In this document: positions 1 to 64,000 of the stretch, piece after piece
Layout: every line of letters starts with the position of its first letter
How positions within the stretch are numbered: position 1 is the stretch's first letter
NCBI RefSeq assembly: GCF_000003815.2
Contig: NC_049990.1
Location: forward strand, 1,563,464-1,627,463
From: Branchiostoma floridae
Lineage: Eukaryota; Chordata; Leptocardii; Amphioxiformes; Branchiostomatidae
DNA: 64,000 nucleotides
Direction: 5' to 3'
The notes under the pieces: model-generated
What the model was told of the DNA's origin: nothing
What the model saw: only the letters and a program-made list of their open reading frames with translations
Database searches by the model: none
Program-made: the position numbers and the translations under genes

Positions 1-31
1 ATTTGCCACAGCAAGATCTGCTTGGAGATTA
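1..31. repeat. Right end of a MITE cut by the window edge
   Basis: The terminal motif agatctgcttggagatta matches the right ends of the inverted-repeat elements at 6320-6506 and 55125-55282. The rest of the copy lies outside the window. Confidence 0.6.
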
Positions 32-206
32 GCTTCAAATTATGTATAAGGAATAATGTATGACGGCTGCAATACTCTACGCCACATAAAACCATTGCAC
101 GAATTGAGAAATATTAGACATATAAGAAACATTACAGGGACAGTGATCATAATAGCGTCTTCTGGAAGAAAAAAACAAGGCACAAATTGCACAATAAAAC
201 AATATA

Positions 207-345
207 TCTTTCTGTTGTCATGCGATGTTACACCTACCGTTAAAATCAATGTAATTTTCCGTTGCCATGTCATGTTACACCTATCGTTAAAAAAACGATG
301 TAATTTTCTGTTGTCATGCGATGTTACACCTACCGTTAAAGCAAA
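207..345 (-). repeat. Three-copy ~48-bp tandem repeat spanning the LDLa exon donor
   Basis: On the minus strand each copy contains TTTAACGGTAGGTGTAACAT, which is the end of the LDLa exon plus its GT donor. The genuine donor is at 333-332. The middle copy (about 271-297) has lost the GT (AACG followed by ATAGG). The last copy (about 222-247) keeps it. Confidence 0.7.
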
Positions 346-943
346 CGACTTCGTCGAATCCATCAGAACAGTCGGGAACAGAGTCGCAGACAGCGCTCAG
401 TGTGATACAGCTTCCATCGGGGCAGATGGACTCACCCGAAGAACATCCTGCAAGATTTATTTTGTGCATATCAGCAGAATAGACGCTGGATATAGGAGAA
501 ATTTTATATACAACCAGTTATCGCTCACTTCGCTTACGTTTTGATGTCTTTCAGACACTTTCATCAGAGCTTCTAACTGGAGTTTTGCTTCTCGCCGCTT
601 TTAGTAGCCGATGTTTAAATGCTTTCGTGGAATATTTCAAATATTCATGGCACAGTGAAAAAAGAAAAAAAAAAGTTAGAAATGTTTGTTAAACCCCTGA
701 AAGCAATTTTTCAAACATGATATTCCATTATTTCTCTCTTTCTGAATATCAACAATTCGTCATTATATGACTATGATTAAAAATTTTACAAATTACATCG
801 CAGAACCTGTGCGGTGTCTTGGGGTGGACTTTAAAAATCACTTTTTTACCGAAAAAGAATGGCTGGACCGTCGGCACACAGACGGCGATGAGGAGTCCCA
901 CCAGAGTGATGTCCAACCTTCGGTAGCCCTGTCTGCTCTTCAT
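334..943 (-). CDS. 5' part of a secreted LDL-receptor class A domain protein
   Basis: Two exons are visible and the gene runs off the left edge. Exon 1 (943 down to 850) starts MKSRQGYRRLDITL and encodes a typical signal peptide with core VGLLIAVCVP, ending in phase 1 at a GTAAAA donor. Exon 2 (447 down to 334) follows a TTGCAG acceptor and encodes one LDLa module with six cysteines: CSSGESIC, PDGSC, AVC, DSVPDC, then SDGFDEV and a final VC. Exon 2 is 114 nt with phase 1 at both ends, the classical symmetric LDLa exon. LDLa modules bind calcium through acidic residues such as those in DGFDE and mediate ligand binding in secreted or membrane receptors. A GTG 15 nt upstream is open, but the first ATG is at 943. 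What follows exon 2 is unknown. The splice donor of exon 2 lies in a short tandem repeat. Confidence 0.62.
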
Positions 944-1557
944 ATTGGATGGATTCACCGACTACTGTACTAACAAAAAGCAACCTGATATTTCGGCAGT
1001 TTCGATCAGTGGCGATCACGGGTTGCCAAACTGACCACGTACGCCAACACCTCTGAGCTTTTGGCGTTGTGGTTTGCACGTTTGGTTTGTGATCTGCCGG
1101 CCCGGGTCCGATCCTGGGTGTTGTCATAATAGTTTCCACTCGCCCCCCCCCCCCCCTTGTTGTTGCAATTTTGCCCAGATTTTCCTTCAGCTCGAGAAAC
1201 ATGGTCGATGTGTATGTAAATAAAGACGCGCCACAAAACGGTTATACGACCATGCAAAAACTACTAATCAACAATTGAGGAATTTTTATTTGATGGACCA
1301 CTTTTATCAACTACTAGTATCTTGCACGATATGCGTGTGAATCACGTAGAACTGCGCGTGCGTGCGCTTTGGAATGTACAAAATTAAATTCTTTAATCAC
1401 GGAGACTCCAGTCTGCCGAATATTTCAGCTTTTCCGGATTCCAACAAAAAAAGTCATGTAGATTTTCGGTATTTCTTTTCCAATAAAAATACGGTCCAAC
1501 TTGCCACACCTAGATGTCAGCCGATAGTGAATACACATTATGAATTCTGAGGCTATG

Positions 1558-1735
1558 CAGTCAAACCTGTCTATAGTGGCCACTCAATGGACCGGACAAA
1601 TGTGGCCACTATAGACAGGTGGCCTCTGTATAGAGGTGGCAACTTGTAGATAAAATACCCAAGGGACCGACAAAAAGTGGCCACTATGGACAGGTGGCCC
1701 CTCTGTAGAGGTGGCCCCTAATACAGGTTTGACTG
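1558..1735. mobile_element. Short MITE with CAGTCAAACCTGT termini
   Basis: The 178-bp element begins CAGTCAAACCTGT and ends with the inverted ACAGGTTTGACTG. The interior is built of repeated tggccactatagacaggtgg-type segments. The 494-bp element at 22230-22723 has the same ends and a TA on each side, which fits a pogo/Tc1-type non-autonomous family (inference). No open reading frame. Confidence 0.7.
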
Positions 1736-2046
1736 TACTTTGTGCCTTCATTTCTACTTATGTCGTACCTAAATAACGATTTAAACACTTGACGCTGTCA
1801 ATTCTACATACTTACAGATCCTCCCTCCAGCAACGCTACTGACACAGCAAAACCTACAGTGACCTTCTCAAGTTCAAACTACAAACTAGAAATACAAAAT
1901 AATGTTTAAAATTCTACTTACCAAACAATGTAGGCCGAGATCTGTGAATCTCTGATATCCTGATATAATTAGATGTATTTCTGTATCAGGCTTTTATGAT
2001 AACAAAGTAATATTGATGTGATTACCTATTTACTAAGAGCTTAATG

Positions 2047-2205
2047 TCCAAGCAGATCCTACGGTAGCATAAGATAGTATCAAAAGATGGCAGAGGAGCA
2101 AAGCCGGCCTAAAAGTGTTGCCCGTCTGAGCCCGTTTGCCGGCCGGCTATACCCCTTGGCCAGCTTTGATACTAATTCTTATGGCACCGTAGGATCTGCT
2201 TAGAG
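2047..2205. mobile_element. MITE, 'agcagatcctacgg' family
   Basis: Arms of about 40 bp form an inverted repeat, with agcagatcctacggtagc at the left and its near complement at the right. The centre is rich in GCCGGC. Relatives lie at 6320-6506, 55125-55282, window position 1, and a half copy at about 36787-36880. Confidence 0.75.
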
Positions 2206-3424
2206 AGCTGTCAAAGCTGAAGATATCAAAGTTGTTAAATCGGCTTGTAGTATCGAGTCCCTTGACCAATATGGATTCAGAAGAGAAACCATGCATGCCT
2301 CGAAAAAAATTCTCCACCAACAATTATGAAGTAGGTAACATTCCATCCCCATTTCCAACTGTTTGGAACTCTAGCAGCATTTATTTCATGTAAACATGTG
2401 AAACAAAGTGCCTATAAATGAAGCAGAATAGTATTTTAAAAATGTTTAAGTTTAAACGAAGCTGACACAAAACTTACCATCATTCCAGTGCCACCAGAAC
2501 TCGTGAAGCCTCGAGTCCTCTAGCTCAGGTCTCGCGTGTGTTATCTACGAATTCGAACTGCGGCTGGAAATGCATAATTTAGTCAGAAGGGTTACGTGAG
2601 GCATTGGAATGCGTGTTAGCTATTCTAATTGTGGTACAATAACCACTAGGCATGTACGTTTGTCTAATTAACAAATTGATTAATTAATTTTTGCTGATAC
2701 ATGTAAATGAGAAAATTATAAGCTAACTTCGTTAGGAATTGTGTAATGGGAAATCTTTGTTGTCGCCTTGTCAGAAGATACGGCTTTTACATAGCTTCAA
2801 CAAGAGTATTCTCCCCTCTCAACATCTGCTTGAACATCAGGTTGCCAATGGTTACACCGAACGACCACGCCTTGATTTGCGCCATCTTGAGTTTTGGGCG
2901 TTAAGACTGTAGCACGGCATTCGTACAAAATGTTTTCGAATCAGTAAAATCCAAATAATCCAATAAGTATGGAATATGTCATGCCAAGAAATAATGATCA
3001 TATTATTAGTTTTTTAAATCATTTTACTTATCTCTCTATATGGCTTTGATGACAGCACAATAGGGTAGCGCCAACATTGATGCAGGAAGGTGCTGATGAG
3101 AGACTCAGAGGCACGATGCAACTCGATTCAAAGGGAGCTTTATTCACACACATGTGAACACAATCAAGCCATGATGGAAGAGAGCGACCACGTGACCCTT
3201 AACACTGACGTAGCGATTAAAAATTGAGTATGCGTCTCTGAATGACATACTAGCTTTTACTAGTCTGGACTCTTCCATTGTGTCTGACTGAAGGGGGATG
3301 ACAACATTGAATGAGTGGGAGATTTGGATGAAGAACTATCGTGCAAAAGGTCTGAGTTCAGATCTGCTGGGGTACTTATTTGTGGACTGCATAAGTGAGG
3401 ACATCAGTAAAGGCATAGTAAACT

Positions 3425-3608
3425 AGAATTTTGATATATTTACTACTTATATCTCTATAGTAGACATTTACTCGTAAACAGCTGTATTATCAGTCATTTC
3501 AAACTGAAGTGTGATAATTTAATACAGCTGTTCACCAGTACATGTTTACTATTATAGTAACGTTATATATATATTATACAGCTATATGTAGTAAATATAT
3601 ATTAAAAT
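3425..3608. repeat. AT-rich inverted-repeat element
   Basis: The left arm (aattttgatatatttacta) pairs with the right arm (tagtaaatatatattaaaatt). Internal arms around cagctgtattatc and gataatttaatacagctg also pair. It looks like a small MITE just upstream of BTB gene exon 1. Confidence 0.6.
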
Positions 3609-3858
3609 TGTAGTATATTATGAACTGAGTCACACAGCACAGATATGTTCTTTGTTGTTGTTGTTGTTGTTGAAGATTTATGTCAACGTTAAACTTAAGT
3701 GTGTGTGATGCATTATTTAGTGCAAGTTGACCATTTATATTTGATTCTGACAATTCAATTTATTACAGAATCAGATGCTAGTGCGGTGATCACCATATAT
3801 GGCATAACCCAAGCGGGACCTACAGAGTACCAACTTACACCTGCAGCCAGGACAGAGG

Positions 3859-6097
3859 ATGGCATCTTCCCGTGTCATCAATATTCCATTCCGGGAACAG
3901 GTAACATCAATATTCCATTCCAGGAACAGGTAACATTAGTGCACACCTGACATTCCAGGAACAGGTAACATTAGTACACACCTGATATTCCAGGAACAGG
4001 TAACATCAGTGCACACCTGACATTCCATTCCAGGAACAGGTAACACTAGTGCACACCTGACATTCCATTCCAGGAACAGGTAACATTAGTGCACACCTGA
4101 TATTCCATTCCAGGTAACATTCGTGCACACCTGACATTCCAGGAACAGGTAACATTTACTAGTGCACACCTGATATTCCATTCCAGGAACAGGTAACATT
4201 AGTGCACACCTGATATTCCAGGAACAGGTAACATTTACTAGTGCACACCTGATATTCCATTCCAGGAACAGTTAACATTAGTGCACACCTGACATTCCAT
4301 TCCAGGAACATAAGTGCACATTTGACATTCCATTCCAGGAACATTAGTGCACACCTGACATTCCATTCCAGAAACAGGTAACATTTAATAGTGTACACCT
4401 GACATTCCTTCCAGAAACAGGTAACAATAGTGCACACCTGACATTCCTTTGCAGAAACAGGTAACAATAGTGAACACCTGATATTCTATTCCAGGAACAG
4501 GTAACATCAGTGCACACCTGACATTCCAGGAACAGGTAACATTAGTGCACACCTGATATTCCATTCCAGGAGCAGTTAACATCAGTGCACACCTGACATT
4601 CCAGGAACAGGTAACGTTAGTGTGCACCTGACATTCCAGGAACAGGTAACATTAGTGTACACCTGACGTTCCAGGAACAGGTAACATTAGTGTACACCTG
4701 GCATTCCAGGAACAGGTAACATCAGTGCACACCTGACATTCCAGGAACAGGTAACATTAGTGCACACCTGATATTCCATTCCAGGAGCAGTTAACATCAG
4801 TGCACACCTGACATTCCAGGAACAGGCAACGTTAGTGCACACCTGACATTCCAGGAGCATGTAACATTAGTGCACACCTGACATTCCAGGAACAGGTAAC
4901 ATTAGTGCACACCTGATATTCCATTCCAGGAGCAGTTAACATCAGTGCACACCTGACATTCCAGGAACAGGTAACATTAGTGCACACCTGATATTCCATT
5001 CCAGGAGCAGTTAACATCAGTGCACACCTGACATTCCAGGAACAGGCAACGTTAGTGCACACCTGACATTCCAGGAGCATGTAACATTAGTGTACACCTG
5101 GCATTCCAGGAACAGGTAACATCAGTGCACACCTGACATTCCAGGAACAGGTAACATTAGTGCACACCTGATATTCCATTCCAGGAGCAGTTAACATCAG
5201 TGCACACCTGACATTCCAGGAACAGGCAACGTTAGTGCACACCTGACATTCCAGGAGCATGTAACATTAGTGCACACCTGACATTCCAGGAACAGGTAAC
5301 ATTAGTGCACACCTGATATTCCATTCCAGGAGCAGTTAACATCAGTGCACACCTGACATTCCAGGAACAGGTAACGTTAGTGTGCACCTGACATACCAGG
5401 AACAGGTAACATTAGTGCACACCTGATATTCCAGGAGCAGGTAACATTAGTGCACACCTGACATTCCAGGAGCAGGTAACATTAGTGCACACCTGATATT
5501 CCAGGAACAGGTAACAATAGTGCACACCTGACATTCCTTTGCAGAAACAGGTAACAATAGTGCACACCTGACATTCCAGGAGCAGGTAACATTAGTGCAC
5601 ACCTGATATTCCAGGAACAGGTAACAATAGTGCACACCTGATATTCCATTCCAGGAACAGGTAACGTTAGTGCACACCTGACATTCCAGGAACAGGTAAC
5701 ATTAGTGCACACCTGATATTCCATTCCAGGAACAGGTAATGTTAGTGCACACCTGACATCACAGGAACAGGCAATATTAGTGCACACCTGACATTCCATT
5801 CCAGGAACAGGTAACATATATAGCCTGCAGATGAATGAAGCATTCACTATGATTCAGTGAGTCAGGATGGATGGATGGATAGATGGATGGAGGGAGGGAG
5901 GGAGGGAGGGATGGGTAAGTGGTCCAGGCAGGGAGAGAGGGGTTGGGGTATGGATGGATGACAGGATGAATGAATGAATGAATGAATGAATGAATGAATG
6001 AAGGAAGGAAGGAATGAATGAAGGAATGAATGAATGAATGATAGATCCTAAGTCCCATCCCCAGCGTCTTGCCTGCTTTATAACTGAACATGAAGAA

Positions 6098-6128
<31 letters not shown>

Positions 6129-9100
6129 AATTGATTGATTGATTGCTGCCCTCCCCAGGAGCGCCGGCTGCTGTCCCAGCTGAACAGGATGCGAGAGCAG
6201 GACCAGCTGTGCGACATGACAGTCCGGGTGGGGACACGCGAGTTCCGCTGTCATCAGGCCGTGCTGGCCGCCAGCAGTGGGCACTTCCTCAGTGTCTTCG
6301 TACAGGTGTGGTGTTCTTGTAATCTCCAAGCAGATCTTGCAGTGGCATAGTATCATAAGCTGGGGAAGGAGTTTAGCCGGCAAAGGAATTATTTGGCCAC
6401 CACGAAGGCATTGACAACTTACTTGTCCTTTACTGGCTGAACTCCTTCCCCTGGCCAGCTTATGATACTTAATCCTAATGCCACTGCAAGATCTACTTGG
6501 AGATTAGTGTTTCTGCCTGTTTGATAATAGTGGTATTTTGAACAAAAAAAATTTTGAAATGCAAACAGATCTGTATTTGCGGCTTGGAGGAGAACAACTC
6601 AAGTTTTAGCTAGCCATAGTGGTTGACCAAACGAAAGGATTGAGCCAGCGGTCACTACAGAGGATGGTACTGACAGGCTAGGCTTTAGCATGTTGAGTTA
6701 CCAGTTTTATATTTGGTTTTAGTTAACTCAGTAGTAACTAAAAACTGTTAGTTACTCTTGTCAGTAGTAACTAAATCTGTGCAAGGAACTTATCTTTTCA
6801 AGAAAGTGATTAAAACCATGATGCAAATTGTCCAGCAGCAAATTGTGAAATAACAGAAAATTTTACTGTTTCAAAAAAAATAATAACAGAGCTGCAGACT
6901 TGAATCTTTTCCTCCTTGCCTTCCAGGGAATGCTGAGCTTCCCCAAGATTCTGGACCTCACCTTCACCTCAGCAGACGTCTTCTCCATCATCTTAGACTT
7001 CATCTACACAGCCAGTCTTAAGTGTCCCGCAGACGTCTTATCTCAGGTTCTGCAGGCAGCCAAGGTTAGTACAGTGTTGTTTTATATTGTCTGTGCAATG
7101 TAGGGCCAACTACTTGTTGCAGCCAGGGCTGAAATGAAGGAGTTTAGAACAGGTGAGGGTAACTTGCAAGGGTCTGGAACTCAGGTGACCTTAATATGAC
7201 AGTAATTGCCCCAGGTGTGGCCATAGGACTGCAGGTTTTGAAGTACTTACACTGAGAAGGACTCCTAATCTTTTCCAATTTTCTTTTCGATTACTTCTTA
7301 GGTTCTGGAGATCCACACACTCGTGGATCACCTGCTGCTGTTCTCTGCTGCACACGACGGAGTGAATGAAACATCCAACAGGGAGTCGGCACAGTCTACC
7401 TGTACAAGCTTACCTGTATTATCAGGTGTGTTCACACCTGTATCAAGTGTGAACACACCTGTGTCAAGTGTCAACACACCTGTGTCAAGTGTCAACACAC
7501 CTGTGTCAAGTGTGAACACATTTGTATCAAATGTGAACACACCTGTGTCAAGTGTGAACACACCTGTTCCACCTGGCCCAGCTAGACAGAATGGTGTGGT
7601 GGTGAAACAAGGTGTGCAGCTGTTTGTTTATTAGTGAATTATCATTACTACATTGTTATAAGTAATGCATTTTATAATTTAGTAATACTAATCTTTCTGG
7701 ATACGAAAGTTGTACATAAAACGCATGAAACGTGCATAGACTGACTGATTGCAGTAGCATATAAGAATGACAATATGGAAAGTTTAATGCAAATTCCTGC
7801 ATGAATCAAGACTAGACCATTACATGATCTGTGCTGAGGAGACATTGAAAAGTTGGAGAATGATACATGTTTTGCGTGTCACTGATTTAAGAATTATTAT
7901 CATTTCTGTAATTCACTTTGTCTTCTAGGTACCTTCACGGTCTGAGAAAATCTGACTTGTTCTCGGAACTGAATGTTCACGACGGCAGCAGGTGCATGTA
8001 AAAAAAAGTCAGTGATCTATTTGTTGTCGGTAAAGTTCATGTTACAGTACACTGAAAATATCAGGAATTACAGTACATGTCTGCCTGTGTTTTCCCTAGA
8101 CCCCCATGACTGGGACTATGAGAATTCCGAGGAGTTCAGACCACAGTCGGAGGTCGCCCGGCTTCAGTATGACCCTATGGCGACCCAGATCGCCGAGCTG
8201 AGGTCAGAGGTCGCGTTCCTCCGACAGCAGCTCAACACCGCCATCGGGGAGGAACCAGTCTCCGTGCACTCTCCTGCAAAACGGCTGAAAAGGGGGAATT
8301 CCTCGCTTCTGTCGGTAAGAAATTGTTTGACTGCCTGCAAGAAGATCACACCATCCTGGAATGTCAACTACATTTAGTGCAAGCAATGTAAATTATATAT
8401 TCAACATCAGCTTGGGAAATCATTGGGCAAAAAAAATCTAAGGCAGTATTTTGGTGACAGTGTCAGACAGTCTGTCACCTTCCTCAATGCAATATGGTTC
8501 TACTTTGCATTGTGTCGCTGCTGCAGTACTTCACACTGCAGCTAGGTGCATGTTGCTGCAGTACTTCACACTGCAGCTAGGTGCATGTTGCTGCAGTACT
8601 TCACACTGCAGCTAGGTGCATGTTGCAGCTCAGATTAGAACCAGTCAGTATACTGTAATTGCAGAAATGTTCGCGGTGGATTAATGTTCGCGGTTTTCAC
8701 GGTGACCACTTCACTGCGAATTTAAAACCACCGCGAACATTTTTCTATTATGATTTTAGATTGCAGTCTATGGTGTTACCGCAAACTAAATCCACCGCGA
8801 AAAGTCCTTTTTCCCTCTACCGCGAAATTAAATCCCCGCAAACTTAAATACATTTACAGTATATTGCCCTGAGGAAGGTGACATACTGTCATCAAAATGC
8901 CTCGAGCTCTGAGACACAACTTGACAGATGAGTGTCTGTTTCTCCAGGGGACTGTGAGGCGACTTCACAACGCAGACACAAACCCCAGGAAGTACAGGGG
9001 AGATTTGGGGTAAGTGTGATGTGCCTTGGTGTGATGTATACATCAGGATTGTAGCCAGCCTGAAACCATTTTCCATCCCCTCGATTTTGAATCCTATCGA

Positions 9101-11407
9101 GCGGCCAAGGTGTGGCGTTTCAAGGGGTCCGGGGGCATGTTCCTCATAAAAATTTAGAAATATAGACCCTCTAAAATGCTATTTCCTGCATTTTGAGGAG
9201 TAAATTTTGCTGGTCGACTAAGCTATTCAACGGCATCTGTTTTTAAATCTTTACATATCGATTTTTGTCTGTCACGGAGGATGGAATCGTCCCCAGCTGC
9301 AAAATTCTGTTAAAGGACGGGCGCTGGCTACAACCCTGGTATACATGTTGGCATTTCAGCCACCTTTACTTTTTGTGATAGTCAGCTGCATGCTGATTTA
9401 AGTGATCATATGAAATTAGTGCTCAAAGAGGTCTAAAACTCACTTCAAATATCTAGACTTTGTTGTATGTAATGTCTTGTTTCGAAAGGACACAATATAC
9501 CAACACCTCCCTATGAAGTAATAGCATCTTCCATTGACCTCTTGACCTGGAATGTCTGTCAGCTGTATTACTATTTATAGCAAAATTGATAGACAAAATA
9601 AGTTTTAACTCTGAACTGAACTTCCTGTCATTCCTGCACTTATGTATGTAAGTTTGTGAGTGGTTGTGATATTTTTCAGATTAAACTCACCTCACAACGA
9701 GGCTGTGACGACCTTCTTAATGAGAGAGGTCGCCGCCGCCTCTGAGCACCATCCACAAACTGTCATCCGAGGTGAGATAACTTAAATTCAATGCATGTAT
9801 ATACTGTAGTATTCATATTACTGGAGTGAAATATCCATATTTCTATCAGCCTGAGGGCTTTCCCAAATCAATATTTCAAACAGTATAAGTTTAAGCTCAC
9901 GTCCTGTTCTTTTTCCAATAAATTTCATTGCAAAAATGCCAGTTTCGTTTTGTTAACGTAAGGTTGTTGATTTGATTGTATGGATGACATCCATGCTCGA
10001 ATAAATTTTTGGTCATTTTCGAAAAGAAGCAAAAAACCTTTTAACAGTCTACTGTAGATCAGAAAATGGATGTCATCAAATGCCAGGAACAATGTATTTG
10101 CTGAAGCTATAGGACCGCAAGTATGATATTCCCAACATATAAGAACCCAGCTCATTAAAAATGGTGAATTAACCCCTCCTCCCAAAAAATTAAGCCCTGC
10201 CCTCGTAGAAGGCTGCAAAGGGGGCCTTGCAGTCATGCTGATGATGACAACGAAGTACATTTTGTTGCCTGTATCCAGCTGCGTGTGTGACGTATTACGA
10301 AACCGTGCGGCGGAGGTTCGTAGATGAACAGCCAGAAAACACAGAGAAGACAAAAAAGCAGAAGAGCGAGAAGCGTCTTCGCTCAAGAAGAAAAAGGGTG
10401 AGTCCATCACTCAAATTCTAAATTCTTTGTGTAAAAACTAAACTGCTATAATTTTCAACAAATGGATAAATTAAATCTGGGTGTTGCAGAATACATAATG
10501 CTAAAGCTAGTGGGAACATAGCTCATATCCATGACCTCCACTCGTGCACAGAAACACAAGGTTGCCTGCCAGCCTGCTAAATACAGAATGCTGTCAAGCA
10601 GTTGATTGATTACCATATAATACATTGGAACCAGTCTCTACTTAGCAATAAGTAATCTGTTAGATGAAGATGTGTATGTCATCTTAAGCAAACATTCAAA
10701 ACCCTTGACTATATAGGGCAACAAGGGAAGATACACACAGGAGATACTGAAAATGCATTTAAGTTTGCGGGGTTCGATTTCGCGTTAGTCGGAAAGTGGA
10801 GTGTTCGTGGTGACTTTACATTTGTGGTAGTGCCATACACTGTAGTCACATAGTGTAAAGGAAAGTTATTCGAAGTTCCAGTAAGATTGCCTTGCAAAAA
10901 CCGCCGACATAAAACCGCAGAGAATATTCGGCATTTACAGTTTACTGTATCTCCTCTTCAGCTGATTGTACATGTGTCTCTCTGGTGTTTCCTTTGAGTT
11001 TCAACTATTTAACTCAGAGAATATTTAAATCTGTGCAGCTGCTGGAGTGCCGAGAAGGAGTCCTGCAGTCAGAGGAGGAGCGATGGCTCTGGACCGGCGT
11101 GACCCCTGACCTCATGTCCGACGAAGACGACAGCGAATCGGACGGCATTCCTGTGTGGCTGGTCAGGCCGCCGGCCTTCCGTAGCGACAAACTGTCGAGC
11201 CTGTGCGGCGTGCTACAATCCAGGCTCGACGCGGACAAGAGGTTCAGGTCATCGCACACTCCGCGGAAAACGGAACCGGGCGTTTTCAGCGAAAGACTTC
11301 CTCCGAAATCGTACGACCCAGAGCGAGCAACCCAGCACATCAGGCCGGAACATGCCCCAAACAAGCTGGGGTTTATTGATGATGTCTTCACGGACCTGGA
11401 TTTATAA
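3859..11407 (+). CDS. BTB/POZ protein with novel C-terminal exons (paralog A)
   Basis: Nine exons: 3859-3900, 6159-6305, 6927-7064, 7302-7611, 8100-8314, 8948-9009, 9680-9771, 10279-10397, 11039-11407. Phases join exactly to 1494 nt (497 aa) starting MASSRVINIPFREQ. Residues ~15-125 form a BTB/POZ dimerisation domain (LCDMTVRVGTREFRCHQAVL, then ILDFIYTASL), typical of nuclear transcription regulators and cullin-3 adaptors. Exon 4 carries a 21-bp coding repeat (TPVSSVN units). Exon 5 holds a short coiled coil (AELRSEVAFLRQQL) and a basic KRLKRG stretch. Exons 6-9 encode a region with TYYETVRRRF, a very basic linker, acidic DEDDSESDG and PVWLVRPPAFRS. From memory this resembles the tail of vertebrate C14orf93-type proteins; I could not check it. 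There is no BEN domain or zinc finger. Poly(A) signal at 11783. Exons 1-5 are duplicated, inverted, in 14175-18549. Confidence 0.85.
3885..5815 (+). repeat. Minisatellite built from the exon 1 / 5' splice site junction
   Basis: About 1.9 kb of 33-45-bp units of the form attccattccaggaacag followed by gtaacattagtgcacacctga. The first unit is the real end of exon 1 (IPFREQ codons) and its GTAAC donor at 3901. I estimate roughly 45-50 units. Many keep CAG|GTAAC; others carry cagttaac, caggcaac or catgtaac variants. The variants alternate in a higher-order pattern across about 4690-5400. One related copy exists downstream of exon 1 of the minus-strand paralog (18459-18484). Confidence 0.9.
5861..6148. 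repeat. Tetranucleotide microsatellites
   Basis: Runs of TGGA, GGGA, TGAA/AGGA and TGAT repeats lie directly before BTB exon 2. The last run (gattgattgattg) is also found, inverted, before exon 2 of the paralog at 18250-18275, so it predates the duplication. Confidence 0.85.
6320..6506. mobile_element. MITE in intron 2 of BTB gene A
   Basis: A 187-bp element begins taatctccaagcagatcttg and ends with the complementary agatctacttggagatta. Central GCCGGC and ctccttcccc segments also pair. It is absent from the paralogous intron of gene B, so it inserted after the duplication or was lost there. Confidence 0.75.
8521..8625. repeat. Three perfect 35-bp tandem units
   Basis: The unit ctgcagtacttcacactgca plus gctaggtgcatgttg is repeated three times without change, indicating a recent expansion. 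It lies within intron 5 of the BTB gene, about 200 bp after the exon, and does not contain a splice site. Confidence 0.85.
8648..8862. mobile_element. MITE, 'ttcgcgg' family
   Basis: The ends tactgtaattgcag and atacatttacagta are inverted. The interior alternates ttcgcggtgga and ccgcgaacatt motifs. A related copy is at 10741-10950. Confidence 0.55.
10741..10950. mobile_element. MITE, second 'ttcgcgg'-type copy
   Basis: It starts aatgcatttaagtttgcggg and ends ggcatttacagtttactgta, with degenerate inverted arms matching the copy at 8648-8862. It sits in intron 8 of the BTB gene. Confidence 0.5.
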
Positions 11408-11782
11408 GACATCTTCATAGAAGACTCTTCCTTGTTGCACCTCCCAGGACCACAAAAACTGGTTGTGTCATGCTGGGTTTTATCGTCAACGAATATCCTT
11501 TTGTTTTTAATTTATTTCCTCATGTTCTGACAAGACATTTTTCATTCTTTTTTTCATATTGTCAATATGTGCTTCCTGGATCCAGTGTCTTCATCTGGTG
11601 TCCTCCCGTTTTTCTTTGTTTCAAAAATGAGCAAGGTTTGAGGTTTCAATCTTTTAAAAAAATTTCATGTAGTGTGAACATACAACTGTCAAATTGAATG
11701 TTGTATGCTTATTTTATCGAACTGTGTAATTTGACATCCAGTCCTACGTGTAAGCATGAGCATTTGTTGCAAACGGTTTTGA

Positions 11783-11788
11783 AATAAA
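11783..11788 (+). terminator. Poly(A) signal of BTB gene A
   Basis: AATAAA lies 376 nt after the stop codon, giving a 3' UTR of about 0.4 kb. Confidence 0.6.
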
Positions 11789-11789
11789 G

Positions 11790-12612
11790 GTATTTTACCC
11801 AATTAGTAATCTGGCTTGCAAGTCAATCTTTCCGAAGCTTTTCAACTTTTTTATCTAGGCTAGGACAGAGCTGGCCGATAACGAAGATGTAAGACAACCC
11901 ATTTTCTCATTTTAAGAATAAAGACGAAAGAATATTTCACTATAAATAAGTAATAAAAACATTAATGAATAGTATATCAAAATTTTTATTCTTAAACAGT
12001 AGTTTGGATAGTATAGTATAGTACAGTACAGTAGTTGGCAGTAAATAATCTGCGAACATCTACTGGTACAATAGATGCTGTACTACTTACGATTTACATC
12101 GTACTATAATTCATAAGACAGTGCTATAAGCAACTTGATTTTCCTCTGTGACCCAAGACTTACATGTATGTACAAATAAGACTCAAGTGGAAAGGTGAAT
12201 TTATGTCTAGATATCGAGAACAAAGGTAACTTTTTGACTTTCCGGGTTCGAACTTCAGGTCGTCTAGTAGCGCTGTACAATCTTACAAATGTATTTTGTT
12301 TTGAGAAACTTTTCAAACTAGACCACCTAGTATCCAGGTAGACACTGGTGACTCGTATTGGTAAATGCTTACGGGCAAAGTAGATGGGACAAGGGAAATG
12401 TGACCAAAACCCTTCACACTTATCGAGAAATGTGGGGCCGACAGGGAGACCCCGGCTGTGCTTGGCCAAAAAGCATAAACTATGATGGGGGAACAATTCA
12501 CAAGGAGCTTGGAGAGAATACCCAAGATCCCTAATAGTACATTGGGATGTTGTTACATTTCAGTTCATTTCAAATTGCCCGGCTGGGCATTGGTTTGTCA
12601 GTGTGGTGCTAG
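11790..12612. other. Intergenic, no gene seen
   Basis: Sequence between the 3' end of BTB gene A and the 81-bp minisatellite. It is AT-rich and I find no conserved exon on either strand. Confidence 0.5.
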
Positions 12613-13665
12613 CATCAGCTGGAGGATTGGTACTCTGCAGATTTCCTCTTTATTCCCCGTACCGCAGCGGTACACTTGTTCCCATGGTGATACCATCAGC
12701 TGCAGGATTGGTACTCTGCAGATTTCCTCTTTATTCCCCGTACCACAGCGGTACACTTGTTCCCATGGTGCTTAAGCATCAGCTGGAGGATTGGTACTCT
12801 GCGGATTTCCTCTTTATTCCCCGTACCGCAGCGGTACACTTGTTCCCATGGTGATAGCATCAGCTGGAGGATTGGTACTCTGCAGATTTCCTCTTTATCC
12901 CCCTCACCGCAGCGGTACACTTGTTCCCATGGTGATAGCATCAGCTGGAGGATTGGTACTCTGCAGATTTCCTCTTTATCCCCCTCACCGCAGCGGTACA
13001 CTTGTTCCCATGGTGATACCATCAGCTGGAGGATTGGTACTCTGCAGATTTCCTCTTTATCCCCCTCACCGCAGCGGTACACTTGTTCCCATGGTGATAC
13101 CATCAGCTGCAGGATTGGTACTCTGCAGATTTCCTCTTTATTCCCCGTACCACAGCGGTACACTTGTTCCCATGGTGCTTAAGCATCAGCTGGAGGATTG
13201 GTACTCTGCGGATTTCCTCTTTATTCCCCGTACCGCAGCGGTACACTTGTTCCCATGGTGATACCATCAGCTGCAGGATTGGTACTCTGCGGATTTCCTC
13301 TTTATTCCCCGTACCGCAGCGGTACACTTGTTCCCATGGTGATAGCATCAGCTGGAGGATTGGTACTCTGCAGATTTCCTCTTTATTCCCCGTACCGCAG
13401 CGGTACACTTGTTCCCATGGTGATAGCATCACCTGGAGGATTGGTACTCTGCAGATTTCCTCTTTATCCCCCTCACCACAGCGGTACACTTGTTCCCATG
13501 GTGATAGCATCAGCTGGAGGATTGGTACTCTGCAGATTTCCTCTTTATTCCCCGTACCGCAGCGGTACACTTGTTTCCATGGTGATAGCATCAGCTGGAG
13601 GATTGGTACTCTGCAGATTTCCTCTTTATCCCCCTCACTGCAGCGGTACACTTGTTCCCGAAAAT
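12613..13665. repeat. 81-bp minisatellite between the BTB paralogs
   Basis: About 13 units of 81 bp (occasionally 83 bp where cttaag replaces the usual joint), each starting catcagctggaggattgg. Most units hold the odd palindrome gtaccgcagcggtac (7-bp arms, one central base) and a ccatgg site. Because 81 is divisible by three, long open frames appear on both strands; I do not regard them as genes. Unit variants (ggaggatt/gcaggatt, tattccccgtacc/tatccccctcacc) are interspersed. Confidence 0.9.
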
Positions 13666-14174
13666 CCTCCGGATCTGCCTCCTCGAGATGTCCGCTTTCC
13701 AATTCTCATCCATCGTCATCATCAACACAAATGCTGAAAATATTTAAAGAAATACTGAATGACAAAGTCATTTTGAAGTGTATAACATTATTGTACCTAA
13801 TATGTAATGTTACTTCTTGTCATTATTTTATTCTATTTATGTTTTGTTCATTTTTGTACTGTTGGACAAGTGTTTATTACAGTAACCACTATCACTAAAA
13901 AATATACTTGCCCAAACCAACTTTTCCACAACCTAAATTATAACATTTTTCTATGTATTTTCACTTCCATCAATGGAATTCTTTTTTTTTTATTGGCTCT
14001 ATTTCATTGTGGTGACCATGTGATGCCATGACTTTGAAAAATGACAGGGATATAGAAATATCACTCATGGAAAATGATTCACATGCACTTGCTGATCAGC
14101 AATTTCACTTGCCTGGGACAACTGTGTTTTGGACTTGTCCAAACCCTACTAACAACTGCACCAAAAGGCCACGT

Positions 14175-17100
14175 CTAGCGAAATAATACAACTGTAGACA
14201 TTAAAAGAGGACCACAACAGTTCCAAAACAACAACAACAACAACATAACAACTGCATGATGTATCAATTTGCTGGGGTGGATACCTTCTATCGCCTCCAG
14301 CACGTTTTGGTCCAGTACAGCCTTCCCGAACCCGTGCTTAGTGTGGAAAGCTGAGTAGTGTGTCAGGTCGACGTCCCGGTGTAAGTGGTCGAACAAGTTA
14401 TGGCACAGCTGCCTCCCGCTGTAGTTCGCCCTGTGTACCAGGATCTGCAGGTCGGACTGGTGGATGTAGACCCCCGAGCCAGGATAGAGCTCCCTCTCAC
14501 CGGCAACTTGGTCTGGTCCCTGCAGAGATTCAGGTAGAAATGGGAAGTTAGATTTAGAAATTAAAGTTTACACACTTTGTCACTCAGATTAAGTAAAGGT
14601 TCCCATTCCACTAAATGGACTTGCCAATTGGGGGGTCTGCTGTAAAATCCTTGGGACTATATGTTGGCCCTAGAGTTGGACTGTGTAGGCCCTGGCATCT
14701 AGGCTATAGTGTCACTGAATGTGTCACTGAAAATGTTAAAATGACCGGGTCCAAAGCGACCCGAAAATCCTAATCTACAAAAAATGAGTATACAACAACA
14801 TTCAAAATTTAATATAATTCAATCATAAAAAACGGAGTATTACTTTTGAGATGAGATGAGAGCTTTATTTGGTTTTGGCAATTAAAACAAACACTTGCAT
14901 CTAGAATTACTACGGTAACCACAGATAATACTGAATAGTAATCACAATTTTCTTCTGAGCAAAGTAATTTCTTTACCAGCGCAAGAAAGGAATGTGCAGG
15001 GGGTATTTCTTCCCCGATGACATCGCTGATCTGTTGTCGCAGACTGGTGACCTCTGACCTGAGGTCGGCGTTCTGGCTCCCAGTCGAGTCCTCGGACTGC
15101 GGCCTGGTGTCCTCATGGCTGAACTCCTGCTCCTCTGGTGATTAAAAGAGAAAATAGAGAAAGTGGGCTTAACACAGGTCACTGACAGACACTATGTACA
15201 GTTTTGACCAGTTCATTGTAACAGGGACACTTGTTCTTTTTGACAAGCAATGATCAGTAGACAACAGCTTAACATCAAAATAATCAAGGAATGCAGCCCT
15301 GCATGTTAGGTGAGCAACACAGCCGGGTATTGAATGTTAACTCCCCTTTTCTAGATTTTGGTTACTTTAGGCAGGTCACTTTTGCCAAAGGTAATGCTAC
15401 CCTGACCCCTACCTAAAGTGGACCACAGCTAACAAGACTGGACACCAGGCTACCAGTAGGGTCATTTATTTTAATACCACTAAACTACACATGCAACAAC
15501 ATTGTTTAATCAGAGAACCACTAGTACTTCCAGTTGAAAAACTCAGACATGTAAAGGAAAACAAACAGCTACACACCTTGTTTCACCACCACACTGTCCA
15601 GTTCACCTGGGCTAGGTGTCGACAAAGGTGTGTTTACATCTGACACAGGTGTGTTTACTCCTGACATAGGGGTGTTCACTCCTGATACAGGTGTGTTCAC
15701 TCCTGACATAGGCGTGTTCACTCCTGACATAAGTGTGTTCACACTTGACATAGGTGTGTTCACTCCTGAAGGTAAAGTGTTCAAACCTGAGGGTAGAGTG
15801 TTTACACTTGAAGGTACAGGACCTGGTACAAAGTTTGTACAAGTGAGCTGTGCTGACCTTACACCTGTAGGTAAAGTGCTCACACCTGAAGGTACAGGTA
15901 CAGGTAAGTTTGTACAGGTGGACTGTGCTGACCTCACACTTGAAGGTACAGTCTTCACACCTGCAGGTAAAGTGTTCACACCTGCAGGTAAAGTGTTCAC
16001 ACCTGCGGGTACAGGTAAATTTGCAGAGATGGGCTGTGCTGGCCTCACACCTGTAGGTACAGGTACAGGTAAGTTTGTACTGGTGAGCTGTGCTGCCCTC
16101 ACACCTGCAGGTACAGTGTTCACACTGGAAGGTACAGGTACAGGTAAGTTTGTACAGGTAAGTTGTGCTGGCCTCACACTAGAGTTTGCAGTGTTCAAAC
16201 CTGCGGGTACAGGTAAGTTTGCAGAGATGGGCTGTGCTGCCCTCACACCTGCATGTAAAGTGTTCACACCTGATGGTACAGGTAAGGTACAGGTGGGATG
16301 TGCTAGTCTCACACCTGCATGTATAGAGTTCACACCAGAGGTTACAGCGTTAACACCTGAGGGTACAGGTAAGTTTGTACAGGTGGGCTGTGCTACCTCC
16401 CTGTTTGATGTAACCCTGGGTACAGGTAAGTTTGAATGGGATGATTCTGTCTCCGTGTTTGATATAGTCCTCATGGCTTCTAGCGAGGCAGAGAACATCA
16501 GCAGGTGATCAACGAGTGTGTGGACCTCCAGAACCTACAAGAAAAATTGAAAAGATTAGGAGTCCTTCCCAGTGTGAGTGGTTCAAATTCCACAGTAATA
16601 TGGCCACACCTGGGACAATGATTGTAGTATTGAGGTCAGCACTGAATGTTATATTTGAATGGTACAACCAATGACGAAATGGTAGCCACTTCAGACACTT
16701 GCGACAGTCGTATTGAGGTCACCTGAGTGCTGCCGACTGCCGAATGGCAGCTACCCCAGACCCTTCTGATTTAGCCCCACCTATTGTAACCTCCATGCAA
16801 TTCAGTCCCTGGCTGCAAAGAGAAGGTAGTCAGTCCTACATTGTAACACCAAAAAAAACAAACAATACTAACCTTGGCTGCCTGGAGGACCTGAGGTAAG
16901 ACGTCTGGGGGACACTTAAGACTGGCTGTGTAGATGAAGTCTAAGATGATGGAGAAGACGTCTGCTGAGGTGAAGGTGAGGTCCAGAATCTTGGGGAAGC
17001 TGAGAACTCCCTGGGGAAGGACAGAAATAAAGAAGTACTCTCCTCACTAATGCATCTATCTTCTGTTCTTTCTTAACTTTTTAAGAAGGATACAGTATAG

Positions 17101-18549
17101 GCTAATTAGTAGCCATTGAGAAAAGTCAAGAGTATGGAAAATAGGCTACAGCACCATAGAAAGCTGCAAGTAGGCAATATCCAATCTTGTCCTTTTCTAA
17201 TGGATCCTTCCAGCCGAACGCCATATCAAACAAATAGAACCCTCTATTCTATTTCGAATACTCGGTCAAAAACAACACTTGTGGGATGGGAATGGAGAAC
17301 GCAAAATGCTATGCCTTTTTGCTGAAGACTACATCGGCTGAGTCATAGTTGTTTTGGGAAGGGTAGGCGCTACATAACATTACTTTGTTCCTGGGCAGGA
17401 TGTACATATAAAGCAGTGTACGTAGAAGGGACGGGACTTTGTAGTAGGATCTTATATTTGGCATGTGGTACAAACACCCTCTCCGTGAGTGACAGAGCTG
17501 CTTTGTTCTTAATTTGTTTTTTCTCCTGAGCATGTGTGCACCTGCCATGCATGCAACAAACGGGGTAGAAAACCTGTCACATATATACGTATCCAGCTTT
17601 ACACCTGCATCGACCGCATGTTAGAAACCGGGCAATCTTGCCCACCAAGAAGGGAATATTATGGAGCGCCTCCCGCTTCCGCTTTGACTGAAATTATATC
17701 GCCCTTACCACAAGTATATACTTCCCTTCCTCAACCAACTGTACCCAGTGGATGTAGCCTTCCACAAAGAATGCAGAGCATTTTTCTTTCGCCCGTTCTG
17801 AGAGAATTTTAGGGCCCAAAAAGCTAAACCAAAGTCAGTTAGTATCTTCAGCTTAACCGCGGCGGCGGCCATGTTTTTGCAACTCGCGCCGTTTATGACC
17901 GAGGTTTTGAAATAGAACCCGAGATCGAACAGGGGGCGGGGCTTATGGTGTTCGGCTGGAAGGGTCCATTGATTATGCTATAGCAACATACCAAACTTCA
18001 TATTAATCCAAATTATCAAAACAAATCAAAGTTATGCTGTTAAACCACACACAAATGCTGACAGAAGCAATCTTCATGGAGAGGATAACACACCTGCACG
18101 AAGACACTGAGGAAGTGTCCACTGCTGGCGGCCAGCACGGCCTGATGACAGCGGAACTCGCGTGTCCCCACCCGGACTGTCATGTCGCACAGCTGGTCCT
18201 GCTCTCGCATCCTGTTCAGCTGGGACAGCAGCCGGCGCTCCTGGGGAGGGCAGCAATCAATCAATCAATCAATCAACTATTCAAACAATCAAGCAATATA
18301 TAGGTATCAATCCTGACGCATGGCGGTTGTACTTAAGTGCAGACATCTCTCTTCGAGATGCTCTATATTTTCCGTGTAGGAGCTTACCAGTTGATTGGTT
18401 AAATTTCTTGACTTAATTACTCGAATGCCATCTAAACTTACTGGAATGCTAATTGTCAATGTTACCTGTTCCAGTAATGGAATTGTCAACTGGTGTGTAC
18501 TAATTACCTGTTCCTGGAATGGAATAGTGATGATGTGGGAAGATGCCAT
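14175..18549 (-). CDS. BTB-BEN domain protein, NACC-like (paralog B)
   Basis: Six exons on the minus strand: 18549-18508, 18240-18094, 17010-16873, 16534-15577, 15134-14977, 14519-14175. Total 1788 nt, 595 aa, starting MASSHIITIPFQEQ. Exons 1-3 equal those of paralog A in length (42, 147, 138 nt); exon 2 encodes the same 49 residues. Residues ~15-125 are the BTB/POZ domain. Exon 4 is a long Pro/Val/Thr-rich region of degenerate repeats (NLPVPSGVNT, PAGVR). Exon 5 has a coiled coil (LRSEVTSLRQQI). The last exon encodes a BEN domain at ~498-560 (DLQILVHRANYSGRQLCHNL, then GFGKAVLDQNVLEAI). BTB plus BEN is the NACC1/NACC2 architecture: nuclear transcriptional corepressors that bind DNA through BEN. 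The end is uncertain. Either the exon reads through to the stop at 14175, adding a hydrophobic tail, or it splices at 14285 (AAG|GTATCC) to an exon I cannot identify. Confidence 0.85.
18459..18510 (-). repeat. Two-copy donor repeat after exon 1 of BTB gene B
   Basis: On the minus strand exon 1 ends ccattccaggaacag|gtaat. A second copy, attccattactggaacag|gtaac, follows about 30 bp later (18484-18459). This is the same unit that has expanded to nearly 2 kb in gene A. Confidence 0.75.
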
Positions 18550-19871
18550 TTTGAGTCCCTCTGTCCAAGCTGCTGTTGTACGTTTGTGGTGCTTAGTGGC
18601 AGGCTGCAGTTATGCTGATGACAGCACTAGTGTCTGGTTCTGTTGACAGCGCTTTAGTGTCAGAAGTGGTCCTGTCAGATTAGATAAAATGTCAGAATCT
18701 TCAGCTTTAGCAAGGCATATTTGCCAATGCACTTACACAAGTTTAGTATCTATATTATTAATCACCTATTGAACATTGACAATAATTCTTCAGCAAATTA
18801 TGAAGATAAATCTCAGTAATTTTAGAATCCAATAGTGCATCAGCATAGAATTGCTTCTGTTAATTCATGTGAGATTATATTCCTTACAGTGTGCACTTAC
18901 TAGTAGCAAACTATTAGTACTGGAATTTTACTGACTGGTAACTGACAGCAAGTTTTGATGTGCTGCTGAAATCTGGATATCATGACAATCACTAACACAA
19001 AATATGCAGTTTCAGTAACATGTCAGCAGCAGATCAGTAAACATCAGTAACTGACAGTGGTAGATAAGTTGGTCAGTAATCTATCAGTAATCTATTACTA
19101 ATAACAGCAGGTAACGATATACTAACTTACATTTTTTGCCAAAGTCACTCAGTCTACAACTGTCTGACTAATGCCCCCCTCCCCCATCAGTAGAAAAAAG
19201 GCGCACTTTAGTAGCCACGTGTGGCACAAAAGAAAATCACAAAATGATGCAATGTACTGTTACCTTTCTCCACTTCCAAAGTACCTTCTAAACAATAGTT
19301 TTGGTAACCAATGCCTCTTCTAAGTGGCAGACTCCGGGATTTGGAGGGCAGTTTCAGAGTAGACCTCGTCAGTAACACGGCAGTAAAGCAGAATTTACTG
19401 GAATGCGACTGTCACATTTCAGTACTGAAGTTACCCAATTCAACCTGCACCTAATGAGTACGTATAAATATATTTCAATGCTACATTTCCTCATCGACAA
19501 TTGCACAAATCTACTGACAGTTTTCTCATTCTAAAAAAAATCAAAACTCCAACCTTTTCCAAAAGTTTTTCCGAGCATTAAATCTGAACTCACTCAATGT
19601 GGCAACCCCTTCAATCAAATCAATGGAATCGTCTAAATAAAGAAAACTAAAACGCTATTCGAAGACATATGCTCAATTTCTATAATTTCGACTCTTTGTT
19701 TCAATTTTAAATATATTTACAAAACAAAAATTATTTGTCAAAACAATAATTTATTTATCACCTTTTTTTGATTATTTTAATCATTAATGTATCGTATTAT
19801 ATTTTTTTTATTGATACCGAATGTTGTATTCGAATGACGTACTACAATCTCCACCCACCAAAACACCAAAG
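18550..19871. other. Intergenic spacer between divergent genes
   Basis: It separates the start of BTB gene B (minus) from that of the GPCR gene (plus), so it should hold both promoters. Around 18900-19110 there are many scattered cagtaa/gtcagtaa words. I see no TATA box that I would assign and no coding exon. Confidence 0.5.
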
Positions 19872-22800
19872 ATGGCGACGTCTCCGGGTACGGTGGTGTC
19901 TTCTCCTCTCTCTTCGGCCTCCTTCAGTCCCAAACCGGATACGCCATGCCCCATGTTCGACGGAGACCAGTACAAATGTGTAAGGAACGTCTTTAACTTG
20001 CCATGTTAGAGTATACGTCTTTCGGAGACACTCATTCGAGGCTAAGAATGTTGAAAACTTCAGGTGGCGCGCGCGTCGCACGGAAAATGTTATAGTGGTT
20101 GTTCTTGTGAAGATGACTCATGATCAGGTCGTGCTATTGTTTTTACGTGACGTATAATTTCTCTCTACAGTTTTGTGCTGACAAGTAGGTTGTCACTCTA
20201 ATGTCGTTCTTGGTGATTTTAAAAAGACAAGCTCACAACATGAACATGGACATTAAATTTACATTAGGTTTATATTTGTTTTCTTAAGAACTGGGGAAGG
20301 GGAGTGATTGTTTGCATGTAAATAATACATGCAGGTCACGACGTAAAACTAGAAAAGTGTAAGCCTGCTTTTGTGCTTTCCACGGTAGTCAGTTTTTTGC
20401 TTCAATATTATCTTACCACCACTACAGTATGTACTGACGTTAAGACTGAGAATGATTTTTATTTATGGTGTATCCAACATTACTATAAAGGCCCTCTGAA
20501 AAATCAATTTTGAAAAAAAAAATGTTAACCTTACTAGTCTTTTGTTTCTTCTTCTTCCAGGATGTTATCGTTGGCATCAGGAAGACTGTGGCCAGCTTGT
20601 CTCTGATTGGCTGGTAAGGACATTGATTGATTGGTTGATTCATTGCCAATGTAGGGTAGGTTATGCATGTGTGCATGTGTGCGTGACTGAGAGCAAGTGA
20701 TGAAAGTACCTGATGAAGTACCTTAAGTGATTGCTTTGATGAAGTTACAATTACACATTGCTGCATTTTTCTATGTCACAGAATTCTCACAAGACTAGTC
20801 TACTGTTGTAGAACTTGTGATGTTTATATAACACTGACAGGTTCATGTCCGTCTGTTTCCAGCCTGTTCATGATCGGGGTAATCTGGCTGTTCAGGAAGT
20901 ACAGGTCCTTTGTGCAGGTGAGAGGTGTACATGACATTATTGTGTTAATCTGTTATTCTGTACTCTTTGGCTCTTTGTGTCTTGATGTACGTTATTTACC
21001 ATATGCAGGAAGAATTGTTGACATTTCAGTTTTCTCCTCTTCTTCAGCAGTTAATCCTGTACCTGAGTATATCATGTGTACATCTTTTATTCTGTGCTCT
21101 TTGTCTCTTTTCTCTTGATCGATATACGTTACCATATGCAGGAAGAATTGTTGACATTTCTTTTCTTCTTTCAGCGATTGATCCTGTACCTGAGTATAGC
21201 AGCCCTACTGGATGATATAGCCTACCTCATGGTGAGGGACACATGTGGTAGATTAACACAGCATTTCTGGCTATGTCTTACATGTTTTACTAGTATATCA
21301 TAATGATTATTTATTAAATAAAATGACAATGTCACATGATGATCTTTTGTTTTAGCTTGGACCTTTTGTTGTTGTCTTTGTCAAGATAATGATCACTTTG
21401 GTTGTTATGAATATTTAAAAGGTTTCTTTTTTTGGGTGTCATATTTCACATCTTACATATTATTTACTAAATTGACTTCTTAGATAATCCTTTATCCCTC
21501 TCCAGGGAGACCTCCATCCAGATGGTACTCTGTGTAACTTCCAGGCATTCCTACTCACTTTCTTTGGTAAGAGACACTACAAAATATATTTTTTGCAACT
21601 TGTCTTAAGGTAACAGTGTGATATGTTTATCTGGGAAGATGGTAGGAAGGGATGAAGTATTGAATGACCTTGCTTATGTAGCTGTAACTAGCCTGTAAGT
21701 GACTTTAAAAATGTTCAAGGCTTTCATCATTAAAGGATGCCCCTACTGAACTTGGTGGCAGCAAGTTCCACTTTAAGCTGGTGTGTTATGCACGATACAG
21801 ATACAGATTTAGATATAAATATATAGTAGGATAGTCCTAGTGAAAAATTGAAAGAAAATACAAATTTTTAACACATCCATCCTAGATTGATAACTCTGGC
21901 ATACCTGACTTCTTTATTGTGTGTACATTAAGAAGTTCAAGAATACCATTATCCAAGAAAAAACTCACAATACACTTCCATGTTTCCCAGAATGGTCAGT
22001 GTTACTCTGGGTGTGCTGTATCACCTTCAACTTGACCCTGAACATCATCTGGATGACCCGGACTGACAAGTATGAGATGTAAGTACAGCTGTTTTTTTTC
22101 TCAGACAAACAGTTAAGATAATTTTGCTAACATGGAATAGAAGCAGTAGAAGCCTTTTAAAAGCTTTAATTCTTTGGGTTTAGGAAAGGGGCCATTTTGG
22201 TCAAATCCCAGTAACTGTGTAGGTAAATACAGTCAAACCTGTATTAGCGGCCACCTTTGCATACCAGCCACCTGGCCATAGTGGCCACTTTTTGTCGGTC
22301 CCTTGGATTCGTAATGATTAAGAAATAGGCTTAGCGGTCACTCGTCCAACGCGGCCACGGCCACACGATTCCCAGTCCCGCCGACACAGAAACACTACCG
22401 ATTACGGCCACGCGGACCGCTGATCTACGGTCCGGCACGCATTCGGCCATACAGCGGCCGTATCGTCACCCTACGCCGGATTTAAACCCTCTTTATTTTC
22501 CAAACAAAACTGCCTTACCACCGACAAACGAGGTCATATATGGTTAACAGATGACACCACATTACAGTACTGTATTATGTGAATAAAGATCAATGGGTAC
22601 TAAAACCATGTGTAACTTATTGTGTGTGGTCAATTAATCAGCATTTTCTCTATAGTGGCCACCTCTCTATAGTGGCCAATTTTGACCAGTCCCTTGAGTG
22701 GCCGCTTTAGACAGGTTTGACTGTACTTGTACATTTACTAGTATGATGATATTTTGACATTTATGACATTTGTGATAAGAACTGTGTTTCCTCCCTTGTT

Positions 22801-25800
22801 TAGAGTGTACCATGTGCTGTCGTGGGGGGTTCCCCTGATCCTAGCCTGCCTCCCCTTCATTGGCCACCACTATGGACCGGCCGGAGCCTGGTGGTCAGTT
22901 GTCTGTTTTTTTTTTTTTATCTAGATTTAAATCACTGTCTAACTACTGTTTGTACATTTATTCCTTTGGTCATAATTCAAATTTCATAATTTGTACAGAA
23001 TATTAAGATCATTTCAAGCCAACCATGATTTATTGTACACATTATTCATTATTCTCCATGTTTGTTTGTTTTTCAGTTGGATACCAAACCAGTACACACA
23101 CTGGAGGTTTGCAATGTAAGTTTGTCTCACCATCTTACACACTGTATTCATACTGTATTACAGGTTGGTCTTTGTCATCGTTCTGTTGAGTTCAAGGTAT
23201 GATCCAAGCCAGGCTTATAGCTAGGATTTTAAAATAGGGAGTCCAAACTTATTGGTGAGTCGTGGTAAGTGACTATTGTAGGGGGGTCCGGGGGCATCCC
23301 CTTCCATAGTGCAGAGTTTTTGATGATTTTAAGTTAAAAAAAGTGCACTCTTAGGTATTCCAAGAGGCAAAAATACTGTTCCAGAGGTCACAGTAGAAGA
23401 CTGTGACCACAGATGACCTGGTAGCATCCCTGGTCAATCAGAATTTCATGCTTGTCAGACAATTTTGGGCGTCCAGGGGCATCAAATTTCTTGTTATTCT
23501 AAGAAAAGTGCGTCCAGATGACGCGTTGACGCATGCCTGGCTAAAAGCCTGATCCAAGCCCTGGACCTCTGGCCTTACAATGTACATGCACTAGCTTGGT
23601 ACTGACATACAGTGAATTAAGTAACTGTTACGGTTATGTAGATAACACACCTATTTGTATTTGGGTTATGATACAAATGATACATGATATGAATGATCAT
23701 ATTGTGTAAGGAAATCCTGGCCATCATATAGTATATTGAACTCCCTGTTGTTCCCCCTCCCTACAGATGGTACGGCCCTTTGTTCTGCCTGCTGGGTTTG
23801 ATGGTTGTCGTCTACACCTGCATTACTGTCACACTCAACAGGAAGGTGGGTTTAAGTTACTGTCACACTCAAACATTACTGTCACACTCAAACATTACTG
23901 TCACTCTCAACAGGAAGGTGGGTTATAGTTACTGTCACACTCAAACATTACTGTCATACTGAAACATTACTGTCACTCTCAACAGGATGGTGTGTTTAAG
24001 TTACTGTCACACTCAAACATTACTGTCATACTGAAACATTACTGTCACTCTCAACAGGAAGGTGGGTTTAAGTTACTGTCATACTCCAACATTACTGTCA
24101 TACTGAAACATTACTGTCACTCTCAACAGGAAGGTGGGTTTAAGTTACTGTCACACTCAAACATTACTGTCATACTGAAACATTACTGTCACTCTCAACA
24201 GGAAGGTGGGTTTAAGTTACTGTCACACTAAAACATTACTGTCATACTGAAACATTACTGTCACTCTCAACAGGAAGGTGGGTTTAAGTTACTGTCACAC
24301 TCAAACATTACTGTCATACTGAAACACTACTGTCACTCTCAACAGGAAGGTGGGTTTAAGTTACTGTCACACTCAAACATTACTGTCATACTGAAACATT
24401 ACTGTCACTCTCAACAGGAAGGTGGGTTTAAGTTACTGTCACACTAAAACATTACTGTCATACTGAAACATTACTGTCACTCTCAACAGGAAGGTGGGTT
24501 TAAGTTACTGTCACACTCAAACATTACTGTCATACTGAAACACTACTGTCACTCTCAACAGGAAGGTGGGTTTAAGTTACTGTCATACTCAAACATTACT
24601 GTCACACTCAAACATTACTGTCACTCTCAACAGGAAGGTGGGTTAAACATTAACCCTTGCCATGCCAAGTTACAGTTTAGGAATCTGAAAAAAATAATGC
24701 TAAGTTAGTGAATCCATGAGCAGATTTTTCAAGGCCAATATCAATTAAGTTTGTTGGTTCTCAAATCAAGTGTTTTGTGTTCACTTCACTTCTGCAGGTG
24801 AAAAGATGGGAGGGAACATATGACCCTGATGTGGAGAGGAACAAGGTAAGAATTAAGTTTTTCACTTTCTTTATGTACATAACTCCTCCCCCACTTGCCT
24901 GTTGGGGCAAGTAAGATTTTTTAATGATTAGTAGTAGTAGTCCACTGTCCAGTGATTGAGATTGAGAATATTAGTAAGGAGTCCAGTCTGACCTGTAGAT
25001 TTTGCCCTCCCCAGGAAATGCTGAAGGAGGACATCAAGCCCCTGCGAGCGTACCCTTTCATCTACCTGGCTCTCTCCATCTTCCCTCTCGTACACAGGTA
25101 ACTTCTTAAGTCATTTATGTCTTAGGCTTTGTGGTTTTGTCGCATAATATCATCTTAATAACTTTTCAGGCATCAACAGTTTATTTCCTTGTTTCTCGGA
25201 GGCATTTAAATTTTAAGAGGACAGAATGAAAGCAATGGATTTGATTTGAAAACAATGAACTGGTGGAAAATAACGAGAATCCGACTATCCCCTCTGACTC
25301 AGTTGCTTTGTTCATCTGCTACATTGCACGTCGGCATTATTCTTAATCTATGAACAATAAACTTTTATCACAAAATGGTAGATAGCTATGGCATGGGCAT
25401 ACAAGTCCACTAAAAGCTAAATACCTACATTTATATGTAAACTAAAATCTTTCCGGTTGAAATGTTTTAGTATCGGAAGTGAATTAAGCAAGCGTTGTGT
25501 TTGATGTTTCTTTTTATTTATTTACTTTTTTGTTGTTGTTGCTGCCCCAGGATCCAGAACGCGATCTCCCCAGACACCATGGTGTTTGCTCTGGTGGTTC
25601 TGCATGCGCTCACGTCACCTCTGCAAGGTAGAGGTCAACTTACTGTCACTGATCTGTAGCTAGCAAAAAGCAAAGTCATGCACTTTTGTTTTGTTTAAGA
25701 TGTCATGTTTTCTATCATTGTTCAATGATAAAACTGTCCAACACAACCAAAGTCCACCAAACATTCTAAGTTTAAGAATTTCCAACAATACAATTTTACA

Positions 25801-26335
25801 AGGACTTCTAATTAATGTAGATTAACCTGTTGAATGTGTTTTGTGTGTATACAGGAATGGTGAATGCTATTGTTTACGGACTGGACAGAGAAACCATCGT
25901 ACGGCTCACTCCTACATCCATCAAGGTACGGCTCTTATGTTCATTCTTATTTCCGTGGTTAGCTGCAGCAACAACAACTCATACAGCCTAAATGATATGT
26001 AACATTTCATACTGGTATGTTTATCCTTGCTGCACCTCATCATAAGGATGACAAATGATGATGATGATGACGTTTATCCAGAAGAAAAGAGTAGCATTTA
26101 CCCTGGACATGTAAATTAATTTCTTTTCAACACTTTGTGATAGGGCAAGACACTTACTGACCGTTTCTCTACCCTCCTGTGTTTCCCCTCCCAGCTCGCC
26201 ATCCAGAGCCACTTGAACCAGCCCACCCTCATCAGCGAGTACCCATCAGCCCCTGTGCACTCCCAGGATGCATCAGCTGACCTTTCACCTGTGGTTGACC
26301 CCGAGAGTGACCCCCAGGACCAGGAGGAGAGCTGA
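19872..26335 (+). CDS. GPR157 / cAMP-receptor-like seven-transmembrane receptor
   Basis: Fourteen exons: 19872-19979, 20561-20613, 20863-20917, 21175-21231, 21506-21566, 21991-22078, 22804-22893, 23077-23115, 23767-23845, 24798-24845, 25015-25097, 25551-25627, 25855-25925, 26195-26335. They join in frame to 1050 nt (349 aa). Seven hydrophobic segments are visible: SLSLIGCLFMIGVIWLF, LILYLSIAALLDDIAYLM, WVCCITFNLTLNIIW, VLSWGVPLILACLPFIG, LFCLLGLMVVVYTCITV, YPFIYLALSIFPLV, and VFALVVLHALTSPLQGMV. A cysteine at LCNFQ near TM3 and the extracellular WCWIP motif suggest the usual disulfide. HVLSWGVPL, WCWI and VVLHA match my memory of GPR157 and Dictyostelium cAR-type receptors. The tail is acidic and Ser/Pro-rich. 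The donor of exon 7 is placed at TG|GTCAGT because it restores WCWI. Exon 9 ends in a donor repeat. Confidence 0.88.
20960..21195 (+). repeat. Tandem duplication of the exon 4 acceptor region
   Basis: About 130 bp is present twice. Both copies contain accatatgcaggaagaattg, ttgacattt, a pyrimidine tract with CAG and then ttaatcctgtacctgagtat or ttgatcctgtacctgagtat. The second copy is the used exon 4 (21175). The first (acceptor ending about 21050) has the decoy start CAGTTAATCC and drifts after TATATCATG. Confidence 0.75.
22230..22723. mobile_element. 494-bp MITE with CAGTCAAACCTGT ends, TA-flanked
   Basis: It starts cagtcaaacctgtattagcg and ends agacaggtttgactg, with TA on both sides (22228-22229, 22724-22725). 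The centre is GC-rich (ggccacggccacacg). It lies in intron 6 of the GPCR and shares ends with 1558-1735. The TA duplication and CAGT ends suggest a pogo/Tc1-mariner-mobilised element. Confidence 0.8.
23820..24645 (+). repeat. 72-bp minisatellite built from the exon 9 donor of the GPCR
   Basis: Twelve copies of caggaaggtggg (one is caggatggtgtg), each preceded by attactgtcac-type sequence. The first copy is the genuine exon 9 end (codons for TLNRK) with donor at 23846. The unit is 72 bp (24 codons). Splicing at the second donor (after 23917) would insert exactly 24 in-frame residues ending again in TLNRK. The following units hit a stop in that frame. Confidence 0.9.
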
Positions 26336-27238
26336 CAGTTACTCACAGGCACCGAGTAAGGAACTACCATCGGAGAAGGGTAAACATTTCGGCAGTACTT
26401 TCTTTAATACATATTTCGCCTGTCCAAAATTGAAGAATTTTGTGTGCTTAAGATTAAGCAAAACATTGGATTTGATCTTGAAATACATTCGGAAGAAAAT
26501 GTGGGGAAGTTTGGAATAGAAATTCATGACTGGAAATGTGTCAAAGATCATGTAAAATCTTGCGATTGGCAACACATTATACATGTATGTTCTCTAGTAA
26601 ACGAAATGAAAAAAATTATGACATATGCTAATACAATAGAAATCAAAATTTGGAACAAAATGTCTAAATGTTAGGTATTATGTATTTTGGGAAAAATTCT
26701 GGTCGTTGATTCCGTGATGGTAGTGCTTTAGTCTGTGTCTGTGGAGAATTGTGAGCTGCATAAAAAGATAAAATTATCAAATGAAAGTATCAAAAATATA
26801 TTAAGTTTAAGATTGTATGATATATGTTTTAAATGAGGTGGTGATCATCTATACATACTAGATCAAGCGAATTCTATACTGTACATACTATAGAACGGGT
26901 GGATGGTGTTGTTTGGGTTTTTAAGGTCCATTTGATATAATAGTTACCGTTTCATAGACTGTACCAATTTACTTTTTTGTGTTCTCATTTAAAAGTTATT
27001 CTCACACTGATCTTTCAGTTTTCAAATCCTAGAGCAGGCATATTATATTGGTGTGGCCTCATTTACATGTATGTGCGACCAACTGCTGTACAATCAATTC
27101 AAAAAGTGTTGTAAGACCTAGAATTATGCATTAAGTGTTTTATATATTAAACTTAAAACTATTGTCTACTAGTAAGCCTTGATTGCTGAAACCAACCGCA
27201 AATCATGATGAGAACATGTTTGATTCTAAAGCAACAGC
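26336..27238 (+). other. 3' UTR / intergenic region after the GPCR
   Basis: AT-rich sequence with no coding potential that I can support. An ATTAAA at about 27145 is the only plausible poly(A) signal for the GPCR. The TNF-ligand transcript approaches from the other side. Confidence 0.4.
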
Positions 27239-27244
27239 TTTATT
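27239..27244 (-). terminator. Possible poly(A) signal of the TNF-ligand gene
   Basis: AATAAA on the minus strand about 1.2 kb after the stop codon. It is the first canonical signal I noticed, so the 3' UTR would be long and would include the MITE at 28215-28373. Confidence 0.35.
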
Positions 27245-28214
27245 GTAATATCACAACAATGTACAGTTATCATAATGATTACAAATCTAAAACGCCAGGA
27301 AAATTTAAAATGAAGTTTTCTTAACAAGCTTGTGTATTTTAATTTCATGATTGTAGAAAATGTACCCACTTACTTGAACATTACAATGTATATATCCTGA
27401 TAAGATTGACAAATTAGTATTCATATCTGTTTACATATATTATATTATATTTACTGTCATATATTCAAATATTATACTCAATTTATCTTTACAATTTTCT
27501 AACGTGTTCTTGTTAGCCTTTAAATACTAGTCCTACTATTATTTTATTACACCGAGGTTTCAACTACACATGACACAAGTCATTTACACCATAATTCCTT
27601 CATGAAATAGAAACTTAACCTTAGTCCTTACTAAGTACATGTGCATGGAAAAGAACATGCTACCACAGCTATAGTCATAAGAGACATAGGAAATTTTGAA
27701 TCTCAAAGTCAAAATTTATGTATATTACATTAACTACACAGAAACATTAACTATAATGACAGAAATATAAATACTAAGAATCATATTATATTAACAGAAA
27801 TAAAAGTATCACATTTTAGTGTAAAGCACAGAAAACTTTGGTATACATTCACTTGCATTGGTTAACAGTGTCACTGTATTTTTTCTAGCGGTCATAACTG
27901 TCCTTTAGCATAACACACCATCTTCTGTTTCTACATAGTACATAGCAGGTATAACACAAAAGCTTCTGTATCTGTATTCTGTATAACCAGTATAACCCCG
28001 CTTTGGCATTATATAAAATTATACACATTCAGTTCTGCATCTGTAATGTGTATAAAACAATTATAACTACCCTTCCGTATAACACAGTAGTTTCGCAGGC
28101 ACGCGGCGGGGCAGCAGCTGGTTATATTACACTGAGCGACTTGTCACTAACATTTGCACATCTACCTGTAAGCTTCCTTTAAAGCTACATAAGTAAGGAT
28201 GCTTCTGTTGTAGC

Positions 28215-28373
28215 CTCTACCAGGCTTCGCGGATCGGTGGTCTAATTGTAGAAATTGGACAAATAGAGTCTATAGTAATCTAAGGGAGTTAGCCGGTCAG
28301 AAGAGTACGTTTCCTCATCCGTGGTGACTGAGGATAATGATTCTACCGATCCACGGAGCCTGGTAGAGGCTAC
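28215..28373. mobile_element. MITE, 'tagcctctaccaggct' family
   Basis: Inverted arms gtagcctctaccaggctt and gcctggtagaggctac, with inner gcggatcggt and accgatccacgg. A longer relative is at 34108-34325. Confidence 0.75.
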
Positions 28374-28463
28374 TTCTGTTGTACTTGGTGGCGAAAAGCT
28401 CCAGTCTATGGCAGTTGTAGGAAGAAGGAATTTGAACTTGAGTGGCCTAAAGCTCTACAGTTC

Positions 28464-30301
28464 TTACAGAGACACAAGGTAAGCCCCGAAGTATGTCCCT
28501 GACTCCTGTGGGTTCACCTTGTCAAAGTTCGTCACATCCACATATAAGACGTCTCCTGCCTTGAGGAGGAAGACTCCGCCCACGTAAGACGTGCGGTACC
28601 AAGAGCCGTCTTGGGAGGAAACCTTCTTGGTGGCGCGTCCAATCAGAAGCCTCGATGCTACGGCCGAGGAGCCGCTTTGCCGTAACACGATATGGGTGAG
28701 GTGGAGGGTCTGCTCATCGGCGCCGCCTTGTGAGGTTTGCCGGAACTGCAGCTGGTTGTAGACGTAGTAGTATCCCGTGAGCGGTACGACTATATTTTGG
28801 CGGGAGGTGACGTCCATGCCGTGCGCCCAGGCCGACGAACCGCCGGGGTCCACTTGCCAGTCGCGAATAGTGGAGATGGAGCCTGGTACCAGAAATGAAT
28901 AAAAAATTAGTTCCACATAGAAGGTTGCAGCTTCCTGCTCATGTAAGTTTGCTTGTGTGAAATAAAACATATTCTACTGTATGTAGGGTACATAATGACC
29001 AGAAAGTTACCTTGCTGCAGTGTATGATTCACCAGAAATAAGTTATTTCATTAAACTGGCCTGATGACATTCTGGTCTATTATACTGCATTTGTATCTTA
29101 CCTTCAGTTTTTCTACAAAAACGTTATCAAACACAATCAGTATAACTGAACTGAGGTAAGTCAAAGTGCCCACCTGCTTGACTAGGCGGCTCCTGCAGTC
29201 CCGTCAGCCCCGCTAGGTGCGCCACAGGTACGTGGAAACTGCTGTTGCTCTGCAGAACGTCCGCCCGTTGCCATTGGAGACAGTCTGGGGGAATAGAACG
29301 TGGTTACCATGGTTACACATCCAACATCAATGGACTGTCAAGAAATAGTCATTATCTTATTGTTAACAGGAATTGGAACATTGATATCTTTTGAATTTGA
29401 TACACAAGGTTTATATTCGACTCTTGTTTCAACGTTGAAAGAAATGAATTAGAGCATTAATATCTTTGAAATTTTACAGACAAGGATTTACATTAGACTC
29501 TTGATTCAATGTTGAATTAATTACATTTACATTCAAGACGAGATCGAGAGCAAATATTTACCTTTGCTGCAGTTCCTTCCCCCATCGCTAGTCTGAAAGG
29601 AAACAAGCAGAAAATTGATTAATCTTTCAAAATATATATTTTTAAATGCTGACATTCGAGGCTATATTTTCTTAGTTTTAAGGTGCTCGTTTGATACGAA
29701 TTCTACTCTCAAGCGTCTTCTTCTTTTCTTACTAGATGTTAGTCATAACTAACAGATGTGTCTGCACTACAAGGCGCCGAAACAAGTGCTAAATCAAAGA
29801 CGGGCCTCTCAATTTTTGTATCATCATAAAGGCGTTTTTATCGGCCATTCTTTTGGCAGGTTTTGTTCTTGTGAATCAGCCAAACGCAGACAAAAAGAAA
29901 ACATGACAAAAACAGCCCGATAAAAACAGGTTATTAAACGTCGGAAACCTAACATCTGCTTAGAGAATAGTGATATATAAGGTAAGGACGTGAAATCTCA
30001 CCTGTGCTGCTGTGACACCTGGCGTCACACCTGTGCCGTTCTCCTGCCCCCCTGCCCCGGCTGTGCGCGCCTGCCACAGCAGCTGTATGGTCACCATGTT
30101 AAACACCGCGATCCCCAGGTTCGCTACGGTCACCACGCACAACACCACATGCCCGGCTCTAACCACCGGGCCGAGCGCCTTCCGTCTGCGGGCCTGCCTC
30201 AACCCCCGCCCGCCGGCCTCTCTCACTCCGCCCGGTGCTGACTTCACGACTACGGCATCCATAGTTTGCTCCGTGCTGAACGATTTGGTAAGACAGACCA
30301 T
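28464..30301 (-). CDS. TNF-superfamily ligand (type II membrane protein)
   Basis: Four exons on the minus strand: 30301-30002, 29592-29562, 29284-29174, 28882-28464. They join in frame to 861 nt (286 aa). An in-frame TAG lies directly before the first ATG. A second Met (MDAVVVKS) is 13 codons in. A basic cytosolic segment (RQARRRK) precedes one membrane span at ~51-77 (VVLCVVTVANLGIAVFNMV), with no signal peptide, so type II topology. N-glycosylation sequons NGT and NSS lie in the stalk. The TNF homology domain runs from HVPVAHLAGLTG (~128) to the C-terminus at the usual ~155-160 residues, with GYYYVYNQLQF, GVFLLKAGDVLYVDV and the terminal TYFGAYLVSL. Such ligands trimerise and signal through TNF receptors. 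I cannot assign a vertebrate ortholog. A short exon encodes only ten residues. Confidence 0.9.
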
Positions 30302-33287
30302 CTAAACGGCTGTTTTTAAGGGATGTTCCTGCCTCCTGGTTTTGGTTATGTACGATACTAACATGGTTTAGATGCCCACACTTACGTACCGATACCCGTA
30401 CTTTCGCTTGTTTGGTTTCGGTCGCTAAACAAACGAGTTAAACAATAGCGGGGGTCAGATACCTGCCCTGGGGGCGGGCCGTGTTACCTTTGTTTGATCT
30501 TTCGAGCGACTTCAGGTGAGAAACCACAACAAAACACCTCCCACAAACGTCTTAATGCAAACTTAATATCTTTATCTTTGCGACCTGTGTTGTCTTAAGA
30601 TAGTATATGATAACTTCCGGCTATACACATGTAGTTAGTTGAGCAGCCCTGTATGTCTTTCATAGTGTGGTTCTAATAGATATATATTAAATAAACTTCT
30701 CATTACCTAGTTTCGACAAATTAGGAAAAGACATAAGACAATTCAGGACTTCTGAAAGACATAGGAAAATCGACTCCGAAACATGATTTTGAGTCAGATA
30801 CCCCGGGAATTATCTGTTAGAACATTGAGAAATGGAAACCTGAGGCGGAAGGAAGGATGTGCTATATTTACCGACATGTGAAACTTAAACTGCTGTCACA
30901 AACAGAAACATTATCATGTGCTGCTTCCGAACATCGTACCCTACAAAACGGGAACGGGGAGGTCTTAAGTCTAATGTGACATGTCTAGCTTAGGTATTCA
31001 GGCATTTGAATCTTTACTTATTACTTTCTCCAATAAATAAAGTTGACTTTTTTGAGAAGCATGCATTTCCGTCTTTGTGTCTAACAAAAAGTACTCAATA
31101 AACTATTAGTGTATTGTGATGATATATTTTATACATAATTAAACAGAATCTATCTTCAATCTCCACCCTCCCTCCGAAATATGAATCATCTGTACCGACA
31201 TGAGAATAGACACACTGTAACATCATCGTGCGAAAGTAAGAGCGGCGATTTCCGTTCACTCATCACATAAACTGCGAGGTGCCACGCCCCCATGGCCCGG
31301 AAGGGGGCGTTGCGGTCGTGACGTCATGGCATATGACGTCAAGTGAGAACAGAAATCTTACCCGAACGAAAGTCAGGGGCCGGTTTTGCCGCTATTTTAG
31401 TGTAGAACGCGAGTCATGACGCAATCACACTGCATTGCCGGCTATCAAGGAAGCATTACGTTTTGTCCTGACTATAGTTCTTCGAGGTTTACCCGCTCTA
31501 CGCATGAGATATGTATGCTACATGTGGGACTTCCGGCACTTCAAGAGGATTTTAATAGCATCCTGAGACAAAACGTTTGATAGCTCCTGTACCTGAAACA
31601 AAAGGAGCTAATTAAGTCCTTTGTTCAGTGACAATGTTTAATGCCATGTATATGGCGCCATATACCAAAAAGCACGTTATTTTCATCCACTGCATAACGT
31701 TAATATATATCATATGACATGAGTCCCCGTCCACCTCTTGTATTACGTTAAGTTAAACGTTCCGGTTTAGTTTCACCGAACCCTGAATCCTCCATACAGA
31801 CCCTTCCTAAAACTTGTTTTCATGAAGTTTCGTCAAACATTACCCCATACAGGCCCTCCTGTACGTCTCGTTCCCACTAAACAGCCACCCATTAGTGACG
31901 TCACTTAGAAACTACCGCACTTCTCGTTCCCAGTGACATGCGGCTCTGAGTTTCGATGGGAGGTGACGTGGTAAGCGTAGTCTGAGTACGGCGCTCTCCG
32001 CAGCGTCTTCTCTTTGATTGCTTGTTTGTTTGTTTGTTTGTTTGTTTGTTTATAGAAACGCACTGCTGTTTAAGAGACGCACACAGGGGCGCGCTCACAC
32101 AACTTACGATTAAAGGTTATTGAGACAAATACAAAACAAAATGACAGCTGTGAATTCCATATAGTTTTATTTGTGGATTTATCAAGCCCACAATCTAAAC
32201 CTATGGCTTCTTCGCGGGGCTGGGTACAAGCGTGGCAAAGTCCCACTCTCCGGGGCTGTAATGGACCGGCGGGTGCTATAAGCGCGATTTAACCAGGCTA
32301 GCAGTAAGCTGTGTGCCTAAGCATTCATAAGAATTAGTGAAGTTCATCCACCACTTCTCTTTATTCGTAACACGATAGCCCATATCTAATGAGAAAATGT
32401 TATAAACCCACTGTGGTAAATGACAGGAATTTGTTACTTGGGGCATTTGGAAGTTATTTACAGATGACCATCATTGAACATTAAGCATGCAAATGAGGTC
32501 CTCATTTCTATAAATTAACCGAAAATGTGATTAAAGCTTTATTTGGATGGCGGAAATGAACCAATCATGCAAATGAAGAATTCATTCGCATAATTGATAA
32601 TTATTACAACAGTAGCAAAGGTAAAATCGTTTAGTGAAGGTACAGGGCCGTGGAACTCTACTTACGTATGTTATGTATGAGTAACTTTTAATCCCGAAGT
32701 GGTGTGTTAAAGCTTAAGTTTAAGGTCGCATGATAATGTTGTAAAGTTATATCTAATCTTTAATGCTGTATGATAGTGTTTGATGGTGCACAATAATGTT
32801 AGATGTTTTAGGAAACAAGCTCTCAATCATGTTGTTCTTTGCTCCTTGGAAATAACCAAGTCTACACAGTTACTATGGCATCTCATCACGTCTCCACAAC
32901 ACCGCACATTATCCAGTCACACAGGTGCCAATAAGCCAAGATATGGTTTAATGGACCAGTTTTGAAAGTTTGTGCAAGAAGCACAATATGACCTACTTTA
33001 AAGAGACCCTTGACGTAAAAGAAATGACCCAAACGGGTGGACAGACTATGAATGCTGAACTTTCGCTGTACTATATTCTTTTGTACCATATATATGTAAT
33101 GATACATGTTATAAGGTCTCGATGTAATCTGTAGTTCTGTTATATTTTATCTGACCCTTACCTTCCTCATGACCTCAATGAAAAGCGACCTGCAGGCCGA
33201 TTTGAGCCCATGAATGAATAAAGGTTCAAACAAGCCGCAGTTGTCAAGGATGTGATGTTGACTTGGTGACGTCCTGCCAAAGGCCCA
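30302..33287. other. Intergenic region between divergent TNF-ligand and SRCR/EGF genes
   Basis: No exon recognised. It contains a pair of CRE sites (31319-31341), a tttg microsatellite (about 32022-32050) and, at 32879-32975, a segment (tctccacaacaccgc, then aatggaccagttttgaaag) that recurs upstream of the paralog at 56463. A sequence ending gaatgaataaaggttcaaac (about 33185-33230) resembles a retroelement tail. Confidence 0.45.
31319..31341. promoter_or_regulatory. Two perfect CRE-type palindromes
   Basis: TGACGTCA occurs at 31319-31326 and 31334-31341, seven bases apart, about 1 kb upstream of the TNF-ligand start. TGACGTCA is the canonical CREB/ATF site. Function here is inferred only from the motif. 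Confidence 0.4.
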
Positions 33288-33497
33288 TAGTAGCCTCCAT
33301 AGCAGGCTCTCTGGGCCTTTTTCGTCTTTTGGGGCTCATAATACACTTTGCTGGTCTTTTCTTTTTGTACTGGCTAGCTTGTACTGCTGTGGGCCGTCAG
33401 TAGAAGCGACCCAGTACAAAAAGAAAAAACAGCAAAGTGTATTATGAGCAAAAAAAGAAGACTAGAAAGGCCCAGAGAGCCTGCTATGGAGGCTAGG
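33288..33497. mobile_element. MITE, 'tagcctccatagcaggct' type
   Basis: Left arm tagcctccatagcaggctct pairs with right arm agagcctgctatggaggcta. Long inner arms (cataatacactttgctg / cagcaaagtgtattatg) also pair. It lies in the proximal upstream region of the SRCR/EGF gene and separates it from the segment shared with the paralog. Confidence 0.85.
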
Positions 33498-33616
33498 CCC
33501 ACCCCGCTACCTCTGTATCCTACCATAGGTCTTCACGCATACCGAAGTAGCGCACAGATCCAACTCTACCTCCTACGTATACTACAGTCTAACTTAGCTC
33601 TCGACAGTCGGCAAAG

Positions 33617-36600
33617 ATGTGGAAGTTTCTGCTCTTCATCGCAGCTGTGATCATCTGGCCAACCTCGGCACAAGGTAGATATTATTTCACGACCTTGATA
33701 TATCTTCGGCCTAAGCCGTTTTTCAAGACGTTATGGGCGGAGGGGTCAGAGGTCTTTTCTTCTTAATAATAGTACACGCAATAATTTACAATTGAACATT
33801 GTATATGTATACCCACTGGGAGAGATTAATTAAGTATAGTTTACAGATGCATGTACATGATATTTACCTTGTCAACCAATACAAGAATCATATTCTACTG
33901 AGAGAATTCGACTTCTTGTCGCTTCTTTATGATCCTGAATGAAAATGTAAGGGTATGAATTTCATTAGGAATATGAATTTATAATAATAAACATGCATGT
34001 CTAGTTTCCTACAGGCCATCCAGTCTAACGCCTGTGGCTGGGATAAGGATTAACTGTTATTGCCTCTGTCAGTCAACCATTTTGTCTCGGGCCAAGCTCT
34101 CCCTAGCCTCTACCAGGCTCCCCGTTTCGGTGGAAAAATGGCAGACACTGACCAAGTAGACAGATAACACGCTATAGGAGTTAGCCGGCAAGAGGAGTGC
34201 AGTTCGCAACCTACGAAAACTATACTCTGCTTACCCGCCAGACTAACTCCTCTGGCATGTTATCAATTTCGCCATGGCCATTTTCTACTATTTTTCCAGC
34301 GGCCTGAGAAGCCTGATAGAGGCTAAGCTGACTTTAAAGATTGAGCGTATTTTTTTTTCCAAATTTCAGAGGGAAGCGTCCGTCTGGTCGGCGGCAGCGG
34401 CGCCCATGAGGGAAGAGTTGAGGTGTTCCATGACAACCAATGGGGAACCATCTGTGACGACGGCTGGGACATCGCGGACGCGCGCGTGGTCTGCCGTCAG
34501 CTGGGCTATCCGGGCGCGGACGAAGCAAAGGTCTTCTCCTTTTTTGGCGAAGGCACTGGGCGGATCTGGCTGTTCGATGTACGGTGTGTCGGTAACGAGA
34601 CGAGCATTTCCCAGTGCTGGCACCGAGGCTGGGGTTACCACCACTGCAACCACAGGGAGGACTCCGGGGTGGTTTGTACACGTAAGCAGTATTTCAACTC
34701 TATATCAGTATCTTATAGAGCTGGTATTACATATATGGACACATATTATACAATAAGGACAGATATACTAGAAAAGCTATATCTAATGCAATCACAGGGA
34801 GGACTCCGGGGTGGTTTGTACACGTAAGTAGTATTTCTCTATATCAGTATATTATAGAGCTGGTATTATATATAACAAGGACATACATTATGTATAATAA
34901 GGACAGATATACTGGAAAAGCTATATCTAATGCAATCACAGGGAGCTCGAGGACTCCGGGGTGGTTTGTACACGTAAGCAAAGTGCAGTATTTACTTATT
35001 TATCTATTCTGTATCTTATATACTCGTAACAGCTGTGTGTAACATGTTACATGTTTAATCTTTTCCCAGTCGATGACTGTGCCTCCTCCCCCTGTGCACA
35101 CGGCATCTGCACTGATGGTCACATGAGCTACACCTGTAGCTGTGAGAACGGCTGGACAGGAACCAACTGTGACCATAGTTAGTATTTCATTCTTACAGTG
35201 ACGTAAACTTGTAACGTTATCCCATCATTCAAGATAAGATGGCTTCGATACGAAAAAGAACAAATTTTAAGAAAATACACAGCAATAACACAAACACATA
35301 ATATTCACGCCTATTCTCTTTACGTCTAGTGTACTTTGGTGTATTTTATGTCGTACTTTTCGTTCCCGAAAGCTGCCCGGCCGGGCCCCGGTTTGGAAAT
35401 GTGACGTATGCCTTCCGGGGACTCTTCAAGATACTCCCCCTAGGGACTAGTAAACTAATTAGGATGATACTCATGTTAGATATTGTTAGGAAATGACCAA
35501 CACTTTCTCGCTCAATCTACGTATGAGACTCTAAAATCTCTTTTACATTTTCCAGACATCGATGAGTGCTTGTCCTCCCCATGCATTCACGGCACCTGTA
35601 TTGACGAAGTAGCGACCTACACCTGTAGCTGTGAGCTCGGCTGGACAGGACACGACTGTGATCAAGGTCAGTATTTGATAGCTCTTCCTTAGACTTAGAT
35701 CATCCCGTGTCTGGTGACACATTGGGCTGCTAGCAGTCTCCAATCAGTGCGATAAAATAGAGAGCAATAGGGAGCACTACTGAATGAAACAACTTCACTT
35801 TTATATTGGTAATTTGATGGCTCGGTGACAGGAAATTTCCATGTACATTTATTGGAGTCCAAAAGAAGACGTCTTTCTTTCGTCATTGTTTTCCAGCTAA
35901 CGTAACGAGCTGGTGTGTTACGCCGAACGGCGGTTATACCGGCTATATAGATACAGATACAGATACAGAAGCTGGTGTGTTACGCCGAGCGGCGGTTATA
36001 CCGGCTATGTAGATACAGATACAGACAGATACAGACTATATATACATACAGAAAGGGAGCGAAAACAATTGCTGTATAACATCGCATAACACCCACGTAT
36101 TTATTTCAGTTGAAGACTGCTCGACCTCCCCATGCGCACACGGTATCTGTACTGATGGAGTGCCGAGTTTCACCTGTAGCTGTGAGAACGGCTGGACAGG
36201 ACTCAAGTGTGACCAAGGTTGGTATTTTCTTTTAAACTACGCTTATAATAGATGGATGTCAACGGGTGAGCATGTTTTTTTTCTGCTAGCGACGTGAATC
36301 ATGGGTAATATGTCAAAGGTGATGGCCCATCAGAAGTCAACAGTCTCGTCTCGACCATTGTCAAGATTTGCATGACAATGTTCGGAACATAATGGCGCTG
36401 GCAAAATGGCTGAACTTTTACATTCGAATATTCATGGGGCCTTAAACTTTGACATATTACCCAGAATTCCTGTCAAATGACAAATAGAAACAGCTCTAGT
36501 TATTGGCAAAATGACATTATTGAATTATATTTCTCTTGTTTTAAAATCCAGACATTGACGAGTGCGCGAGCAACCCTTGCTGGTTGGGAGGGACCTGTCT

Positions 36601-39600
36601 GGATCACGTGAACGGCTACAGCTGTGTCTGTCCTAAAGATGCCACAGGGAAACACTGTGAGACCGGTACGTACCACGCTTTTTTTTAAATACTAGGCAAA
36701 AGCGTACTCTCCGAGTTTCAACTCTGGCTGTTTTGTCTCATAATTCTTTATCTGTCTTTCTGTTTTGCACAGTTTTCTTTATGTCTCGCGTCCCAACGTC
36801 ATTGGCCAGCTGACTCCCTTTGGCCGGCTATTCTCCAGCTTTGATACTATTTTATGCCACTGGTAAGTCTGGTCGGAGTTTAGTTTCCTTTACAAATTGC
36901 CTCCTGTAATTTTTGTGTGCTCCAGTGACTTTTGCCGGGGAATGTTATTGAGTTCTCGACCTCGGCTGTCAGCCACCGAGACGCGTCCCAGGCCTGCAGC
37001 GAGAAGGACAGTCACATGGCGGACGTGAGAAGCGAACCACAGGAACAGTTCCTGGCCAGCACCATCGCGGCCACCACCGGCGTGCCCAACTGGCTGGCCA
37101 TGAAAACTGCGCCGTTACCCATGCTCTACAGTGATGGGACTCCTTTTATGGGTATATATATTCATACAATTAGCAATACTGAAAGGGACACTAGGTACAT
37201 ATAGGCGTGAAAATGTAACACCAACTATGTCTAAGAATTATCTACTTAAACATTGTTTCACTTTAACATTGTTTCACTTTAACATTGCTTCAAAAATTGA
37301 GCTTTAACGTTACATTTTATTGTTTCATTTTCATACAGGTCCCCTACATTGGTTGGAAGGCGAACCTTCGTCGCCGGTGGACATGTGTGTTCTCCTGGAC
37401 AGCTCCAACAGCTACCAGGCAAAAACTGTTTTCTGCACGGAGCAACACAACTACATTTGCCAGTCTGGTACACAACGATATTCCTACTTAAAACATTTTA
37501 ACGTTTCATTCAGCATTTGTCGTATACAGAAATCAACATAAACTGAACAAATTACCGACTGAATACGCCAAATAGCAATTACTCAAGCAACTTGATATAA
37601 TTTTGGATATGTTCAGACGTCTGAAACAATTTTTGTTCCTATCGAATACTTGAACTCCTAAAATTGTCTTCAATTCTTTTACTTGAGTTATATGAGTTAC
37701 ATAGTTAGGATATAAAACCTCAGTGTTTGTTTGTGCCTTTATTTCAACCGCTTTTCGTGGAGGTGTCACCTGGAACGTCTGGCTGTTTCCAAAATCACAT
37801 CCAGTTGCTTGTCAATGAGTAATAGCTATTTGGCATGTCGTATTACCTGGATGCCTAACTGTCTGGCTATGAAAACTGGCCAGCTAGACATTCATCCATT
37901 TATTGCATTTAAAATTAACTTGGAAATTAGTTATTTAAACATTTGCGATGACATATTTTTCTACCCGTACAGCTCTGAAGTCGTGTGCGCCAAACGTGTG
38001 TCAGAACGGCGGAAACTGCACCTCCTGTTTCGGCGGCTCCACCACCTTCTGTGACTGTCCTGGGGGGTTTGGAGGAAATCTCTGTGAAATCAGTAAGTAA
38101 TTTCATGTACAATAAAGGTCTTTCATTATAATTAAATGGCCATCCACTTTTAGCATAAAAGACAATCTAGGTGTCATTTCATGACTTTTAAAATATAAAG
38201 TATGATTCTTATTGTTCGAGTTTATCTGCTTCGGTAGCAGAAGCGAACATAGTCCTGAGCGAACTACTATCCAGATGGTACCCAGGCTAGCTGGACTAGA
38301 GGACTGTAACTATATGTATATATATATATATAGTGATTACCAAATTCTTTGATACTTCAACAGACATTGACGAGTACGCTTCCAGCCCGTGCCAAAATGG
38401 CGGGATTTGCATTGACGATCTCAACACCTACCACTGCATCTGTCCAACCGGTTTTCAAGGGGACAACTGCGAGCTAGGTTGGTGTGATATGGCCTTAATT
38501 CGGGCTGAAAACCGTTTTCCTAAGGCCTAGGTCACATTTCCAAACCGGGACCCGACCGGGTAGCTTATGGGGACGAAAAGTATGATATAAAAGACACTAA
38601 ACTAAGTAAGACGTAATGAGAAATGTCATCGGCATTGCTTGTGTATATTTTACGAATGTATTTCTGCTTTCGTTTCCACAAACAACCCGGCCGGGCCCCG
38701 GTTTGGAAATGTGGCCTAAGCCTTACACGGGCTGAAACCATCTTCATGGCCTGAGTGCACCCCGTACTACTTGTCCTTGTCGTTGGCTTGCCCAAACTCG
38801 ACTATGTAGAGATCCAGTCGTCTCCTTAATGAACACAGACACATTTGGGACCGCATGACAACCTAATGAAGGTTGTGTGATGCTTGCTATATTTAGGCAT
38901 ATTATACCGAATACAAGTTCCTGTCATATCCTGTCATATAGAACAATCAGTACTAACGTTTTTCTTGCCTATCTTTCAGACATAGACCTGTGTTCCCCCG
39001 ACCCGTGTCCATCCGGTTTCACCTGTCAGGACGTTGGGTCCTCCATCTATTGTCTTGGTTAGTCGTTTTTTATCACCATTCTGTGTTAGCTAAAGAACTG
39101 AATAAAACATCAAGTATCACCATTGCTACACATTATAGGCAAACTGTTCCAGTAAGGCCTTGGAAATATTATGCTTCCGCTTACCCTAACGACCATAGAA
39201 AAACCTGTAGAAAGACCCTTGCGGTCCTTGGGGGGGGGGGGGGGGTTGTTGGCGCAAGGGACATAAAATCTTCGATATGACATCTGAGATTTAAAGTATT
39301 TCACCCTCCACTCACAGATTTTAAAAGGCTTTGAATAGTTTGAATTATGTTTGTATGATTACAGTGTGATGTTGACAACATCAGTGTCATGCATTTTAGC
39401 TTTTTCGGGTTCACCTGAATGTGTCTGTTTACCTTGACCAACATCTAAAAAATGTGTAAATATTATATTTTAAAAAATCCCTATCCATTTTTTTTATTGA
39501 ATTTTCACTGCAAACGTGACACAGTTTTCAGCAAATTGCATTATGGGTAGTAATCTTTTTTTTTAATTTACATGATATTGATGCATTCTAATAAGCAACT

Positions 39601-39816
39601 TTCTTTTTTAAACACAATGTACACTTCCTAACGATAAAATTTTGTTTATCATTTTCGCATACAAATACTGCTAAGACCCTTACCCATTGCTAACACTTTT
39701 CTTTAGGCCGTTCCGTCGCCCGGGGCCTGCCGTACCAGTGCAGCAGCGCCTCCTGTCCGGATGGTATGAACTGCATCCAGGAGGGTGTGGCGGCCTTCTC
39801 CTGCAGACCTGAGTGA
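33617..39816 (+). CDS. Secreted SRCR-EGF-C-type lectin-EGF mosaic protein
   Basis: Twelve exons: 33617-33674, 34370-34681, 35070-35177, 35556-35666, 36110-36217, 36552-36665, 36926-37151, 37339-37467, 37973-38092, 38364-38477, 38980-39057, 39707-39816; about 528 aa. Signal peptide [19 protein letters not shown]. Then one SRCR domain ([43 protein letters not shown]), four EGF modules (pattern [25 protein letters not shown]), a CTLD over two exons (ending MCVLL and YICQSG), then four EGF-like or short Cys-rich modules to the stop at 39814. All splice junctions are phase 1, which favours module shuffling. SRCR plus CTLD suggests pattern recognition or matrix binding (inference). Two defects: the first CTLD exon has one extra base near 36948, creating TGA at 36949; and the EGF at 38364 has Tyr (TAC 38375-38377) where the first Cys is expected. 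Confidence 0.8.
34108..34325. mobile_element. MITE in intron 1 of the SRCR/EGF gene
   Basis: Arms tagcctctaccaggct and agcctgatagaggcta are inverted. Inner segments gagttagccggc and ctcctctggc match the copy at 28215 and the cores of other families. Confidence 0.7.
34651..34981 (+). repeat. Triplicated SRCR exon end with its splice donor
   Basis: The last 31 exon bases (from cacagggaggactccggggt) plus GTAAGC and about 110 bp of intron are repeated with a period of about 144 bp. Copies begin at 34651, 34793 and 34937. Donors sit at 34682, 34824 and 34974, all GTAAG. The downstream copies drift slightly (an extra gctcga in the third). Confidence 0.9.
35320..35415. repeat. Half of a 'ccgggccccggtttgg' element
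   Basis: The segment ccggccgggccccggtttgg followed by aaatgtgacg is shared with the right end of 38527-38722. The left arm is missing or too diverged. Confidence 0.5.
35915..36035. repeat. Direct repeat of a gctggtgtgttacgccga unit
   Basis: Two copies of about 70 bp, each with gctggtgtgttacgccg, gcggttataccggctat and a gatacagata microsatellite, lie in the intron before the third EGF exon. A related fragment (aagctggtgtgttatgc) is at about 21776. Confidence 0.7.
37562..37690. mobile_element. Degraded Penelope terminal-repeat fragment
   Basis: Atacgccaaatagcaattac, tcaagcaacttgatat, ttcagacgtctgaaac and the following text align by eye with the PLE terminal repeats at 59117-59447 and 61943-62260. 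It sits in an intron of the SRCR/EGF gene. Confidence 0.6.
37765..37885 (+). pseudogene. Degenerate second copy of the first CTLD exon
   Basis: A stretch encoding [13 protein letters not shown] parallels [11 protein letters not shown] of the real CTLD exon (36926-37151), with similar flanking codons but no intact splice structure. It appears to be a decayed duplicate exon. Confidence 0.5.
38527..38722. mobile_element. MITE with ggcctaggtcacatttcc ends
   Basis: Left arm ctaggtcacatttccaaacc pairs with right ggtttggaaatgtggcctaa. Inner cccgaccgggtagc pairs with the GC-rich right side. A left-arm relative is at about 58380-58470. Confidence 0.75.
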
Positions 39817-39951
39817 CGTCACCATTGGAGCCTTCCACGTGACGACGACCAGCCAATGGCTGACTTCATGCGTGATTAGGAAATGCGTTGTTTCCTGATT
39901 TGTGGCCTAACTAGAGATAGAAGCACCTGGAGATAGACGACGTTATGGATG

Positions 39952-39957
39952 AATAAA
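39952..39957 (+). terminator. Poly(A) signal of the SRCR/EGF gene
   Basis: AATAAA lies 136 nt after the stop codon, giving a short 3' UTR. Confidence 0.6.
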
Positions 39958-40181
39958 TCTTGTGCATGAAAATCGTACAGTTTATGTCTATTGTTTACTC
40001 GGGCTTTTCATATACAATTGTGTATATATAGTATCACCTCTCTTCATACATGTGCACGCATCTCAAACCTGCCGTATAGAGCTAGTTCCGTGAATCCGTA
40101 AGCGGAGGTTTTACCCCAGGGTTGGTCCCTGATATTGTTAGGATATGTTGTAAGGAATCGCGCTCGTCATTTCGGTGACTA

Positions 40182-40427
40182 AGGCCCCCTTTCCACTAGG
40201 ACGGCGATCGCGCTGCGCTCTCACTGCGACCTACATATGATATGTGTAACCTTCACTTTCACACTGGGTATATCATACAAAACGTAAAAGTGTGATTGAG
40301 AAGACAACAAAACGCACAAAGTGTAACAAGATTCGTTTCTTTTCGATACAATTCGTTGAGCTATATGTCAAATCTTAGGTCGCAGAGAGAGCGCGGCGAG
40401 AGCGCCGTCCTAGTGGAAAGGGGGTAT
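40182..40427. mobile_element. MITE with ccctttccactaggacggcg ends
   Basis: The left end ccctttccactaggacggcg is matched by the inverted cgccgtcctagtggaaaggg at the right. Inner gcgctctcactgcgacctac and taggtcgcagagagagcgcg also pair. Confidence 0.85.
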
Positions 40428-40432
40428 AACGG

Positions 40433-40846
40433 GCCGGTGCAGAGACTTCCGACCACAACGAGAACCAGAGTCCTTGAACACAAACGCCCCAGCTCGCTGT
40501 CGTCGGAAGTCTCTCAACATATGCACATTGAATCGCCGGACCATGCCGTACCATTGGACAAAGTCAGAATGCTGGTACTGGACACTGAACAGGACTACTT
40601 TGTAAGAGGTATAAAGAAGGCCATATACACCAGGGCACTCCAGCCATCACTGAACAGAGACGGTGGACGCTATAAACTTCCTGGTACGTTTGACCAGATG
40701 CTGACGTCACGTATCCGTAAGATCACATGTTAATAAGATCACGTGTCCGTAACTCTCGCGAGTTTACGACCTGAACTGATTGCTCATCAGTATTGATCCC
40801 GAAGAAGGCGACAGTAGTTGTTGAAAATTTGATCCGTTTGTACTTT
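40433..40846 (+). mobile_element. 3' end of a Penelope-like element (GIY-YIG C-terminus)
   Basis: An open segment to the stop at 40731-40733 encodes TRTRVLEHKRPSS, EVSQHMHIES, RGIKKAIYTRALQPSLNRDG and a terminal region. This is the C-terminal part of the GIY-YIG endonuclease domain that follows reverse transcriptase in Penelope-like elements. Everything upstream is missing. The noncoding tail (gacagtagttgttgaaaat) matches 57945-57970. The tail is interrupted at 40847 by a foldback element and resumes at 43361-43420 (tgttggaagaaagtttagca). Confidence 0.75.
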
Positions 40847-43360
40847 GAGCTATGTCCAGTATCAGGGTGAAGTGCACGAAGTTAGGGTGTACGAAGTTGT
40901 ACGAAGTTGTACGAAGTTACAACCGTTTCCCACTGGCTTTGATGCTATATCGGGAGTCACAGATGACGTCAAAACATTTATTGGATGACGTAATCTAACT
41001 TCGTACAGTAGGCAGGGTAGGGTGTCAAGTGTACGAACTTGTCCGAAGTTGTGCAAAGTTACGTGACGTCATCTAACTTCGTACAGTAGGCAGGGTAGGG
41101 CGGCATGTGTGCGAAGTTGTCCTAAGTTGTGCAAAGTTACATATATACGTGACGTCATCTAACTTTGGACAGTGGGCAGGGTAGGTCTACAAGTGTGCGA
41201 AGTTGTCCTAAGTTGTGCAAAGTTACGTGACGTCATCTAACTTTGGACAGTGGGCAGGGTAGGTCAACAAGTGTGCGAAGTTGTCCTAAGTTGTGCAAAG
41301 TTACGTGACGTCATCTAACTTTGGACAGTGGGCAAGGTAGGTCAACAAGTGTGCGAAGTTGTCCTAAGTTGTGCAAAGTTACGTGACGTCATCTAACTCT
41401 GGACAGTGGGCAGGGTAGGGCGGCATGTGTACGAATTTGTCCAAAGTTAATTAATACATAGTAAAAACTTATATATGTGTAAATAAGATACACACCACTC
41501 ACGCATATAAACAGATAAAATATAGATGCACATTAATCAGCACAAAATTAATGTTCATGCATTGTAAAAAAATTCATTTATTTCACTTTTTTTGTCTTTT
41601 ATTTCTCCTCTAAACGTTCGTTTTAACAATGCGCACAAAATAATTTAAGCTCACTCTTAATATTATATTTCCCTTTTTTTACGTCACTTCTAAATACAAG
41701 TACCTGAAAACATCTCCCCTATCTATTTATAAACTACATGTATTGCAGTCATCTTTCACTACTTTGTATCATAAGAAGTAGTAGTTGTTATGTTATTCCT
41801 TGTAATTTAACAATTAATTGAAGTACTTCCACCATTTAGTACATAAGTAAACCCAGCAGACGGACTACCACTGTCCGTATGGTCTTTCCGCAACTTCGTG
41901 TAAACATCAGTCACAAGTTCTTGAATCCATTTACAGATAGTAGATTTCCCAGCGCCTGCCAAGACAACAGGTAAATGCCATTTTGATCCCCGCTAATAGA
42001 TGTTTAAAAAGAATAGAACAAATGAAATAAAAGCAGCCGTGGCGCAATACAGAGATTGAAAAACGACACCATTCTACGAACGCATTCCAGGTTCGAATTA
42101 AAAAAAAAACACCTGAGCAAATGACGTAAATGTCTGTTGGTGACGTTAAGCAAAAGAATGTTCGACAAGGTATGGTTCTAGAAATGACGGTTGTAAATTT
42201 TGAACATATAACGTTATATCTACATTGAATCAAACGTTTGATTTGAAACAATAAAAAAGGTGTTTAGAAGTAAATCTACCTGTTGGCAGACAGATGGCTG
42301 TCCACAGAAGAACATTTTCCCTCCATTTGGTGTCAGGTGGAGAGACTTGTGCATGGCTTACAGCAAAAGCCGCGACCGTGATAAGGCTATATAAAACAGC
42401 CACCGTTGGCACGCACAAAACAGATGCAACAGCACAACATCCCTGTGAAGAATAAGACAAATCTTAATAAAGATAAGTAATCTGCATTCTGATAAAAAAT
42501 ATGTTGTTTTGTAAGATGTAACTTCTAAAGAATAGAAGATTTATGAATCAAAAGTCAGAACTCAAAACATATCAAGGTGCGATTAATACGACTAACCCAC
42601 CTGAACAAGTTCTTCCGGAAAATCCTTCCAGTCAAACTCGACTTTCCAGGACGAATGGAGATCTGTAGCCTTCAAAGATTTACTGCACGACATGATATGA
42701 TATAATATTGTCCGTAAATCCCCCGTTAAAAAGTCTATTTCGTCAAAGACACGGACTAAAAAGTAGCCGTGGAGACTTCATCGCCACACGGTTTCAAACT
42801 GTTAGACTGAAAAACGACACCGTTCGGTGAACGCATTCCGGTTTCGAATTACGAAAACACCTGAGTTAGTGACGTAAACGTCAGATTGTGACGTCTAAGA
42901 AGATGAGAACATTAGAAGAAAGGTTCTAGAAATGACAGTTGAGACATTTGAACGTAACACAGAAAACTTGTAGACGCGTAGTGGAGTATATATATCGCCA
43001 AAGTCAAGCTAGGCGACATCTTCCTAGGAATACGCGACCTGATCAGTACACCCGGCTGACTGTCCAAAGTTTAGATGACGTCATGGTTAGCGTGACGTCA
43101 TAACTTCGGACAAGTTCGTACAACTCCGTACACCACCCGGCTGACTGTCCAAAGTTTAGATGACGTCATGGTTAGCGTGACGTCATAACTTCGGACAAGT
43201 TCGTACAACTCCGTACACCACCCGGCTGACTGTCCAAAGTTTAGATGACGTCATAACTTCGGACAAGTTCGTACAACTTTGAACAACTTTGGACAACTTC
43301 AGACATCTAACTTAACTTAGGACAACTTCGTGCATTTCACCCTGATACTGGACATGGGTG
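40847..43360. mobile_element. Foldback DNA transposon with tandem-repeat TIRs
   Basis: Both ends carry atgtccagtatcagggtgaa in inverted orientation. An 8-bp direct repeat, TGTACTTT, flanks it (40839-40846 and 43361-43368). The left arm (to about 41450) is a ladder of ~77-bp units with tgcaaagttacgtgacgtca and tctaactttggacag. The right arm (about 43050-43330) carries the same words inverted. Long TIRs made of subrepeats define foldback elements. TGACGTCA palindromes recur throughout both arms. The interior holds a small spliced gene on the minus strand (41807-42693). No transposase is visible, so the copy is probably non-autonomous. Confidence 0.75.
41807..42693 (-). CDS. Small three-exon P-loop protein inside the foldback element
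   Basis: Exons 42693-42601, 42442-42280 and 41955-41807 have consensus splice sites (CAG|GTGGGT, CACAG|GG, CAG|GTAGAT, GGCAG|GC). They join to exactly 405 nt: 134 aa, MSCSKSLKATDL to TSINC. Exon 2 has a hydrophobic segment (VASVLCVPTVAVLYSLITV), then KWRENVLLWTAICLPT. The exon 2/3 junction creates a Walker A motif, GAGKST, followed by ICKWIQELV. An N-terminal helical region, then W..ENV-hydrophobic strand and GxGKS is, from memory, how the DUF3987/YfjI-like ATPase domain of mobile-element primase-helicases begins; the protein stops soon after Walker A, so it would be a truncated version. That assignment is an inference. The exact phase closure argues that this is, or recently was, a real gene. 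Confidence 0.55.
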
Positions 43361-43689
43361 TGTACTTTTGTGTTGGAAGAAAGTTTAGCATTTTCCATTT
43401 GCTTTTGGTAAAAATATGGGCTTTGATCTTCGTCAATCATCCCCTTAAAACCCATACTTAAGGCTCAAAAATGACTTTATAAAAATGGGGAGCTCTTAGG
43501 AAATCTAGATACGATCTTGAAAATAATGTTAGTAGTGTGTGTGTGTGTGTGAAGTCATCAATGATCATCCTTAGCTACAAGCTTAATTCCTCTATTTATT
43601 TGACCCGAATATTGACCTGGAACTTCAGCAATTGTCCCATAGCAACCAATACAATGCTATGATTCTCAAAAATTATTTTGCTGTGATCT

Positions 43690-46095
43690 AAACAGTTCTG
43701 TTACTATGATCTTAAACAGTTCTGTTGCTATGATCCTAAACAGTTCTGTTGTTGTGATCCTAAACAGTTCCGTTGTTGTGATCCTAAACAGTTCTGTTGC
43801 TATGATCTTAAACAGTTCTGTTGCTATGATCCTAAACAGTTTTGTTGTTGTGATCCTAAACAGTTCCGTTGTTGTGATCCTAAACAGTTCCGTTGTTGTG
43901 ATCCTAAACAGTTCCGTTGTTGTGATCCTAAACAGTTCCGTTGTTGTGATCCTAATCAGTTCCGTTGTTGTGATCCTAAACAGTTCCGTTGTTGTGATCC
44001 TAATCAGTTCTGTTGCTATGATCCTAAACAGTTCTGTTGTTGTGATCCTAAACAGTTCCGTTGTTGTGATCCTAAACAGTTCCGTTGTTGTGATCCTAAC
44101 CAGTTCCGTTGTTGTGATCCTAAACAGTTCCGTTGTTGTGATCCTAAACAGTTCCGTTGTTGTGATCCTAAACAGTTCCGTTGTTGTGATCCTAAACAGT
44201 TCCGTTGTTGTGATCCTAAACAGTTCTGTTGTTGTGATCCTAAACAGTTCCGTTGTTGTGATCGTGAAGAGTTCCGTTGCCATGATCGTAAACTGCTGTG
44301 TTGCTATGGTCCTAAACATTTGTCTTGCTATGGTATAATCTAGAGGCTTTTTTCTTCCTTGCTCTGTTACATTTTCTGTAATTGATGTCCTTAAAATCAG
44401 TATCGAAGCAGGACGAGTTCAGTTTCTAAGTATGAGTTCTGTTGCCAAGGTCCTAAATATTCCTGTTATAATCATTAAAAAAAGTATGCTGCTATGATAG
44501 CAAACAGCTCAGTTGCTTAGGTCGTAAAAGGTACAGCTGTAATGATCCTAGACAGTTCTGGTGCTATGAAAGTAAATTGTTTTGTTACTATGATCGTAAA
44601 CGATTGCGTCTAACGTTTTTTGTTGCAATGGTCCTACAGAATTCTGTTGTTATGCTCGTAAGTATTTTTGTTGCTATCGTCTTAAGAGTTCTGTTGTTAT
44701 GCTTGTAAAGAGACTCTAAAAAAATCTGTTGCTATGATGCTAAAGAGTTCTGTTGCTTTGATTATAAAGACTTATATTCTTCTGATTCTAAAGAGTTCTA
44801 TAGCTTTGGTCCTAAAGAGTTCTATTGCTATGGTCCAAAAGAGTTCTATTGCTCTGATTCTAAAGACTTCTATTGCTTTCTTTTCTTTTTTTTTACTCAA
44901 TGGTCACCGCGTAACAAGGCCTGAAGGTCACTCAAGGTTACGGGTTACATGATTGGAACTGTAACAGCAACTCTTCGCCCTAGGTCAGAAACATCATGAT
45001 TGAGACCAGCCCAATTGCTCACTATGAGTGAGGACTAACTGACCCAATAGGCGAAGCAGGGGTTACGAGGGCTGCTCGGGAGCTTCCCTACCCCTATGGT
45101 CCTAAAGAGTTCTATTGCTAAGGTCCTAAAGAGTTCTATTGCTATGGTCCCAAAGAGTTCTGTTGCTATGATGCTAAATACTTCTGTTGCTATGATGCTA
45201 AATACTTCTGTTGCTATGATGCTAAATACTTCTGTTGCTATGATGCTAAATACTTCTGTTGCTATGATGCTAAATACTTCTGTTGCTATGATGCTAAATA
45301 CTTCTGTTGCTATGACCCTTCAGAGTTCTGTTTCTATGATTCTAAAGAGTTCTATTGCTATGGTCCTTAAGAGTTTTGTTGCTATGGTCCCAAAGAGTTC
45401 TATTGCTTTGATTCTAAAGAGTTCTATTGCTATGGTCCTAAAGAGTTCTATTGCTAAGGTCCTAAAGAGTTCTATTGCTAAGGTCCTAAAGAGTTCTATT
45501 GCTATGGTCCTAAAGAGTTCTATTGCTTTGATTCTAAAGAGTTCTGTTGCTATGATCCTTAAGATTTCTATTGCTTTTTTCCTTAAGAGTTCTGTTGCTA
45601 TGATGCTAAAGACTTTTGTCGCTATGATCCTTCAGAGTTCTGTTGCTATGACCCTTCATAGTTCTGTTGCTATGACCTTTAAGAGTTCTGTTGCTATGGT
45701 CCTAAAGATTTCTTTGGCCATGATCCTTAATAGTTTTTTTGCCATGGTCCTAAAGAGTTCTATTGCTATGATCCTAAAGAGTTCTTTTGCTCTTATTCCA
45801 AAGACTTCTGTTGCTATGGCCCTTTAGAAATCTATTGCTATGGTCATAAAGACTTCTGTTGTTATGGCCTTAAAGAGGTCTGTTGCCATGGTCCTAAAGA
45901 GTACTGTTGCCAAGGTCCTAAAGAGTTCTGTTGCTATGGTCCTAAAGAGTTCTGTTGCTATGATTCTAAAGAGTTCTTTTGCTATGATTCTAAAGAGTTC
46001 TGTTGCTATGATGCTAAAGAGGTTTGTTGCTATGGTCCTTAAGAGTTCTGTTGCTATGATTCTAAAGAGTCCTGTTGCTATGATAGTCATTTCTG
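43690..46095. repeat. 24-bp minisatellite, two divergent blocks
   Basis: Block 1 (43690-44335) repeats gttgttgtgatcctaaacag plus ttcc. Block 2 (about 44410-46095) repeats gttgctatggtcctaaagag plus ttct and related forms. The period is 24 bp (8 codons), so long frames stay open on both strands (VVILNSSV on plus, ITTTELFR on minus). A SINE-like sequence interrupts block 2 at 44885-45095. It lies just beyond the stop of the LRR receptor. Confidence 0.9.
44885..45095 (-). mobile_element. SINE-like insertion sharing a LINE tail
   Basis: On the plus strand it starts with a poly-T run and actcaatggtcaccgcgtaa, then ccaataggcgaagcagggg and ends tcccctaccc-like. The T-side ~60 bp matches the 3' end of the LINE fragment at 53640-53710 (ggtcaccgcaaaacaaggc). 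The other side matches 52785-52862. A SINE that borrows its partner LINE's 3' end is the simplest reading. Confidence 0.55.
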
Positions 46096-46238
46096 TACAG
46101 GTTGCCATCTGACTGCACATAGACAGTCTTATCTTCAGTGATGGCCTGAGACTCGCCCTGGCCTGTCTAATCTACAACAGCTGTGGTGTTTGTGCTGGAT
46201 TCAGCAAAGACCTGATATTAACTCTGTCCTGTCTGATT

Positions 46239-49200
46239 TTATTGGTTCATATCTTCGTACTTGTGATAAAGACCACTGGTCATTTCAGCAGCTGTGGTGT
46301 TTTTGTTGGATTCAGTGATGACCTGAGACTGGCCCTGTCCTGTCCGATTGTGTTGGTTCATGTCTTCATACTGTTGATCAAGACCACTGGCCACCACAGC
46401 AGCTGTGGTGTTTGGTTTGGTTTCAGTGGTTGCATGATACTGGCCTACGACTTTGTACAGGGGACTTTGCATTGAAACAATCTGCCCTGTGCCATACGTT
46501 GGGATTCTAATGTCATTGATAGGCCGAGACTGGCCCTGTTCTGTAGACTGACCATGGTCACCGGCCTCTACAGAAGCTGTGGTGTTTGGGCTGGATTCAG
46601 CGATGGCCTGTGGCTGAACTTGCCCTGTCTGATTGTGCTGGTTCATATCTTCATACTGGTGATCATGACCACTGGTCATTACGGCACCTGGGGTGTTTGT
46701 GCTGGATTCAGTGATGGCCTGAGACTGGACCTGCCCTGTCTGATTGTGTTGGGGTGCCATATCTTCATACTGTTGATCAAGACCACTGGTCATTACAGCA
46801 GCTGTGGTGCTTTTGTTGGATTCAGTGGTTGCCTGAAACTGGCCCTGCCCTGTCTGATTGTGTTGGGGTGCCATATCTTCATACTGTTGATCAAGACCAC
46901 TGGTAATTACAGCAGCTGTGGTGTTTGTGTTGGATTCAGTGATGGCCTGAGACTGGCCCTGCCCTGTCTGATTGTGTTGGGGTGCCATATCTTCATACTG
47001 TTGGTCAAGACCACTGGTTATCACAGCAGCTGTGGTATTTTGGTTGGATTGAGTGATGGCCTGATACTGGCCTACGACTTTGTAGAGGGGACTTTGCATT
47101 GAACCCATCTGCCCTGTGCCATACGATTGGTTTTTAACTTCAATGATAGCCCGAGACTGGTCCTGTCCTGTAGGCTGACCATGGTCACTGGCCTCTACAG
47201 AAGTTGTGGTATTCGGGTTGGGTTCAGTGATGGCCTGTGACTGGCCTACGACTTTGTAGAGGGGACTTTGCATTGAACCCATCTGTCCTGTGCCATACAA
47301 TGGGTTTTTAAATTCAATGATAGCTTGAGGATGGCCCTGTCCTGTAAACTGGCCATGGTCACTGGCCTCTACAGCAGCTGTGGTATTTGGGTTGGATTCA
47401 GTGATGGCCTGAGACTGGCCCTGCCCTGTCTGATCATGACCACTGGTCACTACAGCAGCTGTAGTGTTTGTTTTGGACTCAGTGATGGCCTGGGACTGGC
47501 AATGCCTTGTCTGACTATGACTGCTGGTCCTTGTTGTAGATGTTTGGTTCTTTGGTGGTGCTCCCACACCTGCGTACATGGGATTAGGCTTCAGGGCAGC
47601 TAGCACTTCGTCATGTGATAGATCTTCAACTTTCAGAGGTTTAGCGTCAGTCTGAGACTGGCCCTGCCCTGTCTGATTGTGTTTGTCTATATCTTCACAC
47701 TGGTGATCATGACCACTGGTCACTACAGAGGCTGTGGTGATTGCGTTGGATTCAGTGATGGCCTCAGACTGGCCCTGCCCTGTCTGATCATGACCACTGG
47801 CCACTACAGCAGCTGTGGTGTTCGGGCTGGATTCAGTGATGGCCTGAGACTGGCCCTGCCCTGTCTGATTGTGTTGGGGTGCCATATCTTCATACTGTTG
47901 ATCATAACCACTAGTCATTACAGCAGCTGTGGTGATTTTGTTGGATTGAGTGATGGCCTGAGACTGTCCCTGCCTTGCCTGATTGTGTTGTTTGTCTATA
48001 TCTTCATACTGGTGATCATGACCACTTTTCACTAAAGCAGCTGCAGTTTTTGGGTAGGATTTATTGATGGCCTGAGACTGACCATGCCCTGTCTGATTAT
48101 GTTGTTTGTCTATATCTTCATACTGGTGGTCATGGTCACTTTTCACCAAAGCAGCTGCAGTGTTTGGGTTGGGTTGAGTGATGGCCTGAGACTGTCCCTG
48201 CCTTGTCTGATTGTGTTGTTTGTCTATATCTTCATACTGGTGATCATGACCACTTTTCACTAAAGCAGCTGCAGTTTTTGGGTAGGATTTATTGATGGCC
48301 TGAGACTGACCATGCCCTGTCTGATTATGTTGTTTGTCTATATCTTCATACTGGTGGTCATGGTCACTTTTCACCAAAGCAGCTGCAGTGTTTGGGTTGG
48401 ATTTAGTGGTGACCTGAGACTGGCCCTGCCCTGTCTGATTGTGTTGTTTGTCTATATCTTCATACTGGTGGTCATCACCCTGCCCTGTCTGATAATGACC
48501 ATTGGTCACTACAGTACCTGTCATGTTAAGGTTTCTCAGAGCAATGTTAGAATTTGGGCCTGAGGAAGGGTCTGAAGGGGGATTCTTGGTCCTACACTTG
48601 CACCAGATGGTGAAAATGACGGTGCCGATCAAGGCAATGCCAGCTATAGAACCACAGACAGAGCCAATGATAAGAGGTATGGGGAAACTGGGAGTAGAGT
48701 TATTGGAAAGGCTGCTTTCTGGTTTGTCTGAAGTGCTTTGGGGGGTTGAACGTTTTGTTGCTCCCGTTTTGCCTCCCTTTCCAGCTGGACCCTTTGTTGT
48801 GCCATTATAATAGTTTGTAGAGGTAACTTGGGTGTCAGCATGGAACGCTTTGCTTTCTGGTTTGTTGGAAGTGGTTTGAAGGGGCGAAGCTATTGTTGGT
48901 TTTGGTTTATTATTTTCGTCTGCGGGACCTGTTGTTGAGCTAGCTGTTGCGCCATTGATTCCGTTAGACGTTAATGTGACATCAACAGGCAGTGCTGGTA
49001 TGGTTGGCTCTACACATACCAATTCTTTAGGATTGACATTTGTAAGCTTTTTACCCCGGAATTTGGCGGGTTGGGCACAGATTATCTGGTCTTTAACTGA
49101 AGGAAATACTGTCGTATTTTGTCTGAAGGGAGCCATCTTACAGTCACACTGCCAGGGGTTCCCGACTAGTGTTATGACTAGTTTAGATGGCAACAAGCCG

Positions 49201-50270
49201 TAAGCTAAAGGGGTAATGGCAGACATCTTGTTGTTCCTAAGGTGGAGAAGTTGGAGTTTTGGCAAATTCGCAAATGCACCTGCCTGAATCATTGTTATCT
49301 GGTTTCTGGACAGGTTCAACTCCTTAAGCAGGGGTAGATTTGCAAATGTACTCTCCCGAATCATCGTTATCTGGTTGGCGTCCAGGTGCAACTCTTGTAG
49401 CTTGAAGAGATTTGCAAATGTGCCTTCTTGAATCGTTCTTATCTTGTTGGAGTACAGGTACAACTCTTTAATGTGGGGTAGGTTTACGAGTGAATCAGGG
49501 TGAATAGATGTTATCTGGTTAGATACCAGGGATAATGATTGTAACCTTAGTAGATTTACAAATGTGCCTTCCCGAATCATAGTTATCTGGTTGGCGTCCA
49601 GGTGCAACTTTTGTAGCTTGAAGAGATTTGCAAATGTGCCTTCCTGAATCATTGTTATCTGGTTGAAGTTCAGGTTCAATTTTTTAATGTTGGTTAGGTT
49701 TGCAAAGAAATCCGGCTGAATCCCTGTTATCTGGTTTCTATCGAGTTGCAACTCTTGTAGCGTTGGCAGATTTACAAATGCACCTGGCTGAAGCATTCTT
49801 ATCTGATTTACTTTGAGTGACAAAACCTCAAGTTGGGGTAAAGTTTCAAATGTACCTTCCTGAATAATTTTTATGTTGTTAGAAATCAGGTATAACTTTT
49901 GCAGCCTGGGTAGATTTCTAAATGTACCCGGCTTAATGAATGTTATCCGGTTGGAGGAAAGGTCCAACTCTTGTAGCTGTGGTAGATTTAAAAATGCACC
50001 AGGATGAATCATTGTTAGCTGGTTGAAGCACAAGGTTAACACTAGTAGCCTGGGTAGATTTGAGAATGCACCAGGCTGAATCTTCGTTATCTGGTTACGT
50101 GACAATTCTAGCCGGTAGATGGATGTTGGGAAGTTCTGAGGGATGCTGGTGAGACCCCGGTTGGAGCAGTCGCAGCGTGACGGTTCGCAGCCCCAGTTGG
50201 CACCTGACATGCTGGGCTCCTTCAGGATGATGAGAAGGAGAATCAGCAGATGTCGCAGCTTTCTTCCCAT
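46239..50270 (-). CDS. LRR transmembrane receptor with YEDI/YEDM-repeat cytoplasmic tail
   Basis: One uninterrupted frame of 1343 aa. Signal peptide (LLILLLIILKEPSMSG), LRRNT (CEPSRCDC), 13 leucine-rich repeats of 24 aa (about 46-357; consensus NLPxLQxLxLxxNQITxIQ), LRRCT (NPWQCDCKMAPF), a Ser/Thr/Pro stalk with N-glycosylation sequons, a membrane span at ~530-555 (PLIIGSVCGSIAGIALIGTV) and a ~790-residue tail. The tail is ~40-aa repeats of the form HQYEDIDKQHNQTGQGQSQ. YEDI occurs 5 times and YEDM 7 times, the last six residues being YEDMNQ; one repeat reads CEDI (codon at 47697-47699). SPLYKVV occurs three times. YEDI resembles the Src-family SH2 preference (pYEEI) and YEDM fits the PI3-kinase p85 rule (pYxxM). 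There is no TIR or kinase domain. Adhesion or immune receptor is an inference. Upstream CCTAATTAGG...ACAG|GC hints at a noncoding first exon. Confidence 0.88.
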   Translation of the reverse strand: MGRKLRHLLILLLIILKEPSMSGANWGCEPSRCDCSNRGLTSIPQNFPTSIYRLELSRNQITKIQPGAFSNLPRLLVLTLCFNQLTMIHPGAFLNLPQLQELDLSSNRITFIKPGTFRNLPRLQKLYLISNNIKIIQEGTFETLPQLEVLSLKVNQIRMLQPGAFVNLPTLQELQLDRNQITGIQPDFFANLTNIKKLNLNFNQITMIQEGTFANLFKLQKLHLDANQITMIREGTFVNLLRLQSLSLVSNQITSIHPDSLVNLPHIKELYLYSNKIRTIQEGTFANLFKLQELHLDANQITMIRESTFANLPLLKELNLSRNQITMIQAGAFANLPKLQLLHLRNNKMSAITPLAYGLLPSKLVITLVGNPWQCDCKMAPFRQNTTVFPSVKDQIICAQPAKFRGKKLTNVNPKELVCVEPTIPALPVDVTLTSNGINGATASSTTGPADENNKPKPTIASPLQTTSNKPESKAFHADTQVTSTNYYNGTTKGPAGKGGKTGATKRSTPQSTSDKPESSLSNNSTPSFPIPLIIGSVCGSIAGIALIGTVIFTIWCKCRTKNPPSDPSSGPNSNIALRNLNMTGTVVTNGHYQTGQGDDHQYEDIDKQHNQTGQGQSQVTTKSNPNTAAALVKSDHDHQYEDIDKQHNQTGHGQSQAINKSYPKTAAALVKSGHDHQYEDIDKQHNQTRQGQSQAITQPNPNTAAALVKSDHDHQYEDIDKQHNQTGHGQSQAINKSYPKTAAALVKSGHDHQYEDIDKQHNQARQGQSQAITQSNKITTAAVMTSGYDQQYEDMAPQHNQTGQGQSQAITESSPNTTAAVVASGHDQTGQGQSEAITESNAITTASVVTSGHDHQCEDIDKHNQTGQGQSQTDAKPLKVEDLSHDEVLAALKPNPMYAGVGAPPKNQTSTTRTSSHSQTRHCQSQAITESKTNTTAAVVTSGHDQTGQGQSQAITESNPNTTAAVEASDHGQFTGQGHPQAIIEFKNPLYGTGQMGSMQSPLYKVVGQSQAITEPNPNTTTSVEASDHGQPTGQDQSRAIIEVKNQSYGTGQMGSMQSPLYKVVGQYQAITQSNQNTTAAVITSGLDQQYEDMAPQHNQTGQGQSQAITESNTNTTAAVITSGLDQQYEDMAPQHNQTGQGQFQATTESNKSTTAAVMTSGLDQQYEDMAPQHNQTGQVQSQAITESSTNTPGAVMTSGHDHQYEDMNQHNQTGQVQPQAIAESSPNTTASVEAGDHGQSTEQGQSRPINDIRIPTYGTGQIVSMQSPLYKVVGQYHATTETKPNTTAAVVASGLDQQYEDMNQHNRTGQGQSQVITESNKNTTAAEMTSGLYHKYEDMNQ

Positions 50271-50923
50271 GCTAGCCTGTTACCTAATTAGGACAAAGAA
50301 ATGGTTAAAGCAAGGACATGCTGTATTGTGCTCATTCGAGCCCATAACACTGAGGAAGCCACTCGGCGAAACATGTTTGTTGTGTGTTGGTTCGAATAAA
50401 GTTCCTATACGGGAAACATGCGGCTCCAGCGTCTTTTCTGAAGATGTGGCGTAAGTGTGAACGGTTGGTTTGAGGTTGTCCTTCCCCATATACTCTAGGA
50501 CAAAGAAAAGGTTCTTATGCTAAAGTACACGATATTTTCACATCTGTTTGATTCTTTTTAATTTACAAGAATTGGTTCTCTTACTGTGAATGCTGTTGTG
50601 CTTGTATGAGACATCAGTTTCATTGAAGGCACATGTTACCCCTTTGTATGCCAGGTGTGTTATGAAATACATTATAGCTATTCTCTTTATAGGGCAAGTC
50701 CTAACCACATACACAACTTCACGACATTCATCAATAACTACTTGACTTATGCTGCTAAACCACAAACACTCTTAAACCAAAATAAACGCTACAAAAAACA
50801 TTTTTATCATGGCAATGAATAAAATTTTGTTAAATTAACTTAACTTAATTACACATATCATAAACATTATCGTAAACTGAAATGGCAAAACAGTAATGGT
50901 GATGAACTATGTAGAAATAGTAG
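50271..50923. other. Upstream flank of the LRR gene with a possible PLE-like relic
   Basis: Around 50350-50372 the plus strand reads ctgaggaagccactcggcga followed by aac, a hairpin flanked by CTGAGGA and GAAAC like the cores in the Penelope repeats. The surrounding ~200 bp could be a relic of a different PLE terminal repeat. Otherwise I see nothing. Confidence 0.3.
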
Positions 50924-51857
50924 NNNNNNNNNNNNNNNNNNNNNNNNNNNNNNNNNNNNNNNNNNNNNNNNNNNNNNNNNNNNNNNNNNNNNNNNNNNNN
51001 NNNNNNNNNNNNNNNNNNNNNNNNNNNNNNNNNNNNNNNNNNNNNNNNNNNNNNNNNNNNNNNNNNNNNNNNNNNNNNNNNNNNNNNNNNNNNNNNNNNN
51101 NNNNNNNNNNNNNNNNNNNNNNNNNNNNNNNNNNNNNNNNNNNNNNNNNNNNNNNNNNNNNNNNNNNNNNNNNNNNNNNNNNNNNNNNNNNNNNNNNNNN
51201 NNNNNNNNNNNNNNNNNNNNNNNNNNNNNNNNNNNNNNNNNNNNNNNNNNNNNNNNNNNNNNNNNNNNNNNNNNNNNNNNNNNNNNNNNNNNNNNNNNNN
51301 NNNNNNNNNNNNNNNNNNNNNNNNNNNNNNNNNNNNNNNNNNNNNNNNNNNNNNNNNNNNNNNNNNNNNNNNNNNNNNNNNNNNNNNNNNNNNNNNNNNN
51401 NNNNNNNNNNNNNNNNNNNNNNNNNNNNNNNNNNNNNNNNNNNNNNNNNNNNNNNNNNNNNNNNNNNNNNNNNNNNNNNNNNNNNNNNNNNNNNNNNNNN
51501 NNNNNNNNNNNNNNNNNNNNNNNNNNNNNNNNNNNNNNNNNNNNNNNNNNNNNNNNNNNNNNNNNNNNNNNNNNNNNNNNNNNNNNNNNNNNNNNNNNNN
51601 NNNNNNNNNNNNNNNNNNNNNNNNNNNNNNNNNNNNNNNNNNNNNNNNNNNNNNNNNNNNNNNNNNNNNNNNNNNNNNNNNNNNNNNNNNNNNNNNNNNN
51701 NNNNNNNNNNNNNNNNNNNNNNNNNNNNNNNNNNNNNNNNNNNNNNNNNNNNNNNNNNNNNNNNNNNNNNNNNNNNNNNNNNNNNNNNNNNNNNNNNNNN
51801 NNNNNNNNNNNNNNNNNNNNNNNNNNNNNNNNNNNNNNNNNNNNNNNNNNNNNNNNN
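50924..51857. other. Assembly gap (934 N)
   Basis: Unresolved bases. The open frame that appears to cross it is an artefact of the Ns. Confidence 0.99.
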
Positions 51858-53637
51858 GCTAACGTCGATAGGCTATATAATTAGGATAAAGAAACGCTAT
51901 TACTATTACTATTACTATAGAGCGAGGAACCGAAAAGGTAATGTCGTGCACACACACATACATACATAGCTATACATGTTGTACTCTATTGAGTTGTACC
52001 ATTTACAAGTATTCATCTAATCTCGTCAAATTATACAAAAACAACCAACCGATGCAAATTCATACCATGCAGAGCGCTAAAACTGTAGTAGCATACAAAC
52101 AAGTAAAGAACAGCCAACCTGTTATAATGAAACAGCATACACATTCTACAAAGAAAACTAATCCCTAACAAGTCAAACCATGCAAAGATATAAAACTTAA
52201 TCAGCATGCCATTGCAAACTATAAAGAAACTGTACACCACTCAAAACATGCAGAACAACAAAACAGTAATGAGATTTTTTCAAAGAGCGCGCCGAAATAA
52301 GTTCCTTAATAGCCGAAATGTAGTGCGGTAAAACAGCCTTAGATCAGTCTTACTGAAATGGTTCTGTTGATTGTCTGAAGCTGACTGTTTGAATATTAAC
52401 ATTCGACATGCAGGTTGTTTACTCTTTCTTTTTCACTGAAATTTCCATGACGCCGTTTGGACCAGATAAGAAGATCAGGCGACATCAATGTAATTCCTTG
52501 TTTCTCAGATTTTGCAGGATGATAACGGAGTGGGCGGGTAAAGAAAAATGAAACAGGCATCTGCAAGGAGCCAAAGTCTACATTTTAGGCTTGTCGACAT
52601 TTCGAAAAATACATAAATTTTAGATTCTAAGTGTTTCAATGAATTCGAAAACTTAAAAAATAGGAAATTAAGAGTAGTATTCACTGGTGGTGCCACAATA
52701 TGAACATCCGGGGTTGGTTCATGTACTAAATGACAAAAGAAGGTAATTCCCTTTTCTTTCAATGCAAGAAAAAAACAGAGAAATCAAATTGGTGCAACTG
52801 ATCCAATGGGAGACGCAGGGTTTATGAAGGCTGGGTGGGAACATGCCCTACTCCCTTTTTTGGTGAGAATGCCGCCTAAGTGCTGGTTCTAAGAAAAATT
52901 CAATCAGTTGAATGTTGCTGTTAATGTTAGCCATGATTATTCTGCGACATATTCAACTGCTCCACCCGGTGATTTGGAATTCTGGAAAAGGTACTTACCT
53001 CACGTTTCTCTAAACTTACCTCTCAAGATGAACAGAATATCTTCCGTGACCACTTTCTGGGTAAGGAAGTCATGACGGGCTGTCCTCAGTCTTCTTGTTT
53101 TCTCCCAGAGTCGAGCTCGGTGTGGCCGATTCAGAACAGAGTGGGGAAAAACAATGTTTGATTAGTCTTACTTATATGGGCGTGTTGATTGTCTGATGCT
53201 GACGTCACGGGTGACACGTAGGTGCTCGAATAAACATTAATAAATCAGAAATCGACCAATCGGAAAGCAGCTCTTGGAAGGAATAATACATTATTGTGAT
53301 GACATCGTCACAAACAATCAATTATTCAGTACACCCTCTCCTCTTAACTAATAAAACAATGTAAACTCTGAAATTAAACCTCAATACCGTACGAGCATTT
53401 CATGATTGTTGTATGAGTTGGAGGAGTGGCTGAGTTTTTTTGTGGTATTGTTTTGTTATTGTTTTCGGAAAGACCGTGACTTCCGAGCTTCTAGGTCTTC
53501 CCGTACATATTTTAAAAGAGACTCAATATAGAATGGCATATCCTGAAAGGTACAGAGAATAGCGCCCTCTCGCGGAAGGCTTTGGAAGTGCATCAGATAT
53601 CCGAACAGTTTTGCAAGGCCATTTGGGCGCTGGGTAC
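51858..53637. other. Intergenic, no gene seen
   Basis: AT-rich sequence with short frames only. A SINE-like fragment lies at 52785-52862 (gatccaatgggagacgcagg). I cannot support any exon. Confidence 0.45.
52785..52862. repeat. Fragment of the SINE-like family
   Basis: Tgatccaatgggagacgcag, then ggtttatgaaggctg and acatgccctactccc parallel the 45030-45090 part of the element in the 24-bp minisatellite. Confidence 0.5.
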
Positions 53638-53639
53638 TT

Positions 53640-54380
53640 TTTTTTTTTTTTATTTACTTTGAGGTCACCGCAAAACAAGGCTCGTGGAGCCACTCAAGCG
53701 TTTTGGGTTACGTTACTGAATTGTGAAGAGAGATGTTTGTTTACCCTTAATTTGAACAGTTTCAGGCTGTACTCTGTGGGGAAGCAAGTCCGTGGAAGCT
53801 TATTCCATAGCGATGTTGTTCTAGGAAAAAAGCTCTGAGCGTGGAACTTCCTCCTGTTAGGTGGATTGTGGAGGAAAAAAGGATGATTTGTTTCCGTGGA
53901 AGTGGCTAAACGGGTTCTTGCTGTGAAGGTTCGTATTGAAGGCACAAGTGAATGAAGTTCTGCCGAGCATTTACCATGGAAGTACCGATAGAAAAGTGCT
54001 AGGCTAGCTACATCACGCCTTTGGGCCAATGGTTGTAGTGTGGCGAATAAGTCGCTGCCAACAATGTTCCTTAACCGTTTTTGTACTCTATTGAGGCAGG
54101 TCAGGGAGTTCTGGGAGGCTCCAGCCCAAATGTGACAACAATATTCCATTTTGGGCCTTATCTGACTCTTATAAAGATAAAGAATAGCAGAGGGGGTAAG
54201 ATATTTTCTGGTTCGGTACAAAGAGCCCACCATTTTCCCAGCTTCCTTGGCAACGGATTGGATGTAACAATTCCACTTAAGATCAGGTGTAAATGTTAGG
54301 CCCAAGAGTCGCTCAAAGCATTGGGCTTCTTTAAGTAGAGTCCCACTCATTTGGACCGGTGGCAGGTTCGGATCGGATCT
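53640..54380 (-). mobile_element. 5'-truncated non-LTR retrotransposon (CR1/Jockey-like), 3' end
   Basis: The minus strand encodes about 218 residues of the C-terminal end of a reverse transcriptase (LGLTFTPDLKWNCYIQSVAK, SQIRPKMEYCCHIWAG, LNRVQKRLRNIVG, SLWNKLP), then a stop at 53694, a short 3' UTR and a poly-A end at about 53640. The frame is open for its whole length, but the element begins within the RT domain, typical of incomplete reverse transcription. Clade assignment is by memory of the SLWNKLP-type tail. Confidence 0.8.
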
Positions 54381-55124
54381 GTTACTGGATCAGATACTGT
54401 TGAATATTAACTGGCGTTTAAAGATTTATCACTTTAAAAAAAAAAGGTAAAAGCTTTACACTTCCACTCATTCTGAAGCTTTATCTCCTTGTCTATATAT
54501 CAAATATTGCGTAAATAGTTGCGAGGGGGTGGGGAGGTGAGTATTACGTATCGACGTTTGTTATCTGGGCAATGTTTGCTCGATATCTAGAACTACAATA
54601 ATGTCACATGTTAATGTATATGCACATAAATATTCTTAATCAGTAACAATGTTTATTTCATATCGTAAGTAGTTAAGCCTCGCGATAGATTATTCAACCA
54701 TACAATAAAAAAACGACCAAACTACATGTTATACTGTCACAGTGGTAGTCTTAATTTAGGTGCCAGGAAGACTCTAGATTTGCCGGATGCGGGAGAAAAA
54801 TATTGTATGAGTGATGATTAATGATTTCTTCAATAGAGTTCAAAGTACAACGGACCATGCCATTGACCAATGTTATTGATATATATAAGTTAATAAGTTA
54901 TGGAAAACATCCTACATGTTCTAACAGTTATATTCGAACAATATGTCTCCTTGATTGATCGATTTATTACTCAGTACATACAGTTTATGTTATCATTTGA
55001 ATATCATAAAACGTAACAGGTATTACAAAATGGACCGTCCTAACATTGACTCCAGGAGGTCAGGAGTCCATCACTCCTCCTGTCGCCTAGTGACAGAACT
55101 GGGAGTGGGTGGGTCTCACCTGGT
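54381..55124. other. Intergenic, no gene seen
   Basis: AT-rich sequence between the LINE fragment and the next MITE. No exon or repeat that I can define. Confidence 0.4.
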
Positions 55125-55282
55125 ATAATTCCAAAGCAGATACGGTAGCATAAGAGAGGAGTGACGCCGGCCTGGGTGTGTGTTTGGCTACTTGAGCGAA
55201 ACACGCTCCTACGCCGGCTTCACTCCTCTGGCAGCTTTATTTGATACTATCTTATGCTACCGTAGGATCTGCTTGGAGATTA
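55125..55282. mobile_element. MITE, 'agcagatcctacgg' family, near-intact
   Basis: Begins taattccaaagcagatacgg and ends with the inverted ccgtaggatctgcttggaga. The centre ggagtgacgccggcct and acgccggcttcactcctc pair closely. Confidence 0.8.
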
Positions 55283-55842
55283 CACCTACATGTAGTACAG
55301 GCACTACTAGTCGGTTGGTTTGTCTTCAACGTCATACAGTCACAAGTTTCAAATATACAGCCGCAATAAGCAGCAACCTGTGTTTTTAAAAATAGTATAA
55401 CTTTGACAGAGTCTTTGTCCTAAAGTTACCTATCGATGGGATGGTAACCAGGGCAGCTAATTGTAATAAACTGGCACTTTGTGCCTTGTGTAAATCGGCC
55501 GTCCGGACGTAGTAACACATGGGTATCTATAAACAGCGCCGTTACCAGGTCTGGGTCGTGCACTGATTGACGGCTGACGAATGAGTTTAAAATGGGAAAG
55601 TTTGGAGAGTTTGAAACACAACTGTTGCCAAAGCATGCTGTATAGTAAAATTTCATGACAACATGTAGTATGTTCTCCATTAGTCATACACGTATACACA
55701 TCAAAGACACTGGCCAACTGTATGGTAAATTGTACATTGGACTCTAAAATTGAAGAAAACATGAATATGTTTTGGGAGAAATACTGGTCTAAATGTTGCT
55801 GGCATTAACTAGGCCCCCTTATCACTATGACGTCAGCCCATC

Positions 55843-56462
55843 ACGCCCGTCTCCACAACACCGCCATTACCCGGTCTGCCTCGTGCCGAAGTTAGTCCAT
55901 CAAAGTACCGTTAATGGACAAGTTTGGAAAGTTTGCTATAATTACACCACGCTCCACTTGGGTCAATGATGAGGCATTCGCTCATTGTAATCACCTGGTC
56001 TGTCTTGCGCCAAGGTTTATGTCAAAGTGATCGGTAATAAACCAGTTTGTGAGACACGTAGTTTGTTCTCCATAGGTTAAACATGTATATTATTAATCTC
56101 TCAAGGATGAGGCATTCGCTCATTGTAACCCCCTGGTCTGTATTGAGCAAAGGTTTATGTCACTTTGTTCAGGTTATAACCAAACAATACACTGTGGACA
56201 CTAGGCACTGAGGCTGGTATCGTGGCCAAAGACATATAAATATACAATAAAAAATTGACATGTATATACAAATTTATAATACAAAATGAACATGTATATA
56301 CAACTTTATGTCAACGTTAGTCAATCAAAGTACCGTTAATGGACCAGTTTGGAGAGTTTGCGCCACGCGCCACCGGAGTCAAGGATATGCAGCTGATTCA
56401 AGTAGCGCACAGAACAAACCCGGCACGTACCGCAGTCTGACTCGGCTCAGCGGACGGCAAAG
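55843..56462 (+). promoter_or_regulatory. Upstream region shared with the SRCR/EGF gene, with repeated segments
   Basis: Tctccacaacaccgc and caaagtaccgttaatggac with agtttggaaagtttgc occur at 55843-55945 and again at 56315-56365, and once upstream of the SRCR/EGF gene (32879-32975). The last 70 bases before the ATG (aagtagcgcacaga, cagtct, cggcaaag) also match that gene. The copies therefore include 5' flank and 5' UTR. No TATA box recognised. Confidence 0.5.
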
Positions 56463-59400
56463 ATGTGGAAGCTTCTGCTGCTCATCGCGGCTGTGATTGT
56501 CTGGCCGGGATCGGCACAAGGTAGGCTTACGATTTGCGGGAATAACGTTCTTGATTAGGAGCATTTCTGGGGATCAGGAAAGATTGATGACAGAGGTGGG
56601 ACAGTTATTGTTATTATTGGCGTGCCTGTTCGTGTGTGGGGTTACATACACAGCTAATATCTACTGAAACATCACTACTACCCCAGATAACCCCATCGGG
56701 AGTAAATTACTGTTGAAGTAAGTACCTGGCCCCTTATTAGAAAAGGCCTCCTGTCTGGCACGAAAGGGCCAGTCTGGGCTGCAGTTTGTGTTGGTGGTTC
56801 CCTCGGGGGCGCCCCTGGTCTGGTTTGAGAAAACTGCTGATGTCGGTATTTGTATGGTTGTTGACAATAAGTTTGTAGAATGTAGTAAGGCGGGAATTTC
56901 TTCTCCAGAGAGAATTTATCTGTTTGCGTTTTTGAACATCCGTTGACAACATAACTTAAAATCCGCTGGGTGGACAGCGATGATGTTTTAGTATATTGGG
57001 AAATAGAGGTTTATAGCTGCTTCTGTGTCTCTTTGTGAGTTCCCTTGATACTTCATTGGGCCTTCTAACCTTTGTATCTTTTTGTCCTTGACATGCCATG
57101 GTTTTTATCATTTGGATACCGACAGCTTTTGATATCGGTGAACAGCAAAGTGGTGTCGGATCTGGCCTCACATTTGATTTGTTCTAAGACTTACACTAGA
57201 ATTTCAATTAGGCTAAGAAAATATTTGGCCGATCATGATCTTATCTTTATAATCAGTTAAACAAGCAAATCAGTGAAAACATATCTCACGGATTTAGAGG
57301 ACTACCGAACACGTGTTGCTTCTTTGCTTATGTTTCTTCTTCTTCATGGCACTTATCCGTAACTTCATATGTCAATGAGATCACGTGTCTGTAACTATCG
57401 CGAGTTTACTTTCTAAAGTGATTGGTCGTTTTAAAGGTCGCATAACACAATATTTATGCATATGGGCGACCCCCGTCTCCAATAGTAGTTCGGGTATAAA
57501 GTACGTAGTGGCTCAGAGTACTTGCAACGTAGTAATTCTTCCGTGCACAACAGATCTGAAGTGGGAACTGTGGTGAACGGTAGGGGTATACATCGGTTTT
57601 CAGACTGTAACGTTATAAGTTGGGTTACGTTGCTTCTTCGGCCGGTGGGAATTTGCGCCTTGGTACTGTACTGGGCACTGCCTGTGCGTCGCCTGCAGTT
57701 CCATGACCTCTGCTGGGGGTCAAATAAATGTGGATTTTATGGAAGAACGAGCCGGCAACCTTATGCTCATTTCCAGATGTTTTATCGGTTGTGCCCATGC
57801 TTCTTGAATTCTTGTCAATCGCTTACACACCCTATTATGGATTTTGAGGCGTCGAACCTCCTCACCCTGAGGTCCTTTACCATGTAAATCCCCATTGGCG
57901 AAATACTGTGTCATGCCATCTTAATCCGAAATAATTCGACAGTAGTTGTTGAAAATGTGCACCATAGTGCTGGAAGAAAGTTTAGCATGATCGTTACAAC
58001 ATGATCATGTGCACCATTGTGAGATAACCTTACGGGGAAAACAATACAGATTTTTAATAGAATTATACAATTTCCAAATTAGTACAAACAAGATTGGACT
58101 TCTAATGTGTGGCATAAGCCAATACTTTAAAACATAACGTCAATAAGAACTTTCGAAAAAAGCCTCTTAGTGCGCAGTTCCGAGCAGTGATGTTATTGAA
58201 ACCGGTTGGTACCAGGCGATCCCTGGGGAAAATAGGATTTGTACAGTGTGCTATCAGGGCAAAGTGGAAAACGAGCCACACTTTCTCTTGTTACTGTCCT
58301 TTCTACGATGACCTTCGGGGAAATCTCTTCCGTAAAATGTTTGTCAAATGTCCCGAGAAAGGGATGAAATCAGAATTGGGCGGCCTACGTCACATTTCCA
58401 ACCAGGGCCAGGCCAGGCAGCTTTCAGGAACGAAAGGGGAAAGACACCAAACTACACAAGACGTTAAGAGAATAGCAGTGTGCATCATCTGTGTGTTCTA
58501 TGTATACATGTCTATTTAGTTTTGTTTGCTAAAACCTTGGTTAATGATTTTGAACTATGTTTATTCCTACATATGATTTGATGTCTCTGTATTTTCTGAT
58601 ATCTAATGGCTTAGTACTTTACTTAATTGTTTTTGTTAGCTTATACCTCAGAGTCTGTTCTCTTATAGTATATGTTTTATGTAATAGCAATACTGTGTCT
58701 TATAAGCCCACGCGGGCTGGGCGCGTATACGTAGAGCACAAGACACGCAAATAAAATTTGTTTTTCATTCGTCGATGTAGGTTAGACATCCAGGTAATAA
58801 GATACATAAGTAAGTAAGCCGGTGCAATGGCCTAGTGGGTAGAGTGTTCGCCTTGCATTCGGAAGGTCGTGAGTTCGATCCCGGCCGAGTCATACCAAAG
58901 ACTATAAAAATGGTACATGCTGCTTTCTCTGCTTAGCACTCAGCATTCGGGAAAGAATATGGAAGTTGAACACACACCACTACCAGTGGACTAGCCCCCT
59001 GCTGTAGTGATTGCGTTGTGTGTGGCCCAGGGCTAACGAAACAGAGATGGGCACCGCCCTATGCGCCAGAAATGGGCACTGTCCTTGGCGCGGGAAGGGT
59101 TTAACTTTAACTTAACTAATAAGATACGCCAAAAATAGTTACTCAAGCAACTGGATATGGTTTTGAAACGGTCAGACGTTTCGGATAGAATCCACTATCC
59201 TTCGTCAGTGACACTGAAGAGATCTGGAAGAAACAGGTCTTTTATACTCTAACTATATATATGAATGAAGACAATTTCAGATGTCCAATAGGAAAGGTTG
59301 TAAGACAATTCAGACTGAAGACAATATCGATTCCAAAGAAAACAAAGCTAAGCCAAAGTCAAGCTGACGACAATTTGGATTTCAAAGGATAGCAAGGCTA

Positions 59401-62400
59401 AGACACAGTTAATGCAAATGAGTCAATTAGCTCCTGTTGTTCTAGTTACAGGAGCTAAAAGTTTTGTTGGCGGGGGGGGGGGGGGGGCTAATGCTATGTC
59501 CCAAGGGCCGGAAAGTTCCATACGTAGCCCCCCTTTTCTGTTGAGGGGGGGATTGGATATTCTCTCATATATGGCCTCTCTAACTCCCCGTTCAAACCAG
59601 CGGGCTTCATGGTCTAGGATTTCGGTAGATTGGAGGTTGAAGGAATGTCCTTGGCTGTGTTCTAGGTGGTTGAAAATAGCAGAAGAGTAGCCGTTGGCCT
59701 TCGGTTTGCAATGTTCTTGGTATCTTGCTTTTAGTGGACGACTAGTCTCACCAATGTATGTGTTGTTACAGTTGGGTTCCTCGCATTTGAGTCTGTAGAT
59801 TACATTGGCCTTAGTACCTTTCTGTGGTTTGTCTTTTGGATGTACCAGTTTGTGTCGGAGGGTTGAGTGAGGTTTGAAGTTAGTGGCGATGTTGAAGTTT
59901 TGGAAGATCCGTCTGAGTTTTTCCGAAACTCCTTGGACATAGGGGATGGTAATGTTGGCTTTCTTTCTGTCGGTCAATGGTTTGCACTTGGCTGTTTTCT
60001 TTGAGTGGTCCGAGGGTTTGAGGGCTTTGTTGAAGGTCCAGTTTTGGTAGCCACATTTGTTCAATGCACTTCGAAGGTGTTTGTGTTCCTCTGTTTTGGC
60101 TTTGTCAGAGGAAACAATGCTGTCTGTCCGGTGATACAAGGTTTTAATCACTGCCAGTTTGTGTTCCAAAGGGTGGTGAGAGTCAAAGGCCAGATATTGG
60201 TAAGTGTGCGTTGGTTCCCTGTACACTTCGAATTGAAGGCTGCCGTCCTTCTCTATGATAGTTTTGGTATCTAGGAAGGGGAGCATGTTGTCATGACTTG
60301 ACTCCTGTGTGAACTTGATGTTCTTATCTACTTGGTTGATGTGGTCAAAGAACTCATCAGATACTCTCTGTTTTAGCTTGCAATAAGTGTCATCTACAAA
60401 GCGGAACCAGTTGAGTGGGGAGTGTCCTTGAAAGTACTGATAGCCTTCACTTCAAACTTTTCCATGTAGAGGTTTACAACTGTACAATGGGCGACACTGG
60501 TGATCCCATAGCACAGCCGTGCAGTTGTTGGTAGAACTGTCCTTTGAAAGAGAAATACGTACACCCTAGGCAAAGGTCTAGCAGTTTGCACAGTTGGTCT
60601 GGAGATAGCTTGGTTCTGTCTGTTAGTGTGTTGTCAGCCTCCAGGGCTTCCTTGACTACCGAGACTGCGTCCTTAGGAGGTATGCAAGTGAAAAGCGAAC
60701 AGACATCGTAAGAAGGGATGATTTCATCTTCTTTTACCCGGAGATCTTTGATTTTGTCGACGAAGTCTGCACTTTCTGAACGTGATGAGACTTCCCCACT
60801 AAAGGTCCCAGGATCTTAGCTAGAAATTTTGCTAACTCGTACGTGACAGAACCTATGCTGGACACAATGGGGCGTAGGGGGACATCCTGTTTGTGGATTT
60901 TAGGAAGGCCGTAGAAGGTTGGGGGTTGTTCTGAAGTGGGGTAGATTTTTAGATAGGTGGCACGGTCAATCTTTTTTCCCTTGTCTTCCAATTCCTTGAG
61001 AGCCGTGATGATTTTCCCTTTAAACTGGGAGGTGGGGTCCTTCTTCAAAGGCGCATAGGTGATTTTGTCCCCTAATAGATCTTGTACCTTTCTGTCGTAC
61101 TGTTCCCTGTCTAAGACTACTGTGCATCTCCCCTTGTCTGCCGGCAGAATTACTATGTCTTGATTGGTGGCCAAATCTTTGAGAGCAGTTTGTTCTTCCC
61201 GATGTTGCTGGGAGGGGTTTTTGAAGCTTTCAAAGTGGTAGCTACTTTGGCGCGTAAGGCTTCAGCCTGTCTCTGTGGCAAACGGGCCCGGTGGATTGCT
61301 GACTCAGTTTCTGTGACAATGTCGATGCTGGGGATCTTGTTAGGGGCTACTGCAAAATTTAGGCCTTTAGACAGTAGGGATTTCTCTGGTTCTGTAAGAG
61401 AATGGCTACTGAGATTCCTGACCCACCTCTCGTCTGTTCTAGTCTGAACTGGGGTTTTGGAACTGTTTGATCTCCTATTGGGGTCCCTATCTGCACGACT
61501 GTTTCCTTCCTTTAGTAATAGACGTTCAAATTTGTCCTTTTGTCTGGCTTTCCCCTTCTCGTGTTGGGCGAGTTGTTCGCGAGTTACAAAGGCTTTACTT
61601 TCAGCAAAGGTGTTTTCTGATAGTTGTTCCCTCAGTAGATCTTCAAGGTTAGTTTTTCTGTGATTGAGACCATCCAATTTGTAGTTAATCTGTCTCACCC
61701 TCTCGTTTATCAACTTCCTTTCAGCGTTGCGAATGATATTGTTGGCCTTGAATCCTTTGATGGAGGTTTTTAGACGTAAACTAACAGGAGTCACACGTAC
61801 CTTGAGGCTGCGCAAGTTGTAACGAAGATGGTTCCTGTAGTCCGCAATCTTCCTGCTGGTCTTCTCCAGGTCCCTCACTGATTTCATGCAAAACTTACCG
61901 TACTGATCCAAGATACGTCGATGTAGGTTAGACATCCAGGTAATAAGATACGCCAAAAATAGTTACTCAAGCAACTGGATATGGTTTTGAAACGGTCAGA
62001 CGTTTCGGATAGAATCCGCTATCCTTCGTCAGTGACACTGAATAGATCTGGAAGAAACAGGTCTTTTATACTCTAACTATATATATGAATGAAGACAATT
62101 TCAGATGTCCAATAGAAAAGGTTGTAAGACAATGCAGACTGAAGACAATATCGATTCCAAAGAAAACAAAGCTAAGCCAAAGTCAAGCTGAAGACAATTT
62201 GGATTTCAAATGATAGCAAGGCTAAGACACAGTTCATGCAAATGAGTCAATTAGCTCCTGNNNNNNNNNNNNNNNNNNNNNNNNNNNNNNNNNNNNNNNN
62301 NNNNNNNNNNNNNNNNNNNNNNNNNNNNNNNNNNNNNNNNNNNNNNNNNNNNNNNNNNNNTATCTTCTTACATATATATAGTTAGAGTATAAAAGACCTG

Positions 62401-63874
62401 TTTCTTCCAGATCTCTTCAGTGTCACTGACGAAAGATAGTGGATTCTATCCGAAACGTCTGACCGTTTCAAAACCATATCCAGTTGCTTGAGTAACTATT
62501 TTTGGCGTGTTTTTCATTCATTTATCTTTTCCTTTCTTCCTTCCTCCTTTCATTCATTTATCCATTTATCCATCCACCCATCCATCCATCCATCTATTCA
62601 TTTCTTCATTCATTCATTCATTCATCCATCCATCGACCCATCCATCCATCAATTCATTCATTCATTCATTCATTCAATTATTCATTTATTCATGTATACC
62701 TATGCATGGCCTACAAACCAGACAAATCAATGTTCAGGTATATTCTTATCGAATTTTCGGATATTTGCCAGGCCTTAATCTACTATACCCCTAGATTATT
62801 CTTTGACAAAATGGCAGTAACACGATTTCTTACTTTCTAAGACCAACAGGTGTACCTGACCACGATTGACAACTGGTCCTTTTGGAAGATTCGTGCGACA
62901 GGCCCGATGACAGATGCCAACGTGAAAGTCACGTGTGAGTCGGCGGGGATGAGGTATCCGTGTCACCAGTCGGGTGCGGCCGGGTGTACCGTCTTCTGGG
63001 ACTCAGGCTGTATCACGTTAACGTTTCACCATGCCGAATGCTATACGCTAAATGCTCTCTCGAGTGAACTGTGTGGAACCATAGAACCATACGGCAGGTA
63101 TTGTCAGCCGCTTGATGACACCTTTGTGTACTACCCTGGCTGGGCCGGTGACAGCGCTTTCGGAGTGGACTACGACACTCACACCCACCACCTGGAAGGA
63201 GCGAACTACAACAACATGTACGCGCTGTGTGCAGGTGAGGATATAGCCTCGATGTCATTTGAAAATACAATGTCATTGAGACAACGTCTTTTTCTCCCTT
63301 TTCTGGGTGTGGTTGTGTGTTGTGTTGGTTGGGGACGATCCAACATATATCTCCATAAAGGTCAGAAGACACATAGAATTCTTTTTTATTTGTTTATTTG
63401 TTTATTAAAATTCACCACACAAGTTGAAGGGTCGGGGGAACAGGTGGTGACACCTTTACTGGCCCTCATCCCGACTTAAAAATACATTAGTTACAGCAGA
63501 ATAAGATTAAAGAAATACGACATAATCAATCAATCAGACTACCGAGCCCTTAAATCCTGGCAGGTGGTGCACTTACATGCAGTAGACAGGTACAGAGGTT
63601 ATCAGATTTAGTTGCATTATCTACCCAGGGTAAGACCAAAGTTTTATTAGAATAAAATGATGGGCACGTATTCTGAATCTTGCCCTTCGTTTCGAACTCG
63701 AAGCCAATGCGTATTCCCCGAGGGCAGTGGTAATGACCAACTTGATGTACAAAACTCTGTTTCTAGTCTCCTCGTGTGCGACCTCCCCGTGTCTCCACGG
63801 CACCTGTACTGATGATGTCGGGGGCTACACCTGTAGCTGTGAGAACGGCTGGACTGGACAAAACTGTGATCTAC
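56463..63874 (+). CDS. Partial secreted Cys-rich/EGF protein, paralog of the SRCR/EGF gene
   Basis: Exon 1 (56463-56520) encodes MWKLLLLIAAVIVWPGSAQ, a close copy of the signal-peptide exon at 33617-33674, same length and phase. After an intron of about 6.3 kb an exon at 62850-63234 encodes ~128 residues with eight cysteines (NWSFWKIRATGPMTDANVKV, YPCHQSGAAGC, YNNMYALCAG). I do not recognise the domain family. Exon 63767-63874 encodes an EGF module ([27 protein letters not shown]). The gene continues past the window. The acceptor at 62850 needs phase 0 while exon 1 ends in phase 1, so at least one exon is missing, perhaps in the N gap or hidden in the repeat-rich intron. Secretion and extracellular binding are inferred from the modules. 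Confidence 0.65.
56521..58770. other. Intronic sequence with retroelement relics
   Basis: Contains pieces resembling the PLE tail at 40740-40835: gatcacgtgtctgtaact with cgcgagttta (about 57380-57410) and gacagtagttgttgaaaat with ctggaagaaagtttagcat (57940-57990). A left arm of the ggcctacgtcacatttcc MITE is at about 58380. Minus-strand frames at 56660-57170 look like a retroelement ORF (ELTKRHRSSYKPLFP), but I cannot classify it. Confidence 0.4.
58806..59116 (+). mobile_element. tRNA-derived SINE with 11-bp target duplication
   Basis: 311 bp. The head is tRNA-like: A box tggcctagtgg at 58828-58838, B box gagttcgatcc at 58871-58881, and an anticodon-loop-like cttgcat suggesting tRNA-Ala origin. 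An unrelated body follows. TAATAAGATAC flanks it on both sides (58795-58805 and 59117-59127). It lies inside the left terminal repeat of the PLE, so it is younger than the PLE. Confidence 0.88.
59178..59208 (-). ncRNA. Hammerhead-ribozyme-like core in the PLE terminal repeat
   Basis: The minus strand reads CTGACGA, an A, then a hairpin GGATAG-tggatt-CTATCC, then GAAAC. This is the conserved order of a hammerhead core (CUGANGA, stem II, GAAA). One additional A precedes stem II, and I could not find convincing stems I and III in a single unit. Hammerhead motifs are known in PLE terminal repeats. Other copies: 62002-62032 (minus; compensating loop change only) and 62426-62456 (plus; stem II weakened by G to A). 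Confidence 0.4.
62261..62360. other. Assembly gap (100 N)
   Basis: A round-number N run between a direct and an inverted PLE terminal repeat, consistent with a misassembled or unresolved repeat junction. Confidence 0.99.
62361..62508 (+). mobile_element. Inverted PLE terminal-repeat copy
   Basis: From tatatatagttagagtataa through agatctcttcagtgtcactg to gagtaactatttttggcgt this is the reverse complement of 59117-59270. An inverted partial unit next to a full unit is a known arrangement for Penelope elements. Confidence 0.8.
62515..62695. repeat. cattcattcatc microsatellite
   Basis: Imperfect ATTC/CATC tetranucleotide runs. The long SIHPSIHP-like frames across it are artefacts. Confidence 0.9.
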
Positions 63875-64000
63875 GTATGTATCGCTTTGCTTCATTAGGC
63901 TACAGCAGGTAAATTTTATGGATGACATCCTCTGCAGACTGCAAAAATAGTGCGATAGGGCGAAAAAAAACAAGATAGGTGAAAAAAACAAGATGGGTAA
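63875..64000. other. Intron start, no further feature seen
   Basis: Sequence after the EGF exon donor (C|GTATGT at 63875). It ends with an aaaaaacaagatrggt-type short repeat. The next exon lies outside the window. Confidence 0.5.

What the first reader, a model, noticed from the sequence alone, without database searches (positions are those of the whole stretch)
207..34981. Tandem repeats built on exon 3' ends and their 5' splice sites, in five genes
At the LDLa exon (207-345), exon 1 of BTB gene A (3885-5815) and of paralog B (18459-18510), exon 9 of the GPCR (23820-24645) and the SRCR exon (34651-34981), the repeat unit contains the last exon bases plus the GT donor and extends into the intron. 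Units, sequences and lengths (about 48, 38, 72 and 144 bp) are unrelated, so these are separate events in one window. The first unit in every case is the genuine exon end. Rogers-type models propose that tandem duplication of an AGGT-containing segment can create introns; here similar duplications occur next to existing introns, sometimes up to ~50 copies. It may be a general feature of this genome: repair or slippage targeted to donors, or selection for redundant donors.
Basis: partly seen in the sequence, partly recalled or inferred. Interest (0 to 1): 0.88.

Follow-up and report, generated by a model that had tools for sequence, protein, structure and literature searches.

The report
Amphioxus "mirage" repeats spanning splice sites
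In a lancelet (amphioxus) genome, several genes carry short tandem repeats that copy the end of an exon together with its splice signal into the neighbouring intron; this is a real but already described peculiarity called "mirages", and a small sample of the genome gives no sign that the repeats are aimed at splice sites.

Summary
Five tandem arrays begin within roughly the last 10-40 bases of an exon, contain its 5' splice site and run into the intron. Two of the gene models are complete open frames; the receptor aligns without gaps to a Branchiostoma lanceolatum protein. The two BTB genes are paralogues, so about five independent events. The host is amphioxus, where this is published as "mirages", with the Rogers-type intron-gain discussion. 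I add a test of targeting. In 243 kb of other sequence 3 of 49 arrays straddle a splice site (1 donor, 2 acceptors), against 4.05 expected if arrays fall at random and those covering two or more sites are lost. None of 60 LDLa exon donors is repeated. In the window, donors lie in arrays as often as placement predicts, though counted by array straddling is high, 6 of 9 against 1.9. Donor bases in the 50-copy array are not better conserved than the rest. Best reading: ordinary minisatellites that captured a splice site and are tolerated.

The parts
209..348 (-). tandem array, 49-bp unit x 2.9, spanning the donor of an LDLa exon (exon 447-334, donor after base 334)
   Evidence: LDLa domain by Pfam E 1e-8
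3859..3900 (+). exon 1 of BTB gene A (start codon to donor GAACAG|GTAACA)
   Evidence: 9-exon, 497-aa open frame; BTB and DUF4616 domains
3876..5815 (+). donor-spanning array in BTB gene A: 29-bp unit x2, then about 50 units of 35-40 bp
18459..18549 (-). exon 1 of BTB gene B (18549-18508) and its donor-spanning array, two units and a fragment
   Evidence: homologous to gene A over 130 aligned columns, 72 %
   Evidence: single place in the genome
23767..23845 (+). exon 9 of the cyclic-AMP-receptor-like GPCR gene
   Evidence: 14-exon, 349-aa frame, gapless 94 % alignment to a B. lanceolatum protein
23821..24645 (+). donor-spanning array, 12 anchors 72 bp apart
34370..34681 (+). SRCR exon, donor GTACAC|GTAAGC
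   Evidence: Pfam SRCR E 2.6e-33
34645..34985 (+). donor-spanning array of the SRCR exon, three copies of the boundary
   Evidence: single place in the genome

Best explanation
These are 'mirage' minisatellites of a lancelet: tandem repeats seeded by a short local duplication that happened to include an exon-intron (or intron-exon) boundary, then lengthened and homogenised like any minisatellite by slippage or unequal exchange. They persist because splicing uses the exon-proximal site (first donor, last acceptor), so every further copy is removed with the intron. Shown: the anatomy, intact gene models, both orientations, single genomic place for the units that could be searched, no local peak at splice sites in a small sample. 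Inferred: the birth event, the copying mechanism and the site actually used in RNA.
For: Five donor-spanning and one acceptor-spanning arrays. Receptor protein built on the first donor and last acceptor aligns gaplessly over 349 aa to B. lanceolatum, 94 %. Published mirages in amphioxus with the same anatomy, in both orientations. Stretches holding an array occur at one place in the genome in 3 of 3 answered searches (LDLa, receptor acceptor, SRCR; that search skips simple repeats and very common words). Elsewhere: 3 of 49 arrays straddle a site (1 donor, 2 acceptors) against 4.05 (at most one site allowed) or 13.2 (free) expected, 117 predicted exons; 0 of 60 LDLa donors; array coverage 1 of 106 at predicted donors, 2-4 of 89-102 at 50-400 bp into the intron. 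Donor GT not preferentially kept: 86/90 % against 95 %, 34 of 49 units keep AGGTAA.
Against: By array count the window has more straddling arrays than random placement gives (6 of 9 against 1.9, P 0.0035; 4 of 8, P 0.057 with program-detected arrays only), donors exceed acceptors 5 to 1 there, and its donor rate exceeds that elsewhere (Fisher P 0.0003). The comparison sample is small, its 117 exons are ab initio predictions from a model trained on this window, and no RNA was seen.
Confidence: 0.85

Rival explanations
1. Duplication is targeted to 5' splice sites, for example by breaks or R-loops at donors, so donors are hot spots of minisatellite birth.
For: In the window 5 of 9 non-coding arrays straddle a donor, 1.14 expected under the conditional null (P 0.002; 3 of 8 and P 0.058 by program-detected arrays only); donor-minus-acceptor difference P 0.023 with the hand-added arrays, 0.20 without.
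Against: Outside the window 1 donor and 2 acceptors straddled in 117 predicted exons and 0 donors in 60 LDLa exons, where intronic control points give 0-4 of 60. Window and sample pooled: 6 donors against 3 acceptors, binomial P 0.51. The window was chosen for the pattern.
Confidence: 0.1
2. The extra donors are kept by selection as a splicing reserve or as regulated alternative sites.
For: Many copies keep a donor as strong as the genuine one (32 of 39 GTAA-type sites in the BTB A array have the same score, 7.2). In BTB B both inner donors (42 and 66 bases on) and in the receptor the second donor (72 bases on) would extend the exon in frame without a stop.
Against: Donor bases are not better conserved than the rest of the unit; one of the two further LDLa copies is broken; 52 of 55 inner donors tested would shift the frame or bring in a stop (0 of 39 usable in BTB A, 0 of 2 SRCR, 0 of 1 LDLa, 1 of 11 receptor, 2 of 2 BTB B). 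The B. lanceolatum receptor protein has no insertion.
Confidence: 0.04
3. The arrays are assembly artefacts or the exon models are wrong.
For: Tandem arrays are often mis-sized in assemblies; a published mirage was misassembled in the draft genome.
Against: Complete open frames for two genes, Pfam domains in each of the gene models concerned, gapless orthologue alignment, and independent published cases.
Confidence: 0.02

Closest known systems
Amphioxus 'mirage' minisatellites (Adh3; globins BflGb6 and BflGb9; troponin C; PGBD5)
   Same: Tandem minisatellite-like copies of an exon-intron boundary, genuine boundary in the end unit, both donor and acceptor versions, unit 10-160 bp, splicing reported undisturbed.
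   Different: New genes; about 50 units at one donor; one gene with both a donor and an acceptor mirage; a pair of paralogues with 2 and about 50 units.
Rogers-type intron gain by tandem duplication of an AGGT-containing segment (ATP2A1; fission yeast genes; potato RdRp)
   Same: Tandem duplication of a segment that carries AG|GT.
   Different: Here the intron existed and the extra copies lie inside it; no new intron lies between copies in the present gene models.
Partial exon copies with splice sites in introns of amphioxus VCBP3
   Same: Intronic copies of adjacent coding exons with canonical splice sites in amphioxus (passage, 'data not shown').
   Different: Not described there as a tandem minisatellite across a boundary.

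Membership tests
Amphioxus mirage minisatellites | tandem repeat unit that contains an exon-intron boundary | tested here: met
Amphioxus mirage minisatellites | genuine boundary is the exon-proximal unit and the protein is intact | tested here: met
   gapless orthologue alignment for the receptor; full open frame for BTB A; for LDLa, SRCR and BTB B only domain and phase agreement
Amphioxus mirage minisatellites | occurs in a cephalochordate | tested here: met
   best hit B. lanceolatum, 94 % over the whole protein, next 64 % hemichordate; 513.4 Mb with 19 large contigs. Species B. floridae is recalled from genome size and chromosome number, not tested
Amphioxus mirage minisatellites | mature RNA spliced normally | not testable with these tools
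   no RNA data
Amphioxus mirage minisatellites | length polymorphism between haplotypes, somatic instability | not testable with these tools
   one haplotype only; paralogues differ, 2 against about 50 units
Rogers-type intron gain | new intron lies between two copies of an exonic duplicate | tested here: not met
   in the receptor, BTB A, BTB B and SRCR models the extra donor copies lie inside one intron and its acceptor lies outside the array. For LDLa the next exon was not found in the window

The most novel reading that the evidence does not exclude
Boundary-spanning minisatellites are not a handful of curiosities but affect of the order of 1 % of splice sites in amphioxus, which would mean very many loci, with local clusters such as this window where straddling is well above chance; such clusters would be a standing population of cryptic exon ends in which intron gain or sliding could be caught in progress.
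Probability: 0.3. Interest if true: 0.55.

Novelty: new member of a known kind. Interest (0 to 1): 0.35.

Why it matters
It shows that mirages, known from a few amphioxus genes, also turn up in randomly drawn genome sequence and at both kinds of splice site. It replaces the idea of donor-targeted duplication with a simple testable null: minisatellites fall anywhere, and those that copy a splice site survive because the spliceosome takes the exon-proximal one. An array with some 35 donors as strong as the genuine one is a natural test of how the 5'-most donor is chosen.

Tried and rejected
Rejected: donor enrichment measured on donors, because the window is unusually rich in arrays: 17.8 % of its bases against 7.4 % of 200 kb of random stretches, period 10 or more. 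A 24-mer self-copy test in the window gave 3 of 32 donors, 0 of 30 acceptors, 308 of 1500 random intron points, 307 of 1500 exon points and 217 of 1470 points outside; it misses true cases (BTB A scores 19 of 24, the acceptor array has indels), so it was not used alone.

Changed on checking: a first count (106 exons) had 2 of 49 arrays straddling, against 3.65 expected; it missed an acceptor mirage in L019, probably because its acceptor scored about at the cut-off. I repeated the whole count with looser cut-offs: 122 predicted, 5 dropped (2 in L019 and 2 in L024 lying mostly in arrays, and the L020 one in a coding repeat), 117 kept, 3 of 49. still rests on the first list, in which 6 of 112 predictions more than half in arrays were dropped, L008 among them, and the single donor in an array is, by position, the false L020 one.

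False leads: L020 'donor' at 2585 lies in a coding repeat; exons in L004 and L005 that look EGF-like matched their neighbour exons, not a mirage; the L043 acceptor copy (19 of 24) is too weak on inspection; weak straddling candidates in L005, L009 and L022 (two) did not look like exons on inspection and are not counted. A guess that gene B ends in a BEN domain was not borne out by Pfam.

Papers: PMC3087553, PMC3902484, PMC2632668, PMC2206037 and PMC4974935 were seen as passages, plus one section of PMC3902484; the rest only in listings. The founding Adh3 paper (PMC117041) is not held; what I say of it comes from PMC3087553. No genome-wide survey of mirages was seen in searches; most subscription papers are not in that library. 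Genome-wide searches for the receptor exon-9 array and the BTB A array did not complete.
Full report
What is there. Tandem Repeats Finder lists arrays at three of the five places (209-348, 3876-5798, 23821-24644); the SRCR and BTB B arrays are not listed but are plain by eye and by alignment. I rebuilt the genes. The receptor gene has 14 exons with GT-AG introns and a 349-residue frame. It belongs to the slime-mould cyclic-AMP-receptor family by Pfam (E 2.6e-22). Its best hit in the protein collection is cyclic AMP receptor-like protein A of Branchiostoma lanceolatum, 94 % identical, without a gap over 349 residues. Both splice junctions that touch repeats (exon 3 to 4, exon 9 to 10) are therefore right at protein level. 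BTB gene A has nine exons and a 497-residue frame with BTB and DUF4616 domains. Gene B, on the other strand, has four exons matching the first four of A. The SRCR gene has a signal-like first exon, one SRCR exon and four EGF-type exons; its later part was not resolved into one frame. The LDLa exon stands alone near the window's edge.

Anatomy. In the receptor the unit is 72 bp: 12 anchors at exactly 72-bp spacing, 25 exon bases repeated with the donor; 11 of 12 copies keep GGTGGGT. In BTB A a 29-bp unit occurs about twice and then about 50 units of 35-40 bp follow. Of 49 units compared, 34 keep AGGTAA, 7 have AGTTAA and 4 AGGCAA. The genuine exon reads CGGGAACAG where most units read CAGGAACAG or CAGGAGCAG, and gene B's exon also reads CAG: the array may preserve an older state of the exon (inference). 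Genes A and B: exon 1 is identical at 37 of 42 bases, exon 2 at 145 of 147, exon 3 at 131 of 138, and the exon 1 region aligns into the intron (72 % over 130 columns). The array start thus probably predates the duplication, after which one copy has 2 units and the other about 50. The SRCR copies agree at 134 of 143 aligned bases (units 1 and 2). The sixth array, in receptor intron 3, agrees at 113 of 124 aligned bases and repeats the acceptor and about 24 exon bases.

Would inner donors work? Of 55 inner donors tested, 3 would lengthen the exon in frame without a stop: both of BTB B (42 and 66 bases) and the second of the receptor (72 bases); 0 of 39 in BTB A, 0 of 2 in SRCR, 0 of 1 in LDLa, 1 of 11 in the receptor. 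So for most copies use of an inner donor would be harmful, and for three it cannot be excluded from sequence.

Which organism. The window is a 64-kb piece of a 22.97-Mb contig in a 513.4-Mb assembly of 431 contigs, 19 of them 17-35 Mb long. With the protein hit this is Branchiostoma; that it is B. floridae is my recall of genome size and chromosome number.

Is it more than chance? The window is repeat-rich: 17.8 % of bases in arrays, against 7.4 % in 20 random 10-kb stretches, period 10 or more. With 32 donors and 30 acceptors of the rebuilt genes, random placement of the window's arrays in 1-37000 puts 4.6-4.9 donors inside arrays; 3 (program only) or 5 (with the two hand-added arrays) are observed. 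By array the picture differs: 5 arrays contain a donor against 3.2-3.3 expected (P 0.15-0.17), and 6 contain exactly one splice site against 1.7-2.0 (P 0.002-0.006). If placements that cover two or more sites are disallowed, as selection would do, and the two arrays inside coding exons are left out, 6 of 9 against 1.9 (P 0.0035), or 4 of 8 against 1.6 (P 0.057) with program-detected arrays alone. The window was picked for this feature, so these P values overstate the surprise.

Outside the window. I took 20 random 10-kb stretches and five stretches next to the window, 243 kb in all. A small exon finder (codon usage and splice matrices trained on the window's genes) gave, in its final form, 117 exons. 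Three mirages appeared, all in the random stretches. In L008 (minus strand) an exon ending CCCTCAGGG|GTGAGT is followed by a second copy of its end and donor 139 bp on and the start of a third. In L013 (minus strand) an exon reading [27 protein letters not shown], which I recall as a GUF1/LepA GTPase, is preceded by further copies of its acceptor and first bases every 37 bp. In L019 an exon from 2966, ankyrin-like in my reading (recalled), is preceded by three copies, 90-94 % identical over 116-123 bases, of its acceptor and first exon bases, in a 198-bp-unit array. Of 49 arrays with period 15 or more (two coding arrays left out), these 3 straddle a site; the null is 4.05 when arrays may cover at most one site (P of as many or more 0.79) and 13.2 when placed freely (P of as few 0.007). 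On the first exon list, array coverage rises with distance: 1 of 106 at the donor, 2-4 of 89-102 from 50 to 400 bp, 5 of 83 at 600 bp; acceptors 1 of 106, then 1-4 of 90-105. As a homology-based check I searched the genome for LDLa domains (150 scored places), chose 73 places, at most three per 100 kb, from a hand-copied part of the list, and obtained 60. None of 60 donors has a near copy (19 or more of 24 bases) within 420 bp; one acceptor has a weak one that I do not count; control points give 0-4 of 60 in introns and 1 of 60 in exons. Two of the 60 loci (L068, L079) look like copies of each other. Together, 1 of 177 donors (95 % interval 0.01-3.1 %) and 2 of 177 acceptors (0.14-4.0 %) outside the window, against 5 of 32 donors in it (Fisher P 0.0003).

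Mechanism. Any tandem duplication across a boundary leaves two equivalent boundaries; the protein stays whole only if the exon-proximal one is used, so the rule that the first unit is genuine is expected. Longer growth then costs little. This accounts for donors and acceptors alike, for unrelated units, for locus-specific sequence (one place only in 3 of 3 answered genome searches) and for the absence of extra conservation at donor bases. What starts the duplication is unknown; published authors also call the mechanism unclear.

Known or new. [quoted passage not shown] The PGBD5 paper (PMC3902484, passage and one section) adds 60- and 108-bp cases and names Adh and troponin C. So the finding is a set of new members of a known kind. 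The test against random placement and the rough rate were not seen in print in searches.

Limits. Small sample; ab initio exons; the exon model was trained on the same window; no RNA, no second haplotype, no second lancelet genome. The excess within this window is not explained beyond its having been selected.

Noticed in passing
20941-21198: Acceptor-spanning tandem duplicate (133 bp) in the same receptor gene that carries the exon 9 donor array; one gene with both kinds.
   Followed up: yes
7422-7567 and 15621-16368 (-): 21-bp in-frame coding minisatellite in exon 4 of both BTB genes, much expanded in gene B (exon 958 against 310 bp).
   Followed up: partly
3859-11407: BTB domain and DUF4616 in one predicted 497-aa protein (Pfam E 1e-20 and 7.9e-30); a combination whose novelty I did not check.
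   Followed up: no
19872-26335: Animal member of the slime-mould cyclic-AMP-receptor GPCR family; listed homologues include invertebrates, fishes and amphibians.
   Followed up: partly
12604-13659: 81-bp unit repeated 13 times at 94 % between the two BTB genes, open in all three plus-strand frames over long stretches; nature unknown.
   Followed up: no
28464-28973 (-): TNF-family ligand domain (Pfam E 1.8e-22).
   Followed up: no
46239-50279 (-): Single 1346-aa open frame: leucine-rich repeats followed by a tail built of in-frame repeats (periods 81-174 bp).
   Followed up: no
53694-54389 (-), 59423-61962 (-): Open frames that look like retroelement reverse transcriptases, the second with a GIY-YIG-like end as in Penelope-type elements; recalled, Pfam gave no match at 0.001.
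   Followed up: no
L008 2387-2692 (-), L013 8436-8565 (-), L019 1445-3062 (+): One donor and two acceptor mirages met in random stretches.
   Followed up: yes
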